In this document: in pieces, positions 1-64,000 of the stretch
How the letters are laid out: each line of letters begins with the position of its first letter
Numbering within the stretch: the stretch's first letter is position 1
Assembly (NCBI GenBank): GCA_029008875.1
Contig: JAQXJP010000035.1
Location: forward strand, 248,001-312,000
Origin: Lachnospiraceae bacterium
Lineage (GTDB): Bacteria; Bacillota; Clostridia; Lachnospirales; Lachnospiraceae
Direction of reading: 5' to 3'
Length of the DNA: 64,000 bases
Position numbers and translations under genes: made by a program
Notes under the pieces: generated by a model
Database searches by the model: none
Seen by the model: the letters and a program-made list of their open reading frames with translations, nothing else
What the model was told of the DNA's origin: nothing

Positions 1-1051
1 GATTGATAACATCAATCAAAATTATTGGCATTATCAAAATCACAATAAAAGGGAAAACCATCAATGTATAGATATCCTTTTCCTCGCATACAACAAACAT
101 CATATTTATCACTAATGGTAACAGGGCTAGGAAAAACATATATAGAACTTTTACAATTCTGTCCATAATTTTTATAAACATGAACGCAACAGAAACTATA
201 ATTGTAATTAGAAAAGCAATTCGAAATACTGTATTTTCTGTCAACCCGTAATAATCTGAAATAAATGATTGAAAAAAGACTCTGTAACTATGGGTAATTC
301 TCTGAAGCCAATTGCCAATTGCCAATTTACCAGCACTATTTATCCCCTTATAATCCGTCATTTCTGTATGTGTTATAAACAGCATCATTTTGTTTGCTAT
401 ATAGTAAAAAAGTCCCCCAACGACGGCAACCGCTAAAAAAAGTACCACTCTTTTCAAGACAAGCTGATAGGATGAATTTTTGCATAAGGAAATCAGATAA
501 AGAAGCAGTAATCCCAGAATATACCCAACATATGCTTGATAAATGCCCATTGAACATGCCAATAAAATTGCTGATACTAAAAAACAAAACCTTTTTTCCC
601 CTTTTGTAGCTAATAATACTGACAAACTTCCAAGGAAAATACCAAAACAATAAAATGGAGATAAAAACATAAAAGCCAGTGTTACAGGTATTACTGGAAA
701 ACTCATAAATAAAAAAATCACTAAAACCTGGTTAACTCTATTTTTTACATCATATGTTAATAATATGCATACAACAGATGCTGACAGGCACACAATTGAA
801 ATAACTCCGTACAACCATTGCGCGCTATAGATTCCCATTATCTTTTTTGTCAAATACATCAAAATAAAATAGAACCATCTTCCAAATGTTACATTTCCGC
901 CTCCACCAAATGGACAAGATGCTTCATCATAGTTAATCAGTTTATTTGTCAGAATGTACATATGCACAAAAAGCCCTGTCAAAAAAGCAATTAAAAAAAG
1001 TTGGCAAATCTTCTTCCAATTCTTATCTATTTCAATGAATTTTGCCTGCAT
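1..1051 (-). CDS. GtrII-like (glucosyltransferase II) multi-spanning membrane protein, C-terminus beyond the window
   Basis: An uninterrupted reading frame runs from an ATG at 1051 to the left edge (350 codons) and is partial. A GAGGAGG ribosome site lies about 5 bases before the ATG. The N-terminus has one hydrophobic segment, then a loop with NYDEASCPFGGGG and FGRWFY, followed by roughly eight more hydrophobic segments. An acidic first loop after TM1 plus GRW is the pattern of the Glucos_trans_II (GtrII) family. These are polytopic GT-C type enzymes that add sugars from polyprenyl-phosphate donors on the outer face of the membrane. It is the last visible gene of the leftmost minus-strand block. 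Donor and acceptor cannot be read from the sequence. Family call fairly sure, function inferred. Confidence 0.7.
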   Translation of the reverse strand, partial: MQAKFIEIDKNWKKICQLFLIAFLTGLFVHMYILTNKLINYDEASCPFGGGGNVTFGRWFYFILMYLTKKIMGIYSAQWLYGVISIVCLSASVVCILLTYDVKNRVNQVLVIFLFMSFPVIPVTLAFMFLSPFYCFGIFLGSLSVLLATKGEKRFCFLVSAILLACSMGIYQAYVGYILGLLLLYLISLCKNSSYQLVLKRVVLFLAVAVVGGLFYYIANKMMLFITHTEMTDYKGINSAGKLAIGNWLQRITHSYRVFFQSFISDYYGLTENTVFRIAFLITIIVSVAFMFIKIMDRIVKVLYMFFLALLPLVINMMFVVCEEKDIYTLMVFPFIVILIMPIILIDVIN

Positions 1052-1347
1052 GGTAATCCTCCTCTTTTGTCGGTAAAATTTAATCCATCACATTTATCTG
1101 TGGTACTCCAAAGCACCGCCACATAATCATTAAGGAATTAATAAGCCAAAGATATTGGGGAGATAGGGCGTCGATGACATGGACAAGATGTGTACCATAT
1201 CAGCGATAGACACAACTTATAACTCCACTCTATAATCCCCACACGCAAAAGATCCAACCTATTCCGTGCCATATCCCACTAGTTAACATCCGCAATAACA
1301 AATTAATACAGGTTCTTAGATTTCCTCCTTTCTAGAATATTTATCCT
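1052..1347. other. Gene-poor gap of about 300 bp
   Basis: This gap between the UDP-glucuronate 4-epimerase and the GtrII-like gene has no intact gene. Its right half holds a degraded MBOAT acyltransferase fragment, listed separately. The left half (1052-1229) contains only the ribosome site of the next gene; I see no convincing promoter or terminator in it. Confidence 0.6.
1230..1335 (-). pseudogene. Remnant of an MBOAT-family O-acyltransferase
   Basis: Read on the minus strand, this stretch encodes about 34 residues ending at a TAG (1230-1232). It includes NLRTCINLLLRML followed by SGIWHGIGWIFCVWG. MBOAT acyltransferases (AlgI, DltB, PatA relatives) carry a very similar segment, NL..(hydrophobic)..SGLWHGA.W.F..WG, around their catalytic histidine; here the WHG codons are at 1263-1271. 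No in-frame start and no continuation after the stop were found, so this is a fragment of a lost gene. An intact enzyme would have O-acylated an exported glycan. The match is short, so confidence is moderate. Confidence 0.5.
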
Positions 1348-2421
1348 TTATAAGTAGAAATCTCTATACCATTCTGCAAATTTCCGTAATCCCTCACGTA
1401 GCGGAGTCGACGGCTTAATTCCAAAATCCCGCTCCAGCGCGCTTGTGTCTGCATAAGTCACCGGAACATCCCCCGGCTGCATAGCAACAAGTTCTTTATG
1501 TGCCTCAAAATCATAATCTTCGGGAAAAACTTTTGCCCGTACCAGTTCCTCCTGAAGTATTTGCACAAACTCCAACAAATTCTCCGGATGATTATTACCA
1601 ATATTATAGATGGCATACGGAGGTATTGGCAAACCGTCCTCTCCAACCTCCTGTTTCGGTGGAGACTGCATCACACGGATTACCCCTTCCACGACATCGT
1701 CAATATAGGTAAAATCGCGCTTGCAATTCCCATAATTAAAAATTTGTATCTTCTCACCTTTTATCATTTTGTTAGTAAAACTAAAATAAGCCATATCCGG
1801 TCTGCCGGCCGGCCCATAGACTGTAAAGAATCGTAGTCCAGTAGACGGAATGTTATAGAGTTTGCTATAGGCATGGGCCATTAACTCATTGGATTTCTTT
1901 GTGGCTGCATACAGAGATACCGGGTTGTCTACTTTATCCTCTGTAGAATATGGCACTTTCTTGTTGGAACCGTATACTGATGATGAAGATGCATATACCA
2001 AATGCTGTACTCCATGATACCCGTCATCTGCCACATCATAACTGTGCCTACATGCTTCCAGAATATTATAGAATCCTATCATATTGCTCTGAATATAGGC
2101 GTCTGGGTTGGTAATACTATACCGCACCCCAGCTTGGGCAGCAAGATTTACCACAATGTCGGGTTTAAATTCCACAAACAACTGATTCACTAATGATGGA
2201 TTTGAAATATCCCCTATAACAAAACTATAAAAAGAATTTGGGTGTTTTCCAAATTCTTTTTCGATTTCTATTAGCCGCCATTTCTTTATGTTTACATCAT
2301 AGTAGTCATTTAGATTATCCACTGATAAAATCTGTATCTCATCTATATCCTTTATCAACTTAAGCACAAGATTACTTCCTATAAAACCAGCACCGCCGGT
2401 CACCAAGATTCTTCTCACCAT
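1348..2421 (-). CDS. UDP-glucuronate 4-epimerase (extended SDR)
   Basis: Predicted cytoplasmic enzyme of 357 residues interconverting UDP-glucuronate and UDP-galacturonate. It has the NAD-binding GGAGFIG at residues 9-15, SSSSVYG at 145-151 and the catalytic Y171xxxK175. The block LRFFTVYGPAGRPDMA and RDFTYIDDVVEG are typical of the CapI/GAE branch rather than plain GalE. The start is supported by GGAG 7 bases upstream, and it shares one base with the stop of a 26-codon ORF before it (TGATG). Its substrate could come from the Ugd-type dehydrogenase at 47978-49159, linking the two ends of the locus. Confidence 0.88.
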   Translation of the reverse strand: MVRRILVTGGAGFIGSNLVLKLIKDIDEIQILSVDNLNDYYDVNIKKWRLIEIEKEFGKHPNSFYSFVIGDISNPSLVNQLFVEFKPDIVVNLAAQAGVRYSITNPDAYIQSNMIGFYNILEACRHSYDVADDGYHGVQHLVYASSSSVYGSNKKVPYSTEDKVDNPVSLYAATKKSNELMAHAYSKLYNIPSTGLRFFTVYGPAGRPDMAYFSFTNKMIKGEKIQIFNYGNCKRDFTYIDDVVEGVIRVMQSPPKQEVGEDGLPIPPYAIYNIGNNHPENLLEFVQILQEELVRAKVFPEDYDFEAHKELVAMQPGDVPVTYADTSALERDFGIKPSTPLREGLRKFAEWYRDFYL

Positions 2422-2501
2422 CAGATTTCTCCGTTTTGTCCAATAGTTCCAGTCCCATTTACAATATGAACCCCCACATAATTATGTCTGACCTTTTTCA
2501 T
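2421..2501 (-). CDS. 26-codon ORF translationally coupled on both sides
   Basis: A tiny frame starts with an ATG overlapping the stop of the HAD-YhcH gene (ATGA, 2498-2501). It ends with a TGA sharing its last base with the ATG of the epimerase gene (TGATG at 2421). The peptide begins MKKVRHNYVG and ends GTIGQNGEI; the middle reads VHIVNGTGT. I do not recognise it. The double stop/start overlap suggests ribosomes pass through it, either as a coupling leader or as the tail of a lost gene. It has no ribosome site of its own beyond the end of the preceding gene. Whether the peptide has a function is unknown. Confidence 0.4.
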   Translation of the reverse strand: MKKVRHNYVGVHIVNGTGTIGQNGEI

Positions 2502-3388
2502 TTAATTTTTACTTTAATAACCATTTTTTTTACGTTTTGCCTTACACTATCGGTAGCAATACAAGGCCTATGTACATCCTCCGGACGAAAAATCAAAAAT
2601 TCTCCATCCTTAATTGTGCGGTATCTTCCCACACAATTACCGGCATAAAATGTTACGTCCTTATTTGTATCATATATTTCTGACACAACTACTCTGTTCC
2701 TTTCTGTAACTTCTATCGTTTCAGTTCCGGAAATCATATATTGAATATCAATATACTTCTCATGTGATTCAAAACGTGTGTTATCATAGCTTCTTGTCTC
2801 ATAGGAATCTACATTTGCATATATCCTATCACCATTGATTTCGATCCTACCATCATTCAGTTCTTTTCCTCTGTTTGCTTCTAAAAAAGCAAATGCTTCT
2901 TCCATCTGTGGCCTGGAAATGAGCTCCAGATAATCAATAAAATCACGAACCGCACCTGCTCCACCATTTTTATCAGAGACAAAATCAACAATAGATTTCA
3001 CCTTTTCTACTGCATCTGCGGGACAAGCGGTCAATCCGCACAGCTTCATACTCTCTAAATCATTCAGGTCATCCCCCATGTATGCGACCTGATTACCCGT
3101 AACAGAAAATAGTTCCATTACTTCACGAAGCTTTGAAACTTTATCTGATACGTCCTGATATATATGCACAATCTTTAGTTCCTTACAGCGGTTTACTAAT
3201 ATATCTGATTTTCTACCGGTTATTATTACCGGAGTAATTCCCAGCACCGGTAGAACATTTGCTATTCCATATCCATCCTTAATATCGAATGCTTTCATCA
3301 CTTCCCCGGTTATTCCCATATATACTTTTCCATCTGTCAATGTGCCATCTACATCTAATATGAGAATTTTAATATTCTTAACCGCCAA
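2498..3388 (-). CDS. Fusion of KdsC-type HAD phosphatase and YhcH/NanQ-type sugar anomerase
   Basis: A 296-residue two-domain protein. Residues 1-165 are a small cap-less HAD phosphatase of the KdsC/ulosonate-phosphate type, with DVDGTLTDG at 12-20, ITGRKSD at 56-62 and GDDLND at 105-110. Residues 166-296 are a YhcH/YjgK/YiaL (DUF386) domain, with FESHEKYIDIQY at 206-217 and FRPEDVHRPC at 267-276 supplying likely metal ligands. YhcH (NanQ) is known as a sialic acid anomerase. The fusion fits removal of phosphate from a ulosonate phosphate and anomer supply to a CMP-transferase. It starts with TTG, chosen because GGAGG lies 7 bases upstream. Neighbours at 4147-6385 encode the aldolase and cytidylyltransferase. 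Confidence 0.85.
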   Translation of the reverse strand: MAVKNIKILILDVDGTLTDGKVYMGITGEVMKAFDIKDGYGIANVLPVLGITPVIITGRKSDILVNRCKELKIVHIYQDVSDKVSKLREVMELFSVTGNQVAYMGDDLNDLESMKLCGLTACPADAVEKVKSIVDFVSDKNGGAGAVRDFIDYLELISRPQMEEAFAFLEANRGKELNDGRIEINGDRIYANVDSYETRSYDNTRFESHEKYIDIQYMISGTETIEVTERNRVVVSEIYDTNKDVTFYAGNCVGRYRTIKDGEFLIFRPEDVHRPCIATDSVRQNVKKMVIKVKIK

Positions 3389-3480
3389 CTCTCATCCTCC
3401 TTTATTCAAGTCTGTATGATCATTTAAGTATTGTCTGACATATATGCATCTTTATATTAAGAAAAGGGTGGATATCATCT

Positions 3481-4119
3481 CTAGATAAACAAGATATTAT
3501 TCTGCAAATCCGTGATTGTGCTAATCGAAACATAATCAATATTTTTTCTATTTATTCTTCCATATCCGTATGAGGCAAAGATAAATTCATACCCTGTTGC
3601 CTCTGCCGCATCATAATCAGATTGCGTATCCCCTATCATAAAAAACTTATCTCCACAATTTTCTTTCCGAATTGCATGAAGCATTTGTTCCTTCGTATAG
3701 CACCCTCCCCTACCTACATAGTATATACTACTAAATAATTGCATAAAATCAAATATATGCATTATTGCATCTACCTGTTGCTTTGTTTTCATTGTAGCAA
3801 CATGTAATTTTGCACCACTTTCTCTCAAATAATTCAACGTCTTTGATGCTCCGTAATATGCATGCGTTTTTGCAATGTATTCTTCAATATATATCTTGCG
3901 ATACCGATTCACTGCATTATCTAATTCTTCTCCAGTCAATCCTAATTCTTCTGAAAAACACACTTTTACCGGAGGCCCAATATATTTCATCGCATCCAAA
4001 GGCTGAATACTATCTCCCCCATATTCCCCGATTACTCTATTCAATACCGCAATTATGTCTTGTGCTGAATTAAGCAGTGTTCCATCAAGATCGAATACTA
4101 AAATACTGTTTTCCCTCAT
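3481..4119 (-). CDS. HAD-superfamily hydrolase, phosphoglycolate-phosphatase (Gph) type
   Basis: A cytoplasmic HAD phosphatase of 212 residues with the nucleophile motif FDLDGTLL near residues 9-16, a helical cap and the acidic motif GDTQSDYDAA near residue 165. I place the start at the ATG at 4119, which has AAGAGGAAAGG just before it. The GTG at 4134 has no ribosome site. It lies 27 bases after the aldolase fusion gene and before the HAD-YhcH fusion, so the cassette carries two phosphatases. A plausible role is dephosphorylation of an intermediate or precursor of the CMP-sugar made here. The substrate is not readable from the sequence. Confidence 0.8.
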   Translation of the reverse strand: MRENSILVFDLDGTLLNSAQDIIAVLNRVIGEYGGDSIQPLDAMKYIGPPVKVCFSEELGLTGEELDNAVNRYRKIYIEEYIAKTHAYYGASKTLNYLRESGAKLHVATMKTKQQVDAIMHIFDFMQLFSSIYYVGRGGCYTKEQMLHAIRKENCGDKFFMIGDTQSDYDAAEATGYEFIFASYGYGRINRKNIDYVSISTITDLQNNILFI

Positions 4120-4146
4120 GCCTTTCCTCTTCACTAGTAAACAAAA

Positions 4147-5709
4147 TTATTGCAAGATGCTTGTCGTCAAGAATTCTATTTCTGCATATTCTGACAGATT
4201 AGAAATTAATTTTTTCATTTCACTGTTCATTTGCTTAATATCACATTTTCTAATATTGATAGTCATATCATTATTAATATAATTATCATCCATGTTATAT
4301 GAATAACCATCAATTCCAGCTAACCAGATTTTTTTTGCCTTTGAATCGACCAAGTATTTTAGCAACATCATCCCGGCATTATCCGCAATGAGTTCAAAGT
4401 CATTCATTAACATAGTATAATCTAGCCTATGTTGTACTTTTGAATCGTCTATATTCGACGTTACAATCAACTTTTGGTAAGGTTTTTGCTTCATTTCATG
4501 ATATCTACGGACATTACTAACAAAAATATAATCCACATCCAAGTAGCTATAAATAAAATTTAAACTAAATGCAATTACCGAATGCTCTCTCGCAAATTGG
4601 CATACTTTCTCTCGTTCAACCTCCGCGCTTCTTCCCGGTCCAATAATTAATATTTCCTTTCCTTGCCAGGATTTAATTAACTTATCACTATCCTCCAAGC
4701 CCTTTCCTAAATATTCAAGATATATGTCTTTTATATATTCCTTGTCAAATTCCCACTTCTTATCCGAATCCATTAGTGCAAAAATATCGGAAATGTTTTG
4801 AAGTGTTAATTTATTTTTCTCCTCCAAAAAGCTGGCATAATTAGGATGAATATTATACGTTCCAGACAAGTAATTCGCCAAGGAGTATCCCCAATAATTT
4901 TCTTCGTAAAATCTATTTAATATTTCATCAATTGTTTTCAGCACGAAATCTATTTTATAGCTTTTTCCACAGGAACAATTAAGATGTTCCATAAACAATT
5001 CCGTATTAAGATTTCCTGCTCCTCTTCCCATTCCGAAAACACTTGAATCAATCAATAATTCACGATTAGTCTGCATCCCAGTTAATACTTGTGCGTTTGA
5101 TAGAGCAAGCTGAAGATTATTATGTCCATGAAAACCAATAATTACGGAATCACTTAGGTTCTTTTCAACCATATAAAACAGATGCAAGAGTTGTTTTTGT
5201 TTCATAGAGCCAAAACTATCTACTATATAAAAAGCATATGGTTCAACTATATTGGCGTCTTCTATCAATTGTATAAATTCTACATCCGAATAGTTCAACG
5301 TAACCATTGGCTGCATAAAAAGCAAATAACCTTTTTCCTTTATTTTTTTACATTCTTCAAGAGCCTTTTCTCTATCCTTTTTATGAAAAGCCAATCTTAT
5401 TCCATCAATACTTGTTTTACTGCGTTCAGGAAGATTATCTATATTATACTGTCCAAAATTAATCATACAGACAACTTTGCTTTCTCCTTTAGAACTTGGT
5501 AAAACCTTCTCCAAATCAGATATTTGGCAAAACAATGATCTATCGGAATCCCCCTCTACTTTTTCATGTAGATATCCGCATTCAATTATTTCAGTCCCTG
5601 CTTGTACCAGATTATCAATGATGGTTACTATATTATGAAAGCCAAACTTCCATTCATTACAGTACCCTCCATCACGCAAAGTACAATCCAAAAGTTGAAC
5701 AGTTGCCAT
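4147..5709 (-). CDS. DRE-TIM (HMGL-like) aldolase fused to a GT42/DUF115-like C-terminal domain
   Basis: A 520-residue two-domain protein. Residues 1-330 form an HMGL-like TIM barrel with DCTLRDGG at 8-15, the metal motif HGH at 194-196 (GFHGHNNLQ) and GMGRGAGNLNTE at 226-237, as in 4-hydroxy-2-oxovalerate aldolases. Residues 350-520 form a Rossmann-like domain with IIGPGRS at 355-361, IVTSN near 415 and WLAGIDGYS at 462-470. That pattern is shared with DUF115/GT42 proteins such as the Cst sialyltransferases. Predicted role: aldol formation of a 3-deoxy-ulosonic acid, with the C-terminal domain possibly transferring or binding the activated sugar. It follows the cytidylyltransferase by 22 bases. 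A second copy lies at 34489-36084. Domains are sure; the reaction is inferred. Confidence 0.75.
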   Translation of the reverse strand: MATVQLLDCTLRDGGYCNEWKFGFHNIVTIIDNLVQAGTEIIECGYLHEKVEGDSDRSLFCQISDLEKVLPSSKGESKVVCMINFGQYNIDNLPERSKTSIDGIRLAFHKKDREKALEECKKIKEKGYLLFMQPMVTLNYSDVEFIQLIEDANIVEPYAFYIVDSFGSMKQKQLLHLFYMVEKNLSDSVIIGFHGHNNLQLALSNAQVLTGMQTNRELLIDSSVFGMGRGAGNLNTELFMEHLNCSCGKSYKIDFVLKTIDEILNRFYEENYWGYSLANYLSGTYNIHPNYASFLEEKNKLTLQNISDIFALMDSDKKWEFDKEYIKDIYLEYLGKGLEDSDKLIKSWQGKEILIIGPGRSAEVEREKVCQFAREHSVIAFSLNFIYSYLDVDYIFVSNVRRYHEMKQKPYQKLIVTSNIDDSKVQHRLDYTMLMNDFELIADNAGMMLLKYLVDSKAKKIWLAGIDGYSYNMDDNYINNDMTINIRKCDIKQMNSEMKKLISNLSEYAEIEFLTTSILQ

Positions 5710-5731
5710 AACAGTCCCTTTCCCCCAATTA

Positions 5732-6385
5732 TTATCTATTAATAATATTCATCTTTATTGCATTTGCAATTTCAAAATCAACCGGATTATTTATATCTAT
5801 TGCTTCAATTTCACTCACTTCCAGCAAATATGGGTTTTGACCTATTCTGCGCCGCATTTCTTGAATAACCGTTTTTGTGTATACATATAATCCAGTGGTC
5901 TCAATATATATTGGTTTTAAATCTTGTGTTCGAGGAATATGTTCAATCACGTAGTTTAAAGGTTTACCGTCTTGCCACATAAAGTCTTGCATCTTCTTAA
6001 CTGCAACTGCAGAGTCATACTGACCTTCTTTTACTATTCTAATACCTTCATCAATTGTTCCAGCCGTCTGAAATGGAGCCGTTGCATGTGCCAAAACATA
6101 TATATCCGCATCCACTTCTGTAGAAAAAGTATAAAACATGTCATTTACATCAGCTTGTGCCGAATCGAATTTTTCATCCCGTTTTAAATAATGTACATCA
6201 GGTAGAAGATACCCCTTAATATCTTCTTTGCTACAATAAACATATATTTCATCAACCTCACGTGCTTCTTTCAGTGATTGCAATATACAGTGAATTAGAG
6301 GCGTTCCATCATCAAAACATTTTGTGTTCTTCCCCGGTGTTCTTTCATTATTCATTTTTATCGGGACAAAGGCTACTGTTTTCAT
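5732..6385 (-). CDS. CMP-ulosonate (acylneuraminate-type) cytidylyltransferase
   Basis: A 217-residue cytoplasmic nucleotidyltransferase that should activate a ulosonic acid with CTP. FVPIKMNNERTPGKNTK at the N-terminus is a variant of the (I/V)PARxxSxRxPxKN signature of NeuA/PseF enzymes. The metal-binding region DIYVLAHATAPF (near 93-104), and the C-terminal EVSEIEAIDINNPVDFEIA, are also typical of the family. Arginine in the usual PAR site is replaced here, so substrate choice may be unusual. It is the first gene of the left cassette, with a candidate promoter about 150 bases upstream and a long leader. The aldolase, HAD and HAD-YhcH genes follow on the same transcript. Confidence 0.82.
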   Translation of the reverse strand: MKTVAFVPIKMNNERTPGKNTKCFDDGTPLIHCILQSLKEAREVDEIYVYCSKEDIKGYLLPDVHYLKRDEKFDSAQADVNDMFYTFSTEVDADIYVLAHATAPFQTAGTIDEGIRIVKEGQYDSAVAVKKMQDFMWQDGKPLNYVIEHIPRTQDLKPIYIETTGLYVYTKTVIQEMRRRIGQNPYLLEVSEIEAIDINNPVDFEIANAIKMNIINR

Positions 6386-6401
6386 ATTAATACTCTCTTT
6401 C

Positions 6402-6416
6402 TGTCGTTTTACGACA
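6402..6416. promoter_or_regulatory. Small inverted repeat in the leader of the left CMP-sugar cassette
   Basis: TGTCGT-TTT-ACGACA is a perfect 6-bp inverted repeat with a 3-base loop. It lies 17-31 bases before the ATG of the cytidylyltransferase gene. On the minus strand it lies just upstream of the ribosome site, so it could be an operator or a small RNA hairpin affecting initiation. Short perfect repeats also occur by chance. Confidence 0.3.
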
Positions 6417-6531
6417 TTTATTAAAAACTATCAATTAACAGACACTTCTAGCAGATACTTCTTGTGTGCCCAGCTAAAAATATGAACATATATTTTTGCA
6501 GGCTTTTTCTGCACGAATTGCATTTACATTT

Positions 6532-6559
6532 ATTATATATCATATTCCAGTATTCCAAA
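6532..6559 (-). promoter_or_regulatory. Candidate sigma-A promoter of the left CMP-sugar cassette
   Basis: On the minus strand a perfect -10 TATAAT occupies 6532-6537. Upstream, TTTGGA (6554-6559) lies at a 16-base spacing and is a weak -35. It would fire towards the cytidylyltransferase gene with a leader of about 140 bases. The -10 is good, the -35 poor. Confidence 0.45.
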
Positions 6560-6616
6560 AGTCCAAAATATGTTTTTTATTAAATATTTTAGGGAAAATA
6601 ACCCCACAAAAATCTC

Positions 6617-6645
6617 TCGACAAATAAAGCAAAAAATAGTACAAT
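6617..6645 (+). promoter_or_regulatory. Sigma-A promoter of the pyruvyltransferase gene
   Basis: TCGACA (6617-6622) and TACAAT (6640-6645) are separated by exactly 17 bases, each one mismatch from consensus. The expected start point is near 6652, giving a short leader to the TTG start at 6679. Confidence 0.65.
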
Positions 6646-6678
6646 AGCCTAAAATTCTGTACCGAAGGGAGAATTAAT

Positions 6679-7965
6679 TTGAAACGCATTTTAGTTTATA
6701 CCTCAATTGTTCCGATGGGCGAATATGATATATGGGGAACTATTGACTATTCCCAATTGTATCAGGTAAATAAAACCTACTACGATGGAAAATGCAGAAA
6801 TACCGGAAACAAGGTTTGGATGCAAGGTATTATTTCAGAGTTATCTACACCTGAAAACCAACTTGTTTACTATGACCCCAAAATGACTTTTGAACAGATT
6901 AATGCTAATTTTGACATGGTCTTATTTTCAACTGCAAATTTGTTTTGCAGAAAATTTCTCGATGAAATGGAAGAATATTCTTCCTTTTTCAGCGAAATAA
7001 AAATCCCAGTATTTGTAATTTCGTGTGGTGCACAAGCTAATTCTTATGATGATTTGCATAATCTTTGTGCTGATATACGCAAACCTGCAACAAAGTTCAT
7101 TGATACAATTTATAATACAGGTGGTGAATTTGGACTGCGTGGTTATTTTACAAAAGAAGTTTTTGATTGCCTTATGTCGAATACTGCTGTTGTAACAGGA
7201 TGTCCTTCTCTTTTTCAGAATGGTAGAACCTTAAAAATTAGCGAAGAAAAGTTGGATTCTCATCTTATAAAACCCGTTTTTAATGGTTCTCTCCCATTTA
7301 AAAATGATGTTTTCAAGGAATATCCTGACAGCATATATATAGATCAAAATTTTTATTTTAATGAACTTTACGCTCCAAGTTTTTGGGATAATATTGAAAT
7401 TAGTAACCATGGTATTTATCAATTGATAAAAAAGTATAAACTACAATACTTAAATTTGTTAGTATCTAATCGTCTCAAACTTTTTGTAGACATTCCAGAA
7501 TGGCGTTCTTTTCTACAACAAAATGGTTATAATTTATCACTAGGCTCGCGGATTCATGGAAATATAATGGCACTACTAAGTGGAATTCCTGCTATAATTT
7601 ATGCGCAAGATACCCGAACTAGAGAAATGGCAGAATTTTATAATATCCCGTATTTCCTTCCTGAACATAAATTCCAAAAGTCCGTTTATGATATTTATCA
7701 AAATGCCGATTTTCGCAAATTTAATTTAGAATTTAGCAGTAAATATGATGCCTTTGAGAATTTCCTAATTCAGCATGGCATAGTTGAAAAAATGAATACA
7801 GATAATATATTCTGGAGTAAACAAGCGCCTATAAAATATCCAAATGAGTCAGACCCTGTAAAAGAAGAAATTGCTTCCGCTTTACGCAAGCATCCGTTTC
7901 TTTACTCTTCTATGAACAGTTTTATTATTCTCGATGAGAAAATCCGATGGAAACTAACTCATTAG
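6679..7965 (+). CDS. Polysaccharide pyruvyltransferase family protein
   Basis: A 428-residue protein of the CsaB/WcaK-like polysaccharide pyruvyltransferase family, which adds ketal pyruvate from phosphoenolpyruvate to glycans. Visible family features are an N-terminal KRILVYTSI strand, VISCGAQAN near residue 115, VVTGCPSLF near 175, and the C-terminal LSLGSRIHGNIMALLSGIPAIIYAQDTRTREMAEFYNIP block near 290-330. The start is TTG, supported by AAGGGAG 7 bases before it. It is one of only two plus-strand genes. It has its own promoter and a hairpin after it, so it forms an independent unit between two minus-strand blocks. The PEP-pyruvyl role is inferred from the family. Confidence 0.8.
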   Translation: MKRILVYTSIVPMGEYDIWGTIDYSQLYQVNKTYYDGKCRNTGNKVWMQGIISELSTPENQLVYYDPKMTFEQINANFDMVLFSTANLFCRKFLDEMEEYSSFFSEIKIPVFVISCGAQANSYDDLHNLCADIRKPATKFIDTIYNTGGEFGLRGYFTKEVFDCLMSNTAVVTGCPSLFQNGRTLKISEEKLDSHLIKPVFNGSLPFKNDVFKEYPDSIYIDQNFYFNELYAPSFWDNIEISNHGIYQLIKKYKLQYLNLLVSNRLKLFVDIPEWRSFLQQNGYNLSLGSRIHGNIMALLSGIPAIIYAQDTRTREMAEFYNIPYFLPEHKFQKSVYDIYQNADFRKFNLEFSSKYDAFENFLIQHGIVEKMNTDNIFWSKQAPIKYPNESDPVKEEIASALRKHPFLYSSMNSFIILDEKIRWKLTH

Positions 7966-7978
7966 TACACTCGTGTTG

Positions 7979-8016
7979 TAGGGTATGGTTGCGAAACTGT
8001 GAGATTCCATACCCTA
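7979..8016 (+). terminator. Hairpin between convergent genes
   Basis: TAGGGTATGG (7979-7988) pairs perfectly with CCATACCCTA (8007-8016) around an 18-base loop, between the ends of the pyruvyltransferase and PIG-L genes. The tract after it on the plus strand is moderately T-rich but not a clean run. It may end plus-strand transcription or stabilise both mRNA ends. Confidence 0.5.
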
Positions 8017-8034
8017 GATTTGCTTTCCATATTC

Positions 8035-9954
8035 TCATTTTAGATGATGTGTAAAAATACTTAATAATGTTTTATAGTACAAGTAGATATCTGCTGCCGA
8101 ATGCCTTACTATGTATCGTACAATTCTATTTTTGAGTTTGGACATGTGAGAAAAGCAGATTGTATCTGAAATTACGTCATTTCCCCTTTTTTTCACGGTT
8201 AATCTACCTCGTGCCCCCTTCGGGCACAATACACAAATGCAATCATCTTCAAAAGTATAACTACAATCTCCCCTCTTACTTTCCAGAGAGACTTCAATAT
8301 CTTGCCAAATTCTTTTTCCGTCTAATCTTGGATATGTATATATTTCATATTTCTTTTTATCTTCGGCAAAGAAATCCTCATAAATAAAATTCTCTTTAGA
8401 ATCCATAATTTTGACAAATTCGAGTTCCGAGATTTTTTCCTGCTCATACGCCTCAATTTCAAGTAAACCTCCAGCATCCTCTGACCATTCTTCAAACTCA
8501 ATAGTAAATTCAGAAAGTTCTTCTTGTTCAAATGTGATTTTAACAGGAAATTTTATTCCAGGAAATAAATCTACCCAATACCGTTTTTCATTCTCTGTCT
8601 TTAATGCAAGACGAATCCTACTAGTACTATGTTTCAAAAAGCCATAAATCCATACTGAAGATATTTTTCTCTTTTCTGGTAACATAACTTTTAAGAATGC
8701 TTTACCATTTGACAAGTCTTCTTTTAACGGAGCATAAAAACGATCGTACTCCGTAACATTCTTTTTCATAATGTCATTACACTCTTGCAATTTGAAATCA
8801 TTTAAATATGTTATATTTCCATGACCATCCAAAATCTCCGCATCGTAAATGATACTGCCTGTATTTCTCTCCCAGAATACTTTATCCCCATTGATGATTC
8901 GCCCAGCCTTTCCTAATGCTGGTTGCGTCGTATATTTCGAAAGCAGTCGGTATGTTTTACACTTCGAAAGACTTCTGCTGACATTTTCAATGACTACTGG
9001 AATCCGTATACGATCTGCCCAAAAAAAGGTATGATTCTCTTCCATGTAACCATGTTCCGAAAGCGATACTGTCGATTTTAAGTTCCACTCCTCTAAAAAA
9101 TCATCTGACGCGTAATATGCAGTAGGATAACAAAAGCCCTTAAATACTTTGGGTCTGAACAAAACATCATCTTTAAAAATACTTCCCATCGCTTCTTCAA
9201 ATAAAAGCGATACAGCTCTATGATCCGGATGCGAATCAAAATCCACCACATACAACACATCTGGCCGTATTGTCATTATGACCTTTTTTATATCACCAAA
9301 GAAATTGTCCCTCGTATATTTTACTCCGTCTGAAAAGGGGGCTTTTGTCTCTAGCGCGTACGTTGATTGATACCCTGCCTGGGAAGTCATCTGAACAATT
9401 CCATTTGCGTGATAAATATGTCTTATCTTCTCTCCATTACTCTCGGTATATGGTTGCCACTGGTCTCCATAGCCAAGAAAAATCACGTGTTCCTGGTCAA
9501 TTCCAATCTCTTTGCATACAGCTAAAGCCTCCATCATTCGAATAGTTCCAAAATTATTATAATCCCCGTTGGTTGCATAAACGATAAAAACTTCACTTTC
9601 GTTTTGTAAATAACGTTCTAATATATCTGAAGCCAGATTTAGTTCATCATCTTGATGCGGCACAAGAACCATGACTCTTTTTTTATAAAATATATTTGAT
9701 TGAAATTGAGAGCCGTTATACCAAAAATAAGCAGAAAAAACCTTCTGAAGCACCAACCACATAAGCAAAATTAATAAACATATTGTATCAACAACAAGCG
9801 CAAAATGAAACTCGTTTATAATGAAAGTCACTGCCAATGTTAAGGCAAATACACATGCTATAAATAGAAATTGATTCTTATAATGCGAAAATTGCACACA
9901 AATTGCTCCGACCAATATAACCAAAAACACAGGAACAACAACATTTATTACCAT
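8035..9954 (-). CDS. Membrane-anchored PIG-L/LmbE-type deacetylase with long C-terminal region
   Basis: A 639-residue protein. Three hydrophobic segments lie at about 3-20, 28-46 and 52-70. They are followed by a PIG-L (LmbE) zinc deacetylase domain with PHQDDE at 99-104 and DSHPDH at 240-245. The family hydrolyses N-acetyl groups of GlcNAc-type sugars. Residues about 340-639 form a mainly beta-type region I do not recognise, so the protein is more than twice the usual length of about 230-270. The topology does not tell whether the domain faces in or out. It probably modifies a glycan or lipid-linked sugar of this locus. It is the last gene of the 59-8 kb block. Confidence 0.78.
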   Translation of the reverse strand: MVINVVVPVFLVILVGAICVQFSHYKNQFLFIACVFALTLAVTFIINEFHFALVVDTICLLILLMWLVLQKVFSAYFWYNGSQFQSNIFYKKRVMVLVPHQDDELNLASDILERYLQNESEVFIVYATNGDYNNFGTIRMMEALAVCKEIGIDQEHVIFLGYGDQWQPYTESNGEKIRHIYHANGIVQMTSQAGYQSTYALETKAPFSDGVKYTRDNFFGDIKKVIMTIRPDVLYVVDFDSHPDHRAVSLLFEEAMGSIFKDDVLFRPKVFKGFCYPTAYYASDDFLEEWNLKSTVSLSEHGYMEENHTFFWADRIRIPVVIENVSRSLSKCKTYRLLSKYTTQPALGKAGRIINGDKVFWERNTGSIIYDAEILDGHGNITYLNDFKLQECNDIMKKNVTEYDRFYAPLKEDLSNGKAFLKVMLPEKRKISSVWIYGFLKHSTSRIRLALKTENEKRYWVDLFPGIKFPVKITFEQEELSEFTIEFEEWSEDAGGLLEIEAYEQEKISELEFVKIMDSKENFIYEDFFAEDKKKYEIYTYPRLDGKRIWQDIEVSLESKRGDCSYTFEDDCICVLCPKGARGRLTVKKRGNDVISDTICFSHMSKLKNRIVRYIVRHSAADIYLYYKTLLSIFTHHLK

Positions 9955-10010
9955 ATCTTCTTTCTAACTCCATTTCTTTCTCGAGTCATAGCGCCCAACA
10001 ATTTATCAGA

Positions 10011-10766
10011 TCATTTTTTTTCTTTAATGTATCTGTCTTCAAATATCCCCTTCAACCCAACAGGATTTATCGAAATTATCCTTGTATCTGGATACATTTT
10101 TGTCGCAAACTCCTTAAATCTTACATATCCCTCATACATATCATGTAAATGTTTGTCCATAATCGATGTGCTTTTACTTTTATCATAGAAATATCCCGTA
10201 CTACTGCAATCGCACCCAATTAAATATAATTCTGCCGGATTCGTAAATATTGCAAACTGCAATGCCGAAAAAGCGACACTGAAACAGTTCATTAATGGAT
10301 GATGGCATATATCCTCATATATCTTCAATGTCGGCGGGCAATCGTCTACATAATATGGATTCGCTCCATGCTCCACAATTAGGCTCTCTGGTATCTGAAT
10401 ATCTTTTGGCGACTTAAATTTACCATAGAATTTAATACAGTCAAGTTTTCCAATCTCATCCATAATCTCGCGTGGTGTTCCATTTAAGTAGTCTTGGCAA
10501 AATAGATAATCCAATTTCAATTTATCACTCTTGTATGCCTTGTTTACGCCCACATAGATTATATCCCCCTCCGGTACATACTGCGCCAGCGTAGGACCAG
10601 TTGCAACCACAGCAACTTTTTCTCCCTGATACATATTTTTATATCTTTCAAAACTTTTTGTATTAGTATCAATTATCTGCTGCGCAATCAGCATATTTTC
10701 TATCTGTTCTTGACCTAATTCCCAACGAAAGTTCTTCAAATATTGTTTTATTCTTTTAGTTAACAT
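10011..10766 (-). CDS. GT42/DUF115-like putative glycosyltransferase
   Basis: A 251-residue soluble protein. AVVATGPTL (residues 52-60) near the N-terminus matches the G.GPSL nucleotide-binding motif of DUF115 and GT42 sialyltransferase-like proteins. SVAFSALQFAI followed by ELYLIGCDC (179-187) matches their (S/T)G..A...A...G..EIYL.G.D block. Predicted role: transfer of a CMP-activated acidic sugar, perhaps the one made by the 2498-6385 cassette. The start is set at the ATG at 10766 because GGAG lies 6 bases upstream; an in-frame TTG at 10778 has none. It follows the flippase gene closely. The acceptor is unknown. Confidence 0.65.
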   Translation of the reverse strand: MLTKRIKQYLKNFRWELGQEQIENMLIAQQIIDTNTKSFERYKNMYQGEKVAVVATGPTLAQYVPEGDIIYVGVNKAYKSDKLKLDYLFCQDYLNGTPREIMDEIGKLDCIKFYGKFKSPKDIQIPESLIVEHGANPYYVDDCPPTLKIYEDICHHPLMNCFSVAFSALQFAIFTNPAELYLIGCDCSSTGYFYDKSKSTSIMDKHLHDMYEGYVRFKEFATKMYPDTRIISINPVGLKGIFEDRYIKEKK

Positions 10767-10789
10767 AAGTTTCTCCAAACTGATTTCTG

Positions 10790-12547
10790 TTAAGTAGTAA
10801 TCTGCGTCTTCTCAATTTTTCCATTATTTACTTTATATACAATATCACATTCCTTTATTGTTGAAAGACGATGTGCAATAATTACTAATGTCTTTTTTCC
10901 ATGTAGACTATTTATTGATTCCATTATTGCAGCTTCCGTCTCGTTATCAAGCGCAGATGTTGCCTCGTCGAGTATAATCATCTCTGGATTTGTATATAGT
11001 GCTCGTGCAATTCCTATACGCTGTCTCTGCCCCCCTGAAAGCCTTACACCTCGTTCTCCAATGGATGTATCGAGGCCCTCTGGCAAAGAACGAACAAAGT
11101 TTCCTAGTTGGGCCTCGTCAAGCGCCTTCCATACCTGTTCATCATCTGTTTTATCTTTATCATATCCAAATGCCACATTTGCACGAATAGTATCATCCAA
11201 CATATATATCATCTGCGGGATATAGGACAAATGCGATAACCACTTACCATAATTATCCTGAATATCAACTTCATCAGATAATACAGTACCTTTCTTCGGT
11301 TCAAGTAACCCAAGAAGTATATCCACTGCAGTTGTTTTCCCCGCTCCTGAAGAGCCAATAATTCCAACTGATTTTCCCACTGGGATCTCCATGTCCACAC
11401 AATCAAGCACATTTTTCTCTGTATTAGGATATGCATATACTACTTTGTCTAATCTACAAGATTTATTAAGCGTAATATCTCCAACCGCCTTCTGTTTCTT
11501 TAAAATCACTTTTTCATCTTCTTTTTCGTAAGCATCCGCCGCTTTCAAATTTTCTATCGTTTTGTCGAGTTGGGGTTCCTGATACGCAATCGAGTTGAGC
11601 GCTGTGCTCATGCGGTTCGCACATGGAAGAAGGCGTACCGCTGCCACAGCAAAGGCTGACAATTGCGGTAACAAATCACTTACCGCTGCGCCACGATAAA
11701 TCATAAATCCAATATAACCCAACATACCACTAATTGTGATTGCCTCAATAATTAGTCTAGGTGCATTTCCCAAAACTGTAGATACCTTTTCCGCATCAAT
11801 TGCTTTTTGGGCATACAAGGAATATTGTGCGACAAAAAATTGTTCTTTATGAGAAACTTTCATCTCCTTTACACCCGCCACAGATTGCAAAATCCAAGTA
11901 TTGGCAACTGCATTATTATGCTGCGATTCAATTCCCACGCGCCGCAAAGTCGGTTTCACAAGTTTATATACAATAACCATAATAATTGAAAGTAAAACGG
12001 AAACCATAACCGCCATATATGGGTCTACAACAATAAGCGCAAACAGCAAAGCAACTGCAACTATTGCCTCTGTAAAAAAACTCATCACTGTAGAAAGTAA
12101 GGAAAAAGTTCCTGCCGTATCATTTTTTATTACTCGAATAATCTCCCCTGAACTTGCATTCAAGAAAAATTCATAAGGCCGTTCCAAATAGACTTCCATC
12201 AATCTCCGCTGAGTTAACACCCTGTTATTACATATAAATCTTGTCTGCACATAATACTCAAAATACAAAAAAAAGTCTTTTAAAATAAAAACAACAATCA
12301 ATGCAGCAATCGCCATAAGAACAAACGAATTTTCAGATTCTATATCAAATATTCTGCATACTAATATTGCATATCTATTCGTTTCAAGAAAATCCTTCTG
12401 CATTAGTGCCGTCATAAGTGGAACAACCAAAGAAACACTTAATGTCTCCAATATCGCTCCAACCAGCATCAAGACAACAATAGCAAGAATTTTCCTTTTT
12501 TGAGCACTACTTAATATTAAATTAAATTTTTTTAAGATCCTAATCAT
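10790..12547 (-). CDS. PglK/MsbA-type ABC flippase (fused membrane and ATPase domains)
   Basis: A 585-residue ABC half-transporter. About six transmembrane segments fill residues 15-310. The ATPase follows, with Walker A GSSGAGKTT, signature LSGGQRQRIGIARAL and Walker B MIILDEATSALD. The N-terminal AILETLSVSLVVPLMTALM resembles PglK (WlaB), which flips lipid-linked oligosaccharides. Predicted role: ATP-driven flipping of undecaprenyl-linked oligosaccharide in a glycan or protein-glycosylation pathway. AAAGGA precedes the ATG. It is the second exporter-type ABC system in the locus besides Wzm/Wzt at 52989-55067. Substrate inferred from neighbours. Confidence 0.82.
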   Translation of the reverse strand: MIRILKKFNLILSSAQKRKILAIVVLMLVGAILETLSVSLVVPLMTALMQKDFLETNRYAILVCRIFDIESENSFVLMAIAALIVVFILKDFFLYFEYYVQTRFICNNRVLTQRRLMEVYLERPYEFFLNASSGEIIRVIKNDTAGTFSLLSTVMSFFTEAIVAVALLFALIVVDPYMAVMVSVLLSIIMVIVYKLVKPTLRRVGIESQHNNAVANTWILQSVAGVKEMKVSHKEQFFVAQYSLYAQKAIDAEKVSTVLGNAPRLIIEAITISGMLGYIGFMIYRGAAVSDLLPQLSAFAVAAVRLLPCANRMSTALNSIAYQEPQLDKTIENLKAADAYEKEDEKVILKKQKAVGDITLNKSCRLDKVVYAYPNTEKNVLDCVDMEIPVGKSVGIIGSSGAGKTTAVDILLGLLEPKKGTVLSDEVDIQDNYGKWLSHLSYIPQMIYMLDDTIRANVAFGYDKDKTDDEQVWKALDEAQLGNFVRSLPEGLDTSIGERGVRLSGGQRQRIGIARALYTNPEMIILDEATSALDNETEAAIMESINSLHGKKTLVIIAHRLSTIKECDIVYKVNNGKIEKTQITT

Positions 12548-12584
12548 TTTTATCCTTTCCGACTCACAGCAAAGCCCTTATAGT

Positions 12585-13607
12585 TCACTGTTTTCTTCCG
12601 CAAACTTTTTTTATTATTCGAGGAATTTTGAGTATTTTCTTTCCCAACTGATAGTCTTTTGCATTAACAGCCGCTATAAGTACTTCTTCAAGTATTAACG
12701 ACTTTGACCGATTCATCTCTGCAAGTAAATCTGCATAAACTGGTGTTCTTTCCGCAAAATCCCACCACTTTCTCTGTACTTCCACATACAGTTCATCAAT
12801 CAGATACCCCTTCAACGAAAACAGTTCAAGTAGATTATTTTTTACAAAGCGCTCATATTCCTCCTGCGTAATTAACGCCTGCCATGGTCTAATCCCAGGT
12901 CCCGGATAATGAAGCACAACAACATCATTTAAAGAAAAATCCGGGTCTTCCTTCAAAACCTCCTCCATATATTTCCTGTAAAAAGCACATGTAAAATTGT
13001 ATTTCTGTTTCCACACATATTTGGTGCCATCATCTCCAAATTGTGCGTTTAATAATCCTTGATCCTGATAGAACTCTCCCCTAAGTTTCTTTGCCAAATC
13101 TGTGTATGTATCGAAGGTAATATCCCTCCTCATTTTCTCCATATTAAACAAAATCATTCCCGCGTTAAACTCATCCCCGCGCTCACAATACGGAGAAAAT
13201 CCGCAAGCTGCCATATATTTATTTTCAAAATCAAGATTATACAATTCTGAAATATCACTGCAAATAATCATGTCAATGTCCAAATAAAGCGCACGCTCCA
13301 CCTCTCTTGGCAAAACGTCCTGTATTTCTAACCGAAAATATGTCTCGACAGAAAAACGATTCTTCCATTGAAATACCCTATATTTTCCCTCATTTACATG
13401 AATATATTCAATTATTGAATTCCTTTCCTTTACAAATTTCGAAATCATCGCTTTTTCTTCTTCCGTTAACGAATTATATAGCACGAAAATTCGAAATCGC
13501 TTATCAGAATTTGTTTCAAAAAGAGAATTCAACAATACCAACGCATACTTGGTATAGGCGCCGTTTGGTGCGATGACTATATTGTATAGTTTTTCTTTCC
13601 CATTCAT
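12585..13607 (-). CDS. GT8-family glycosyltransferase
   Basis: A 340-residue retaining GT-A enzyme of the LgtC/RfaI type. It shows YNIVIAPNGAYTKYALVLLNSL at the N-terminus, the metal-binding LDIDMII (DxD) near residue 100, FNAGMILFN near 150 and a C-terminal HYPGPGIRPW in place of the usual H.(G)..KPW. The start is placed at the ATG at 13607, preceded by AAAAAGG; an upstream TTG in the same frame lacks a better site. The family transfers glucose or galactose from UDP-sugars to nascent glycans on the cytoplasmic face. It lies between two other glycosyltransferase genes and the flippase. Confidence 0.82.
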   Translation of the reverse strand: MNGKEKLYNIVIAPNGAYTKYALVLLNSLFETNSDKRFRIFVLYNSLTEEEKAMISKFVKERNSIIEYIHVNEGKYRVFQWKNRFSVETYFRLEIQDVLPREVERALYLDIDMIICSDISELYNLDFENKYMAACGFSPYCERGDEFNAGMILFNMEKMRRDITFDTYTDLAKKLRGEFYQDQGLLNAQFGDDGTKYVWKQKYNFTCAFYRKYMEEVLKEDPDFSLNDVVVLHYPGPGIRPWQALITQEEYERFVKNNLLELFSLKGYLIDELYVEVQRKWWDFAERTPVYADLLAEMNRSKSLILEEVLIAAVNAKDYQLGKKILKIPRIIKKVCGRKQ

Positions 13608-13651
13608 TTCTGCCTTTTTTCCTTTCTGCCCTTTCAAATTTTTATAGTTCT

Positions 13652-14635
13652 CTAATGCTTTATCAATCTTTTAACTGGTTCAATTATACTGTAACGGAGA
13701 AATATATGTTGCGTATATTCTTTTTCTTTCATTTTAATAATTTTTATTGCCTTCACCTTAAGATATCCCTTTAAGTTTATTTTAGGATTACTTTGAAGCA
13801 GCAAAGCAACTGTCTCCTTCAAAACCCCAAAGCATTCTTGACGTTGTTTAGGCTCAAAATAGAGCCAATGTTCATCGATTATTTTGCAAAAATCTTTAAG
13901 TTGGTCTTGAAATCTACTTTTTAGTTTTTCAGAGTTGTAAACATATTCTATAACTTCTTTCCTCCATACAAAATCATCATAGTACAGTTCAAATTTACAA
14001 AATTGCATCTGTACTGCTGATTGGTGAATTGCATTTGATGAACGAATATCATAATTATATGTCATGTCCTGAATATATTGAATATTATTTGTCTTATCCA
14101 ATATTTTTAGCATAAACAAAAAAGCTTCCCCCATCTTATAGGGACTAATGCGTATGCTGTGCTTATTTAAAAAGAGTCGACGATATATATTTCCCGTATG
14201 CCCTCCAATTAAATTTGACAAATTATTTAAATCCTTTTTTGTTTCACGAGTTTCTCCCGAATCTACAATTCTTCTACAGATATTTCCCATTACTAAATCC
14301 GCATCTGATTCAACGGCCTTTTCAACCAATAAACGATAGGCATTTGCAGGAACCGTATCATCACTATCACAAAATGCTACATATTCTCCCGTCGCAATGT
14401 CAAGCCCACAATTTTTGGCAGAAGACACCCCTCCATTCTCTTTATGAATAACACGAATGCGTTTATCCTCCTTTGCCAATTGATTACATAGTTGCGGGCA
14501 TTGATCAGGAGAGCCATCATCAATCAACAAAATTTCAAGATTCTTATATTCCGATGCCTGTATGGACTTAACACATTTCTCTAAAGAGTCTTCTGTTTTA
14601 TAAACAGGTATTATAACACTTAATAACGGCTGCAT
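13652..14635 (-). CDS. GT2-family glycosyltransferase
   Basis: An inverting GT-A enzyme of 327 residues. The N-terminal MQPLLSVIIPVYKTEDSLEKC, ILLIDDGSPD, NGGVSSAKNCGLDIATGEY and FCDSDDTVP (the DxD-type motif) are classic GT2 features. I prefer the ATG at 14635, which has AGGA upstream and places the beta-strand at the terminus. An ATG at 14665 is possible. It is soluble, without an obvious membrane segment, and probably adds one sugar to the lipid-linked unit. Donor unknown. The gene is AT-rich like its neighbours from 8 to 15 kb. Confidence 0.82.
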   Translation of the reverse strand: MQPLLSVIIPVYKTEDSLEKCVKSIQASEYKNLEILLIDDGSPDQCPQLCNQLAKEDKRIRVIHKENGGVSSAKNCGLDIATGEYVAFCDSDDTVPANAYRLLVEKAVESDADLVMGNICRRIVDSGETRETKKDLNNLSNLIGGHTGNIYRRLFLNKHSIRISPYKMGEAFLFMLKILDKTNNIQYIQDMTYNYDIRSSNAIHQSAVQMQFCKFELYYDDFVWRKEVIEYVYNSEKLKSRFQDQLKDFCKIIDEHWLYFEPKQRQECFGVLKETVALLLQSNPKINLKGYLKVKAIKIIKMKEKEYTQHIFLRYSIIEPVKRLIKH

Positions 14636-14683
14636 GTTTTCTTTTCCTGTAGTTCTCGTACACATTTACATCTTTTTCCCTTT

Positions 14684-15589
14684 TTATTTTGTCACTATTA
14701 TCCTTCTTAAAAATCTTTTACAATCAAGCCATAGCCTTATTAACAAATTCACGAGAGATAAATCTCTCTTTCCAAATCTTAAAACTCTTCCAATAGGAAC
14801 AAGACTATAACGCTGATAATCTTCAGAAGAAATCTTTATGTGCAATGTTCTTTTCTGAAAATGACAATACAAAACCTCTTCGATTCCACTTTTTATTCGT
14901 GCAAACACTTTTCCATCATAATATAAAAAGCATTTTACTTTACCTAGTTCAGGTCTACGATTCACATAAAAAGATCCATAACCTACTGTGATATCTGCCA
15001 TTACCACATCATCATAGGTTTTTATATCATGTTCTCGAAAAATAATTGAAATGCCACCTCCGCAATGTCCTGCCCATTCATCAAAACACCATGATTCCGG
15101 CGACTGATACACCATTTTATAATCCAAGTGCCCATTAGGTGACAGTGTGCGATAATATGCATTAACTTTCTCATTATTGCGAAACAACGAGCAGTGTCCT
15201 CGTGTAAAGATTCTTTCATTCTGTTCTAATATTTCGTCTGTCACAAATCGGCGAATATCTCCCCAGATGAGATCCAAATCACAATATCCCCAAAAATCAT
15301 AATCTACAAGGTAGTCTCTAAACACTTCTCCATATGTAGGTTTATAGTCGCAAAGTTTATATGCACGCTCCAGACTTATCGGAAAATCAAAATGTTTCTG
15401 GATCATTCCTCTTACTTCATCAAATGATTTATAGATCATTTTTACATTTGAAGGAACGTCATATGGATGACTATCATCTGTAAAGAGAAAAAAATCCACT
15501 GTATTATTCACTCCGCAGGAGGATAACCATAATGGAAAATAATTTGGCAGACTCCCCATCCACACAACTACAAAGGCTATTTTTTTCAT
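14684..15589 (-). CDS. DUF6625-type glycosyltransferase-like protein
   Basis: A 301-residue protein resembling capsule galactosyltransferase-like DUF6625 proteins. The N-terminal KKIAFVVVWMGSLPNYFPLWLSSC, the central DYKPTYGEVF, then DFWGYCDLDLIWGDIR (a DxD-like site) and RGHCSLFRN support a GT-A nucleotide-sugar fold. It sits 7 bases upstream of GtrA in reading order reversed (it is the next gene after gtrA on the transcript), within a run of transferases. Predicted to act in the cytoplasm on the repeat unit. Family assignment is from memory of the motif pattern, so moderate. Confidence 0.6.
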   Translation of the reverse strand: MKKIAFVVVWMGSLPNYFPLWLSSCGVNNTVDFFLFTDDSHPYDVPSNVKMIYKSFDEVRGMIQKHFDFPISLERAYKLCDYKPTYGEVFRDYLVDYDFWGYCDLDLIWGDIRRFVTDEILEQNERIFTRGHCSLFRNNEKVNAYYRTLSPNGHLDYKMVYQSPESWCFDEWAGHCGGGISIIFREHDIKTYDDVVMADITVGYGSFYVNRRPELGKVKCFLYYDGKVFARIKSGIEEVLYCHFQKRTLHIKISSEDYQRYSLVPIGRVLRFGKRDLSLVNLLIRLWLDCKRFLRRIIVTK

Positions 15590-15596
15590 ACTTGAC

Positions 15597-16013
15597 CTAT
15601 TTCTTCTTAAAAATCACCAATTTGCTGGCTACAAAGTTCAGTAAGATAACGATGATATTTGACAATAACTTCCACACCATCTCATTCCATGACATGACAT
15701 CAACTGCCACATACATAACCGCCATGTCAAGAATTCCTGTTGCGATTCTGCACGCAAAAAAGGTAAGGAGTTCGTAGACAAGAACCTTGAGTGCCATCGA
15801 CTGGCTATCAAAAACCCATTTTTTATTTGTTATAAAAGCAAAAATAACTGCTATGAACCACGCCAAGGCCGTGCTTGACATATTGCCCCAAGCAAGTACA
15901 TTATACAAAACATAATATGCCATCAGGTTAATCAAAGTTGTCAGCACTCCGAAAATTGCATACATGATGAATGCTTTATGTTTTCTCATTAATTCTATTA
16001 GCACTTGAATCAT
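15597..16013 (-). CDS. GtrA-family membrane protein
   Basis: A 138-residue protein with four hydrophobic helices (about 12-33, 38-58, 76-98 and 106-130) and the family motif TTLINLMAYYVLYNVL plus AFITNKKWVF. GtrA proteins are thought to flip undecaprenyl-phosphate sugars made by GtrB-type GT2 enzymes. Two such GT2 genes (16022-17702) lie immediately upstream, followed by two GT-C proteins (17722-21443). A GtrA/GtrB/GT-C side-chain decoration module is therefore the natural reading. GGAGA precedes the ATG. Confidence 0.85.
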   Translation of the reverse strand: MIQVLIELMRKHKAFIMYAIFGVLTTLINLMAYYVLYNVLAWGNMSSTALAWFIAVIFAFITNKKWVFDSQSMALKVLVYELLTFFACRIATGILDMAVMYVAVDVMSWNEMVWKLLSNIIVILLNFVASKLVIFKKK

Positions 16014-16021
16014 TTTCTCCC

Positions 16022-16735
16022 CTAACGAATAGCTTTATTGATTGCTCTAAAGTCTTTGACAGCATTTATGCCAATCTTGAAAATCTTTTTTAAATTAATG
16101 GAATTTACACCACCTTGACGTGGCCGGAACGTAATCGGAATATATTTTACATCACACTTCTTTTGGGCAAAAATTACGGATACCAGAACATTGGAAAGAT
16201 TAAAGTCCTTCGGTATCAATCCGATATATTTGCGAAGTGTCCCCGCCTTCATCAATCGATATGGTGTATTTGCATCCGTAACATCCACCCCGAAACATAC
16301 CTTAATCACTGCCTTCAAGGTCTTGGTCACAAACACACGGGAGAAACCGTCTTCACGCCCTTTTCGATATCCAATCACCATATCGTACTGTTCCTTCTGT
16401 TCCCAAAAAGGGTCGAACTCCGATGGCAGAGTTTGTCCATCCGAATCCGTTTGGAAAATGAAGTCCGCATTATTTTCTAATGCGTAATGATATCCGTACA
16501 ATACCGTCGCCCCGTGTCCTCCATTGGGTTTTGTAATCGGGTGGAACAATGGTCGTTCCTTTGCGTATTCCTGCATAATTTTATATGTAGAATCCTTACT
16601 TCCATCATCAATAATAACCAAACGGGACTCGCCATTCCCGTTGTGTTTTTCTACAATCGGATACCAATCATCAATGACCCTTTTAATATTCTCCTCTTCG
16701 TTGTATGCTGGTATAATAATATATAATTTTTCCAT
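16022..16735 (-). CDS. GT2-family glycosyltransferase, DPM1-like without membrane tail
   Basis: A 237-residue GT2 protein. KLYIIIPAYNEEENIKRVIDDW, IIDDGSKDSTY, NGGHGATVLYGYHYAL and FQTDSDGQT (DxD) resemble dolichol-phosphate-mannose synthase-type enzymes. TDANTPYRLMK and FRPRQGGVNSINL at the C-terminus are also typical. No transmembrane tail is seen. I start at the ATG at 16735 because AAGGGGG lies just before it. Predicted to make a polyprenyl-phosphate sugar for the GT-C proteins nearby, or to add a sugar directly. It precedes gtrA by 8 bases. Confidence 0.8.
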   Translation of the reverse strand: MEKLYIIIPAYNEEENIKRVIDDWYPIVEKHNGNGESRLVIIDDGSKDSTYKIMQEYAKERPLFHPITKPNGGHGATVLYGYHYALENNADFIFQTDSDGQTLPSEFDPFWEQKEQYDMVIGYRKGREDGFSRVFVTKTLKAVIKVCFGVDVTDANTPYRLMKAGTLRKYIGLIPKDFNLSNVLVSVIFAQKKCDVKYIPITFRPRQGGVNSINLKKIFKIGINAVKDFRAINKAIR

Positions 16736-16748
16736 CTTTTCCCCCTTT

Positions 16749-17702
16749 TTACTTGAGATTCTCATCGTCAAAATTTAGACGTTCTTCTTCAATCACCAAT
16801 GGCCTATTCAAAATTCGTACATTCATATTCAGTATATACTCTCCGAGGAGCCCAATAAAAAATAATTGGACAGATCCCAACAGAAAAACCCCAACGCTGA
16901 TTGCTGCAATCCCTGCGTCAAAGGAATCCCAGAACATAATTTTTTTAACGAACGTGATAATAGCTATGATAACGCTAATGACCGAAAGCGCAAACCCCAC
17001 TATGGTTGCAACCCGCAAAATGCTCTTGGAATAGGATGTGATCCCATTCATAGCAAAATCGTATAAGGTTCTGAAATTTGCCTTTGTCTTGCCGTGTTCC
17101 CTCTTATTCTGAGAATAATGAACCCGCTCCATCTTAAATCCTAATTCTGATATAATTCCCCTTAGATACGGGGAAGGATCATCCAAATCCTGGAGCACTT
17201 TTAAGAAATCGCGATCCAACAGCTCGAAGTCCGAAAAATGTTGTATCTGTTCCACGTCAGATATCATTGCGAATAGTTTATAGTAACAGGTTCTTAGGAA
17301 GAATAGGATTGGACTTTCCTTGCTGTTATCCTTGATTCCGATGACAACCTTTGCACCTTCTTCCCACTTCTTTACAAATTCCAGAATAACCTCCGGTGGA
17401 TTTTGCAAATCGGCATGTAACAATACCGCGCAATCGCCATCCGCCTGTGTCAAGCCATAAAAATGAGATCTGGCCTGTCCAAAATTTCGTGCATTGAAAA
17501 TAGCCTTCACATGTTGTGCATCCACTTCAGCCAAATGGCGTATCATCACTTTACTATCGTCTGTGGAGCAATTGTCCACAAAAATGATATCATAATCGTA
17601 ATTTGAAAGATGCTCCTTAAATAACTGTGTCACTGCATCATATGCCAAATTAATATTCTCATGCTCATTATAGGTTGGAATAACTATTGAGATTTTCTTC
17701 AT
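16749..17702 (-). CDS. GtrB-type GT2 polyprenyl-phosphate glycosyltransferase with two C-terminal helices
   Basis: A 317-residue protein. The GT2 domain has KKISIVIPTYNEHENI, FVDNCSTDDSK, NFGQARSHFYGL and LLHADLQNPPE (DxQ). Two transmembrane helices follow at about 232-255 and 265-290, as in GtrB/DPM3-region proteins. The C-terminal EYILNMNVRILNRPLVIEEE is a family hallmark. The ATG at 17702 is chosen because GAAGGAG lies 6 bases before it; a longer frame would run into the upstream gene. Predicted to load a sugar on undecaprenyl phosphate for flipping by GtrA and use by the tandem GT-C proteins. Confidence 0.85.
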   Translation of the reverse strand: MKKISIVIPTYNEHENINLAYDAVTQLFKEHLSNYDYDIIFVDNCSTDDSKVMIRHLAEVDAQHVKAIFNARNFGQARSHFYGLTQADGDCAVLLHADLQNPPEVILEFVKKWEEGAKVVIGIKDNSKESPILFFLRTCYYKLFAMISDVEQIQHFSDFELLDRDFLKVLQDLDDPSPYLRGIISELGFKMERVHYSQNKREHGKTKANFRTLYDFAMNGITSYSKSILRVATIVGFALSVISVIIAIITFVKKIMFWDSFDAGIAAISVGVFLLGSVQLFFIGLLGEYILNMNVRILNRPLVIEEERLNFDDENLK

Positions 17703-17721
17703 ATGCGCTCCTTCAAATTTA

Positions 17722-19578
17722 CTAATCGTTGCGGCGATATACAGTAAACGCGTCATACTCTTCACGCGTATATTCACCCATTTCTCCCCATTCATCCAAC
17801 AAGAGATAGGCTTTCGTAATGTTCTCATCCTCCGCAAGCAGTTGCTCTCTGTCCCCAATCGCAAATATTGCCTCAGGCTTTGTCTCCTGGAGTTCTTCGA
17901 TAAAATCTTCGCACAAATCATCTCTCACATTGACTGCCGGCGTCTGATAGTAATAACGATTTGTGGTATATCTGTCGCCCTCCAAATAGTAAATGCAATT
18001 ATTCCCCATCATCAATACATTGTCATCCTTCTCCGTATAATCCTGCAGATACTGTGCTACCGGGGATAGTGGAATATCCTGATAGGTGATTACCGACACC
18101 GCAAATTGCGCTCCCCAAAGGGCAATTCCTAATGCCATCATCATCGCGAGTGGTTTCTTCATATGTATCCCCTTGATTCTTGATAGCAAAACTACCATCG
18201 GGAGGATTAATGCCGGAATTAAGATAATGGAATAGTGCGCATGTGCCCGTCCCGACATAGACGCTACCCCCAACGATAATATGTAGAACCACAAATTCAT
18301 CTGGTACAAATGATTCTTATAGAACAATTTGGTCGCAGCCAGCAGTAGAACCGAATAGATTGTCTGTCGCCGGAAGAGTAGCCAAATCACCTTCCAGATT
18401 GGCATCGCACTCTTTTCGCAATAGGACAGACTGAACAAAAAGTAGCAGTCTAACATTCCCTCGAAACTGTTTGACATAACACTATAAACAATTACAGGGA
18501 CTGTAACTATCGCAAGACCTAAAATGAAATTTACCACACAGATTCCAATATTTCGCCAATCCTTTTTTATAATCATTTGCACTAAAATAATTGGCATGAA
18601 CGCGGCGAATACAGCAATCATATTCGCACGCATAAATATGATATAGGCGCACCCTACCCCCAGCAGGATAATCTCATAGAAGCGATAGGTTTTATCAATC
18701 AGATATTTCAAGCAAATATACAGCCCAAGCGTAATCCAAGGCAACACCCACTCCTCCGACAGATTCCCGTCCGTCAAAAGCATACATACTGTCAACGCTG
18801 CCACAGATGCCGCAACTGTAATATATTGAACAGGTCGCTTTGTTGTCAAGAGTTTGGTAACCTTAAATGTTAACAGCGCCGTGATAAAAGCATTTACCAA
18901 TTCCAGTATCCAGATTCCCGTCAGCTTTCCCTCTGTGAGCAACAGCCCAATCAAATCGGTTAGGTAAAGAAAGATTCCTTTGTGTTCAAATATATCCACA
19001 TATAAGACAGAACCCTTCTTCATCATCATTGCCACATAAATATATGCAGCAGAATCATTGCCGGTCAGCACATCCGACCAGGGATTCAGCGCCAACCGCA
19101 TTCCCAGACATAAGGTAACCACAACTGCGAAAGCGATATCCATAGGTAAGAGTTTCCGATTGGATACGGGGATATTCTCCTCGGGAAATTCCTTTGATGA
19201 TTCCGTCCTCATCACAATACAGATTAAGTATAGCACCGCAAGACTTCCTGCGATTGACCCCAGCACGATAACAAGCAATAGGAATGCTTCCACGCTCATC
19301 CCGAACAAATTTGCAAAAAATAGCAGTTTCCCGGACAAGCGCCATTTATCATAGAATTCCATGCCGAACATATAAAAGATTAGCGCTAATGGCAAGATAT
19401 AATACCACTTAAACTTTGTGCTTATGGTCGCTTTAATATCCGGCAATTGTCTCCCTATCACATAAGCAAGCACCATTGTCACAGGTACTCCCAAAACGCC
19501 ATACAGATAAGGAGGCATAAGCAAACACCATACTGCAGTCATTGATATCGCAAATAACATTCGTTGTAATTTTCCCAT
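17722..19578 (-). CDS. GT-C (GT39-like) membrane glycosyltransferase, tandem copy 2
   Basis: A 618-residue polytopic protein with roughly twelve hydrophobic segments. The first long extracytoplasmic loop has NPWSDVLTGNDSAAYIYVA and IFEHKGIFLYL. The acidic residues after TM1 and HKG are typical of GT39/ArnT-like GT-C enzymes using polyprenyl-phosphate sugars. A soluble C-terminal domain (about 500-618) contains NVLMMGNNCIYYLEGDRYTTNRYYYQTP. It is the same length as, and clearly paralogous to, the gene right upstream (19587-21443). Predicted to transfer a sugar outside the membrane. Specificity unknown. Confidence 0.75.
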   Translation of the reverse strand: MGKLQRMLFAISMTAVWCLLMPPYLYGVLGVPVTMVLAYVIGRQLPDIKATISTKFKWYYILPLALIFYMFGMEFYDKWRLSGKLLFFANLFGMSVEAFLLLVIVLGSIAGSLAVLYLICIVMRTESSKEFPEENIPVSNRKLLPMDIAFAVVVTLCLGMRLALNPWSDVLTGNDSAAYIYVAMMMKKGSVLYVDIFEHKGIFLYLTDLIGLLLTEGKLTGIWILELVNAFITALLTFKVTKLLTTKRPVQYITVAASVAALTVCMLLTDGNLSEEWVLPWITLGLYICLKYLIDKTYRFYEIILLGVGCAYIIFMRANMIAVFAAFMPIILVQMIIKKDWRNIGICVVNFILGLAIVTVPVIVYSVMSNSFEGMLDCYFLFSLSYCEKSAMPIWKVIWLLFRRQTIYSVLLLAATKLFYKNHLYQMNLWFYILSLGVASMSGRAHAHYSIILIPALILPMVVLLSRIKGIHMKKPLAMMMALGIALWGAQFAVSVITYQDIPLSPVAQYLQDYTEKDDNVLMMGNNCIYYLEGDRYTTNRYYYQTPAVNVRDDLCEDFIEELQETKPEAIFAIGDREQLLAEDENITKAYLLLDEWGEMGEYTREEYDAFTVYRRND

Positions 19579-19586
19579 ACCTAACT

Positions 19587-21443
19587 TTACTCCTGTAATT
19601 TATATGCAAAAAAGGTATCCTTTTCTTCTGTACAATATACACCCTTCTCCACATACTTTTCAAATAATCTGCAGGCGCTAGCCAGATTATTATCCTGTGC
19701 CAGCAGGTTCTCCTTGGTTCCTACCACGACCACCGTATCCGGTCGTTCCTTTTCCAGTTCCGCCACAAACTCCTGATATAGTTCGTCGCTGATATTAATC
19801 GGAGGCGTTTGATAGAAGAACCGATTAGTCGTCTCTCGTCCTCCCTCCAAATAGCCCCTGCAAGCATTCCCTATAATCAGCACATTATCTTCCGCAGTTG
19901 TCTTCTCCTGAAAATAACGGGCCATTTCGGACAATTCCTGCTTCTGGTAACCGGCTATCGATGTCCCAATCTGTAGAACCAACGTGCTCCACACAATTCC
20001 AAGCAGCACCTTCCCTGAATTTCGAAAAATACCCTCTGGCAAATCTCTCAACAGCATTGCCAAGGGAACCACCAAGGTGGGCATCAATATAATTCCATAA
20101 TGATGATAGTTCCGTCCCGACATAGATGCAAGAACAATCGTGACAACGAAATACCATAGATTCAGCAGGAAAATGCGGTTTTTCCAATGTCTCATGGTCG
20201 AAACCACAATCGTGCCAATAAAGACAAAGGACAATTTGGTCAAAAACCATGCGGCACCCAGATTTGCCATCATACTTCCTTCACTTTCGCTATATCCAAA
20301 ATTAAATTGAATATAATATTGGAGCATATCCTCCAAACAACCTGCTTTGATACAATATAGCAGGATTGGGACAACAATAATCGCGCAGCCTGCCAGAAAT
20401 CCCACAATGCATTTCCCAATTTCCTTCCACTGTCTATTCCATAACATTGAAAAAAAGATAATTGGAAGAAACGCAACCCATACGGTCACCATGTTCACAC
20501 GCAGGAACAAAACAATCCCAAACCCTATTCCCAACAACATAATATCATATATTTTATAAGATTTTGTTATAAAATATCTTAAGAAAATATAAAGTGAGAA
20601 CATCAGCCATGGCAATGCGTACTCCTCCGCCAAATTGCCGCCTTCATATGCCAGATAACAATCAAATGTGGCCAAAACCAACATCGACACCGTATACTTG
20701 ACGCCCCTTCTCTCGGTAAACAGTCCCGCCACACAAAATATTCCAAGTGCCGTTAGAAATAGATTACATATCTCCACTAGCCACACTCCGGTAAAGCTGT
20801 CCGGTGTGATACACGCCCCTATATATTCTAAAAAATATAGCACGATTCCCTTATGGTCAAATAAATCCCTGTAAGGAACCCCTCCCCGGCTCATCCTTCG
20901 CCCGATATACAAAAAAACGGTGGAATCCGAGCCCGGATACACATTGGACCACGGTTGTAAGGCCAGAAGAAATGCCATACACAAGGTAATCCCCAACAGG
21001 AAAAAGACATCTGCCATTTTCATGTTCGGTTGAGTTCTGCCACAAGCCGCCGTCACAGATTCTTCCCGGTTACCACAATGGGTCAACAAAGTTCCCATTG
21101 CCAGGCACATTGCATAAATCGCTAAAACAGCAAGCAACAATTCCACTACTACCAATAATATACCGGTTTTGCATCCTATTACGGCTGCAATCCGTGCCAC
21201 AATGCCGGAGATAACCCACCTTTGGTAAAAATTGTTAAGCAGAACATAGTAGAGCAACAGCATCAGCAAAAAGTGATACCATCTCAATCTTCTGATTACA
21301 TCGCCTCTTTCCGGAATTATTCTGTCACCCTTCGCCAAAAACACCCCAAAAACAAGAAGTATTCCAAGTAATCCGTACAGGTTTGCAGGCATCATAAGAA
21401 GCCATAACGCCACACCTGACACTGCCAATCTGATATTACGCAT
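19587..21443 (-). CDS. GT-C (GT39-like) membrane glycosyltransferase, tandem copy 1
   Basis: Also 618 residues. It shares with its neighbour the order QPWSNVYPGSDSTVFLYIG, LFDHKGIVLYFLEYIG, GGNLAEEYALPW and the C-terminal NVLIIGNACRGYLEGGRETTNRFFYQTPPINI. About twelve hydrophobic segments and a C-terminal soluble domain are present. A tandem duplication followed by divergence is the simplest origin. It overlaps the end of the UDP-galactopyranose mutase gene by 8 bases. Predicted lipid-linked-sugar-dependent transfer on the outer face, possibly of Galf or a deoxyhexose made nearby; that link is inference from position. Confidence 0.75.
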   Translation of the reverse strand: MRNIRLAVSGVALWLLMMPANLYGLLGILLVFGVFLAKGDRIIPERGDVIRRLRWYHFLLMLLLYYVLLNNFYQRWVISGIVARIAAVIGCKTGILLVVVELLLAVLAIYAMCLAMGTLLTHCGNREESVTAACGRTQPNMKMADVFFLLGITLCMAFLLALQPWSNVYPGSDSTVFLYIGRRMSRGGVPYRDLFDHKGIVLYFLEYIGACITPDSFTGVWLVEICNLFLTALGIFCVAGLFTERRGVKYTVSMLVLATFDCYLAYEGGNLAEEYALPWLMFSLYIFLRYFITKSYKIYDIMLLGIGFGIVLFLRVNMVTVWVAFLPIIFFSMLWNRQWKEIGKCIVGFLAGCAIIVVPILLYCIKAGCLEDMLQYYIQFNFGYSESEGSMMANLGAAWFLTKLSFVFIGTIVVSTMRHWKNRIFLLNLWYFVVTIVLASMSGRNYHHYGIILMPTLVVPLAMLLRDLPEGIFRNSGKVLLGIVWSTLVLQIGTSIAGYQKQELSEMARYFQEKTTAEDNVLIIGNACRGYLEGGRETTNRFFYQTPPINISDELYQEFVAELEKERPDTVVVVGTKENLLAQDNNLASACRLFEKYVEKGVYCTEEKDTFFAYKLQE

Positions 21444-22605
21444 TGCCCTCTCCCATCTTTTCTGCCACAGACAGCGCCCTCTCCAGGGCCTGATCCATGT
21501 TATAATATTGAAAGTCCGCTAATCTTCCGCACAAAGATAAATTACAGTATTTTTCTGCTTCTCTTCTGTATTTCTCATATAATGCTTTCGATTCTTCCGT
21601 CAAAACCGGATAATATGGCTCCGTCTTGACATTCGGCCGGTATGGCAACGGATATTCTACCGCATATGTCGTCCTCTCTCCCACATCCTGTATTGGAAGT
21701 TTCGTGTATTCTGTGATTCTGGTAAAACCTTCTGCTTGAGGGTATGCTACTACCGGGGCTTCCTGAAAGCTTTTCCTGTTTTCGCTCTTCCAATCGAAGC
21801 GCAATGACCTATATGGCAATTGCCCATACTTATTCCCGAACAATTCATCGATTGCACCGGTATAGACTATTTGCCCACTGTACAACAGTCCATCGAGATA
21901 GATTTCTCTCGTCTCTTCCCCAAGTTCTATTCTGGACTCTGCCGTCACTCCCAACTGCACTGTAATATTTTCATGCCGCAACAAATTCCGGAAAAAGGCA
22001 GTATAGGACTCTTGGGGCATGACCTGATACTCATCATCAAAATATCCTGTCCTATAGTTGAAACGAATGGGAACTCTCTTAAGCACACTAGGGTCGATAT
22101 CCTCCGGCGAAACGCCCCATTGTTTCGCCGTATAGAGACTGTAATCTTTCTCAAACAGGAAATTCGCATATTCCCTGATGTTGTCATCTTCATGCTGTAA
22201 CAGTTCCAGCACAGTGGCATTTTCCTGATTTGGGAAAGCAGCCTCTATCGATGCCTTGATTTCTCCGGCCCGAGCCTCAGAATAAAAATCATCGATTGTC
22301 TGATAATTAAAAGGCGTCGGTGTATATTTTCCATCTATGACAGCTCCGCAGGTCAGCTTGTAGTCCTCCCACTCCGAAAACCTGCACATATATTCATACA
22401 ACTCCTTCTTCGTCGTATGGAATGTATGCGGACCATATTGATGCACTAAAATTCCGTCAGCATTCACATAATCATACATATTGCCCCCGATATGGTCACG
22501 ACGCTCAAGAATCAGCACGCTCTTTCCCCGTTCCGCGAAATACCGTGCTACAACAGCCCCGGACAATCCGCATCCCACCACAACCACATCATACTGCTCT
22601 GTCAT
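21436..22605 (-). CDS. glf: UDP-galactopyranose mutase
   Basis: A 389-residue FAD enzyme converting UDP-galactopyranose to UDP-galactofuranose. The N-terminal VVVGCGLSGAVVARYFAE has GxGxxG at residues 11-16. ERRDHIGGNMYDY, HQYGPHTFHT and the C-terminal LPYRPNVKTEPYYPV and RLADFQYYNMDQAL are diagnostic for bacterial Glf. Length is normal for the family. ATG overlaps the stop of the 3,5-epimerase gene (ATGA), showing coupling with the CDP-sugar genes. It implies that galactofuranose is part of the glycan. Confidence 0.95.
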   Translation of the reverse strand: MTEQYDVVVVGCGLSGAVVARYFAERGKSVLILERRDHIGGNMYDYVNADGILVHQYGPHTFHTTKKELYEYMCRFSEWEDYKLTCGAVIDGKYTPTPFNYQTIDDFYSEARAGEIKASIEAAFPNQENATVLELLQHEDDNIREYANFLFEKDYSLYTAKQWGVSPEDIDPSVLKRVPIRFNYRTGYFDDEYQVMPQESYTAFFRNLLRHENITVQLGVTAESRIELGEETREIYLDGLLYSGQIVYTGAIDELFGNKYGQLPYRSLRFDWKSENRKSFQEAPVVAYPQAEGFTRITEYTKLPIQDVGERTTYAVEYPLPYRPNVKTEPYYPVLTEESKALYEKYRREAEKYCNLSLCGRLADFQYYNMDQALERALSVAEKMGEGNA

Positions 22606-23180
22606 GAAAAGCCTCCGTATGTCTCGATAAATTGCTGAAATGTCTGCAAATTTCTGTCTTTATCTGCCAATATGATATGTTCTATCCCCCCAACTCTTTC
22701 AAGAGGCCATTCCACGCCAATATCCGGATCGTTCCACATAATTCCATCGTCATATTCCCCATAGAATTTCTCCGAGCACTTATAGCTGACAATCGATTCC
22801 TTCAGCACCAAATACCCATGTGCACAGCCTGCCGGAACCAATATCTCATTATGTAACTCTCCAATTAAGTCAAAGCCTAGCCATTTCATAAAGGTGGGGC
22901 TATCCTTGCGTAAGTCTACCACCACATCGTAGACATGTCCATAGATACACCTCACTAATTTGGGTTGCTGTTTCTCCCGTTGAAAATGTAACGCCCGGAT
23001 AACCCCTTTGTGGGAAGTTGTGTAAAACACCTCCGCCAAATCATGTTTTATTCCATTTGCCTCAAATACTTCCTTGGAATAATCCTTCGTAAAACACCCC
23101 CGAATATCATCCGCATTAAATGGCGTTATTTCCATCAATCCGGCAATCTCCGTCTCTTTGAATTCAAATTTTTGGTTCAT
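22602..23180 (-). CDS. RmlC-type dTDP/CDP-4-keto-6-deoxysugar 3,5-epimerase
   Basis: A 192-residue cupin epimerase. It has RGCFTKDYS, the catalytic histidine region GVIRALHFQ near residue 62, VYDVVVDLRKDSPTF, AGCAHGYLVL and MWNDPDIGVEWPL. The ATG at 23180 forms an ATGA overlap with the reductase gene before it and has AGGAAGG upstream. No dTDP-glucose genes (rmlA, rmlB, rmlD) are in the window, while rfbF and rfbG lie directly upstream. The likely substrate is therefore CDP-4-keto-6-deoxyglucose, giving an inverted 6-deoxyhexose. That substrate switch is inference. Confidence 0.85.
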   Translation of the reverse strand: MNQKFEFKETEIAGLMEITPFNADDIRGCFTKDYSKEVFEANGIKHDLAEVFYTTSHKGVIRALHFQREKQQPKLVRCIYGHVYDVVVDLRKDSPTFMKWLGFDLIGELHNEILVPAGCAHGYLVLKESIVSYKCSEKFYGEYDDGIMWNDPDIGVEWPLERVGGIEHIILADKDRNLQTFQQFIETYGGFS

Positions 23181-24109
23181 AACTTTCCTTCCTCTTCCAA
23201 TATTTCCAGCCACCAGTCCCTTGTTCTCCTGCAGCCCTCCCCAAAGCTGATCTGAGCCTTAAATCCCGTGTCTGCTTCTGTCTTTGAGCAATCGAATTCT
23301 TCCAACGGTTGGTTTACTCCGGTAAATGGAATATCCCCAAAGATAAAATTTAAATCCGGCGCAATTGCCTCCTTCATCTCAAGCAAAAATTCTTTTAATG
23401 GTTTGGCCTGTGAAGATCCAATCAAATACTCACAAAACGGTCTGCCCTTTTCGCCGATTAACCGAAATGCTCGCGCCACATCATCGATATATACAAAATC
23501 ATAATTCTGTGTACCTGCGGTAAACTGTGGCGCCTCACCCCGGATGCATTTTTGAATTGTCGTATTCACCATGCGCGGGCTTCGTTCCCCCACACCGTAT
23601 GCGTTCGTTATCATGGCCCACAATAAATCGATTCCAATGTCTGCCGCCACAGATTTACACATGGTATGTGCCACCAGCTTGCCACTTCCATAAATATACC
23701 CAAGTCCCGGTTGATTCTCCGCTTGAAAGGCCGCCTTTATTGTCTCCAGTTCCATAATACTGCCCGCATTGACAAATCTTATGCACCCCAAATCCTTCGC
23801 CAAACGCAAACAATCCACCGTCCACTGGGCATTTTGCAATTGAAGAGCCGTGTCAGCCCTCGCAGGGCCTGCAGAGCCGGCCCACGCAAAATGGTAAAAA
23901 ATATCGGCTCCGCAACCGGATAGTGTATCTCTTACCTCCGACGCCTTGTCCAAGGAGAACGGATAAAAACTCACCAGGTTACTTTCCGGCAAATTATCAC
24001 TGTGCCCCTCCATATCCAGCGCAATAACCTCTATCTGATGTTCTATCAACTCCCTTGTAAGCGCGCTGCCAACAAATCCATTTGCTCCTGTTACGATTGC
24101 CTTTTTCAC
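23177..24109 (-). CDS. SDR-family nucleotide-sugar 4-reductase/epimerase
   Basis: A 310-residue extended SDR with TGANGFVGSALTREL (Rossmann glycine motif near residues 8-14), FVNAGSIME in the serine position and YGSGK as the YxxxK pair. It lies between rfbG (13 bases upstream) and the 3,5-epimerase (ATGA overlap). The best inferred role is reduction of the 4-keto group of a CDP-6-deoxyhexulose to finish the sugar. A 4-epimerase role cannot be excluded. It is soluble and cytoplasmic. Confidence 0.8.
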   Translation of the reverse strand: MKKAIVTGANGFVGSALTRELIEHQIEVIALDMEGHSDNLPESNLVSFYPFSLDKASEVRDTLSGCGADIFYHFAWAGSAGPARADTALQLQNAQWTVDCLRLAKDLGCIRFVNAGSIMELETIKAAFQAENQPGLGYIYGSGKLVAHTMCKSVAADIGIDLLWAMITNAYGVGERSPRMVNTTIQKCIRGEAPQFTAGTQNYDFVYIDDVARAFRLIGEKGRPFCEYLIGSSQAKPLKEFLLEMKEAIAPDLNFIFGDIPFTGVNQPLEEFDCSKTEADTGFKAQISFGEGCRRTRDWWLEILEEEGKL

Positions 24110-24121
24110 TCTGAATGCCCT

Positions 24122-25174
24122 CTATCTCAAATACTCTTGAATCTGTTTTTCCATAACACTATTCAAATCTCCATGATATAAATAGGACTTGCTCCACTCC
24201 ACGGTCTTCTCTACCGCCTCTGATATATGCCATCTTGGCGCCCATCGCATAACCCGCTTAATCTTTGAGCAGTCCAATTTCAAAAAACCTGCCTCATGTG
24301 GTGCATTCTCTTCCGACACGTCCTTCCAGCAGGCCTCTTCCCCCCAAAGTTCGCAGAATAAGTCTACCAATTTCCCCGTCGTCACACAGTCGCACTCATC
24401 GGGACCCACATTATAACTTCCGGCATACTGCTTTCTATCCATATATTGCAACCTGGCCAGTTCAAGATAAGTGCACACCGGTTCCAGCACATGCTGATAC
24501 GGTCTCGTGGAATAAGGATTTCTCACAATAATTTCTTCTCCCGATTCCATTGCGCGCACACAATCCGGTATGATCCGATCCTTGGCAAAATCGCCACCGC
24601 CAATCACATTTCCGGCTCTGCATGTGGAAATCGCCACTTCCCTATCCGAAAAAAAGGATTTCACATAAGAACCGGTCACTAATTCCGAACACGACTTGGA
24701 ATTGGAATACGGATCATATCCATCTAACGTATCCATCTCCCGATATCCCCATTCCCATTCATTATTCTTGTATACTTTATCAGTAGTAACATTTACAAAT
24801 GATCTGACACAGGGATGCAGTCGTACTGCCTCCAACACATTCACCGTACCCATCACGTTTGTGTCATATGTATACACGGGATTCACATAGCCTTCCCGCA
24901 CAATGGGTTGAGCTGCCATATGTATCACTATTTCCGGCTGATATTGTTCAAACACCCGATTCAAATGGTCCAAATCCCGGATGTCGCCGATAACAGACTC
25001 CATTCCCTCATCCATATGTGTCATGGCAAACAAACTCGGAGACGTTGGCGGTTCCAAAGAATAGCCTATCACCTTGGCCCCTTGCATCTTCAACACTTTA
25101 CACATCCACGAGCCTTTAAATCCGGTATGTCCCGTTACAAGTACCGTTTTCCCTCTGTAAAATGATAAATCCAT
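24122..25174 (-). CDS. rfbG: CDP-glucose 4,6-dehydratase
   Basis: A 350-residue SDR with YRGKTVLVTGHTGFKGSW at the N-terminus (glycines around residues 15-21), SFVNVTTDKVYKN, the YDPYSNSKSCSELV YxxxK region and CRAGNVIGGGDFAKDRIIPD. These are the signature blocks of RfbG. It converts CDP-glucose to CDP-4-keto-6-deoxyglucose. I use the ATG at 25174, preceded by GGGAGGATTA and overlapping the rfbF stop by one base (TAATG). It acts directly on the product of rfbF. Confidence 0.93.
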   Translation of the reverse strand: MDLSFYRGKTVLVTGHTGFKGSWMCKVLKMQGAKVIGYSLEPPTSPSLFAMTHMDEGMESVIGDIRDLDHLNRVFEQYQPEIVIHMAAQPIVREGYVNPVYTYDTNVMGTVNVLEAVRLHPCVRSFVNVTTDKVYKNNEWEWGYREMDTLDGYDPYSNSKSCSELVTGSYVKSFFSDREVAISTCRAGNVIGGGDFAKDRIIPDCVRAMESGEEIIVRNPYSTRPYQHVLEPVCTYLELARLQYMDRKQYAGSYNVGPDECDCVTTGKLVDLFCELWGEEACWKDVSEENAPHEAGFLKLDCSKIKRVMRWAPRWHISEAVEKTVEWSKSYLYHGDLNSVMEKQIQEYLR

Positions 25175-25953
25175 TAATCCTCCCACACTTTCCATGGAGC
25201 TTGTCCGACTGATAACAGTTCTTCCAAATACATCTTATCTTTCATTGTATCCATACACTGCCAAAATCCATCATATTTATAAGCAACTAACTGTCCCTCT
25301 TCTGACAGCCTCTCCAAGGGCTCTTTTTCAAAAGTTGTCTGATCGCCTTCAATATACTCTAACACTTGCGGTTCCAATACCATGTAACCACCATTTATCC
25401 AACCGCCATCTTCTTTTCTCTTTTCTGCAAAACGTTGAATCGTATTATTCTGGTTGATTTCCAATGTACCAAAACGTCCTCCTGGCTGAACCGCCGTCAT
25501 CGTAGCCAGCTTGCCATGAGTTCTATGAAAATCCAGTACATCCCGGATATTTACATCACATACACCGTCCCCATAGGTCAATAGGAACGTCTCATCCCCG
25601 ATATATTCCTTTACCCGCTTAATTCTCCCACCGGTTAATGTATCCAAACCGGTATCCACTATGGTAACCTTCCAGGGCTCTGCCACATTGTTATGTACAG
25701 TCATAGAATTCTCCGCTGTAAAGTCAAATGTCACATCCGAACGATGCAGATAATAATTTGCAAAGAATTCCTTAATCACATGTTGCTTATATCCCGCACA
25801 AATCACAAACTCCTGAAATCCGTAATGCGAGTATTCCTTCATAATATGCCACAGGATTGGCTTTCCGTTAATCTCTATCATGGGCTTTGGCTTCGTCATA
25901 CTCTCTTCGGAGATTCTCGTTCCGTATCCACCCGCTAAAATTACAACCTTCAT
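25174..25953 (-). CDS. rfbF: Glucose-1-phosphate cytidylyltransferase
   Basis: A 259-residue enzyme making CDP-glucose from glucose-1-phosphate and CTP. MKVVILAGGYGTRISEES and KPKPMIEINGKPILWHIM give the nucleotidyltransferase signature. YGDGVCDVNI carries the metal aspartate, and YKYDGFWQCMDTMKDK is the characteristic C-terminal block. Length is standard. It is the first gene of a five-gene coupled set ending with glf and sits 40 bases after the acyltransferase gene. No promoter was recognised directly before it. Confidence 0.95.
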   Translation of the reverse strand: MKVVILAGGYGTRISEESMTKPKPMIEINGKPILWHIMKEYSHYGFQEFVICAGYKQHVIKEFFANYYLHRSDVTFDFTAENSMTVHNNVAEPWKVTIVDTGLDTLTGGRIKRVKEYIGDETFLLTYGDGVCDVNIRDVLDFHRTHGKLATMTAVQPGGRFGTLEINQNNTIQRFAEKRKEDGGWINGGYMVLEPQVLEYIEGDQTTFEKEPLERLSEEGQLVAYKYDGFWQCMDTMKDKMYLEELLSVGQAPWKVWED

Positions 25954-25992
25954 AATTACACCTCATTTCTAACAATTAATTAAAATCCCGTA

Positions 25993-27021
25993 TCATCTTC
26001 CCCCTAGCACAATATATATCCTGCTATTTTTTTTTCTCAAAACATAGCAAATCAAATGAATTCCAAATAATGTTGCAATCACAGAAAATACTAGCACTAT
26101 AGGTGCAAAAAGTAAATTCTGGGGAAGCAGAATAAATAACCCTTTTATCGCCACCGGAAGAATCATACCATGCATTGCATAAATCCAAAAAGAATCTCTC
26201 ATCATTTCCCGTTGCTTTATCGTTCCAATAAAGCAATCACAAATCACCCAAAATATGCAACAATCTAGAAGAAGTATTATTGTCATTATTTCCGGCAATA
26301 TATGAATATATTGCATTTCCTCCATATATAAAAGTACCCAAATACCTATCTGTAAAAATAATGCCAAAGTAATATGCACTTTCCCCCTTTTTTCTATCAT
26401 TAGCTTCATTGCATGAATCCCAACAAACCCTCCAAATACAAAAAAAACTATAGCATCACTCCTAAAAAAAATTCCTTCATATCCAACTCCAAAATGTTGT
26501 AAAATAATCAGTCCTAAAATTGCAATCGCACCACTTGTTTTCTTTTTTATCATTTCATATAAAATAGGTGAAATTATTGTGAAAACAATAAGGTCAAAAA
26601 CAAACCAAAAATGCTCATTCCCTTTATATAAAAATATGGATGTAAATATATTTTGTAAAGATATATAGTATTGTTTTCTTCCCACAAAATAATTTCCTAA
26701 AAGTTTGGTTGTAATGATATTGTAAAATAGATAAAGCGTATTCCAAAGAATATACGGAACAAATAAAGTTTTTATTCTATCCTTGAGTTTTGTAAAATAT
26801 CTTGCATGCGAATAGTTTCTAAAAAAGAGAAACCCTGAAATAACAAAAAACATTGGTACAGCAACAGCAGATAAATCAAATTGAAAAAATCTCAACACTT
26901 CATACATTCCACTGTATGCATTAATATTATAGTTGGCCTCAACTTGTGTAGTGTGTATAAGCACCACTAGAATCGCACATAGATACGAAACTATAAGTTT
27001 CTTTTTCCAAAAATACTCCAT
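25993..27021 (-). CDS. Acyltransferase-3 family membrane O-acetyltransferase
   Basis: A 342-residue protein with about ten hydrophobic helices. The first helix carries LVVLIHT, placing the family's conserved histidine, and AVPMFFVISGFLFFRNYS follows, both typical of Acyl_transf_3 (OafA/WecH-like). These enzymes O-acetylate surface glycans. I start at the ATG at 27021, which has GAAAGGG before it. An upstream ATG at 27066 would overlap the candidate plus-strand promoter. The gene is notably AT-rich compared with rfbF next to it, suggesting a different origin. Target sugar unknown. Confidence 0.78.
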   Translation of the reverse strand: MEYFWKKKLIVSYLCAILVVLIHTTQVEANYNINAYSGMYEVLRFFQFDLSAVAVPMFFVISGFLFFRNYSHARYFTKLKDRIKTLFVPYILWNTLYLFYNIITTKLLGNYFVGRKQYYISLQNIFTSIFLYKGNEHFWFVFDLIVFTIISPILYEMIKKKTSGAIAILGLIILQHFGVGYEGIFFRSDAIVFFVFGGFVGIHAMKLMIEKRGKVHITLALFLQIGIWVLLYMEEMQYIHILPEIMTIILLLDCCIFWVICDCFIGTIKQREMMRDSFWIYAMHGMILPVAIKGLFILLPQNLLFAPIVLVFSVIATLFGIHLICYVLRKKNSRIYIVLGGR

Positions 27022-27047
27022 TTTTTCCCTTTCGCTGTAATAATCAA

Positions 27048-27076
27048 TTGCTTTTCTCTCCTTCATAAATTAATAT
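27048..27076 (+). promoter_or_regulatory. Candidate promoter of the plus-strand glycosyltransferase-like gene
   Basis: TTGCTT (27048-27053) and TAATAT (27071-27076) are spaced by 17 bases, upstream of the AAAGGAG site and ATG at 27109. Each box has two mismatches to consensus. Confidence 0.4.
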
Positions 27077-27108
27077 AGAGGTAAGTAATACAAAGGAGTT
27101 GTGTCCCA

Positions 27109-28116
27109 ATGAAAACCCAAAGCAGTGATTCAAATTATAATTTTATTCTAGTGGGTAAACCACTTGAATTGTATCGCTATGCCTACATGCAAGTAGAGTC
27201 TTTAGATTATGCCTTTTTTGATAGCAGTTTTACCCAAAACAAAATAGTCAGTTTATTCAATCGCCTGTATTGGTCAACAAAGATTAATCAATACATAACA
27301 CTTCCGTTCAAAAAAAAATGGCTTAAACATAAGATAAAAAAATTTATTCAGTTAAGAGAATCTATGCCAGCCCCCAAGAAACCTATTTGTTTTCTCCTGT
27401 TTTCTACTTGTGTTCCATGGGAAAAATTTGACTTTTCTGCAATGCTAAAAAAAACTTTTCCCGATTGTAAAATTATATACTATTTTAGCGACCTTGTCGA
27501 AATAAATCCTATTAGGAAAAAATTTGTACAAGAGATTCCAAATTCTATTGATTTGATTTACACATACGATTTAGGGGATGCTCGTAAGTATAACTTGCGC
27601 TACTATCACTTTCCGTATTCAGACATTTCCGACATTTACCCCAAGCATTCTCCTATGTTTGACATATCTTTTGTGGGACAGGCAAAGAATCGTTTAAATG
27701 AAATTGTAGATGCATACACAATTCTTCGCGATAAAGGCTATACTTGTGATTTCTATGTGGTAGGAGTTCCCCGAAAAAAACAAATCTTAAAAAAAGAAAT
27801 TCATTATTGTAACTGGATTTCCTACAAAAGATACCTTAAGATTGTCCAAAACAGCAAAGTCATACTAGAAGTTGTCCAAAAAAACAGTAGGGGGAGTTCT
27901 GTTCGAGTAAATGATGCGATTGTTTTTAAAAAAGTACTAATTTCAAATAACCCCTTTTTAAGAGATGACCCACTATTTTCCGAATCGTATATATATATAT
28001 ATGAAACCTTAAATGAATTAGCCAAATTTCAACTTATTCCTCATGCAATTTTCCCGAAAAAATATACACTTTATCCAAGTGAATTTTTCAAGAGAATAAC
28101 TAATGATTTGAAATAG
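27109..28116 (+). CDS. Putative GT-B glycosyltransferase, CgeB-like
   Basis: A 335-residue soluble protein I cannot place firmly. It begins with a strand (YNFILVGKPLELY). It has a central IIYYFSDLVEINPIR and DLIYTYDLGDARKYNLRYYHFP, then DISFVGQAKNRLNEIVDAYTIL and YKRYLKIVQNSKVILEVVQKNSRGSSVRVNDAI. A second-domain phrase of the form (F.G....R...) followed by (Y...(L)..S.V.L......G.S.R..(D/E)A) is seen in CgeB-like GT-B glycosyltransferases. It is on the opposite strand to its neighbours, very AT-rich, and probably acquired separately. Ribosome site AAAGGAG lies 10 bases before the ATG. Confidence 0.5.
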   Translation: MKTQSSDSNYNFILVGKPLELYRYAYMQVESLDYAFFDSSFTQNKIVSLFNRLYWSTKINQYITLPFKKKWLKHKIKKFIQLRESMPAPKKPICFLLFSTCVPWEKFDFSAMLKKTFPDCKIIYYFSDLVEINPIRKKFVQEIPNSIDLIYTYDLGDARKYNLRYYHFPYSDISDIYPKHSPMFDISFVGQAKNRLNEIVDAYTILRDKGYTCDFYVVGVPRKKQILKKEIHYCNWISYKRYLKIVQNSKVILEVVQKNSRGSSVRVNDAIVFKKVLISNNPFLRDDPLFSESYIYIYETLNELAKFQLIPHAIFPKKYTLYPSEFFKRITNDLK

Positions 28117-28184
28117 AGAACTAAAACAAGGTGATTGTTAGCAACCAAATAATGCCATTTTAACTTCTTCCCCAAAATAACAGG

Positions 28185-29018
28185 CTACCCTTTACTATTT
28201 TTAATAAGTGAGTATATTCTCTTATATAAACCGGATGATACCATCGGAGAAATTTTCATAGCCAAAAAAACATATAAATAGTCTCCAATAGAACATTCTC
28301 CTCTTCTCCAAATTCTCTTCTGAACAGTAAGCCTTGCATCACAAGTTTCTCTATTACGATTTCTATCAATGAAATTATCATCAACCCGAAATAACAACAG
28401 TGGTTCCCTAATATTAGCCGCCCTATATCCTCTTGATACTATTTTAGAAAACAAATCATAATCTTGTCGCCTTCTTAAAGAATTGTCATATCCGCCACAT
28501 TCCAAAACCACTGATTTTTTGAACATAACTGTGGAATGAATAAACGGATTATTTCTTCTCATCTCTTTTATTATCTCTTCATGTGACTCAGGTTTTAGCC
28601 TAATTTTTCCACTTACTTGATTTACATCTCCATTGAAATCTCTTGCTGCAGTTCCGACTAAAGCCAACTCTGGATTCTCCCAAAATAACTGAACTTGTTG
28701 TCTGCATCGATCTGGCAAAGAAATATCATCACTATCCATTCTAGCAATCAGTTCGTATTTTGCCACCTTAATTCCTTCATTCAAAGCGGCCGCCAACCCA
28801 ACGTTTTGCTCCAGTTTGATAATCCAAAACAATTCAGGAAATCTTTCTACGAATTCCAGGAGAATCCCCTCAATCTCCTCACTAATGCTTCCGTCACAGA
28901 CTATAATAAATTGAGAAGCCTTCAATGTTTGATTCAACATACTATCTATGCTCTGAGATAATTCTTTCTCCGTCGTTTTATTGTAGATTGACATTAATAT
29001 ACAATACGATTTATCCAT
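28185..29018 (-). CDS. GT2-family glycosyltransferase
   Basis: A GT-A enzyme of 277 residues. Features are YCILMSIYNKTTEKELSQSI, FIIVCDGS, NVGLAAALNEGI and IARMDSDDISLPDRC (DxD), with CGGYDNSLRRRQDYDLFSK typical of galactosyl/rhamnosyl GT2 proteins such as WchA-neighbour enzymes. I start at the ATG at 29018, which has GGAG 9 bases upstream and overlaps the end of the preceding gene by 8 bases. Converges with the plus-strand gene at 28116. Predicted to add one sugar to the repeat unit. Confidence 0.82.
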   Translation of the reverse strand: MDKSYCILMSIYNKTTEKELSQSIDSMLNQTLKASQFIIVCDGSISEEIEGILLEFVERFPELFWIIKLEQNVGLAAALNEGIKVAKYELIARMDSDDISLPDRCRQQVQLFWENPELALVGTAARDFNGDVNQVSGKIRLKPESHEEIIKEMRRNNPFIHSTVMFKKSVVLECGGYDNSLRRRQDYDLFSKIVSRGYRAANIREPLLLFRVDDNFIDRNRNRETCDARLTVQKRIWRRGECSIGDYLYVFLAMKISPMVSSGLYKRIYSLIKNSKG

Positions 29019-30033
29019 TTTTCTGTGCTCCATGAAGAACTTTCAATTTCTGCTTCGCATATCGAAAATACCAGTTAATCTTTCTTAAAAACTTACATTT
29101 TCGAATCCACATTCTCTTATTTACTAATTTCAATAATTGAATTTGTCCAATGTTATCATGATATAATAAATCATCAAATAATTCATGAAAACCATATTTT
29201 TTTTCTGCAGGAAGGTGCAAGATAGGCAATTGCCAATCCGTCTCTATTACATTATCAAAATTTAATGCCGTCCATATTCGTCGAATATATTTGCTCCCCA
29301 ATTCGTTTTGACAGTTTAAGTAATAATAACATAAAGAAAGCACATGCGCTTCTTCATTTAATTTCTTCTCCCCCCTCTCATATCTAATAAAATTTTCCTT
29401 CCATATTTTCTCAAAGGTCTCCATCAACGGCACAAAATACCGCGAATTGATTGCGATAAACTCTCCCCCCATATATCCTAATTTTTTCGGATATTCCGCC
29501 TTAAAATAGGTATGATATAATTCTCGCATTTGGCTTATTGAACATCCGTTAATTTCACGATTTTCTGAATATCGGATAGGTAACGTCAAAATTCCGTATT
29601 GTTCAATGTCACGATATAGTCCATCCAACGATTTCATCACCACACAGTCAGAATCTAAAATAAGAAAATTTCCCTCCATTGGTTTCAGGTATTCAATCAC
29701 ATCAAACAAATAGAACTGATTGCGCCAAGCACCATACCAATCTTTTGGAGTTTTCCGCGTCAGTTCTAAATTAATAACCTTTATATGATTTTCTCTAAAA
29801 AAAAGCGCAAAATTCACCCCATCCACAGTTGGCAGGTTTTCCACATTTGTAAAAAACAAATATTCTGAAATAATATCACGATTCGTGACAATGGCCGAAC
29901 GGTAAAACACATAAATGCAACGCCAATATACATATTGAAATTCAGCACTGCTTGAACTCCCTCCAACAGATGGATAGAAACTTTCATCATTTGCTTGTTC
30001 TGAATAAAACCATGTGATTAAGTAATTCTTCAT
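29011..30033 (-). CDS. Putative GT-A glycosyltransferase
   Basis: A 340-residue protein without a clear named family. The N-terminal KNYLITWFYSEQ, then FLFFTNVENLP, FYLFDVIEYL and NFLILDSDCVVMKSLDGLY give a strand followed by a DxD metal site (about 125-130), as in GT8/GT32-like enzymes. GYMGGEFIAINSRYF is like the acceptor-side region of such proteins. The C-terminal 40 residues are very basic, suggesting membrane association. Its start overlaps the stop of the GT4 gene by one codon position (TAATG), so it is coupled to it. Confidence 0.55.
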   Translation of the reverse strand: MKNYLITWFYSEQANDESFYPSVGGSSSSAEFQYVYWRCIYVFYRSAIVTNRDIISEYLFFTNVENLPTVDGVNFALFFRENHIKVINLELTRKTPKDWYGAWRNQFYLFDVIEYLKPMEGNFLILDSDCVVMKSLDGLYRDIEQYGILTLPIRYSENREINGCSISQMRELYHTYFKAEYPKKLGYMGGEFIAINSRYFVPLMETFEKIWKENFIRYERGEKKLNEEAHVLSLCYYYLNCQNELGSKYIRRIWTALNFDNVIETDWQLPILHLPAEKKYGFHELFDDLLYHDNIGQIQLLKLVNKRMWIRKCKFLRKINWYFRYAKQKLKVLHGAQKNG

Positions 30034-31187
30034 TAATTTACTCCAATACTCTCCAGCATTCGATTCACCCTATTTGCAACCTTATCAATAGAGTTCTCTT
30101 TAAGGACTTTTTCAATTGCGTATTGTCGAATTTCAAATGCTCGCCTATCTTTCCAACATTCTATGGCTGCTTCCATTTGCTCTGCCAATAATATCGGACT
30201 GTCATTTTCATACACAAACAGCACATTTCCCAATGATTCTTTTGCATCTGCCACATCAGAGGACACCACCAGTTTTCGTTCAGACAAATACTCATAGATT
30301 TTAGACGGGAATGAAAAATTGCCGAATTCATGGTATGCCAATTGTGCGTTAATGCAAATGTCCGCATCGGATAATACTTTCTGATACCTATCATAATCCA
30401 AGTAACCCAGATACTTTACTCTCTCATCCCGGCAAGCCTCAATCTCCGAGATTGCCTCCCCTTTCCCGGTAATATACAGTTCAAACTTTGCATCGGTCCA
30501 TTTCAATGACTCCAGTAATACATAGATTCCTCTCTGACGATCCAGCGTGCTTGCAAACAATACAATTGGTATCTCATGCTTTTTCATATCCTCTGTCTGC
30601 ATTACACCCTTATCTCGCAAAGCTCCTCGAATCACCACACTGGGACACGGAACCCGGATTTTGGAATTAACCAAAAAAGCTGCATCCAGGGCCGGGAGTA
30701 CCTTGCGCTCCATTCTACGGTAAAACATGCGCTTTATGCTCCCAATATTCGCGTCCGTCGTTAAGCCATCTTCATACTGTAATATAATTGGCAATCCGTA
30801 CTTTTTCTTCGCATACAGCGCAACGGGTGCGTTCTCCAGACGCATATTATAGAAAACAATCACATCAAGTCCCCGCTCTCGCATCTGTGCACGCAGAAAC
30901 TTTTTTGCACTGTGTCGACATGCCCACACGTTTAGCATCGGGAATCCGATGATATCGGCATAGTAAACATTGGGATCCTCTTTTGACTGAAATCCTCGAT
31001 ATACCTTCATGCTTCTGCTGCTTGTCCACGCATTGGACCAGACAACAACTTCATTCCCACCCATCCGAAGCACATCAATGATATATTGCCCCTTATTCTG
31101 CCCCGCTTGAGAGACAAAAGCATTGGATTGGCGTTGTTCTATCACATCTTCTAAATAGTAGTTGGCTATGTATAATATTCTTCTCAA
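30033..31187 (-). CDS. GT4-family glycosyltransferase
   Basis: A 384-residue GT-B protein. The N-terminal RRILYIANYYLEDVIEQRQSNAF is followed by LPIILQYEDG. The C-terminal half has IVLFASTLDRQRGIYVLLE, VKYLGYLDYDRYQKVLSDADICIN and FPSKIYEYLSERKLVVSSDV, in the position of the nucleotide-binding E motif. It starts with TTG, the only in-frame start near the end of the preceding gene; the ribosome site is weak (GTGGAA). Soluble, probably cytoplasmic-face. Sugar unknown. Confidence 0.78.
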   Translation of the reverse strand: MRRILYIANYYLEDVIEQRQSNAFVSQAGQNKGQYIIDVLRMGGNEVVVWSNAWTSSRSMKVYRGFQSKEDPNVYYADIIGFPMLNVWACRHSAKKFLRAQMRERGLDVIVFYNMRLENAPVALYAKKKYGLPIILQYEDGLTTDANIGSIKRMFYRRMERKVLPALDAAFLVNSKIRVPCPSVVIRGALRDKGVMQTEDMKKHEIPIVLFASTLDRQRGIYVLLESLKWTDAKFELYITGKGEAISEIEACRDERVKYLGYLDYDRYQKVLSDADICINAQLAYHEFGNFSFPSKIYEYLSERKLVVSSDVADAKESLGNVLFVYENDSPILLAEQMEAAIECWKDRRAFEIRQYAIEKVLKENSIDKVANRVNRMLESIGVN

Positions 31188-31190
31188 TAT

Positions 31191-31916
31191 TTATTCCACT
31201 GCTTTCTTATATATGTAATATTGTTCTGTCTCACCCACGCGATAAAAGTTCCCTTGTCTCATCGAATCCGTAGCATCCACAGTTTTGGGAAATACAATGT
31301 ATGTAAATGACTTTTCCTTCAATGCATTTTGAAATCTTGTTGTGTCCTCAAGGCCTTCCGAGAAGCCCGATACGATAATTTTTCCGGTGTACTGTCGAAC
31401 CCCATATACAATATCTTCCACCTCCGGCAGCAGAACATATATCTCTTCTCCCGAACTATCTTCCAATATAAAATCGCTCATCTCCAGGGCATCTTGGTCT
31501 ATCTTATAGATATTCTCCGCCTTTTTATACATAGAGGAGGGGTAAACCTCGCCACACAATACCACCGTCACTATGATTACGAGAATATATGCCGTCTTCT
31601 TTTTCACAGAGCTGTTGAATTGCACATGCTCCGTGTACCATTCGGTGATTGCATATGCAATTATCGTCATGAGTGGCAGCAAATAAAAGATGCGCATATA
31701 TGCCCAACGATCCTCCCCAAAAAACCGCAACCCGATTTTGGCAACCGCAGGGTTACAGATTACCAAAAAGAAAATCAGGGTAGCATAAACTGCCATAAAC
31801 TTCCCTCGTGCGTCCCCATCTCTTTTCATAAAGATATATACAATTGCAAATGCCATAAGCAATGCATATGAACTATCCTTCCAGAAGGTACTATTTAAAA
31901 AATCAATTACTTCCAT
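31191..31916 (-). CDS. Membrane protein with extracytoplasmic C-terminal domain, partner of the 31949-33031 protein
   Basis: A 241-residue protein with about four hydrophobic helices in its first 130 residues and a soluble domain at the end. The latter contains EIYVLLPEVEDIVYGVRQYTGKIIVSGFSE and YIVFPKTVD. It looks like the C-terminal part of a GT-C membrane protein whose N-terminal half is the DUF6077-like gene just upstream. The same split arrangement recurs at 46269-47955. ATG at 31916 is used. I do not recognise a named family; the pairing argument is from layout and the shared order of parts. Confidence 0.5.
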   Translation of the reverse strand: MEVIDFLNSTFWKDSSYALLMAFAIVYIFMKRDGDARGKFMAVYATLIFFLVICNPAVAKIGLRFFGEDRWAYMRIFYLLPLMTIIAYAITEWYTEHVQFNSSVKKKTAYILVIIVTVVLCGEVYPSSMYKKAENIYKIDQDALEMSDFILEDSSGEEIYVLLPEVEDIVYGVRQYTGKIIVSGFSEGLEDTTRFQNALKEKSFTYIVFPKTVDATDSMRQGNFYRVGETEQYYIYKKAVE

Positions 31917-31948
31917 CAAATGTTAATACCTTTCCACCTGTCAACAAT

Positions 31949-33031
31949 CTAGAAACCTATCAACGAAAGAAACCTGTCATACTGCAAATAAATAACCATA
32001 AGGACGTAAGCCGGACAACATGCGACAACCGCACTGATCAAATTCCATACATTTTTGTTGCGAATTGAATACATTCCAGCCAAAAACAAAACCATCCCCA
32101 CCGCCAATCCGGTTCCGGTCAGCGTGGTCGCGCAAGTTGCCAAAATAGCGATAAAGAGAATCAAATATTCACGCTTACCTGCCTTATCCTCGTACACAAG
32201 ATTGCAGTAGTAAAACAAAAATGGTAAAACCACAATTGCCAAAAACGCTTTGCTTTGCCACACCCAGGTATAAAATCGATACGTAACCGTATAATTGGAA
32301 AAGCCTCCCATGATGGTTACCAAAATTACGCATAGCATGTAAACCAGCATCTTTCGTTCATTGTTTCTAAACAGATAGGCGCTTAACAAGCCTTGCACCG
32401 CATAGCCCATGGGAATAATAATATACATCAGCGCCGTCTTACACAAAATAAGCGGATGTAACCCGGTAATTTTTGCCATGTACGCCAGCCAGGTAAAATA
32501 GGATGACAAGGAATATTTTGAGAGTATCCAACCAACAGGAATCCCCGTATCTACATCTCTCAAATACAGTGTATTGGAATTCAATATATCCGTTATCATC
32601 GTTATATATGTCTTGTCATCTCCGTAAATATACAGATTCTGAAAAGACAGTACCAAAATAGGCACATATATACCTATCAATACCAATATCCAGCATTTAC
32701 TTGCCTTTCTGATCCTCCGTGCCGCGTCCCCGAAAATATTTCTGATTACTCGATACCTGAATAATGCTGCAAGTACAAGCAAAACCGAAATCACTGCGGA
32801 ATACACTATCACCAACAAGGAAAATGAACATTTCGTTAATGTCAACGGAACCGAAATCAATTGCATTAATGCAACTTCCACCATTATTCCAACAAAATAG
32901 TTAAAAATGAGGCTTCCCACAACATTCCGCTTAATGTTACTTGTGAAAAGCGGGCCCAATGCAATCGGAACAATACCAAGATATACGAATAAAATCATCA
33001 CTCCCAGTAATCCTTTTACAGTTTCCAACAT
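31949..33031 (-). CDS. DUF6077-like polytopic membrane protein, possible GT-C half
   Basis: A 360-residue protein with about ten hydrophobic helices. Near the middle an outside loop reads LYIYGDDKTYITMITDIL and TGIPVGWILSKYSLSSYFTW. An acidic pair followed by aromatic residues there resembles GT-C active-site loops. It ends without the soluble domain normal for such enzymes, which seems to be supplied by the next gene (31191-31916). GGAG is 9 bases before the ATG. Family name is from recollection; role in polymer or side-chain sugar transfer is inferred. Confidence 0.5.
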   Translation of the reverse strand: MLETVKGLLGVMILFVYLGIVPIALGPLFTSNIKRNVVGSLIFNYFVGIMVEVALMQLISVPLTLTKCSFSLLVIVYSAVISVLLVLAALFRYRVIRNIFGDAARRIRKASKCWILVLIGIYVPILVLSFQNLYIYGDDKTYITMITDILNSNTLYLRDVDTGIPVGWILSKYSLSSYFTWLAYMAKITGLHPLILCKTALMYIIIPMGYAVQGLLSAYLFRNNERKMLVYMLCVILVTIMGGFSNYTVTYRFYTWVWQSKAFLAIVVLPFLFYYCNLVYEDKAGKREYLILFIAILATCATTLTGTGLAVGMVLFLAGMYSIRNKNVWNLISAVVACCPAYVLMVIYLQYDRFLSLIGF

Positions 33032-33047
33032 TGTCTATTTCTCCACA

Positions 33048-34472
33048 CTATTGTTGCACCATAATCACACCTAATGTTCGAATTTGATTTTGTGCACACA
33101 ATTCTAATTCTTTTCTTATTTCTTCACAATTAGAACGTTCATCGATTTCTACAAAGATAGCTGTTCCATTCTCCGCCAATTCCATAAGCGAATCTGCCTC
33201 ATGAATAATATCTTTTCCTGATACAACCTCAATCTTTTTTTCTGCTAAACATGTTTTCATTTGCTCGATAAACTTTATGGGTATACACTCTATCTTGCTT
33301 CCACTCAAATAAACCCTTGATATTCCCAAATTCTTACAAGACAGATAGATATTTGCAACTAATAGACATAATTGTTGCTCATAACGCTCCCCCTTTCGGA
33401 CAGACCATTTTTTCTTTTGCAAATGCGATAAATTAATATCACCCAGTACCCTCGAATTAAAAAGATATCTTACCTCATCCGCACCGTGTATATTTCCACT
33501 AAAGGTATACAAAATGGCATTTAAAACAACTGCAAGAAGTATTCCACTAATAATTCCCAATATCACCATTTTCTTGTTGACAGTTACATGAATGTCACTA
33601 TATTCCGCTATCAGAATTTCCTTTTGTTCCTCCGATAGTTTCCCCGATGGTTCTTCTACAGTTTCGGCGTCCGTGAGACGTTCATATAATATTTTTTGGT
33701 CATCTCTAAAATTGTTGTAGTAATTTGCAAAATAACTGTTATTTAAATGCATAGCATTTAGTACTTCACTTTTATTTGTCAGCAGTTCCAAATCTACAAC
33801 GATTTCATTTCTTTGTTCTATATCCTGCAAACTGATATCTAAACCACTTTCAGCGAGTTTTGTCACATATTCTTTTACAATATTCTCCAGTGCTTCTGCA
33901 ATGCCACTCGCTCTTTCTTCAGTGTCCCCAAGTACCGTTATTTGGATTGTTTTCTGCACAACTTCAACTTGTATAAGTTCTTCAATATACTTTGTATTTT
34001 CCTCATAATTTATATCCGCACAAATCTCTTCTATAGTACTACAACTCTTGACCATACCATATATTTCACTGATTGCGTTTTCTGTATCCATCCCACTCAA
34101 CTGAAAATTTAGAGAAACCACTCTCTCCTCATATGGATTTATCTGCATTAGAATAGACTCTTCCATATACTCGTTATACTCATCTAAAAGAATCCTATAC
34201 TTTATGGCATTCATAACCCCCTGTCTCTCTAAGTCGTCTAGGTTTTGGCTTAGTTCTTCCGTTGTTGTATTTTCATACTCTAAGCTTGATATCTTATCTT
34301 GGGCTTCTTTTTTTGCATTCGTATAATCTCGATAATACTGCCAACCTGTAAGCACAACTGCCCCAATCAACGCAAACAGCATTATTGTTCGCCATTTCTT
34401 CAACACAACAAAAATCATTTTCCTAATGTCAATTTCCCTAGTTTGAAGATACCCCTTACTTTGTTTTTCCAT
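33048..34472 (-). CDS. Wzz/YveK-type polysaccharide co-polymerase with degenerate kinase-like tail
   Basis: A 474-residue protein with TM1 at about 28-44 preceded by a Wzz-like EIDIRKMIFVVLKKW. A long helical extracytoplasmic segment follows, and TM2 is near 300-320 (ILGIISGILLAVVLNAIL). The cytoplasmic tail contains GDINLSHLQKKKWSVRKGERYEQ and RVYLSGSKIECIPIKFIEQM. That tail resembles the layout of a BY-kinase domain but lacks a Walker A motif and a tyrosine cluster. It should set polymer length or link polymerase and export. The ATG at 34472 has AGGAG before it. Follows the aldolase fusion by 16 bases. Confidence 0.78.
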   Translation of the reverse strand: MEKQSKGYLQTREIDIRKMIFVVLKKWRTIMLFALIGAVVLTGWQYYRDYTNAKKEAQDKISSLEYENTTTEELSQNLDDLERQGVMNAIKYRILLDEYNEYMEESILMQINPYEERVVSLNFQLSGMDTENAISEIYGMVKSCSTIEEICADINYEENTKYIEELIQVEVVQKTIQITVLGDTEERASGIAEALENIVKEYVTKLAESGLDISLQDIEQRNEIVVDLELLTNKSEVLNAMHLNNSYFANYYNNFRDDQKILYERLTDAETVEEPSGKLSEEQKEILIAEYSDIHVTVNKKMVILGIISGILLAVVLNAILYTFSGNIHGADEVRYLFNSRVLGDINLSHLQKKKWSVRKGERYEQQLCLLVANIYLSCKNLGISRVYLSGSKIECIPIKFIEQMKTCLAEKKIEVVSGKDIIHEADSLMELAENGTAIFVEIDERSNCEEIRKELELCAQNQIRTLGVIMVQQ

Positions 34473-34488
34473 TTTACTACTCCTTGCT

Positions 34489-36084
34489 TCATTCATTATA
34501 CATAGACTCTGTCAAGAAAATAAGCTGAATATCTTTCTTTGTTTCTGCAATAAACTTTTTGAAAAATTCATTCCGCTCTTTTGCCTGCTCCTCGGTGACC
34601 GGACGTCTCAAATTCGGATCCATGTAGTTCTCGTTAATGTTGACGGAAAATCCGTCAAATCCGGCCAAATAGACTTCTTTTACCCCGATTTCCCTCAAAA
34701 GGTTAAACACCACTACCAGAGCAGAATCATTCACACCGTCCTCGGTGTGAATCCACTCTTTGTAATCGATTACCTGCACCTGCCCGTCAAACTCCGCTAC
34801 AGGCGTTCTTGTCACATTGCTTGTGACAATCACATGTTTTCCCCGGCCAATCGCTTTCTCATATCGTTCCTGCTTGGTGGCGAGCACGTAATCGGTCAAA
34901 TATGCTCTGTCATTATTAAGCGCTATGGATATCGCATTCTCATCTGCAAGCATTTCCCTGATGACGGCATCTGCATCCGTAAGATGTTTTCCCGGCGCGA
35001 TAAGAAGCACCTTCTTACCTGCAATCTTTTCCTTCAATGCCGCAACAACCACTTCATCGTCCAACTGTTTTTCCTGGTTATACTCTAAATACAATCGGTC
35101 CGCAAATTCCTTGTCAAAAGAAATCTTCTTTTCTTCCGGAATCATCCTCAACAAATCGGATACCTGGTCAATGGGAAGCATATGTTTCTTGAAGAAGTGA
35201 CCGGCATAGCTTGGAGTACAATGGTTGATAGAAGATAAATAATACTCTACCGAATATCCCCAATAAAATTCCGAATGAATCTGGTTAATTACCGTATCAA
35301 TCACTTCCAATAGGGGTTGTATCTGATAATTCTTTCCAAAATACAGGTTTAAATGCTCCGCGAACAATTCCGTGTTCAAGTTGCCCGCGCCTTTGCCCAT
35401 TCCCATGACAGATACATCCGCGATGCGGTCTCTCATTGTATTAAATTCAATAAATGAAACCGCATTAGAGTAGGACAATTGCAGATTATTATGTGAGTGA
35501 AAGCCCAGTTTCATTTCAGAAATCAGATTGTGATCCACCAGATTTAAAACTCGACTCATATCATTTGCGCGCATCTCTCCAAAGCTATCCACAATGTAGA
35601 AGGCTGTCGCCTGTGGCAGTTGGGTGTTCACCTCCTCAATCAGGTCCAGCAGTTCCTGATCGGAATAGCGCATAGTGGTCATTGGCTGAATATAGAGTTG
35701 ATAGCCTTTTTCGATAATCATCTTCCCCACTGCAATAATGTCATGACGGTTTTTCTTATGAAAGGCCAGGCGGATACCATCGATATCCCTATCCGTGCGC
35801 TGTGGCAGACGGGCCACATCATATTTTCCATAGTCCATCATGGCTACATAGGTCACACCCTGCTTTTTCTCCGTCAGGAAGTGATCACGGATCACTTCCT
35901 CACAACAGTACTGGGTCCGACCTTCCTCCGAGCCATTCTTCTCATCGATATAGCCGCATTCGATGATGTCTACATCGGCTGCTTCCAGACTATGTAGAAT
36001 TGCTTCCATGTATTCCGTCCCGAAATTAAAGTTGTTCACACAACCTCCATCTCGCAGAGTACAATCTAAAATCTGAATATTCAT
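34489..36084 (-). CDS. DRE-TIM (HMGL-like) aldolase fused to a GT42/DUF115-like domain, second copy
   Basis: A 531-residue paralogue of the 4147-5709 protein. The barrel has DCTLRDGG at 7-14, IDGIRLAFHKK at 101-111, the metal pair HSH at 196-198 and GMGKGAGNLNTE at 228-239. A shared YWGYSVEYYLS stretch (about 274-284) precedes the C-terminal domain (358-531) with LLIAPGKH, VIVTSN and VYLAGFDGFS. The partner enzyme here is KdsB rather than a NeuA-like enzyme. Predicted to make a Kdo-like ulosonic acid by aldol addition, with the tail possibly binding CMP. There is no separate phosphatase beside it. Reaction inferred. Confidence 0.75.
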   Translation of the reverse strand: MNIQILDCTLRDGGCVNNFNFGTEYMEAILHSLEAADVDIIECGYIDEKNGSEEGRTQYCCEEVIRDHFLTEKKQGVTYVAMMDYGKYDVARLPQRTDRDIDGIRLAFHKKNRHDIIAVGKMIIEKGYQLYIQPMTTMRYSDQELLDLIEEVNTQLPQATAFYIVDSFGEMRANDMSRVLNLVDHNLISEMKLGFHSHNNLQLSYSNAVSFIEFNTMRDRIADVSVMGMGKGAGNLNTELFAEHLNLYFGKNYQIQPLLEVIDTVINQIHSEFYWGYSVEYYLSSINHCTPSYAGHFFKKHMLPIDQVSDLLRMIPEEKKISFDKEFADRLYLEYNQEKQLDDEVVVAALKEKIAGKKVLLIAPGKHLTDADAVIREMLADENAISIALNNDRAYLTDYVLATKQERYEKAIGRGKHVIVTSNVTRTPVAEFDGQVQVIDYKEWIHTEDGVNDSALVVVFNLLREIGVKEVYLAGFDGFSVNINENYMDPNLRRPVTEEQAKERNEFFKKFIAETKKDIQLIFLTESMYNE

Positions 36085-36127
36085 GATAGAAAATCCTTTC
36101 TGTTTTTGTTTAATTCTATACCGGTTG

Positions 36128-36856
36128 CTATTGTCTGCCTTTCATTGCCTCTTCAACTCTGGCTACGTCCTCCGGTCTGTCCACGGCAATGGTAGATGAA
36201 TCTACCGTCACAAACTTTATGTTGATATGATTTTCCACGAATCTCATCATTTCGATATCTTCTATTTTCTCAATTTTTCCCCTTTCTGTCTCGGCAAAAT
36301 AGAGCAACGCTTTTCTTGTCAAACCATATAACCCAAGATGCTTCATATATGTGATATCCTGCCCTTTCTTCGGGTACGGGATTGGAGAGCGAGACAAATA
36401 GATTCCATCATCCTCTGCATTAGTCACTACTTTTACGCAGGTGTTGGAAGTGATCTCTCTTTCCTCCTTGATGGGCGTGATGGTATTGATCACTTCTGTC
36501 TCGGGATGCTCCATTTTATAGTCCACCACCTTCTTGATGGTCTCCGGCTCAATCATCGGCTCATCGCCCTGGATATTCACATAAAAGTCTGCCTCAATCT
36601 TCCTTGCCACCTCACCGAGACGGTCTGTACCGGTCTGATGAGTATTCGATGTCATAATGACATTCATATCATACTGTTTGCATGCCGCTTCAATCCGCTG
36701 ATCATCGGTTGCCACATACACTTCATCAAAGGCCTCAACCTTCATTGCCTGCTGATATACCCAGTAAATCATAGGTTTCCCACAGATATCTGTCAACGGT
36801 TTACCCGGAAAACGGGATGATTCATAGCGGGATGGAATAACTCCAATAATTTTCAT
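36128..36856 (-). CDS. kdsB: 3-deoxy-manno-octulosonate cytidylyltransferase (CMP-Kdo synthetase)
   Basis: A 242-residue enzyme that activates Kdo or a related ulosonate with CTP. Diagnostic blocks are IIGVIPSRYESSRFPGKPL, VYVATDDQRI, TGTDRLGEVA, FYVNIQGDEPMIEPE and KHLGLYGLTRKAL, ending with TIAVDRPEDVARVEE. Length is normal. It is sandwiched between the aldolase fusion and a GT42/DUF115-like gene. Kdo is classically a Gram-negative LPS sugar, and no kdsA, kdsC, waaA or lipid A gene is visible, so the sugar made here may be a Kdo analogue in a Gram-positive glycan. Confidence 0.9.
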   Translation of the reverse strand: MKIIGVIPSRYESSRFPGKPLTDICGKPMIYWVYQQAMKVEAFDEVYVATDDQRIEAACKQYDMNVIMTSNTHQTGTDRLGEVARKIEADFYVNIQGDEPMIEPETIKKVVDYKMEHPETEVINTITPIKEEREITSNTCVKVVTNAEDDGIYLSRSPIPYPKKGQDITYMKHLGLYGLTRKALLYFAETERGKIEKIEDIEMMRFVENHINIKFVTVDSSTIAVDRPEDVARVEEAMKGRQ

Positions 36857-36883
36857 ACGTATTTACCTCTTTTCTATTTCAAA

Positions 36884-37723
36884 TTATCGCGTAATAATGT
36901 CTTCCAAATTCACTCGTTTAAATGTCTCCAATTGTCCGCCCCTGGTTGCATTGTAGATGGTAAAACCATGCGCATCTGCGTAATCTTTTGCAATCTCAAA
37001 CTGCGGAAGCATTTGATTCCCATTCTTTATGAGACGTTCCTGCGTCCATTTCGTCTTGTGATCAATATACGTCACATTCTCACTGTACATTTTCGGTTGC
37101 GCGTAGTTACAATCCACCCCCAACAAATAGATCTCAGAAAAACCCATATAGGCAGCAAATTGAAGCATTGCGTATACCACTGACTTCCCCGTATAAACAA
37201 CCTGTGTGATATCACCACTGAAATCGGTCTCCGGGAATGCTTTCGGAAACAGGCGTCTCCAGAAGGTATCCGTCATCATATTGGCCGTGTCATCTTTGGG
37301 AAATGCGATTCCATTCTTCCCATCGTAGGTCGCATCCATATCCGTGTAGAAGAAAACCGGGATATCTTCCCTCTTCAATTGATCTCCCATGATTTCAACG
37401 GCATGGGAATCCACGATGCCATAATATGTTCCACGCCAATCGGTCTTATCATACATGGTCAGACAGGAATTGACAGCAAATGTGTATTCCCCCTTAAGCA
37501 AGTCTACATCTTCCAACCGAAGGCTTGGCCCGGTTCCAACGATAAAACAGCGCTCACCCTTATGAACGTCATGGAACCTGCTCAAGTTTTTTACATAAAC
37601 CTCATGCAAATTTTCGTTTCTTTTCGTTACTTCCTTTTTCTTCCTCCGATAAACGAACAGGGTCTGTATGTCTCGTACAAACCGAATCGCACCAGGGAAA
37701 TGATTCTTTATAAATTCCTTCAT
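36884..37723 (-). CDS. GT42/DUF115-like putative ulosonyltransferase
   Basis: A 279-residue soluble protein with CFIVGTGPSLRLEDVDLL (GTGPSL at 63-68) and, later, YTGKSVVYAMLQFAAYMGFSEIYLLGVDC (in two parts, about 177-205). That is the same two-block pattern as the 10011-10766 protein and the aldolase C-termini. The family includes MptE-like proteins and is close to GT42 sialyltransferases. Its position right upstream of kdsB on the transcript makes transfer of the CMP-ulosonate the most likely job. AGGAG precedes the ATG. Enzymatic role inferred. Confidence 0.68.
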   Translation of the reverse strand: MKEFIKNHFPGAIRFVRDIQTLFVYRRKKKEVTKRNENLHEVYVKNLSRFHDVHKGERCFIVGTGPSLRLEDVDLLKGEYTFAVNSCLTMYDKTDWRGTYYGIVDSHAVEIMGDQLKREDIPVFFYTDMDATYDGKNGIAFPKDDTANMMTDTFWRRLFPKAFPETDFSGDITQVVYTGKSVVYAMLQFAAYMGFSEIYLLGVDCNYAQPKMYSENVTYIDHKTKWTQERLIKNGNQMLPQFEIAKDYADAHGFTIYNATRGGQLETFKRVNLEDIITR

Positions 37724-37726
37724 GCC

Positions 37727-38905
37727 TTACTCCTCTATGATAGCTTCCCACTTTTTGATAATATGTTCAATCGCAAGCGACTCCGCCATCCGTTTCGCTT
37801 CCTCCGCCATCTGCTTTAATTCTTCCCGGGGTAGCTTTGTCATGGCAAGCATTTTTTCTGCAAATTCCTGCGTATCAAAAGCCTTTGCCAACATGCCCTG
37901 CTTTCCATCCGTCACCAGCGGCTCCACCGCGGTAATATCATATGCCACTACCGGAAGCCCCATCTCAAAGGCCTCTGTCAACACCATTGGAAAGCCTTCC
38001 CATCTGGAGGAAAGAACATAGATAGAAGCTTCCTGCAGGTGTTTTCGCACCTCATTCGTATAGCCTGTGATACGGACGCGCTCCTCCAATCCTTCATCCT
38101 TTATCATCGCCTCCAATTCAGGACGCATTTCCCCGTCTCCTACCAATACCAGCTTCCACTCTGCATTCCATTTTGCGAACTGGGCAAATGACCGAAGCAA
38201 AAGATCGAACCCCTTTTGCCTGATTATTCTCCCACATCCGACAAAAGTCTTATTCGTAAGCGCACTCTTTTCCACACTTACAAAACTCCTGGGATTATAT
38301 ATTACATCACAATCCACATCAAACGCTTCTTTGTATCGCTTTGCAATATATTGATTCAGGACAACACAATGATCCAGTTTCGCGGCACCGGCTCCAAACA
38401 CCTGATCCATATGCCAGAAGTACAATCCCGGCGTCTCGAAATATGCCTCATAGGAATTATGCTCCCAACCGATTGTTTTACAATTCAGCCGATCCGCAAT
38501 TAACCCCAGATGCATGGAATTACTTCCGGACACACCTATGATTATATCATAAGGTTCCCTGGATAGTTCTTCTACCCATATGTCCTGCCACTTCTTCTGG
38601 AAATATGCATATTCCAATAATCTGTAAAAACATTTATTGCGATACAACAGATTCGTCTTCTCGTTCACATCCCGAATCATCCGTCTTGTGATTCGATTGA
38701 TCATCCCAAACCTCGGCTGCATGGTATAGCGAATTTCTATTTTGTCATCCAATCCGTACGGATTGGCAGCGCGCTCCTGCTCCGTATCCATCGTATAAAT
38801 AATAATTTCATGCTTCTTTGCCAGCTCGTTTGCAATCACTGCGGTTACCCGTTGCTCTCCTCCATGGGTGAATACGGATGATGCCACAAGACAAATTTTT
38901 GCCAT
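37727..38905 (-). CDS. GT4-family glycosyltransferase
   Basis: A 392-residue GT-B enzyme. The N-terminal KICLVASSVFTHGGEQRVTAV carries the glycine-rich acceptor loop. The C-terminal KTFVGCGRIIRQKGFDLLL, LVGDGEMRPELE and SSRWEGFPMVLTEAFEMG supply the E-x7-E nucleotide-sugar site. The ATG at 38905 overlaps the previous stop (TAATG) and has GAGGAG upstream. It ends 3 bases before the GT42/DUF115-like gene. Retaining transfer to the repeat unit is inferred; sugar unknown. Confidence 0.85.
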   Translation of the reverse strand: MAKICLVASSVFTHGGEQRVTAVIANELAKKHEIIIYTMDTEQERAANPYGLDDKIEIRYTMQPRFGMINRITRRMIRDVNEKTNLLYRNKCFYRLLEYAYFQKKWQDIWVEELSREPYDIIIGVSGSNSMHLGLIADRLNCKTIGWEHNSYEAYFETPGLYFWHMDQVFGAGAAKLDHCVVLNQYIAKRYKEAFDVDCDVIYNPRSFVSVEKSALTNKTFVGCGRIIRQKGFDLLLRSFAQFAKWNAEWKLVLVGDGEMRPELEAMIKDEGLEERVRITGYTNEVRKHLQEASIYVLSSRWEGFPMVLTEAFEMGLPVVAYDITAVEPLVTDGKQGMLAKAFDTQEFAEKMLAMTKLPREELKQMAEEAKRMAESLAIEHIIKKWEAIIEE

Positions 38906-39861
38906 TAACGTCTCCTCATTTTTTCTACCACTTTTTCGAACGCTGCAACCGGATGACATAAATAATGGCGAATCCGCAGTTTCCTGTATGCACGTTTTTT
39001 GCGATGTATCTGTCGTATGAATTCCCGTTTTGCAAGTTTCGTCTCCTCTACTGTTGCCGGGAACTCTGTCAATTCGTGTTCCGCAAGACTTCCGTTATTG
39101 TAGTCACCCTCTGTATTGCAATGTACCCCCGTTCCGTCGAACCCAATATTCTCACATAGGCGTTTATTCGGGAAAAGGGTCATCCCATCCTGCCGAAACA
39201 TCGTCCAGTAAGCTCTGATTGCCCAGGAGTCGATACTATGCTCTTCCATCTGCTGTTTCATCATCAAGCTGTTATCCAGACAGTTTTCATAGTCGAAGGC
39301 CCTCTTCACTTTGGGATTGGTTTTGGTTTCTTCCCAGCCCGTGGCATTCTCATCAAAGGTTGCCCAACGGTCTGCCCATGTGGCCCATGTCCAGGATGAG
39401 AACACTTTTAGGAAGTAGCTTTCCGGGAGTTTTGGATTTCCATTTGGATAATGGGAATATCCTGTAATGGAGAAAACCTTTTTTTCCTTTTCATAGCGTT
39501 CCAAACCGGTACTCATATAGTTTAGAAAATACCTGTCCGTGACCAGATCATCTTCCATGACAATGACTCTGCCGTGCTTCCCTACAACCTCTGTCACCCC
39601 ATGGATAATGGATCTTGCCAATCCCCAGTTTTCTTCTCTCATGGTAATATGCACTTGTTTGAAACCGGTGATATTTCTCACATATGCCCGGGTTTCCTCT
39701 ACCTTCTCCCTCATCTGCTCCTTCTTGGGATAATCACAAAATACATATAATTCGGTCTCTTCCGCTCCGATATTCTGTTTTAATGCCTCTACCGTCTTGC
39801 GGGTATGCTCCGGTCTGTTATAGACAAAGAGCACTACCGGTGCATAATTGTTTATTTGCAT
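38905..39861 (-). CDS. GT2/GNT-I-like glycosyltransferase
   Basis: A 318-residue GT-A protein. APVVLFVYNRPEHTRKTVEAL at the start, ENWGLARSIIHGVTEV and VIVMEDDLVTDRYFLNYM (acidic metal motif) are typical of a GT2-like group resembling N-acetylglucosaminyltransferase I. SSWTWATWADRWATFD is a further conserved aromatic patch of these capsule enzymes. The C-terminal 40 residues are highly basic. Start overlaps the end of the preceding GT4 gene by 10 bases, with GGAAATAG as the ribosome site. Sugar unknown. Confidence 0.75.
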   Translation of the reverse strand: MQINNYAPVVLFVYNRPEHTRKTVEALKQNIGAEETELYVFCDYPKKEQMREKVEETRAYVRNITGFKQVHITMREENWGLARSIIHGVTEVVGKHGRVIVMEDDLVTDRYFLNYMSTGLERYEKEKKVFSITGYSHYPNGNPKLPESYFLKVFSSWTWATWADRWATFDENATGWEETKTNPKVKRAFDYENCLDNSLMMKQQMEEHSIDSWAIRAYWTMFRQDGMTLFPNKRLCENIGFDGTGVHCNTEGDYNNGSLAEHELTEFPATVEETKLAKREFIRQIHRKKRAYRKLRIRHYLCHPVAAFEKVVEKMRRR

Positions 39862-41120
39862 TCTATTTCCTCATATATGTGAATCAAGTCAGAGATATTT
39901 TTATCCACATCAAATATCCGGGCTGCGTGAGCTCTGGCATTGTCTGTGATCCTCTTTGCTTCCGCCCCCATCTCAAAGAATTTCTCCACATAGTATGCAA
40001 GCATATATGGTGCATCATGCTGATAGACATATCCTTCTGTTTCATGGGCAATCATATTTTTGACACCGCCCACGTCGGATACTACAGTGGGAGTTCCCAA
40101 CAGCATTGCCTCCCCCAAAGAATTCGGGGAATTCTCGATTGCAGAAGGTGAGACAAAGACATTTGCTTTTAAATATTGCTCGCACATCTGCTTCTCGTCT
40201 AAAGTGTCCAGAAAAAATATCTGTTCCTCCAAATGGTATTTTTTGATTAATTTCTTAATATAATACTGATAACTGTTCAATCGGAGTCTCTCTCTCCAAT
40301 TCGCGGGATGCAAGTAATCCCTCTCCGTGATGTACAACTTCACCTTTGGATATTTTCGTTTCAGTATCGCCAAGGCCTCTATCATGAAGTGAAACCCTTT
40401 GTATGGCACACCTCCCTGGCTCATAAAAATGCGGTAGGGTTCACAGGTCTCATACTGCCACTCCTCCTGATAAAAACTGTCTCGCAGAATCTCATTGTTA
40501 AAATGATATACCACCTCCGGCCGGAACATCTTCGTACATGCCTCATCCCAATCGGTTCGCCCGATTACATGCCTCGCTTTTCTTAAAGCTTTTATCTCAT
40601 ACGTTCCTCTGACTGCAAATTCCCGCTTTGCACCTAGAATGTTGCAATGTCGCAAAATATCCCGAACTGTGTAAAAATGTTGCACCCATTCCGGAAGTGC
40701 CGCCACATAATGTCCCGCATAGATTGAGACAAGCCCCTGAATGGACACAACTGTGTGATCCAGATATCCGGTTTTTTCACCGGCATTCATAACGCTGAGT
40801 GTATGCGGAAACTCTGTTCCAAACACATGAATCACATCCGGTTTAATCTCCTGATAGACTTTTACAAACTCTTCCTCTACATTCTCATCAAAGCGACTGA
40901 CGGTCTTACATTTTCTCGGGACAGAAACGAATGTCACCTTTTCTCCCTTCCCGATTGCGATCTCTTTTTGTTCACAAGATGTATATGCGATATATAAATC
41001 TACTTTTTCTCGCAGCGCTTTGCTTATTCCCACAAGCCAGGATACCCGAACCTGCGCCTCATCTCCCATAACCGCTTTTGCTTCCGGGATTGGAACATTA
41101 CATATCCATAATACTTTCAT
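39852..41120 (-). CDS. GT4-family glycosyltransferase
   Basis: A 422-residue GT-B enzyme. It opens KVLWICNVPIPEAKAVMG and has HVFGTEFPHTLSV and SIQGLVSIYAGHYVAALP in the acceptor half. RIFMSQGGVPYKGFHFMIEAL, VFVSPSAIENSPNSLGEAML (E-x7-E) and GTPTVVSDVGG are in the donor half. It overlaps the Wzy-like gene by 23 bases. Likely adds one sugar to the repeat unit in the cytoplasm. Confidence 0.85.
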   Translation of the reverse strand: MKVLWICNVPIPEAKAVMGDEAQVRVSWLVGISKALREKVDLYIAYTSCEQKEIAIGKGEKVTFVSVPRKCKTVSRFDENVEEEFVKVYQEIKPDVIHVFGTEFPHTLSVMNAGEKTGYLDHTVVSIQGLVSIYAGHYVAALPEWVQHFYTVRDILRHCNILGAKREFAVRGTYEIKALRKARHVIGRTDWDEACTKMFRPEVVYHFNNEILRDSFYQEEWQYETCEPYRIFMSQGGVPYKGFHFMIEALAILKRKYPKVKLYITERDYLHPANWRERLRLNSYQYYIKKLIKKYHLEEQIFFLDTLDEKQMCEQYLKANVFVSPSAIENSPNSLGEAMLLGTPTVVSDVGGVKNMIAHETEGYVYQHDAPYMLAYYVEKFFEMGAEAKRITDNARAHAARIFDVDKNISDLIHIYEEIECK

Positions 41121-42321
41121 TTTTCTTCTCCTGTTCCCTTAACCAGCCCTGATATGCACAATATCCTATATAAAATCCAACTATGGGTGAAGAAAAGGGG
41201 ATTGCAGACACCATCATCACCATAAATCCGAGCGTATAAAAAATACGAAATTGTCTTGGATATCCGCGCCATACAATCATAGCGATAACAACCAGTATGA
41301 TAACCGAGAGTAAACCGCCTTCCACCAACATGCATCCGATTCCACTCATCCACTTGTAGTCACTTAAGCCCTGGGGCATTCCGTGATGTTCGATAAAGCT
41401 TCCGAACGTGTCTGTGATTGCCAGAATCCTTCTTTTTATACTGCCGTCTTCCAAAAATCTCTCAGGGTTCTCAAAGAGATAGTCCACCAAAATCCGTATT
41501 CTAGTCCCCTTGGATACATAATTGCGGACATAGTATATACCTGCTCCCGCACATCCGGCCAACAATAGGATCTTGACAAACGTGTACTTTTTCCTCATGC
41601 ACAGCTCATTTATTATGAATGCTACGGCATATACGCCCAAATAGATGATGGTAACGGAGGATCCGGCAAAGAATAGTATTTGAACCAACAACATTCCCAC
41701 ATAGAACAGGGCATGTTTTCTCAAATTAATTGCCAGAAGTATCATGAATACACACATATATCCGTATGCGGACGGCTCCGTAGCCAACCCAACGACTCCG
41801 CGCGTCTGGTTCGTGGAATGTCTCGAAAGCAAACCATATCCGAAACTGCTGTTGATATATTTCTGTATGAAGCCTACTCCAAACCAAATCCATATGCACA
41901 ATTTTATGAGCTTATCATTCAAGCCTTTCCCGTACTGTAATATGAGAAAGGTAGCATAGGGAATAAATACCAACGAAGCATAGGTAAAATAACTTCTGAA
42001 CACCATATAGATAGAAATCTGCCTGATTCCTGTTATGGCGAATACTCCCATTGCAACTCCCAACAAGCACAATAATACGACGATTCTCGGTATTCTGGGA
42101 TTTTTCCAAACTCCAATGAGTACAATTGCCAGAGCCACTAACAGCCCATATGGTTGTGTATCGGAACCAATATATACCAATTCAATAAAAGGAAAAAAAC
42201 AGGTTAGATACAATAGGAGTTCTAGTCCTCTATATATGAGCTGTTCCCTTCCCCAGCTTTGCACTTTTCGTTCAAACTTCATTGTCCCAAAAGGATTCTT
42301 TACCCTTACAGGTATATTCAT
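41098..42321 (-). CDS. Wzy-like O-antigen/capsule polymerase
   Basis: A 407-residue membrane protein with about eleven hydrophobic helices. A large outside loop in the second half contains YGLLSRHSTNQTRGVVGLATEPSAYGYM (in two parts), followed by long-loop residues around RILVDYLFENPERFLEDGS. The TEPSAYGY motif is common in bacterial Wzy-type polymerases. It lies in the middle of a run of repeat-unit glycosyltransferases, as expected for the polymerase of a Wzy-dependent pathway. No MOP-type Wzx flippase was recognised in the window. Call is by topology and motif. Confidence 0.68.
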   Translation of the reverse strand: MNIPVRVKNPFGTMKFERKVQSWGREQLIYRGLELLLYLTCFFPFIELVYIGSDTQPYGLLVALAIVLIGVWKNPRIPRIVVLLCLLGVAMGVFAITGIRQISIYMVFRSYFTYASLVFIPYATFLILQYGKGLNDKLIKLCIWIWFGVGFIQKYINSSFGYGLLSRHSTNQTRGVVGLATEPSAYGYMCVFMILLAINLRKHALFYVGMLLVQILFFAGSSVTIIYLGVYAVAFIINELCMRKKYTFVKILLLAGCAGAGIYYVRNYVSKGTRIRILVDYLFENPERFLEDGSIKRRILAITDTFGSFIEHHGMPQGLSDYKWMSGIGCMLVEGGLLSVIILVVIAMIVWRGYPRQFRIFYTLGFMVMMVSAIPFSSPIVGFYIGYCAYQGWLREQEKKNESIMDM

Positions 42322-42327
42322 AACAAC

Positions 42328-43533
42328 TTACCTTTCCTCCAACGCCTTCTCATACAATCGGGTATACTCTTCATTTGCAATCACTTCCGCGAAGTTCTCT
42401 CTATATGCCAGGCATTTTTCTACATAACTGTCCCTGTCTGACTCAATTCTTGCAATCGCCTCCTCCGCGAGCGCAACGTTCCTCGCCGGCACAACATGAC
42501 CGCACCCGGATCCCACACTCTCCGGAACTGCAGTTAAATCATAAGTCACTACAGGCGTTCCACAGCAAATCGCTTCCCCTGTTGTCATTCCCATTGTCTC
42601 TTCGATACTTGCATTGAAATAGATATCTGCGGCAGAATACCACTCAATCAATTCCTGGACATCCTGCGTTCTCTCAATTCCCAAGATACGAGCCGGGAGT
42701 CTTTGTATCTGCTCTTTGCTTAACCCTATCAGTACAATCTGATACTCCTCGCTAAGCATTTCGCTAAGCTGTATATAATCGCATAACCCTTTTCTGGCAT
42801 CCCAGATATTCGCCACTCCAAGAATTACTTTCTTGTTTTCCAGTTGATACTTTCTCTTTATCTCTGATTCAGTGGGTGTAAATAATTTTGTATCAATGCC
42901 ATTCGGGATTGCTATACACCGGGTATTTGCGAAAAAGGACTGCTCCACTTCCCTCTTTAGCCAAACGGAAGGGGTCACCAGATACAACTTCTCCGGGGAA
43001 GTAAAGAGCTTCTTTTTCACCTGATAATTTTCTCCGGAGTTGTCCCAAAACAGGCTCCCCGGGTAGGCTCTTTTCTGCGGGCATTTCCCGCACTGCGCTT
43101 TCCATTTCTCGCAGCCTGCACTGCTATAATATGCACAGTGTCCCGTATAGGTCCAGCAGTCATGCAGAGTCCACACCACCGGGCGATTGTACTCCTTTAA
43201 GAAGTGAAATAATATCTCAATATTCAAGTAATACCCGTGCACATTGTGCAAATGGATGATATCCGGGTTGTATTCCTCAATCTTCGCAATCAACTGCTTT
43301 GTGGCTTTTCCCGAATACATCCCGTGACGGTCTGTAAGGCGGGTCATGATTCCATGCCAGTAAATTTCAAGCTTATTGCCAAAGCGAAATGTATCCACAT
43401 CTGCCGGTGCATTCCCTCTGGCGTAGGCGATACAACTCTGATTGCCCTGTTCTTCCAACATGCGGGCGAGGTTCACGGCAATCCTACCGGTGCTTCCGGT
43501 CCCGCACACGGTATTTATTTGAAAAACCTTCAT
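42328..43533 (-). CDS. GT4-family glycosyltransferase
   Basis: A 401-residue GT-B enzyme. The N-terminal KVFQINTVCGTGSTGRIAVNLARML has the glycine loop, and IIHLHNVHGYYLN and WTLHDCWTYTGHCAYY follow. Cysteines in the CEKWKAQCGKCPQKRAYPG stretch recall WcaC-like enzymes that carry this motif. The donor half shows FNASIEETMGMTTGEAICCG (E-x7-E). I use ATG at 43533 with AAGGAG 10 bases upstream rather than GTG at 43539. Sugar unknown. Confidence 0.84.
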   Translation of the reverse strand: MKVFQINTVCGTGSTGRIAVNLARMLEEQGNQSCIAYARGNAPADVDTFRFGNKLEIYWHGIMTRLTDRHGMYSGKATKQLIAKIEEYNPDIIHLHNVHGYYLNIEILFHFLKEYNRPVVWTLHDCWTYTGHCAYYSSAGCEKWKAQCGKCPQKRAYPGSLFWDNSGENYQVKKKLFTSPEKLYLVTPSVWLKREVEQSFFANTRCIAIPNGIDTKLFTPTESEIKRKYQLENKKVILGVANIWDARKGLCDYIQLSEMLSEEYQIVLIGLSKEQIQRLPARILGIERTQDVQELIEWYSAADIYFNASIEETMGMTTGEAICCGTPVVTYDLTAVPESVGSGCGHVVPARNVALAEEAIARIESDRDSYVEKCLAYRENFAEVIANEEYTRLYEKALEER

Positions 43534-43549
43534 TCCCACATGCTCCTTC

Positions 43550-44299
43550 TTATCTCAAAATCATTTTTGCCACTTCCATGGCTATGCATTCCAACAGATA
43601 CAGTCTGCTCATTCCGTTTTCCCGGTAGATGCGATATCTGGCCTTACAGCGGGAAACGGCATCTCTCATACTGCCCTTATTGCTGATGCCTCCTACGCGG
43701 AAGTTTGCGAGTACCTCATTTAACACGGTAATCTTATAGCCTGCATTCCGCACCTTTAATACAAAATCCCAATCATCATGTACACTAACACATTGGTACA
43801 AAAAACGGTCATATACACTTCTGCGCACAAAGGTTGTGGGGTGATTCCAATCTCTGCTGGTGGCATACTTCCGATATCTGGAATGTTTAATCATCTCCCC
43901 CTGTTCCTTGATGAGACGAATGTCTGCATAAAACATATCAAAATCAGTCTTGTGAAAGGTATCTACCACCCGTTCCACAGCCTGCTCCTCATACCAATCA
44001 TCACTGTTGATGATTCCGATCAGAGTTCCCGTGCAGTTTTTTATGCCCTTATTCATGGCATCATAAATACCCTTGTCCGGTTCGCTGATGATGTGATACT
44101 GCATGCCACGCTCGGCAAATGCAGCTTCGTATTCTTTTGCAATGGCAACGGTGTCATCTTTGGACGCCCCATCAATAATCCAATACTCAATATTGGTATA
44201 TGTCTGATGTAACACGGATTCAATTGTATCACGAATTGTTTTTTCGCTATTATAGCTGACCGTTACAATGCTAACGACCAAATCCTGCTGTATCTCCAT
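43550..44299 (-). CDS. GT2-family glycosyltransferase (WcaA/WcaE-like)
   Basis: A 249-residue GT-A enzyme. VVSIVTVSYNSEKTIRDTIESV, YWIIDGASKDDTV, PDKGIYDAMNKGI and IGIINSDDWYEEQAV (the DD metal site) form a typical short colanic-acid-type GT2. RVGGISNKGSMRDAVSRC at the end also fits that family. Lies 26 bases after the reductase gene on the transcript. Adds one sugar to the nascent unit; donor unknown. Confidence 0.84.
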   Translation of the reverse strand: MEIQQDLVVSIVTVSYNSEKTIRDTIESVLHQTYTNIEYWIIDGASKDDTVAIAKEYEAAFAERGMQYHIISEPDKGIYDAMNKGIKNCTGTLIGIINSDDWYEEQAVERVVDTFHKTDFDMFYADIRLIKEQGEMIKHSRYRKYATSRDWNHPTTFVRRSVYDRFLYQCVSVHDDWDFVLKVRNAGYKITVLNEVLANFRVGGISNKGSMRDAVSRCKARYRIYRENGMSRLYLLECIAMEVAKMILR

Positions 44300-44325
44300 A
44301 TTTGTCTGCTTTCCTGCCCCATTTT

Positions 44326-45222
44326 CTACTCATCTGTCCTGGTCAACCTGATGGATGTCTCGAAGGAAACCGTCTGGTATTCCTCAATCTTGATTGGTCC
44401 CTCTGACAGTTCTTTATCGTATACCAGGCTTCCAAAAGCCTTATTACACATCTTCCCGTATTGCCCATGCATGCGGGAAAAGAGGTAGATTACCCAGTTA
44501 AACAACGGGGTCACCCAGATTCTCTTGTGATGTTCTGCTGCAATCTTCTCCACCATGTGGGAGGTCGTCACATATCTCTCATTTTGCGGATAAAAGATTC
44601 CACTCACCTCACGCTCAATTGCCAAATGTACAAATTCACATAAATTATTGATAAAGATCATGGAACGCTCGTTTTTAATATCCGGAAATATCGGCAACGT
44701 CCTGGCAAACTTCTCCAATATCGGGAAGTTTCCTTTACTTCCTTTCCCATATACCATCGGCGGGCGCAAGATAACAACCTTAAAGTTATCATCATTCAAT
44801 TTCAACAAACCTTTTTCCGCCTGAACCTTGCTGTCTCCATAAAAGTTCGCAGGGGAGGTGGGAGTATCCCGCGTGATGACGCGCTGCTTTCCCACCGGTG
44901 CACTCTCCCCGTACACACTCATGCTGCTCATAAAAATAAACTGCTGCACCCCATCCTCTTTTGCTTTCTTCGCCGTCTCAATGGCCATATCACAGTTAAT
45001 GGCATAATACTTGCGCTTTACTTCCTCTGAGACGCTGGTCACATCGGCATGGGCTAACCCCGCAACATGAAAAATGGCATAATGCCCCGCAAAACTCTTA
45101 TTACGCCACTTCCCATCAATCATATCTATTGTATCCACACAGTAATCCGGATATTGCTGCATCCATTTCTCGAAGGAGGTACCAACATAACTGTTGATAC
45201 CTGTGATTAATATTTTCTTCAT
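44326..45222 (-). CDS. SDR-family UDP-HexNAc 4-reductase/epimerase (WbpV-like)
   Basis: A 298-residue SDR with LITGINSYVGTSFEKWM at residues 5-21, FIFMSSMSVYGESAPVG, the FYGDSKVQAEKG YxxxK pair and ILRPPMVYGKGSKGNFP. The last block is shared with WbpV/Gnn-like reductases that turn UDP-4-keto-6-deoxy-GlcNAc into UDP-quinovosamine or fucosamine. It overlaps the initiating transferase gene by 4 bases (ATGA), and such a reductase next to its PGT is a common arrangement. The 4-keto substrate could come from the dehydratase at 49182-51059. Exact product inferred. Confidence 0.75.
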   Translation of the reverse strand: MKKILITGINSYVGTSFEKWMQQYPDYCVDTIDMIDGKWRNKSFAGHYAIFHVAGLAHADVTSVSEEVKRKYYAINCDMAIETAKKAKEDGVQQFIFMSSMSVYGESAPVGKQRVITRDTPTSPANFYGDSKVQAEKGLLKLNDDNFKVVILRPPMVYGKGSKGNFPILEKFARTLPIFPDIKNERSMIFINNLCEFVHLAIEREVSGIFYPQNERYVTTSHMVEKIAAEHHKRIWVTPLFNWVIYLFSRMHGQYGKMCNKAFGSLVYDKELSEGPIKIEEYQTVSFETSIRLTRTDE

Positions 45223-46241
45223 TCTGCTTTAGACCGGTCCTTCATGGTCCCGGTTCCTCCTTCCACGACTCCGTCATGCTTCAATACGCTTGTTATGGTG
45301 CCAAAAAAACATTTCACATCGAACGCGAAGCTCATGCGCTCCACATACTCCCCATCCAGCTTTGCCTTTACCGGAATTTCCAACTCATCTCTTCCGTTGA
45401 TTTGGGCCCAACCGGTCAGCCCCGGCATCACATCGTTCGCACCGTACTTATCCCTCTCCTCTATCAGATCATACTGATTCCACAACGCCGGGCGCGGCCC
45501 GATGATACTCATATCCCCTTTCAATATGTTGAATATCTGCGGCAATTCATCCAAGCTGCTTTTTCTCAAGAATTTACCAACCTTCGTGATATAATGTTCC
45601 GGATTGGTCAACAAATGGGTCGGCATATCCTTAGGCGTATCAATGCGCATTGTGCGGAACTTTAAAATATAGAACTCCGTTTTATGAATGCCAATGCGCT
45701 TTTGCTTGAATAAAATCGGCCCTTTACTGTCCAGCTTAATTGCCACACACAGAATCAAGAATATCGGTGATAAAATAATACACGCAATCAAGCTCAATAT
45801 AAAGTCTGCGATACGTTTCATTTTCGGATAAATCATATCAGTTTTCCTCTTAATCAACCGCCAAAAGCCTCGACTGGCGCAGGTGCACGCCAGCATACCA
45901 ATGCCGTAAATCAAATAATAGCTTCTTGGCAACGGGCACTTGTATACCCGATTCACCAGAAAAATATACAACATGCTGATTATAGCATTCACAACACATC
46001 CCGCCAGTGCATACATAAACTCTTTTACTCCGACAGCACTTCGCGGCTCCGAATAGAGGCCAAACGCGCCAAACACCAAAATTGTAATCACAAAGTTGGG
46101 GATAATCGCCTTCTGCGCGATTGATAAATACAGTTTCGGAACCTCTGACAGAGAAAAGCCATATCTCGCCAGTATAGCAATATATGTAGAAAACACGACT
46201 GCCGCCATATCAAAGATAAAATACAGGATTCTTTTATTCAT
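45219..46241 (-). CDS. Initiating phosphoglycosyltransferase with a PglF-like membrane anchor
   Basis: A 340-residue protein. Residues 1-130 are four membrane helices, including LPRSYYLIYGIGMLACTCAS. They closely match the N-terminal helices of the 49182-51059 dehydratase (MPRSYYLFYGVSMLACTFFS). Residues about 140-340 are a bacterial sugar-transferase domain: KRIADFILSLIACIILSPIF, PILFKQKRIGIHKTEFYILKFRTM, RKSSLDELPQIFNILKGDMS, GPRPALWNQ and PGLTGWAQING. It lacks the Rossmann CoA-binding domain of WbaP. It should put a HexNAc-1-phosphate on undecaprenyl phosphate. One of two initiators in the window. Confidence 0.85.
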   Translation of the reverse strand: MNKRILYFIFDMAAVVFSTYIAILARYGFSLSEVPKLYLSIAQKAIIPNFVITILVFGAFGLYSEPRSAVGVKEFMYALAGCVVNAIISMLYIFLVNRVYKCPLPRSYYLIYGIGMLACTCASRGFWRLIKRKTDMIYPKMKRIADFILSLIACIILSPIFLILCVAIKLDSKGPILFKQKRIGIHKTEFYILKFRTMRIDTPKDMPTHLLTNPEHYITKVGKFLRKSSLDELPQIFNILKGDMSIIGPRPALWNQYDLIEERDKYGANDVMPGLTGWAQINGRDELEIPVKAKLDGEYVERMSFAFDVKCFFGTITSVLKHDGVVEGGTGTMKDRSKAE

Positions 46242-46268
46242 GATTTCCGACCAAGCCTCTCCTACTAC

Positions 46269-46973
46269 CTATTCCCGGGCATAAAGTGCATGTCCTTCAA
46301 AGATTACAACCAACCGATAATCTCGGGCTTTGACATATGCCTCGTCATTATATTCCATGGGTACCAGCAAATAATTGCACCCAAACGCATCCATTTGCAA
46401 TAAAAGTTGTTCCAGATTCCCATAATAATAATCGTATCCGGGTCCATATGCGACACGAATATCCACGTCATACTCCTGTATCTGCGATGCAATCGTCCCC
46501 GGCGCCAACAGAAACACCTCATTATCCTCTGCATCCTCCGTGATATAGTACACGTAATGCATGACATCGGGAGTCACTTTATATATATTCATCCCTCCCT
46601 GCAGGGGTTCCGCCGCGTATCTGAAGCCAATCCCCGATTGGATTATTATAGCATATAGCAGAATGGCAAACCACTTCTTTCTGTGGTTGCGGGTAGTCTC
46701 CGTCATCCGCACCCCTCCATACGGAATTAATATCCCAATCGGAAGCAGCAGGAAGATCTTTTCCAAAGCGCGCCCCTCCAGCAGGAGAAAGCCCACAATT
46801 TCCATCCCAAGGATCAGCAGGGAAACCAGAATGCTGAAAACATAGACATTATTCTTTCTTTTATTCTTTTCAAATAGAAATATCCACGCTAACACCAGCC
46901 AAAACAACACCAGGCTTATGGTTGACAGACTATAGTTCAACCAGTCACTTCTAATGCTTTCTAACACTGCCAA
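46269..46973 (-). CDS. Membrane protein with extracytoplasmic tail, partner of the 46951-47955 protein
   Basis: A 234-residue protein with four to five hydrophobic helices in residues 12-125, then a soluble region containing EVFLLAPGTIASQIQEYDVDIRVAYGP and NYLLVPMEYN. The layout (helices, then a small alpha/beta outer domain) matches the 31191-31916 protein. Its TTG start lies inside the end of the upstream gene (23-base overlap), with GGGAAAGA just before it. Together the two genes look like a GT-C protein split in two. No named family recognised. Confidence 0.5.
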   Translation of the reverse strand: MAVLESIRSDWLNYSLSTISLVLFWLVLAWIFLFEKNKRKNNVYVFSILVSLLILGMEIVGFLLLEGRALEKIFLLLPIGILIPYGGVRMTETTRNHRKKWFAILLYAIIIQSGIGFRYAAEPLQGGMNIYKVTPDVMHYVYYITEDAEDNEVFLLAPGTIASQIQEYDVDIRVAYGPGYDYYYGNLEQLLLQMDAFGCNYLLVPMEYNDEAYVKARDYRLVVIFEGHALYARE

Positions 46974-47955
46974 ATCTTTCCCAGCCCTTTCGAATCACAT
47001 AAATTCCCACACAACAGATGAGGGACAGAACCGACAAAACCGCCCCCTTCGCCAGCATCAGTTGCGCTGCAACTATGGTAAGTATTACCATAACAATCAT
47101 TTCATAATCCAATTTCTTTTTTTGTTGAATTGAATCTATAATTTCAAAACCAAATGCCACCACCAACGGCAGTATGCAACAACAAAGCATGGTTGCACCA
47201 TTCCATATATTTTGGAACACACTGAAAGATACCGCTCTGTCCGCCCCGATTGAGACTGTATACAAAATCATCGCGAATACCACAAACAGACCTCTTTCTT
47301 CCGGTTTTCCCCGGAACAAAACGCCGCTTATCTCCCATGTTGATGCATAAAAAAATGCCAAAAGGAATATCGGCAGGAAACTGTGAACGAAAATGGGAAC
47401 CTCCATTCCGCTCACATCCACATTTACCGCATAAAACATTTCAATCGGCGAATATTGTTTTAGTTCGGGCTCGCTGTAAGCAAGTTTGGTATACGGCTGT
47501 TGCCGATACATCCTATTGGTATCTATCGTAATTGCCACGGTTTCCGGCACATCATCCTCGGGAGATGGCATAATGAATCCTATGGATATCAAAGTAAATA
47601 AGGCAGCCAGAATTATGACATAAGAAAAAAATTGTCTAATCCTTTCCATATTGGAACGATAATGCTGAAGCTGCCTCAAAAATGTATTTCTCCGGATCAA
47701 AAATTGTAGCAACCACAAAACCGGGACTGCCACCATGATTCCGCGCCAACAGCCTGTCAGTGTTGATAATGGAAGTTCCATAACAATCATCGGAACGGCA
47801 AATAAATAAAATAGAGCCCATATACTAATGTATCCCATCACATAGGTTTCTGCCAATCCGAGAAGGGCCCCCCTCCTTGTCCACATCATTCCGACAAGAA
47901 ATGGCATGATACCAAGACTATAGATTGTAATCAATATTTGCAACCATATGTTCAT
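46951..47955 (-). CDS. DUF6077-like polytopic membrane protein, possible GT-C half
   Basis: A 334-residue protein with about nine hydrophobic helices. An outer loop has MPSPEDDVPETVAITIDTNRM and LKQYSPIEMFYAVNVDVSGM, an acidic then aromatic pattern as in GT-C first loops. It parallels the 31949-33031 protein in order and size, with the missing soluble tail provided by the overlapping downstream gene. Precedes the PGT gene by one gene. Substrate unknown, and the GT-C reading is inference. Confidence 0.48.
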   Translation of the reverse strand: MNIWLQILITIYSLGIMPFLVGMMWTRRGALLGLAETYVMGYISIWALFYLFAVPMIVMELPLSTLTGCWRGIMVAVPVLWLLQFLIRRNTFLRQLQHYRSNMERIRQFFSYVIILAALFTLISIGFIMPSPEDDVPETVAITIDTNRMYRQQPYTKLAYSEPELKQYSPIEMFYAVNVDVSGMEVPIFVHSFLPIFLLAFFYASTWEISGVLFRGKPEERGLFVVFAMILYTVSIGADRAVSFSVFQNIWNGATMLCCCILPLVVAFGFEIIDSIQQKKKLDYEMIVMVILTIVAAQLMLAKGAVLSVLSLICCVGIYVIRKGWERFGSVRKH

Positions 47956-47977
47956 AAGTAGTCCTTACCCCGTTCTG

Positions 47978-49159
47978 CTAGTCCTGATGATATAAATCCC
48001 TGGTATACACTTTCTGCACCACATCATTCAATTCATCTGCCATACGGTTCGAGATAATCACATCCGATATCTCTTTAAATTCTCTCAAATCCGTAATAAC
48101 TCTGGAATGGAAGAATTCGGGTTCCTTGAGTGTGGGTTCGTAAATCACCACTTCCACTCCCTTTGCCTTGATTCGCTTCATAACACCCTGAATGGAAGAC
48201 TGTCTGAAATTATCTGAGTTCGCCTTCATGGTAAGACGATAAACTCCGACAACCCTCGGCTTTCTTGCAAGTACCTGATCTGCAATGAAATCCTTTCTCG
48301 TACGGTTTGCATCCACAATGGCACCGATAATATTGTTCGGGACATCCTTATAGTTTGCCAGAAGCTGTTTGGTATCTTTTGGAAGGCAATACCCACCATA
48401 TCCAAAAGAAGGATTATTGTAATGGGTTCCGATTCTTGGATCCAAGCCAATCCCTTCAATAATTTGTTTCGTGTCAAGCCCTCTGACCTCTGCGTAGGTA
48501 TCGAGTTCATTAAAATAGGCTACTCTCAGGGCAAGGTATGTGTTTGCAAACAATTTCACCGCCTCCGCTTCCGTCGTATTCATAAGCAAGGTAGGAATAT
48601 CGGTTTTGATGGCTCCCTCCTGTAACAGTTCCGCAAACTGCTTCTGCTTTTCTTCCATCCCGGCACCCGCTATTTGTCCCACGATAATTCTTGACGGATA
48701 CAGGTTATCGTACAAAGCTCGTCCTTCACGCAAGAATTCCGGGGAGAACAGAATATTTCGAATGCCGTAATGCTCCGCAATACGCGCAGTGTATCCAACC
48801 GGAATCGTCGATTTGATTACCATTGTGGCCTTGGGATTATACTTCATCACTTTTTCGATAATGTCTTCCACGGAAGAGGTGTCAAAATAGTTTCGCTCCG
48901 GATCATAGTTGGTTGGCGTTGAGATAATGACAAACTCGGCTCCATCCAATGCAGCTTCCACATCTGTGGTTGCCGTCAAATTCAATTCCTTTTCCCTTAA
49001 ATATTCTTCTATCTCCTTATCTACCAGCGGAGATTTTCTCCGATTTATCATCTCAACCTTTTCGGGGATAATATCCAACGCCATCACCTCGTGGTTCTGC
49101 GCCAGGAGAATTGCGTTTGATAATCCGACATATCCGGTTCCCGCTACTGTGATTTTCAT
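47978..49159 (-). CDS. ugd: UDP-glucose 6-dehydrogenase
   Basis: A 393-residue NAD enzyme oxidising UDP-glucose to UDP-glucuronate. [20 protein letters not shown] has GTGYVG at 7-12. [25 protein letters not shown] and the catalytic cysteine block [14 protein letters not shown] (C258) are standard. Length matches the short E. coli Ugd type rather than the longer WbpA/TuaD forms. UDP-GlcA can feed the 4-epimerase at 1348-2421. AAAGGTG precedes the ATG. It lies between the dehydratase and the split membrane pair. Confidence 0.92.
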
Positions 49160-49181
49160 TATGCATTCACCTTTCTGTTAC

Positions 49182-51059
49182 TTATAATTTGTTTGCAGTC
49201 GGAACATAGGTCGGAACAATTCTCTGTACCCACTCCCTTATGTCATCCGGTTCCTGCACCACATGTTCTTCCAAATCCTGAAGTTCCTTAAGGAAGGCCT
49301 CTTCGTCTATCTCGATTGGCTTGCCGATATGGATAAGCTTATTCTCTGTATCTTGCAGTCCTTCTTCTTCCATCAGCATTTCTTCGTACAATTTCTCCCC
49401 CGGACGTAAACCTGTGAATTTAATCATGATGTCCTCATTTGGTTTATGGCCGGACAACAGGATCAGGTTGGTAGCCAAATCCAGTATTTTGACCGGTTCC
49501 CCCATATCGAGAACAAATATCTCGCCGCCCTTGGCGTAGGCGCCGGCCTGGAGCACCAGAGATACCGCCTCCGGAATCGTCATAAAGTAACGGATAATAT
49601 CCGGATGTGTAACGGTGACGGGGCCGCCTTCCTCTATCTGTTTTTTAAAGATGGGGATGACGCTTCCATTGCTACCCAACACATTGCCAAAGCGCACAGC
49701 CACGTACTCTGTTTTGGAGCGATTATTATATGTTTGGATAATCATCTCACAAATCCGCTTGCTGGCTCCCATAATATTGGTAGGATTGACTGCTTTGTCT
49801 GTAGAAATCATTACAAATCGCTGAACTTGGTACTTGTCAGCCATCCGGACAATTTTCCACGTTCCCAGCACATTGTTCTTGATGGCTTCGTTCGGGCTAT
49901 CCTCCATCAGAGGAACATGCTTATGCGCAGCGGCATGATAGATGATTTCCGGATGGTATGTTTTAAAAATCCAATCCAATCGATTCGTATTTCGCACAGA
50001 TCCGATTGCCACCACCAAGTCCAGCTCCGGATACTTTCTCTTCAGTTCAAGCTGAATGTCATAGGTTGAATTCTCATAGATATCGAAGACAATCAACTGC
50101 TTTGGTTTATGGGATGCAATTTGACGACAAAGCTCACTTCCAATGGTTCCGCCACCACCGGTGACCATGATTACCTTTCCTGATACATATCCCATTATGG
50201 AATTCAGATCGACATTGATGGGATCTCTTCCAAGTAAATCATTGACGTCCACATCCTTCAATTTGCTGATCCCGACTTCGCCGTTTACAAGCTGGTACAT
50301 TCCGGGCAGACGCTTTAATTCACAGCCCGTACTCTTGCAGATCTCCAGTATCTCTTTCATCTGCTTCGGGCTTGCAGATGGGATTGCAACAATAATCTCA
50401 TGGACATCGTAGCGTTCCACCATCTCCGGTATGGTGTTGCGATTGCCAACGACTTTAATTCCATGCATATACTTCCCTAACTTATTAGGGTTATCATCAA
50501 TCAATCCAACAATATTCTTGTTGATATAATTGCTGTCTTTAATTTCTTTAATCAGCGCATCGGCGGCTTCCCCCGCCCCGACGAGCAACACATTCTTCTT
50601 GTCCTTACTGTCACTTCTGACTCGCTTAAACATGCGGAGCAATCTGTAAAAATAACGGCTGAAAAATGTACATGCCAGCATGCTTACGCCGTAAAACAAA
50701 TAATAACTGCGCGGCATAGGACTCGCAACCCCGCGGTTCATCAACAGAATGATAAGGAGGCATACGAAGGCATCCATAGCACACCCGCCTATCATATAGA
50801 GCATTTCTGTGCTGCCTGCATAAGTCCATAGGCTTGTATATAATCTAAAAAAGTAGAATATAATAACCGTGACAACTATATTAGGAATCAACGCATCCAG
50901 CGCAATATTCAAATACTGCAAAGGAATACCTGCCATCGAGAAATCAAATCTTGCAAGCAATGCAAAATACGTCGACGCAACAACTGCTACTATATCGTAA
51001 AACAACAGCATTGCTCTTCTTGTATTCAATTGTTTTTCTTGAAATTTCATACTCTCCAT
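49182..51059 (-). CDS. UDP-N-acetylhexosamine 4,6-dehydratase, membrane-anchored PglF/WbpM type
   Basis: A 625-residue protein. Four membrane helices lie at residues 15-135. A CoA-binding-like Rossmann domain follows (NVLLVGAGEAADALIKEI). The catalytic SDR domain has VTGGGGTIGSELCRQI, AAHKHVPLMEDSPNEAI, MISTDKAVNPTNIMGASKR and VRFGNVLGSNGSVIPIF. This makes UDP-4-keto-6-deoxy-HexNAc, the precursor of QuiNAc, FucNAc or bacillosamine. The reductase at 44326 could finish it. A promoter with extended -10 and an inverted repeat precede the gene. Its membrane region is nearly copied in the PGT at 45219. Confidence 0.9.
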   Translation of the reverse strand: MESMKFQEKQLNTRRAMLLFYDIVAVVASTYFALLARFDFSMAGIPLQYLNIALDALIPNIVVTVIIFYFFRLYTSLWTYAGSTEMLYMIGGCAMDAFVCLLIILLMNRGVASPMPRSYYLFYGVSMLACTFFSRYFYRLLRMFKRVRSDSKDKKNVLLVGAGEAADALIKEIKDSNYINKNIVGLIDDNPNKLGKYMHGIKVVGNRNTIPEMVERYDVHEIIVAIPSASPKQMKEILEICKSTGCELKRLPGMYQLVNGEVGISKLKDVDVNDLLGRDPINVDLNSIMGYVSGKVIMVTGGGGTIGSELCRQIASHKPKQLIVFDIYENSTYDIQLELKRKYPELDLVVAIGSVRNTNRLDWIFKTYHPEIIYHAAAHKHVPLMEDSPNEAIKNNVLGTWKIVRMADKYQVQRFVMISTDKAVNPTNIMGASKRICEMIIQTYNNRSKTEYVAVRFGNVLGSNGSVIPIFKKQIEEGGPVTVTHPDIIRYFMTIPEAVSLVLQAGAYAKGGEIFVLDMGEPVKILDLATNLILLSGHKPNEDIMIKFTGLRPGEKLYEEMLMEEEGLQDTENKLIHIGKPIEIDEEAFLKELQDLEEHVVQEPDDIREWVQRIVPTYVPTANKL

Positions 51060-51080
51060 TTTCTACTTCCTCACAAATAA

Positions 51081-51100
51081 TGTATATTCATTAATATACA
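51081..51100. promoter_or_regulatory. Inverted repeat in the leader of the dehydratase gene
   Basis: TGTATATT (51081-51088) and AATATACA (51093-51100) form a perfect 8-bp inverted repeat with a 4-base loop, between the -10 box and the ATG. It could be a regulator site or a weak hairpin. It is all A/T-rich, so chance is possible. Confidence 0.3.
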
Positions 51101-51111
51101 CCGATTGGATG

Positions 51112-51140
51112 ATTATAGCATAAAGCACTACAATTATCCA
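51112..51140 (-). promoter_or_regulatory. Internal promoter before the dehydratase-ugd segment
   Basis: On the minus strand TGCTATAAT gives a perfect -10 (51112-51117) with an extended TG. TGGATA (51135-51140) lies exactly 17 bases upstream and matches four of six -35 positions. It would start transcription about 45 bases before the dehydratase ATG. Confidence 0.6.
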
Positions 51141-52075
51141 CGTCTTTTCCCTTCTTGGGTTCCGGCCCTCTTCTTTTTCAGTAGTTCAACGCCATATTTA
51201 GGATTTTTGATCGCACTCTTCAGATGCGAAATATATCGTTTCCTCTTTTCCAACATGGCGGTTAGATTCTGAATGTGAACTTCCTTATCCCGAATGATTC
51301 CACGCAGTTCTTCCACTGTCTCCACAGGCTTTTTGTATCTTTCCGTATATATATATTTCGTTTCTTTCCCGTGAACGAGTTCCTGAAAACAATATTCCAT
51401 CTTGTCGAACAGCAGGATGTTGCCCTCCCGTATCCCGCACATGACAAGAAAATCATTTTTCGTTACTCTGTCCTTCAAAAAACATATATTTTCTCTGTAA
51501 AAATATAAAACTGCACGATATTCCAGATATTCCATCGGGATGTCAAAATCAAATATCCACTCATAATCAATGCAATACACTTGATTTCCCGAAACAACAA
51601 AGTTTGAAAAAATGGCATCCATATTTGCAATATCATATGATTGCATCCCCATCGGCTCACAATCCGGAAACAATTTGCAGAAATCATCACTCATGGAGAA
51701 CGCATGCGGCTCTCCCGACATATTTCCCATAATTAATTGGAGAGTTTTCTTCACCAACTCAACAATATCATCCACAGACATATTTTTAAGCATCCGGGAA
51801 TCAATCAGAGGCGCCCCATCAATATATGCAAACTGAATAGCGTCATTCATTTTTTCACATCCGACGGGCACGATTCTCTCTCCGTAATGTCCAAGCAATT
51901 TCTCGTAATTCAACGGAATATTGTCAATATGTTGCTTTGCTTCGGGACATAATGCTCTCTTTTCTACCCATTGCTGTCCCTTTAACTCTACGATGCGTGT
52001 CTCCACCTGGTATTGAGGTTGTCTTAACGAATTATATTTTGAGTACAAAACCATTTTTTTCGTTTCCTTTATCAT
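51134..52075 (-). CDS. Kinase-like protein with C-terminal coiled coil (possible split WbdD part)
   Basis: A 313-residue protein. The N-terminal part resembles a small phosphotransferase/kinase fold. VEKRAL (K39) is in a nucleotide-lysine position. FAYIDGAPLID precedes the helical lobe, and MDAIFSNFVVSGNQVYCIDYEW (in two parts, 152-173) looks like the catalytic loop and metal aspartate D170. Residues 251-290 form a clear coiled coil (EELRGIIRDKEVHIQNLTAM, LEKRKRYISHL), and the tail is basic. ATG overlaps the methyltransferase stop (ATGA). Beside Wzt/Wzm this recalls WbdD, which phosphorylates and methylates the chain end and measures length by a coiled coil. Kinase activity is inferred. Confidence 0.55.
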   Translation of the reverse strand: MIKETKKMVLYSKYNSLRQPQYQVETRIVELKGQQWVEKRALCPEAKQHIDNIPLNYEKLLGHYGERIVPVGCEKMNDAIQFAYIDGAPLIDSRMLKNMSVDDIVELVKKTLQLIMGNMSGEPHAFSMSDDFCKLFPDCEPMGMQSYDIANMDAIFSNFVVSGNQVYCIDYEWIFDFDIPMEYLEYRAVLYFYRENICFLKDRVTKNDFLVMCGIREGNILLFDKMEYCFQELVHGKETKYIYTERYKKPVETVEELRGIIRDKEVHIQNLTAMLEKRKRYISHLKSAIKNPKYGVELLKKKRAGTQEGKRRG

Positions 52076-52983
52076 TTACTTACTACCAAAAAGGAATTGG
52101 CAAATTGTTGAAATAGTCCATCTTCACATACAGAATTATAGGCCGCAATCTCATCAAAATACAGCATCCTGCTCAAATCGTAAGAAGGTGATATCTCTTT
52201 GAATGCCCCTTCCTTCGGGAGATACTTTTCGGAATATACTTCCAATGGCAATTTATAGTCCGGGACGGGATAATAAAAATCATTCGTCTTAAACCCGGCC
52301 TCCATAAGCATACTTTCCAATTTTCCCCTTGAAAAGGTTCTCACCTTTTCCACATCGCGATATCCCTGAATTCCATCAAATTCTTTTCCGGTGTGATCTT
52401 CTCTTGCCCCGCTCCAATATTTCATTCCATACTTATTCTCTATTGCGACAATGAGCCTCCCGCCCGGTTTTAAGAACTTTCTGGCCTTCTTGAGCATATC
52501 TATGAACGGATTTTCACTGTTGATGTAATAAATTGAGTACTCCAGAACCCCAATCAGTGAAACATAATCAAATTTCTCTTCGATAACGATATCTTCAAAA
52601 TTTCCAACCATGATTTCCAGGTTGGAATATTGCTTATTGCGATAAGCGTTTATGGTAGAGCGCCGCTTGGATAAGTCAATCCCGACGACCCTCCCTAGCT
52701 TCTCGCAAAACAGGCCCGTGATTGCCCCACATCCCGAACCAATTTCAAGAATACTCTCTGTTTTATCGAAATCGTACCATCGAAGAATATTCTGTCTTAT
52801 GGGCGACAGATGATAAAGTATCGGCCAATTATTCCCTTCCGTCAGGAGTTCTTCTATTTCTGAGGGGGACTTGGTTTTGACGATTTCCAGAATATCATTC
52901 TCAATATCCCCGTCGCTGTAGATATCCTCACCCTTGTAAAATTTGTAATTCAAAGTTACATTTTCGATTTTTTCCGTCATCAT
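52072..52983 (-). CDS. SAM-dependent class I methyltransferase
   Basis: A 303-residue methyltransferase with motif I ILEIGSGCGAITGLFCEKLG (78-97), VVGIDLSKRR (motif II), LEIMVGNFEDI (motif III), FDYVSLIGVLEYSIYY (motif IV) and LKPGGRLIVAIENKYGMKYW. Such a combination is seen in glycan-end methyltransferases including the WbdD N-terminal domain. It is directly between the Wzt gene and the kinase-like gene, coupled to the latter. A role in capping the exported chain is therefore plausible. An ordinary sugar O-methyltransferase is the alternative. Confidence 0.8.
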   Translation of the reverse strand: MMTEKIENVTLNYKFYKGEDIYSDGDIENDILEIVKTKSPSEIEELLTEGNNWPILYHLSPIRQNILRWYDFDKTESILEIGSGCGAITGLFCEKLGRVVGIDLSKRRSTINAYRNKQYSNLEIMVGNFEDIVIEEKFDYVSLIGVLEYSIYYINSENPFIDMLKKARKFLKPGGRLIVAIENKYGMKYWSGAREDHTGKEFDGIQGYRDVEKVRTFSRGKLESMLMEAGFKTNDFYYPVPDYKLPLEVYSEKYLPKEGAFKEISPSYDLSRMLYFDEIAAYNSVCEDGLFQQFANSFLVVSK

Positions 52984-52988
52984 TTTTC

Positions 52989-54245
52989 CTATTCAATCTC
53001 TATCGTCGAAATCATATCAAAATACCCAACGGTATCCTTGTCGGAGACCACAATAATATTGCATACATCATACAATCTGTGGTACACTTGAAAACTGTCT
53101 GTCTCATATCTTGTACACCCCAGTGATATCAGGTATTCTCCTCCCTGAAATTGATTCATCTGCGTGAAGGTGACTACTCTCTGTTCTCCCGGCTCCAAAT
53201 GACCGATGTTTTTATGTTCGATCATGGTATTGGTTCCCGACAGTTCATTCCCCTTCACATCTCTGACTGTAATAGCAACTATCGGATCATCAACCTTTTC
53301 GTGAGCGCATATCTTTACTTTAATCCGAAAAGGCTTCCCCTTTAGCAATGTGTTGGAGTGTCTGTCCTGGTCATCCAATACTGCATAATCCACAATCTCC
53401 ACCGCGCGATCCCCATATTCCTGACAATTGGGGTTCTTGGCAAGTTGTTCCTTCCACCCGTTTGTGTCCTGCTTCTTTTCCGGATGATTCCCTTCGCTCT
53501 CCGGTTTATACTGCCCCACGAGGACTTTCTTGTACAGGTCGATAATGGTATTGGGATCACCCGACTGAATGATCTCCCCCTTATTGAGCAAAATTGCTCT
53601 ATCGCAATAAGTACTGATACTACTCAGATCATGGCTGACAAAAACTACTGTTTTTCCGCTTGCTTTAAATTCTTCGAATTTTTTGTAACACTTGGACTGA
53701 AAGAAAACATCTCCGACCGACAAAGCTTCGTCGACTATCAGAATTTCCGGTTCGATATTGATGGCAACAGCGAACGCCAATCGCACAAACATTCCGCTTG
53801 AATAAGTTTTCACCGGCTGATACACATAGTCGCCAATATCTGCAAACCCCAAAATGGCATCGAGTTTTTTGTCGATTTCTTCCCTCGAAAACCCAATCAT
53901 TGAACCATTCAAATATACATTCTCAATTCCGGTATACTCCATGTTAAATCCGGCTCCCAACTCCAGAAGCGCAGAGACACGGCCATTCACCTTTACTTGG
54001 CCTGAAGTCTGAGTTAATACTCCGGTTATTATCTTAAGAATGGTGGATTTTCCGGAACCGTTTGTCCCGATGATTCCAATGGTTTCGCCCTTTTTTACGG
54101 AAAAGGATACATCCTTCAATGCGTGGTGTTCTTTCCCTCTCTTTCTCTTTCCAAAACCCAATGCATCTTTTATTCGATCACTATTTTTTTCATATAGCAT
54201 ATACGTTTTGTTTATATGCTCTACTTCGATTGCCCACTCCGACAT
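52989..54245 (-). CDS. Wzt-type ABC transporter ATPase with carbohydrate-binding C-terminal domain
   Basis: A 418-residue protein. The ATPase has IGTNGSGKSTIL (Walker A, 59-70), the signature YSSGMFVRLAFA and Walker B EILIVDEALSVGD, as in TagH/Wzt. After residue about 275 comes a beta-rich Wzt_C domain (AVEIVDYAVLDDQDRHSNTLL, FRIKVKICA, HLEPGEQRVVTFTQMN). This domain binds the modified non-reducing end in O9a/O8-type systems. It suggests that export requires a terminal mark. Paired with the permease gene 15 bases upstream. Confidence 0.92.
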   Translation of the reverse strand: MSEWAIEVEHINKTYMLYEKNSDRIKDALGFGKRKRGKEHHALKDVSFSVKKGETIGIIGTNGSGKSTILKIITGVLTQTSGQVKVNGRVSALLELGAGFNMEYTGIENVYLNGSMIGFSREEIDKKLDAILGFADIGDYVYQPVKTYSSGMFVRLAFAVAINIEPEILIVDEALSVGDVFFQSKCYKKFEEFKASGKTVVFVSHDLSSISTYCDRAILLNKGEIIQSGDPNTIIDLYKKVLVGQYKPESEGNHPEKKQDTNGWKEQLAKNPNCQEYGDRAVEIVDYAVLDDQDRHSNTLLKGKPFRIKVKICAHEKVDDPIVAITVRDVKGNELSGTNTMIEHKNIGHLEPGEQRVVTFTQMNQFQGGEYLISLGCTRYETDSFQVYHRLYDVCNIIVVSDKDTVGYFDMISTIEIE

Positions 54246-54260
54246 ATGCCAAACACCTCT

Positions 54261-55067
54261 CTACAGCACATCCGCAAAATGCACTCGCAATTTTTTAAAT
54301 ACAGTAGTTCCAACGCAATACATCACAATTGTCACACCCCAAAACCATGCTGTTAAAATCGGATGTTCCCAGAATCCTATCTTGTTGATCAGGGCGTCAC
54401 GATATCCATACACTATGTAGTACATTGGATTCGCTTGCAGTATAATTACCAGCCAATTGGGAATATTTTCAAGGCCCTCGATTGTCCACATAATCGGCGT
54501 AGCCCAAGTTCCAATCTGCAACAAAACCCCCACAACCTGGGACATATCTCTGAAAAAAACTGTGATTGCACTTGTCAGGTAAATTAATCCAATCGAAAAA
54601 CACCACATCGCAATTGAGTAGTACAGGACCTGAATGGTATATCCATCCGGGGCATAGCCCATAATCCAGAACAAGACAATCATGAATCCTACAAAAAAGA
54701 TATGTGAAAATGAGGCAGAGATTGTCTTCACAATGGGCAAAAGTTCAATCTTAAATACCACTTTTTTGACCAGATAAGAATATTCCAAAAAGACATTGGT
54801 CCCCTGGGACATGGCTTCTTGAAAATAAAACCATGGCACAAGTCCGGCCATCAAGTGCAATACAAACGGAACCGTTACCCCTGTTCTCAAATTTGTCGCC
54901 GAAGCATGAATTCCCTTTTCAAATACGAACCAATAAAGCAATACCGTAATAATCGGCTGAATAAACGCCCATATCAGTCCTAAATTTGATCCCGCAAATC
55001 TTTTCTTCAAATCATCTTTTGATAAGAACCATAGCATTTTACCATTTTTTATTGCTGTTATAATCAT
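54261..55067 (-). CDS. Wzm-type ABC-2 polysaccharide permease
   Basis: A 268-residue permease with six hydrophobic helices. The N-terminal LWFLSKDDLKKRFAGSNLGLIW is the amphipathic family motif. LMAGLVPWFYFQEAMSQGTNVFLE and the C-terminal LQANPMYYIVYGYRDALI are typical of TagG/Wzm proteins. It exports the complete polymer with the Wzt ATPase next to it. Length is normal for the family. The gene follows the DUF2142 gene by 20 bases. Confidence 0.92.
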   Translation of the reverse strand: MIITAIKNGKMLWFLSKDDLKKRFAGSNLGLIWAFIQPIITVLLYWFVFEKGIHASATNLRTGVTVPFVLHLMAGLVPWFYFQEAMSQGTNVFLEYSYLVKKVVFKIELLPIVKTISASFSHIFFVGFMIVLFWIMGYAPDGYTIQVLYYSIAMWCFSIGLIYLTSAITVFFRDMSQVVGVLLQIGTWATPIMWTIEGLENIPNWLVIILQANPMYYIVYGYRDALINKIGFWEHPILTAWFWGVTIVMYCVGTTVFKKLRVHFADVL

Positions 55068-55087
55068 TCACTAAACCTCGCAGCATC

Positions 55088-56485
55088 TTATACAATCCAA
55101 TATCGATCAATTAGAATAGAGATTGGATATACCAATACAATCCCGTAATAAATTACCTGAATTAGCGGTATCCATTTATTTTTTAAGTGGATGATACTAT
55201 CCCATACCAGCAATGCCGCCGGCAGAATTGGCAGGAAGTATCGCCCCTGCACCCCCAGTATCAATACCATCTGCTGTATTCCCTCACAGTACTCCGGCAG
55301 GGAGGCAGCCTCAATCTCATAGATATAAAATGTCCATGTAATCATACATACAATAGTCAAAAAAGCAATTATTACAGCAGTTCCCCCAAAGACTATTCTT
55401 GAAAAGCCATCCACTTTATACCCATTTTCATTATGAAACTGTGTCAAAACAAGCAAAACACCGATGACAAACAGCGCGAATTTCATGTCGACTCCGCTAT
55501 CCAGCCATCCGAAAGTTCCGATCATTCCTCTTACATAATCCATCGAGAAACTTCGCAAAGTATTGGAAATAAGCTCTGCGCCCTTATTCAAATCAACTAT
55601 GCAAGCTCTTAACGCCAAAATATATGGAATGTCTCTGATCAAATACATTCCTATCCCAACACAGACAATTGCTACCGCGATCGATATCAGTTTATGCTTT
55701 TTTATCACCCGGATAAGATCCACAGAACCCATTCGGAATTCCATATGATCCATAGGAATAATCAGCCAAAGCAATCCCAACAAAACATACAATATCTTAA
55801 TTACAGAGATAATTGCCAACAACGCAATCGTCAAAGCCAGTTCCTTCCATCCCACCTTTTCCTGCCGATATTTCAAATACAAGAAATAACTGACCAAAAA
55901 GAAGCATATCGGAAGCAAAACCGCATCATAACTAAATGATGAACATTGTTGCAAGTTCATTGGTAACAACATAATGGCGCATAATAGTTCCTTTTTTATT
56001 GGAATGATCTTTAATGCCCAATATCCCATTGCCGCTCCAAAAAATATCGCACCCAGTTCTCCCAATTGCAAGCATCCCAAAATAGGCAGATTGAATAGCA
56101 ATCCGATTGCAAAACCGATGGTCATAGGAAAATACGCCAGGATTGATACCTTCGGCGAAAAATCAAACCCTCGATTTTCAAACCGAACGCTCGCCATATC
56201 CCGGTAATTTTCTATGTCAACCTCCTGCCTGTTTGATATCACGTCCATGGCACCCAGGCCTTTTGCATATTCATAATATTGTTCTCCCAAATTATCTGCA
56301 CCGATAGCTTGACACATATTTATCACATGTGTCCCCTCATCAGGAACCTGCATAACAGGAACAATTACGGAATAAATTATTCCCACAACAAGAAATGTGA
56401 AAAAAAAGAATTTGGGAATATTATCACTGTTAAACATTTTAATAAAAAAACAAGAAATTTTGTTAAACATTGCTTTACTTTTCAT
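55088..56485 (-). CDS. DUF2142 multi-spanning membrane protein
   Basis: A 465-residue protein with about ten to eleven hydrophobic helices. The first outer loop has VPVMQVPDEGTHVINMCQAI, the acidic (P)DE.(A/T)H motif of DUF2142. A long loop (about 70-100) follows, then SSFSYDAVLLPICFF. DUF2142 proteins have a GT-C-like topology and occur in polysaccharide loci; transfer from lipid-linked sugars is suspected but not proven. The end of the DUF2304 gene overlaps its start by 11 bases. Confidence 0.78.
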   Translation of the reverse strand: MKSKAMFNKISCFFIKMFNSDNIPKFFFFTFLVVGIIYSVIVPVMQVPDEGTHVINMCQAIGADNLGEQYYEYAKGLGAMDVISNRQEVDIENYRDMASVRFENRGFDFSPKVSILAYFPMTIGFAIGLLFNLPILGCLQLGELGAIFFGAAMGYWALKIIPIKKELLCAIMLLPMNLQQCSSFSYDAVLLPICFFLVSYFLYLKYRQEKVGWKELALTIALLAIISVIKILYVLLGLLWLIIPMDHMEFRMGSVDLIRVIKKHKLISIAVAIVCVGIGMYLIRDIPYILALRACIVDLNKGAELISNTLRSFSMDYVRGMIGTFGWLDSGVDMKFALFVIGVLLVLTQFHNENGYKVDGFSRIVFGGTAVIIAFLTIVCMITWTFYIYEIEAASLPEYCEGIQQMVLILGVQGRYFLPILPAALLVWDSIIHLKNKWIPLIQVIYYGIVLVYPISILIDRYWIV

Positions 56486-56828
56486 TTTTGTTTTCAGTTA
56501 TTTGCTCCTTCAAAATTGCAATCTCCTGAGTCAAACGTTTTGTTTCATCTGTCAGTTTTGAGATTTTCTGGGTCAATCCGTAAACGATAATCAAAATAAA
56601 GCAGATGCCAAAGAAAAACAGCATGTTGGATGCAAGTTCTATTCCCAAAGCTCTGGCCACTGCCGCCACAATATTCGGCCAAATGTCAATCACCATCATC
56701 AATATTCCGAGCATCAACCAGGACAGCGCAAAACGCAAATTCAGTTTATTCTTGCGCACCTGCCACAAAATTAAGAGCATGGCAAGAACGATTGCTATTC
56801 CAATGATAATTTGAAAACGAAATGTCAT
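56475..56828 (-). CDS. DUF2304 small membrane protein
   Basis: A 117-residue protein with three hydrophobic helices (about 4-22, 32-50 and 62-84) and a charged helical tail rich in KLTDETKRLTQEIAILKEQ, a probable coiled coil. LRFALSWLMLGILMM is the typical DUF2304 block. It is commonly paired with a DPM1-like GT2, as here with 56856-57542 just upstream, and may anchor that enzyme to the membrane. The ATG at 56828 has AGAGGAA before it; an earlier in-frame start lacks a better site. Confidence 0.85.
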   Translation of the reverse strand: MTFRFQIIIGIAIVLAMLLILWQVRKNKLNLRFALSWLMLGILMMVIDIWPNIVAAVARALGIELASNMLFFFGICFILIIVYGLTQKISKLTDETKRLTQEIAILKEQITENKNEK

Positions 56829-56855
56829 CTTTTCCTCTTTTCTATCCCACAATTA

Positions 56856-57542
56856 CTATAGCGCCGCTATCACAATAGCAATACTGACCTTAATCATGTA
56901 ATAGACAGCTTTGAAAGGTGAGGAAATAGAAGAAACACCTTCCTCCCTCTCTTTCATGATAACCGAAAGTTCACTTACCTCTGCTTTTTGCTTAAGGAGT
57001 GTTACCACACTCTCCGGTTCCGGATAATCCTTCGGATAATTTTCCGCAAATTGCTTCATGACCTTGCGATTCACCATGCGCATCCCCGATGTAGGGTCCG
57101 TGATTTTCTTGCCGGTCATTATCTTAATAAGACCGGTAAAATAATGAATTCCCAACCGTCGCAACCCTGTTGACTGAAATCCCTCCTTGGTGATGTAGCG
57201 GGATCCGATGAGCATGTCCAACTTCTCTTCTTCCATCTGCTGTGCCATAGCCTCAAGATAACTGGCATTGTGCTGACCGTCCCCGTCAAATTGCACTGCA
57301 TAGTCATATCCGTTTTCATACGCATACATATATCCGGTCTGCACCCCACCGCCGATTCCCAGATTCACCGGCAGGTCAATCACATGAAATCCGTTTTTAC
57401 GGCATATTTCCAAGGTGTTGTCCCCTGAGTGGTCATTGATAATGACGTAGTCAAATTCCGGCGCGTTCTGCAGGATATCATTTACCGTTTTTTCAATATT
57501 GCCGGCCTCGTTGTAGGCCGGAATAATTGCGATTTTTTTCAT
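56856..57542 (-). CDS. GT2-family polyprenyl-phosphate glycosyltransferase, DPM1-like
   Basis: A 228-residue enzyme. KKIAIIPAYNEAGNIEKTVND, VIINDHSGDNT, NLGIGGGVQTGYMYA and VQFDGDGQHNASYL (DxD) are the classic DPM1-like set. DPTSGMRMVNRKVM follows. There are no full membrane helices beyond a short hydrophobic C-terminus, fitting its pairing with the DUF2304 protein. Predicted to make an undecaprenyl-phosphate-linked hexose for the DUF2142/GT-C proteins. Sugar unknown. Confidence 0.85.
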   Translation of the reverse strand: MKKIAIIPAYNEAGNIEKTVNDILQNAPEFDYVIINDHSGDNTLEICRKNGFHVIDLPVNLGIGGGVQTGYMYAYENGYDYAVQFDGDGQHNASYLEAMAQQMEEEKLDMLIGSRYITKEGFQSTGLRRLGIHYFTGLIKIMTGKKITDPTSGMRMVNRKVMKQFAENYPKDYPEPESVVTLLKQKAEVSELSVIMKEREEGVSSISSPFKAVYYMIKVSIAIVIAAL

Positions 57543-57553
57543 ACTATTCCTCT

Positions 57554-58387
57554 CTATTTCGAGAAAATTTTCAGATAAACTCCTATGGCGACATTGCGGA
57601 ATTTTCGAAAGAACACACTGAATTTACATTGAAATTCCGAAAGTCCCAGTTCTTCCTTGTATTTGTATACCAATCGACGATGCTCCTCCACATAGGTCTT
57701 GCGATCGTTCCCAATCAAATTGCCCGTGTTGGAATCGTTTCGAATGGTAAAGCTGTTCAACAATTTATGGATGATGTAGACATCCCCCGCACATGCGATT
57801 CTTGTCCACATTTCAAAGTCTAGGATGTATGTGAAGCCGGGATCAAACAGTCCCACCTCATCAAATACGCTTTTTCGAATCAGGTTGTTGACCGGCGCTC
57901 CAAAAAAATTGTTCCAGATAATGGATGTCTTCGCCACTTTTTTCCCGGAAACCAGCCCGGCGGTTTTGTATCGCCGAAATTCCCCTGTCTTTTTCCCATG
58001 AATGTCCACAAGCCAGGTGTCGCTCTCCACCATGTTCACGGAAGGGTTCGCAAGCATTGCATCCATCTCTTCCTCGATGGCCGTGGGATCCAGCAAATCA
58101 TCTGCGCAGACCAGTTTTACGAACTCTCCGCCTGCGACCTGAATACATTTGGTCCAGTTTCCGGTCATCCCCAGGTTTTCCTCGTTCCGGATAATGCGGA
58201 TTCGCGGGTCATCGAAGGTTTCCACCACCTCCAGGGTATTGTCCTTAGACCGGTCATCAATCACGTTGATTTCCAAGTTGGAGTACGTCTGTGCCAGGAT
58301 GGATTCTATTGTTTTTGCAATGGTTGCCGCACTGTTATACGCCGGTATGCTAATGCTGACTAAAGGTTTGTTTGGTGTCATAATCAT
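57554..58387 (-). CDS. GT2-family glycosyltransferase
   Basis: A 277-residue GT-A enzyme. PLVSISIPAYNSAATIAKTI, INVIDDRSKDNT, NLGMTGNWTKCIQVAGGEF and KLVCADDLLDPTAI (metal DD) are clear. DPGFTYILDFEMWTRIA and the ARG-like NDSNTGN region are also typical. It begins right after the stop of the upstream DPM-type gene, so translation is probably coupled. Adds one sugar; donor unknown. Confidence 0.83.
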   Translation of the reverse strand: MIMTPNKPLVSISIPAYNSAATIAKTIESILAQTYSNLEINVIDDRSKDNTLEVVETFDDPRIRIIRNEENLGMTGNWTKCIQVAGGEFVKLVCADDLLDPTAIEEEMDAMLANPSVNMVESDTWLVDIHGKKTGEFRRYKTAGLVSGKKVAKTSIIWNNFFGAPVNNLIRKSVFDEVGLFDPGFTYILDFEMWTRIACAGDVYIIHKLLNSFTIRNDSNTGNLIGNDRKTYVEEHRRLVYKYKEELGLSEFQCKFSVFFRKFRNVAIGVYLKIFSK

Positions 58388-59368
58388 TTATTCCGCTTTC
58401 AATTCTTCTTCCAGTGTGTTTTCACTGGCAATGTAGATTGGTCTCTTTTTTACTTCCAGGTAGGTCTTGGAGAAGTATAGCCCCAAAATTCCAATGGACA
58501 ACAGCTGGATTCCGCCGATTAAAATTATGATACATACCATGGAGGGCCAGCCGTATGCGGAATTGTGATATAGAAGCTGTCTCACAATGATGAAAATAAT
58601 GGCAATGAAGGACACACCGCACATACTTGCTCCCAACACGGATGCAATGTAAAGCGGAGCCTCCGAAAAGGCCACGATTCCATCCAGCGAATACTTGAAC
58701 AGTTTCCAGAAGGACCACTTGGTCTCTCCCGCCACACGTTCAACATTTTCAAATTCCAGCCACTTGGTCTTGAATCCGACCCAGCCGAACAGTCCCTTGG
58801 AGAACCGATTGTATTCTGTCATGCTTATGAACGCATTTACATACTTTCGGTTCATCAGGCGATAATCCCTTGCTCCGTCCATCAGTTCCACATCACTGAT
58901 TTTTTTCATAACATGATAAAATTGCCGTGCGAAAAAGGAACGAATCGCAGGTTCTCCCTTCCGAGTTATCCTTCTTGTCGCAACAGAATCATATCCCTCT
59001 TCCGTTACAGCCCGGTACATTTCCGGGAGAAGTGAAGGCGGGTCCTGCAGATCGGCATCCATGATAGCAACATAGTCGCCCTTTGCATTGCTTACTCCTG
59101 CGTACATGGCAGATTCTTTTCCAAAATTTCTGGAAAGGGATATATAATCCACTCGCGGAATATCGGCACTCTGTTCCAGTGCCGCATGATTTTCCCTCCG
59201 TAGATTGCGTAGCACTTGGAGCGTCCCATCCTTGGAGCCATCATCCACAAACAACAGTTCCATCTGCACATATGGCATTACTTTAGCAGTTTTTACTATT
59301 TCCTTATATAACAACGGGATTGTTTTCTCCTCGTTGTAACATGGAATCACCAATGTAATGGTATCCAT
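58388..59368 (-). CDS. GtrB-type GT2 with two C-terminal membrane helices
   Basis: A 326-residue protein. The GT2 part has DTITLVIPCYNEEKTIPLLY, LFVDDGSKDGTL, LSRNFGKESAMYAGV and AIMDADLQDPPSLLP (DxD...Q). Two helices near 235-258 and 270-293 and the ending GLYFSKTYLEVKKRPIYI are hallmarks of GtrB/ArnC-like enzymes. It would attach a sugar to undecaprenyl phosphate. GGAGAAACCC precedes the ATG, and a strong internal promoter lies 33-62 bases upstream. No gtrA gene is adjacent; the one at 15597 may serve it. Confidence 0.87.
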   Translation of the reverse strand: MDTITLVIPCYNEEKTIPLLYKEIVKTAKVMPYVQMELLFVDDGSKDGTLQVLRNLRRENHAALEQSADIPRVDYISLSRNFGKESAMYAGVSNAKGDYVAIMDADLQDPPSLLPEMYRAVTEEGYDSVATRRITRKGEPAIRSFFARQFYHVMKKISDVELMDGARDYRLMNRKYVNAFISMTEYNRFSKGLFGWVGFKTKWLEFENVERVAGETKWSFWKLFKYSLDGIVAFSEAPLYIASVLGASMCGVSFIAIIFIIVRQLLYHNSAYGWPSMVCIIILIGGIQLLSIGILGLYFSKTYLEVKKRPIYIASENTLEEELKAE

Positions 59369-59401
59369 CTGGGTTTCTCCTTTATTATGACCATCCTATC
59401 T

Positions 59402-59430
59402 ATTATAGCACGATATCGCGTTCTATACAA
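59402..59430 (-). promoter_or_regulatory. Strong internal promoter before the GtrB-type gene
   Basis: On the minus strand TTGTAT (59425-59430) and a perfect TATAAT (59402-59407) with extended TG (TGCTATAAT) are separated by 17 bases. The spacer holds the 8-base palindrome CGATATCG (59411-59418), which may be an operator. It could drive everything downstream independently of the cdaR-glmM side. Confidence 0.7.
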
Positions 59431-59436
59431 ATTCGG

Positions 59437-60627
59437 TCATCCATTCCCCTCCAGGAACAGTCTCTCATAAGCATCCACAATTGCATCCCAGCTGTAAGCA
59501 TCTGTGATGCGGCGCTTCGCACGCTGGCCCAGCTCTGCGATCTCTTCCGCTGTCATGGAATCTGCATGCTCAATCAGGTGAGCAAGACTGCCCTCTTCCT
59601 TGTTCCAGTACAGAGCTCCGCCCTCGCCCACTTCGGAGTTAAATCCTACTTCCAGGAGCAGATTCACATCGGTGCTGCCCAGTGCCTCCAACAGGCTGGG
59701 ATTGGTTCCTCCCACCTCATGTCCGTGGAAATATCCGTAGGCCTGCTCCCGAATTTTCTTCAGCAGGTCCTCATCATACACGGTTCCCACAAACTTGATA
59801 CGGGGATCCATAGAAAAATGGAGAGCCTCATCCAGTTCCGCGTGTAGTTTGGGATTATCGGTTGTGATAATCGCAAAGTCCTTGTCCGTCTTCGCCCGCA
59901 AAAACTCGCGAAGCATGGTCTCATAATTGTTCTCCGGTACAAATCTCCCCACCACAAGGTAGTAGCCTTTGGGTGTCAGCCCTTTTTCCTTCATCCAATT
60001 CACAAACCGCGGATCATCGTCCCGAAGGGCCGAGGGCCTGGTGTCGGATCCATATGCGATGAAGGTGGTGTTTGGGTGAAAACTTGCATATTCTTCCTGA
60101 ATATACTTTTCGATGTTCTTGCTGTCACACACCAACAAATCCGCATGCTTTACCATGTGTTTCTCGGAGTATTTCCAGTAGGCGCGGATCGGCGCACTCC
60201 ACTTGGAGCGCTTCCACTCGTGTCCGTCCGGGTTCACATACAACACCCCGCCCAGCTTGTGAATCTTCCGGGCAAAGTGCCTTGCAAAGGGTCCGATACG
60301 ACATGCCAATACATAGAAAACAGGGCGTGATACCGCGCCCTCTTTTTCCTGATTCTCCTGCTCCAGGAGCTTTTTACAAATGGTAATGCTTCTTCTTAAC
60401 GCCACCACATCGTAATACACTGCCTTGGCGGCTCCCAGATTCGGCACTTTGACATCAAAACATTTCGCCCCGTTGCACTCGTACTCACCATTGTGGTCCG
60501 AGAGTCTGGATACGTGGTAACAGATGTCGTTGCTTTTTCGATATGCAGTTAACTTGTCCACAAAGGTTTCAAACCCACCATAAGCAGCCGGAATTCCCTT
60601 GCTGCCCACGATAAAGACATGTTGCAT
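59437..60627 (-). CDS. DUF1972/GT4 rhamnosyltransferase-like protein
   Basis: A 396-residue GT-B enzyme. MQHVFIVGSKGIPAAYGGFE and FVDKLTAYRKS are the DUF1972 N-terminus of Cps2T/RgpA-like beta-1,4-rhamnosyltransferases. LYVNPDGHEWKRSKW and the donor-half YFHGHEVGGTNPSLLEALGS are equally typical. These enzymes usually add the second sugar to the lipid-linked primer. The ATG at 60627 lies one base after the stop of the initiating PGT gene, so the pair forms an initiation module. Rhamnose itself would need dTDP- or CDP-6-deoxyhexose supplied elsewhere. Confidence 0.85.
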   Translation of the reverse strand: MQHVFIVGSKGIPAAYGGFETFVDKLTAYRKSNDICYHVSRLSDHNGEYECNGAKCFDVKVPNLGAAKAVYYDVVALRRSITICKKLLEQENQEKEGAVSRPVFYVLACRIGPFARHFARKIHKLGGVLYVNPDGHEWKRSKWSAPIRAYWKYSEKHMVKHADLLVCDSKNIEKYIQEEYASFHPNTTFIAYGSDTRPSALRDDDPRFVNWMKEKGLTPKGYYLVVGRFVPENNYETMLREFLRAKTDKDFAIITTDNPKLHAELDEALHFSMDPRIKFVGTVYDEDLLKKIREQAYGYFHGHEVGGTNPSLLEALGSTDVNLLLEVGFNSEVGEGGALYWNKEEGSLAHLIEHADSMTAEEIAELGQRAKRRITDAYSWDAIVDAYERLFLEGNG

Positions 60628-60628
60628 A

Positions 60629-62068
60629 CTATCTCGATCCCTTTCTGCCCAATACAACCGCCACTGTCTTGAACAGAATCTTGATATCCAGTATCATGCT
60701 CCAGTTCTCAATATAGGCTGTATCAAGCTCCACCACCTTGTCGAAGTCCGTGATGTCGTTTCTTCCGCTGATCTGCCACAGGCCGGTGATTCCCGGTTTC
60801 ATGGACAGACGAATCTTGTGGTGGAAGTCGTACTGTTCATACTCGTTGACTGTCGGTGGTCTGGTTCCTACTAAACTCATCTCTCCCCGCAATACATTCC
60901 AAAACTGCGGGAATTCATCCAGGCTTGTCTTGCGGAGGAAGTTTCCGATTCCTTTGCCCGGTCCTTTCTCGCTGCCGATGATTCGCGGATCATTTTCCAC
61001 CTTGAACATCAGCCCCTGCATCTCATTCTGTTCCATGAGCTGCGGCAACATCTCCTCCGCGTTTACATGCATGGAACGGAACTTATACATGTAGAATACT
61101 CGGCCGTTCTTGCCGACTCTCTTCTGTTTGAAAAAGACAGGTCCCGGTGACGCTATCTTGATGGCCGGTGCGGCAAACAGGAAGATGATACCTGTCAGCA
61201 AAAGGCCCACCAAAGCCCCTATGATATCTACCGCACGTTTCAGTGCAATCTGCCATCCGCTTGCAGTCTTGACCGCAGTGGTCACCACATAGGCATCCCC
61301 CATGCGCTCCACAATCTGATTGGGCAGATTCTCGGGCAAAAATCCCATTCCGATATGAACGGTGATGCCCATCCCCAGGAACAAATCCACCTGACGATTC
61401 AACTCCTCGCGATTGACAAAGGTGTCGATGTAGACCTCGTCCACCACGCCCTGTCGGAGATATTCCAACACATGCTCTCTTCCGAACAGCACCGGAATGT
61501 CCGCGTCGATTGCGTCCTCTTTCTCCTGGCAATCGATCACACCGATTGCGGTGACGCGATAACTCCGCCATGTCTTCTGGTATAACTGTCGAATACACTG
61601 CCCCGCATGTCCCTGGGTAACGAGAATCATCATTCTGGACTGATTCTTCACCGAGGTCATACGTTTGCGGACAAGCTTCTTGAGGAATAGTCTGCCCACA
61701 AGGCTGAATGCCATTCCAAATCCCCAGCTCATGAAGAATACAGAACGTGAAAAATCATTGGATTCCTGAATCAGGTACTCAAACAGCAACAGGATCAGTT
61801 CCACGATGGTAATGTGCTGGACGACAGCAACCATCTCCTGAGTTTTATTTCGTTGTAAAATACTCTTGTAATTGTTTGTAAAAAAAACTACTACCAAATC
61901 AAACGCGGCAAGCATAATTGCAAGACGCAGATACATGTGCGGCAGGTACGGAAATACATCCCTGTGACGAATCACATACGCCAGAAGGAATCCCATTTCC
62001 AAGCATACAACATCCAAGAGTTCAAAATCCCAGTGCTTAATCCACCCCGGGTTGATCTTCTTGTACAT
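60629..62068 (-). CDS. Initiating undecaprenyl-phosphate sugar phosphotransferase (WbaP/CpsE type)
   Basis: A 479-residue polyprenyl glycosylphosphotransferase. Four to five membrane helices fill residues 15-125. A CoA-binding-like Rossmann region follows (RMMILVTQGHAGQCIRQLY). The catalytic domain (about 275-479) has KRAVDIIGALVGLLLTGIIF, FFKQKRVGKNGRVFYMYKFR, RKTSLDEFPQFWNVLRGEMS and GTRPPTVNEYEQYD. It transfers hexose-1-phosphate to undecaprenyl phosphate, the first step of glycan assembly. It is the second initiator in the window besides 45219-46241. Preceded by the HPr gene. Confidence 0.92.
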   Translation of the reverse strand: MYKKINPGWIKHWDFELLDVVCLEMGFLLAYVIRHRDVFPYLPHMYLRLAIMLAAFDLVVVFFTNNYKSILQRNKTQEMVAVVQHITIVELILLLFEYLIQESNDFSRSVFFMSWGFGMAFSLVGRLFLKKLVRKRMTSVKNQSRMMILVTQGHAGQCIRQLYQKTWRSYRVTAIGVIDCQEKEDAIDADIPVLFGREHVLEYLRQGVVDEVYIDTFVNREELNRQVDLFLGMGITVHIGMGFLPENLPNQIVERMGDAYVVTTAVKTASGWQIALKRAVDIIGALVGLLLTGIIFLFAAPAIKIASPGPVFFKQKRVGKNGRVFYMYKFRSMHVNAEEMLPQLMEQNEMQGLMFKVENDPRIIGSEKGPGKGIGNFLRKTSLDEFPQFWNVLRGEMSLVGTRPPTVNEYEQYDFHHKIRLSMKPGITGLWQISGRNDITDFDKVVELDTAYIENWSMILDIKILFKTVAVVLGRKGSR

Positions 62069-62084
62069 AGTAACCTCTCCCCGG

Positions 62085-62348
62085 TTACTCGCCTAATCCG
62101 CTTTCGATAAAGTTGGCGAGAACCTCAAGTGCGTTTTCTTCATCTTCCCCATCACAGATCAGGGTGATTTCGTCCCCCTTCTTGATGCAGGCACCCAACA
62201 CACTAAGTACACTCTTTGCATTAGCAGTATTCCCACTATAGTCAAAAGTAATCTTACATTTGTACTTCATTGCCTCTTTGCACAAATTTCCGGCCGGACG
62301 CAGATGAAGTCCGGTTGGATTGGTAATAACAATTTTCTTTGATACCAC
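62085..62348 (-). CDS. HPr-family phosphocarrier protein
   Basis: An 87-residue HPr protein. TGLHLRPAG places the phosphorylatable histidine at 15, and NAKSVLSVL places the regulatory serine at 46, both as in Firmicutes HPr. It has a GTG start with GGGGG 8 bases before. It lies between glmM and the initiating transferase rather than in a PTS operon. It may be the cell's HPr or a Crh-like paralogue tying sugar status to envelope synthesis; having His15 argues against Crh. That link is inference from position. Confidence 0.9.
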   Translation of the reverse strand: MVSKKIVITNPTGLHLRPAGNLCKEAMKYKCKITFDYSGNTANAKSVLSVLGACIKKGDEITLICDGEDEENALEVLANFIESGLGE

Positions 62349-62360
62349 TTTTTTCGCCCC

Positions 62361-63710
62361 CTATAACATAACCTTCTGAATCAAATCAGCCAATTTTGTT
62401 GCCTCTTCCTCAATTACCTTTTGATCCTTACCCTCAATCATGACACGAACCAACGGCTCCGTTCCCGAAGGTCGAATCAACACTCTGCCCTCCCCGGCAA
62501 ATTTCTTCTCCAGCTCTGCAATCGCATCCGCAATTTCAGAGTACTCCATGTAACTCTCTTTTTTGTGGTTCGGAACCTTAGCGTTCACCAGTGCCTGCGG
62601 AAGAACCTCCATAATCTTCGCAAGCTCCGACAACGGTTTTCCGGTGTCCACCATGACCTCCAGCAGATGGAGGGCACTGAGGAGTCCGTCCCCGGTGGTG
62701 TTATCGTCCAGGAAAATCACATGCCCGGACTGCTCCCCGCCTAAATTGTATCCGTTTTCTCTCATGTTCTCCAGAACGTAACGGTCGCCCACCTTGGTCT
62801 TTTCCAGGTTGATTCCTTCTTTTTCTCCCATCAAGGTAAATCCAAGGTTGGTCATCACGGTCACAACGATGGTATCCTTTGCCAGCCTTCCCTTGCTCTT
62901 GAGATAGTTGCCGCAAATCGCCATAATCTCGTCGCCGTCCACCAGCTTGCCGTTCTCATCCACGGCCAGCATACGGTCCGCATCCCCGTCGAAGGCAATG
63001 CCGATATTGGCTTTCTCGGATACCACCCGAGCCTTCAGTTCGTCCATGTGGGTGGATCCGCAGTTTGCGTTGATGTTGGTTCCGTCCGGCTTTGTGTGGA
63101 TGGCAATCAGATTGGCTCCGAGATCCTGCAATGTCTTTACGGAGGTATAGTAGCTTGCCCCCTCGGCGCAGTCGATGACAATCTTGAGCCCCGACAAATC
63201 TACCGGAACGGTCTTTTTTTCAAACTCCACATATTCGTCGCGGATGTCAAAACGGTAATCGATTTTTCCGATTCCCGGTCCCACCGGAAATACCACATCC
63301 TCCATGTCGTTTTTGATCAATGCCTCAATCTCGTCCTCCAGCTCGTCGGATAACTTGTATCCCTCGCCGTTGAAGAACTTGATTCCGTTGAATTCCATCG
63401 GATTGTGGGATGCGGAAATCACAACGCCCGCATCTACTTTATGCTTTCTGGTGAGGTATGCGATTGCCGGGGTGGGAACCACTCCCACATAGACCGCATT
63501 CGCACCCACGGAACAGATTCCGGCCATCAGTGCATTTGCAAGCATCCCCCCTGAAATTCTGGTATCACAGCCGACGATGATGGTGGGCTGATGAGATTTC
63601 TCTTTGGTCAACACATAAGCCCCCGCCTGCCCCAGCTTTGTCGCCAGTTCAATGGTGAGCTCCGTTCCCGCTACTCCTCTTACCCCGTCGGTTCCAAACA
63701 TTCTTGCCAT
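62361..63710 (-). CDS. glmM: Phosphoglucosamine mutase
   Basis: A 449-residue enzyme converting glucosamine-6-phosphate to glucosamine-1-phosphate for UDP-GlcNAc. [15 protein letters not shown] at the start, the active-site [13 protein letters not shown] (phosphoserine S101), DGDADRM as the metal loop and [14 protein letters not shown] at the end are diagnostic. I use the ATG at 63710 (standard GlmM length). An ATG four codons earlier sits too close to the AGGGGTGA site. It follows the cdaR end by 14 bases, as in Firmicutes cdaA-cdaR-glmM operons. Confidence 0.95.
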
Positions 63711-63724
63711 CGTATCATTCACCC

Positions 63725-64000
63725 CTAGTTATTATTTTTGTTGGTGCTGGTTCCGGTGGAAGTATCCCCGGTACCATCCGTATTTTGCGCACCGTCCTCA
63801 GGCTCCACCTCGGCGCTGGCCGGTGTGTCCTGACTGTCGCTGTTACCGGTATTCTCACCGGAACCACTGTTTGTACTGTTGTCGGAATTATTGCCCGAAG
63901 AACTTGTCTTTTTCACAGTAACCTCCGCCGTTCCGGATGCCAGTTTATAGCCGGTATCAGCATCTGCCAGAGTCAGATGAACCGTGTGCGTTCCCGCCGT
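63725..64000 (-). CDS. cdaR: C-terminal end of a YbbR-domain protein (CdaR), start beyond the window
   Basis: An open frame enters from the right edge and ends at 63725 (91 codons visible). The first part, [20 protein letters not shown] followed by [10 protein letters not shown], has the look of the end of a YbbR repeat. The last 60 residues are low-complexity Ser/Thr/Gly/Asn/Asp/Glu. In Firmicutes, the membrane-anchored YbbR protein CdaR regulates the c-di-AMP cyclase CdaA and is encoded just before glmM, as here. Assignment rests mainly on position plus this short repeat end. The disordered tail is unusual for CdaR. Confidence 0.65.

Follow-up and report, generated by a model that had tools for sequence, protein, structure and literature searches.

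A metal-dependent pyruvate aldolase as the probable replacement of KdsA/NeuB in CMP-ulosonic acid cassettes of a Lachnospiraceae polysaccharide locus

Introduction

To our knowledge, biosynthesis of sialic-acid-like sugars and of Kdo always begins with a PEP-dependent synthase, and the prediction of such pathways depends on detecting NeuB or KdsA. The classical Kdo pathway comprises KdsD, KdsA (which uses PEP and arabinose 5-phosphate), KdsC, KdsB and a Kdo transferase; the nonulosonic acid pathways comprise NeuB, a cytidylyltransferase (NeuA, PseF or LegF) and a transferase of the GT42 or Maf type. In the Gram-positive Bacillus coahuilensis m2-6, Kdo-type genes lie in a genomic island together with glycosyltransferases; kdsA and kdsD are present there (PMC4744853), so this strain represents the classical route. 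Erwiniose, yersiniose and caryophyllose involve ThDP enzymes such as ErwE and YerE, and ErwE uses 4-hydroxy-2-oxo acids (PMC12247030). These acids are the kind of product that an aldolase of the family described here would make.

Here, we analyzed a window of 64,000 nt from Lachnospiraceae bacterium (GCA_029008875.1, contig JAQXJP010000035.1, 248,001-312,000); the source genome below is this draft assembly, which is 93% complete. The window contains two cassettes that between them resemble the classical Kdo pathway in a KdsB (right cassette), a KdsC-like phosphatase (left cassette) and an adjoining putative transferase, and the same slot is seen in the sister cassettes L089, L090, and L094. 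However, neither KdsA nor KdsD was found in the source genome, and a DmpG-like aldolase is present instead. The cassettes share a cytidylyltransferase and a GT42/Maf-like gene with the nonulosonic acid pathways, but NeuB was not found in the source genome, and we assign the C-C bond step to the aldolase. Each cassette thus probably encodes a CMP-ulosonic acid pathway in which a DmpG-type pyruvate aldolase replaces the PEP-dependent KdsA or NeuB. If this is true, genomes without NeuB or KdsA can still make ulosonic acids, and the surface glycans of many gut-type Gram-positive bacteria may hold unreported ulosonic acids. Among the matches listed from the open-access literature we found nothing on such an aldolase in CMP-ulosonate synthesis, which is weak evidence of novelty, as subscription papers lie mostly outside it.

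Results and Discussion

All open reading frames named in an earlier note on this DNA are present at the positions given there, and all lie on the minus strand. The left cassette encodes a KdsC-like HAD phosphatase fused to a YhcH/DUF386 domain of the sialic acid anomerase family (2498..3388; TIGR01670, TIGR00022), a second HAD phosphatase (HAD_2; 3481..4134; PF13419, 86.8 bits), copy 1 of a DmpG-like DRE-TIM aldolase with a C-terminal GT42-like domain (4147..5709) and a divergent cytidylyltransferase of the CMP1 type (5732..6385), with a weakly matching GT42/MptE-like gene at 10011..10778. The right cassette consists of aldolase copy 2, which has the same domain layout (34489..36084), a KdsB of the CMP-Kdo synthetase family (36128..36856) and a GT42/Maf/MptE-like putative transferase (36884..37723), with no phosphatase adjoining. 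As the earlier note had proposed, the set of cytidylyltransferase, aldolase and GT42/MptE-like gene therefore occurs twice in one polysaccharide locus, and a third cytidylyltransferase/aldolase/GT42-like set is located on another contig of the source genome. Chance or a recent tandem copy was ruled out, because the two window aldolases are 38% identical over their length, fall into different starred groups of the aldolase tree and are joined by this third set. Around the window aldolases lie numerous glycosyltransferase genes and genes for ABC-type transporters. Next to the two cassettes we saw neither KdsD nor any other gene that would obviously supply an aldose phosphate, and KdsD was over the cut-off in only 3 of 46 genomes tested.

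Both window aldolases are HMGL-like (PF00682, 68.9 and 61.6 bits for copies 1 and 2; cut-off, 29) and belong, by score and by aligned residues, to the DRE-TIM/HMGL-like metal-dependent aldolase superfamily. Their nearest NCBIfam models are 4-hydroxy-2-oxovalerate aldolases, and the top profile and structure matches of the barrel were 3dxi and, again, 4-hydroxy-2-oxovalerate aldolases. The proteins share the barrel fold, the metal ligands and the RD-motif arginine with DmpG/AmnG (1nvm, 8ih7) and with 3dxi (BVU_2661 N-terminal domain), but they remain far below the DmpG equivalog cut-off (TIGR03217, 82.5 and 82.0 bits versus 286), are without His21 and carry the C-terminal GT42-like domain. Their context also differs, since the window aldolases lie in polysaccharide loci, whereas DmpG/AmnG act in aromatic breakdown. 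R12, D13, H194 and H196, which align with the metal and pyruvate site of DmpG, were invariant in 42 of 42 sequences; we take their roles to be those of DmpG-type enzymes, with the Asp and the His-x-His as metal ligands and the Arg as that of the RD motif. The position that aligns with DmpG His21 (alignment to 1nvm) was Tyr in 37, Phe in 3 and Cys in 2 of the 42 sequences and never His. As His21 is presumably the acid/base of DmpG, the proton-transfer step of these aldolases must differ.

The replacement of His21, and the presence of isopropylmalate, homocitrate and citramalate synthases in the wider DRE-TIM fold, would also suit a barrel whose product is some other 2-keto acid or branched acid, formed for instance in a Claisen-type condensation with acyl-CoA, with the cytidylyltransferase using an ulosonic acid from outside. 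We consider this explanation unlikely, given that 3dxi and the 4-hydroxy-2-oxovalerate aldolases lead the profile and structure matches, and that the KdsC-like phosphatases and the replacement of KdsA point to an ulosonate phosphate.

The description of both proteins as aldolase-GT42 fusions was borne out for the barrels, while the GT42 part is a profile-profile resemblance only (hhalign, 95.2% for the C-terminal domain against the GT42-like alignment). A profile of the C-terminal domain gave nothing significant against PDB sequences, and the structure comparison covered mainly residues 1-310. This domain is retained in loci that have a ThDP enzyme and no separate cytidylyltransferase, as judged from alignment members L050, L054, L075, and L076, from a length comparison and from the gene contexts; the proposal that it is itself a GT42 transferase is thus unsupported. 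A further idea, suggested by L091, where a bare barrel adjoins KdsD, was that the C-terminal domain and KdsD are mutually exclusive. This was likewise unsupported, as genomes G014, G029, G086, G156, and G179 carry a bare-barrel copy in addition to a full-length one at another site, yet no KdsD at E ≤ 1e-20.

The cytidylyltransferases of the two cassettes are of different kinds. The gene at 36128-36856 scores above the curated KdsB cut-off (TIGR00466, 174.1 versus 155.2 bits); the gene at 5732-6385 passes the Pfam cut-off (PF02348, 35.3 versus 22.6 bits) and stays below that of the PseF equivalog (36.9 bits; cut-off, 205.7). Exactly three PF02348 genes of the source genome are over the cut-off, each beside one of its three aldolases, and a fourth match lies below it. 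The absence of NeuB and KdsA, noted earlier for the window, extended to the whole 93% complete draft: a search for either gene elsewhere gave no match to NeuB (PF03102) and none at E ≤ 1e-20 to KdsA (TIGR01362), and KdsD (TIGR00393) was likewise absent at E ≤ 1e-20. The single PF00793 match was rejected as a KdsA candidate, since it passes the cut-off for AroFGH-type DAHP synthases (TIGR00034, 268 bits; cut-off, 173.2).

Co-occurrence was analyzed in 250 genomes of the family Lachnospiraceae. KdsB was found in 23 of these and the aldolase in 61; 21 genomes had both (hypergeometric P = 1.1e-12). Of the 23 KdsB genes, 14 were located within 250 bp of an aldolase and 19 within 10 kb. Only 5 of the 250 genomes had a KdsA over the curated TIGR01362 cut-off, the sub-cut-off matches in 112 of the 117 genomes with any match being assumed to be DAHP synthases. 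Twenty of the 23 KdsB genomes were without KdsA over the cut-off, and 19 of those 20 carried the aldolase. Absence of NeuB is no rule for aldolase carriers, because NeuB is common in the sample (104/250). The CMP1 type gave 16 strong matches, 14 of them at most 52 bp from an aldolase and 2 at most 25 bp from KdsA, with a model that was built from aldolase-neighboring genes and is thus biased toward finding them.

We also compared the best 80 of 562 aldolase relatives with their surrounding loci. Of these loci, 77 yielded 78 aldolases (L047 has two); L030, L035, and L042 were left out because a longer antisense ORF had been chosen. Neighbors were labeled by phmmer matches to ten window proteins, so that genes unlike those stay unlabeled. 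Labels for ThDP enzymes, DegT and polysialyltransferases denote BLAST clusters of genes at most four places from the aldolase, each cluster taking its name from a single scanned member, and GT42-like labels span the whole fetched stretch. A cytidylyltransferase was directly upstream of 44 of the 78 aldolases (6.7 expected), and L026 encodes aldolase and cytidylyltransferase as one fusion protein. The type of cytidylyltransferase switches repeatedly on the aldolase tree, which was a quick one without L017 and L018 (<480 aa): the KdsB label changed 16 times, with 8 "other" contexts outside this final count, and at least 12 changes were forced by starred branches. The label is only slightly clustered (16 changes versus a shuffled mean of 19.5; 12 of 500 shuffles gave as few). 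The cassettes are modular, as had been proposed: the aldolase is associated with GT42-like genes and with cytidylyltransferases of two kinds that replace each other.

Classical Kdo genes occupy the corresponding positions in some sister cassettes. L090 has, in order, a GT42-like gene, one further gene, CMP1, KdsA, KdsD, KdsC and another GT42-like gene; L089 has CMP1, KdsA and KdsD; L094 has a GT42-like gene, KdsB, one further gene, KdsA and KdsD; and L091 has CMP1, the bare aldolase barrel and KdsD. From the co-occurrence and adjacency with KdsB and CMP1, the KdsC-like neighbors and the KdsA of L090, the aldolase seems to take the place otherwise occupied by KdsA or NeuB.

It is possible, if rather doubtful, that the right cassette makes Kdo itself, the aldolase joining pyruvate to D-arabinose 5-phosphate or D-arabinose. 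This would be a narrower version of our proposal, in which the C-C bond step alone differs from the classical pathway. It is consistent with a KdsB that passes its curated cut-off, with a KdsC-like phosphatase of the Kdo-8-phosphate type, with CMP1, aldolase and KdsD side by side in L091, and with the combination of the same GT42-like family with the classical Kdo gene set in L090 and L094. However, KdsB-family enzymes can take other 3-deoxy-ulosonates, and no KdsD was detected at E ≤ 1e-20 in any of the 20 genomes that have KdsB but no KdsA over the cut-off, the source genome among them. Of the 23 KdsB genomes, G116 and G184 alone have KdsD, and both also have KdsA.

The N-terminal part of the fusion at 2498-3388 exceeds the KdsC-like subfamily cut-off (TIGR01670, 152.8 versus 106.95 bits), is below the KdsC equivalog cut-off (NF007019, 160.8 bits versus 208) and shares 45% identity with a Klebsiella protein annotated as KdsC. 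The C-terminal part is over the YhcH/DUF386 cut-offs (TIGR00022, 122.4 versus 45.5; PF04074, 134.5 versus 26.5), while the protein stays below the N-acetylneuraminate anomerase equivalog (NF040884, 93.4 versus 160); it is the sole DUF386 match of the source genome. Among 21 matches in the 250 genomes (E ≤ 1e-25), it alone spans both domains, and 14 of the 21 KdsC-like phosphatases lie within 1.3 kb of an aldolase. Relatives of the second HAD protein (3481-4134) are directly downstream of 26 of the 78 aldolases. The KdsC-like phosphatase is thus often part of the module, and the aldol acceptor is for this reason probably an aldose phosphate.

The YhcH domain raises the prospect of a catabolic or salvage cassette, in which the aldolase would cleave scavenged ulosonic acids and YhcH would open the ring as for NanA; YhcH is a partner of NanA when sialic acid is broken down (PMC8141875). 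We judge this very improbable, because the cytidylyltransferases, glycosyltransferases and transporter genes around the window aldolases speak against it and breakdown needs no cytidylyltransferase beside each of three aldolases.

The putative transferase at 36884-37723 matches PF01973 with 54.9 bits (cut-off, 34.6). Its counterpart in the left cassette, described earlier as GT42/DUF115-like, does match this family but below the cut-off (24.5 bits). The two are related (BLASTP E 4e-7), and of the 20 GT42-like proteins that the fetched loci encode, 8 have the left gene as their best match. PF01973 was over the cut-off at two places in the source genome, both inside cassettes. The protein at 36884-37723 has sequence-profile and fold similarity to the GT42 sialyltransferases CstI/CstII; around what we take to be the catalytic His of CstII, the alignment is gapped and of low confidence, and the model has pLDDT values of <50 at 208-223. 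Foldseek ranked an archaeal HPPK first, with weak TM-scores, and VIA-align ranked Maf first. The GT42-like genes are also similar to the archaeal pterin kinase MptE.

Returning to the proposed CMP-ulosonic acid pathway, it is supported by gene content, family membership, the barrel fold, co-occurrence, adjacency, the negative searches for KdsA and NeuB in the 93% complete draft and KdsA in the same slot elsewhere. A divalent-metal, DmpG-type aldolase would condense pyruvate with an aldose phosphate to a 3-deoxy-2-ulosonate phosphate, and the phosphate would be removed by the KdsC-like phosphatase, the second HAD protein or both, as their families suggest. The YhcH domain of the left fusion protein may open the ring, or close it again, ahead of the following step. 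The CMP-ulosonate would then be formed by KdsB in the right cassette and by the CMP1 enzyme in the left, and the neighboring GT42/Maf-like protein is predicted to transfer the ulosonate into a capsule-type glycan.

The aldolase family is not for CMP-sugars alone, because for 26 of the 78 aldolases (fusion L026 among them) the fetched sequence contains no separate cytidylyltransferase, and 20 of these 26 are near a ThDP enzyme. These 20 loci, which often also contain DegT and nucleotide-sugar genes, resemble the ErwE/YerE-type context, but that context is absent from the window cassettes. We lean toward a third, PEP-independent route to CMP-ulosonic acids beside KdsA and NeuB. In it, 4-hydroxy-2-oxo sugar acids would come from a family of metal-dependent pyruvate aldolases that occurs in Firmicutes, Bacteroidota, Campylobacterota, Verrucomicrobiota, Gastranaerophilales and an archaeal bin, and would go on either to CMP activation and GT42-like transfer or to ThDP-dependent sugar branching. 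Such a route could explain the source of the hydroxylated 2-keto acids used by ErwE-like branching enzymes.

In neither the plasmid nor the phage collection does a single stretch of any record match 80% of the aldolase query. In the 15 plasmid records listed out of 163, relatives are annotated as "aldolase catalytic domain-containing protein," "hypothetical protein" or dmpG, or are unnamed. The relative on a Priestia plasmid lies among aromatic-breakdown-type genes, and that on a Desulfobaculum plasmid adjoins RfbH and a split transketolase.

Recurrent aldolase cassettes in the source genome

The window is one long polysaccharide-type gene run, mostly on the minus strand, and, as an earlier note had described, it carries the same gene set twice. 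In the left set, a fusion of KdsC-like and YhcH domains (2498-3388) and a second HAD (3481-4134) accompany an aldolase fusion (4147-5709), a divergent cytidylyltransferase (5732-6385, here termed CMP1) and a weakly PF01973-like gene (10011-10778); the right set pairs an aldolase fusion (34489-36084) with KdsB (36128-36856) and also contains a PF01973 gene (36884-37723). The two aldolases are separated by 28.8 kb and share 38% identity over their full length. When the source genome, a 2.63-Mb draft of 43 contigs that is 93% complete, was searched with an aldolase profile (A2), three matches were obtained: both window copies and a further one on contig C3, where a third set (L082) runs in the order PF01973 protein, methyltransferase, cytidylyltransferase, aldolase fusion, TylF-like methyltransferase and KdsC-like phosphatase. 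Exactly three PF02348 genes in the whole genome exceeded the Pfam cut-off, each adjoining an aldolase, and a fourth match fell below it. Both PF01973 genes over the cut-off in this genome are located within cassettes.

The absence of NeuB and KdsA noted for the window extended to this draft, which contained no match to NeuB (PF03102) and none at E ≤ 1e-20 to KdsA (TIGR01362) or KdsD (TIGR00393). The one PF00793 match passed the model for AroFGH DAHP synthases (268 versus 173.2 bits). Because the genome is a draft, these absences are not final.

Between the left cassette and the gene at 10011 lies a PIG-L-type deacetylase (8035-9954; PF02585 at 95-255, with long unmatched flanks on both sides) that may modify the same glycan. 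Two plus-strand genes in A+T-richer stretches of the minus-strand locus (6679-7965 and 27109-28116), one of them encoding a pyruvyl-transferase-like protein, are possibly later insertions. Two adjacent membrane-type proteins (17722-21443), each of 618 residues and 36% identical over their full length, are an old tandem duplication.

Association of the aldolase with cytidylyltransferases

In a sample of 250 genomes from the same family (250 genus codes), we detected the aldolase in 61 genomes (E ≤ 1e-60), NeuB in 104 (E ≤ 1e-20), KdsB in 23 (E ≤ 1e-20; 14 over the cut-off) and KdsA over the cut-off in 5. The aldolase was present in 21 of the 23 KdsB genomes (hypergeometric P = 1.1e-12; n = 250), with 14 of the 23 KdsB genes lying within 250 bp of it and 19 within 10 kb. 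Of the 23 KdsB genomes, 20 had no KdsA over the cut-off, and 19 of these 20 carried the aldolase. Genome G184 has KdsB and KdsA without the aldolase; G116 has both KdsA and the aldolase, with KdsB near KdsA; and in G052 KdsB adjoins the aldolase, KdsA being elsewhere. In G129, KdsB lies 16 kb from a barrel inside a 746-residue protein, and in G236, where it has neither partner, the contig ends 0.7 kb away from it.

A scan of a contig collection returned at least 562 aldolase relatives, of which the best 80 loci were kept; neighborhoods were counted for 78 aldolases from 77 loci. Among these, a cytidylyltransferase was positioned directly upstream on the same strand in 44 of 78 cases, compared with 6.7 expected when cytidylyltransferase genes were placed at random within the same loci, and a second-HAD relative directly downstream in 26. 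The upstream genes were CMP1-like in 26 cases and KdsB-like in 18, and in a Campylobacterales bin (L026:2352-4658) aldolase and cytidylyltransferase form a natural fusion of 768 residues. On a quick tree of the aldolases, the KdsB label changed 16 times, with at least 12 changes forced by starred branches, and window copy 2, which has a KdsB partner, grouped with full support with L051, which has CMP1. The aldolase thus appears to have exchanged its type of partner on many occasions. Cultured carriers include Lactimicrobium massiliense and Proteocatella sphenisci (loci L006 and L009). Taxa named in the records include Lachnospiraceae, Paenibacillus, Bacillus, Bacteroidales, the Campylobacterales bin, Akkermansia, Gastranaerophilales, Fusobacterium and a Thermoplasmata bin. 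The Thermoplasmata bin, which is archaeal, carries consecutive genes for an aldolase fusion, an HAD and KdsB (L057:1568-6768); this could be a binning error or a transfer.

KdsA in the position of the aldolase

A CMP1 profile (A5) gave 28 matches at E ≤ 1e-30 in the 250-genome sample. Of the 16 at E ≤ 1e-70, 14 had an aldolase no more than 52 bp away, and two (G022 and G103) had KdsA within 25 bp. As the profile was built from aldolase neighbors, it favors aldolase-adjoining matches, and the KdsA neighbors run counter to this bias. Two middle-strength matches (G098 and G119) had no aldolase at threshold, and ten weaker ones were longer frames of about 390-570 residues on contigs shared with NeuB matches. 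A KdsC-like query gave 21 matches in the same sample: 14 had an aldolase within 1.3 kb, one was in the G022 KdsA cassette, two were in longer frames near NeuB (G195 and G106) and four were elsewhere (G153, G129, G212 and G240).

In their gene order, sister cassettes show the exchange of KdsA and aldolase in one slot. Locus L090 reads GT42-like, one gene, CMP1, KdsA, KdsD, KdsC, GT42-like; L089 reads CMP1, KdsA, KdsD; and L094 reads GT42-like, KdsB, one gene, KdsA, KdsD, whereas L091 reads CMP1, aldolase barrel, KdsD. The component families are already known; for their combination, with the aldolase occupying the KdsA/NeuB slot, we found no precedent in the open-access literature searched. Kdo genes have been described in a Gram-positive bacterium, Bacillus coahuilensis, where they include kdsA and kdsD (PMC4744853); in the source genome, in contrast, neither was found at E ≤ 1e-20.

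The aldolase and a proposed pathway

The best solved relatives of the barrel were 3dxi, an entry for the N-terminal part of what is described as a putative Bacteroides vulgatus aldolase, and 4-hydroxy-2-oxovalerate aldolases; the predicted aldolase model had a pLDDT of 90.4. As in DmpG, from which we assign the presumed roles of these positions, the first-strand Arg-Asp (R12, D13) and both metal histidines (H194, H196) are present and do not vary across the 42 relatives aligned, whereas the residue aligned with DmpG His21 is replaced in all 42 (Tyr in 37, Phe in 3, Cys in 2). This pattern makes pyruvate aldol chemistry with an altered proton-transfer residue likely. In a comparison of profiles, the C-terminal domain resembled the GT42/PF01973 group (95.2%), but the structure comparison was mainly limited to residues 1-310. 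At L092:3119-5359, a copy-2-like barrel sits inside a 746-residue protein whose C-terminal part weakly matches a choline-phosphotransferase model, below the cut-off.

In the pathway we propose, the aldolase would join pyruvate to an aldose phosphate, a KdsC-like or other HAD would act on the product and, in the left cassette only, the YhcH domain would act next, before CMP transfer and, finally, transfer by the GT42-like protein. YhcH is described as a Zn protein that supplies open-form sialic acid to NanA (PMC8141875); it may also have a role in a putatively biosynthetic fusion such as the KdsC-like one. As regards the acceptor sugar, the presence of KdsB suggests Kdo. No KdsD was found (E ≤ 1e-20) in any of the 20 KdsB genomes that lack KdsA over the cut-off, which argues against arabinose 5-phosphate being supplied in the usual way.

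A second context with a ThDP enzyme

Among the best 80 of at least 562 relatives, 52 of 78 loci had a separate cytidylyltransferase and 26, including the L026 fusion, did not. A GT42-like or polysialyltransferase-like gene accompanied 28 of the 52 versus 1 of the 26 (Fisher P = 1e-5), and a ThDP enzyme 1 of the 52 versus 20 of the 26 (Fisher P = 2e-12); DegT and a second-HAD relative were each nearby in 11 of the 26. The closest solved relatives of the ThDP enzyme were 8rph and acetolactate synthases. In about 20 loci in all, such as L050:7847-14110 and L075:8051-14130, the aldolase lies near this acetolactate-synthase-like enzyme, with DegT in about half. According to a review (PMC12247030), ErwE couples a hydroxylated 2-keto acid with CDP-4-keto-3,6-dideoxyglucose and prefers 4-hydroxy-2-oxo acids. 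The ThDP loci could possibly supply a hydroxylated 2-keto acid for branched sugars of the erwiniose/caryophyllose type. Since a pyruvate aldolase would be expected to form 4-hydroxy-2-oxo acids, a single aldolase activity would fit both contexts. On a Desulfobaculum bizertense plasmid (L096:2846-7014), a bare aldolase barrel, annotated as hypothetical, forms a gene row with RfbH and a split transketolase, the latter being a putative further type of ThDP partner.
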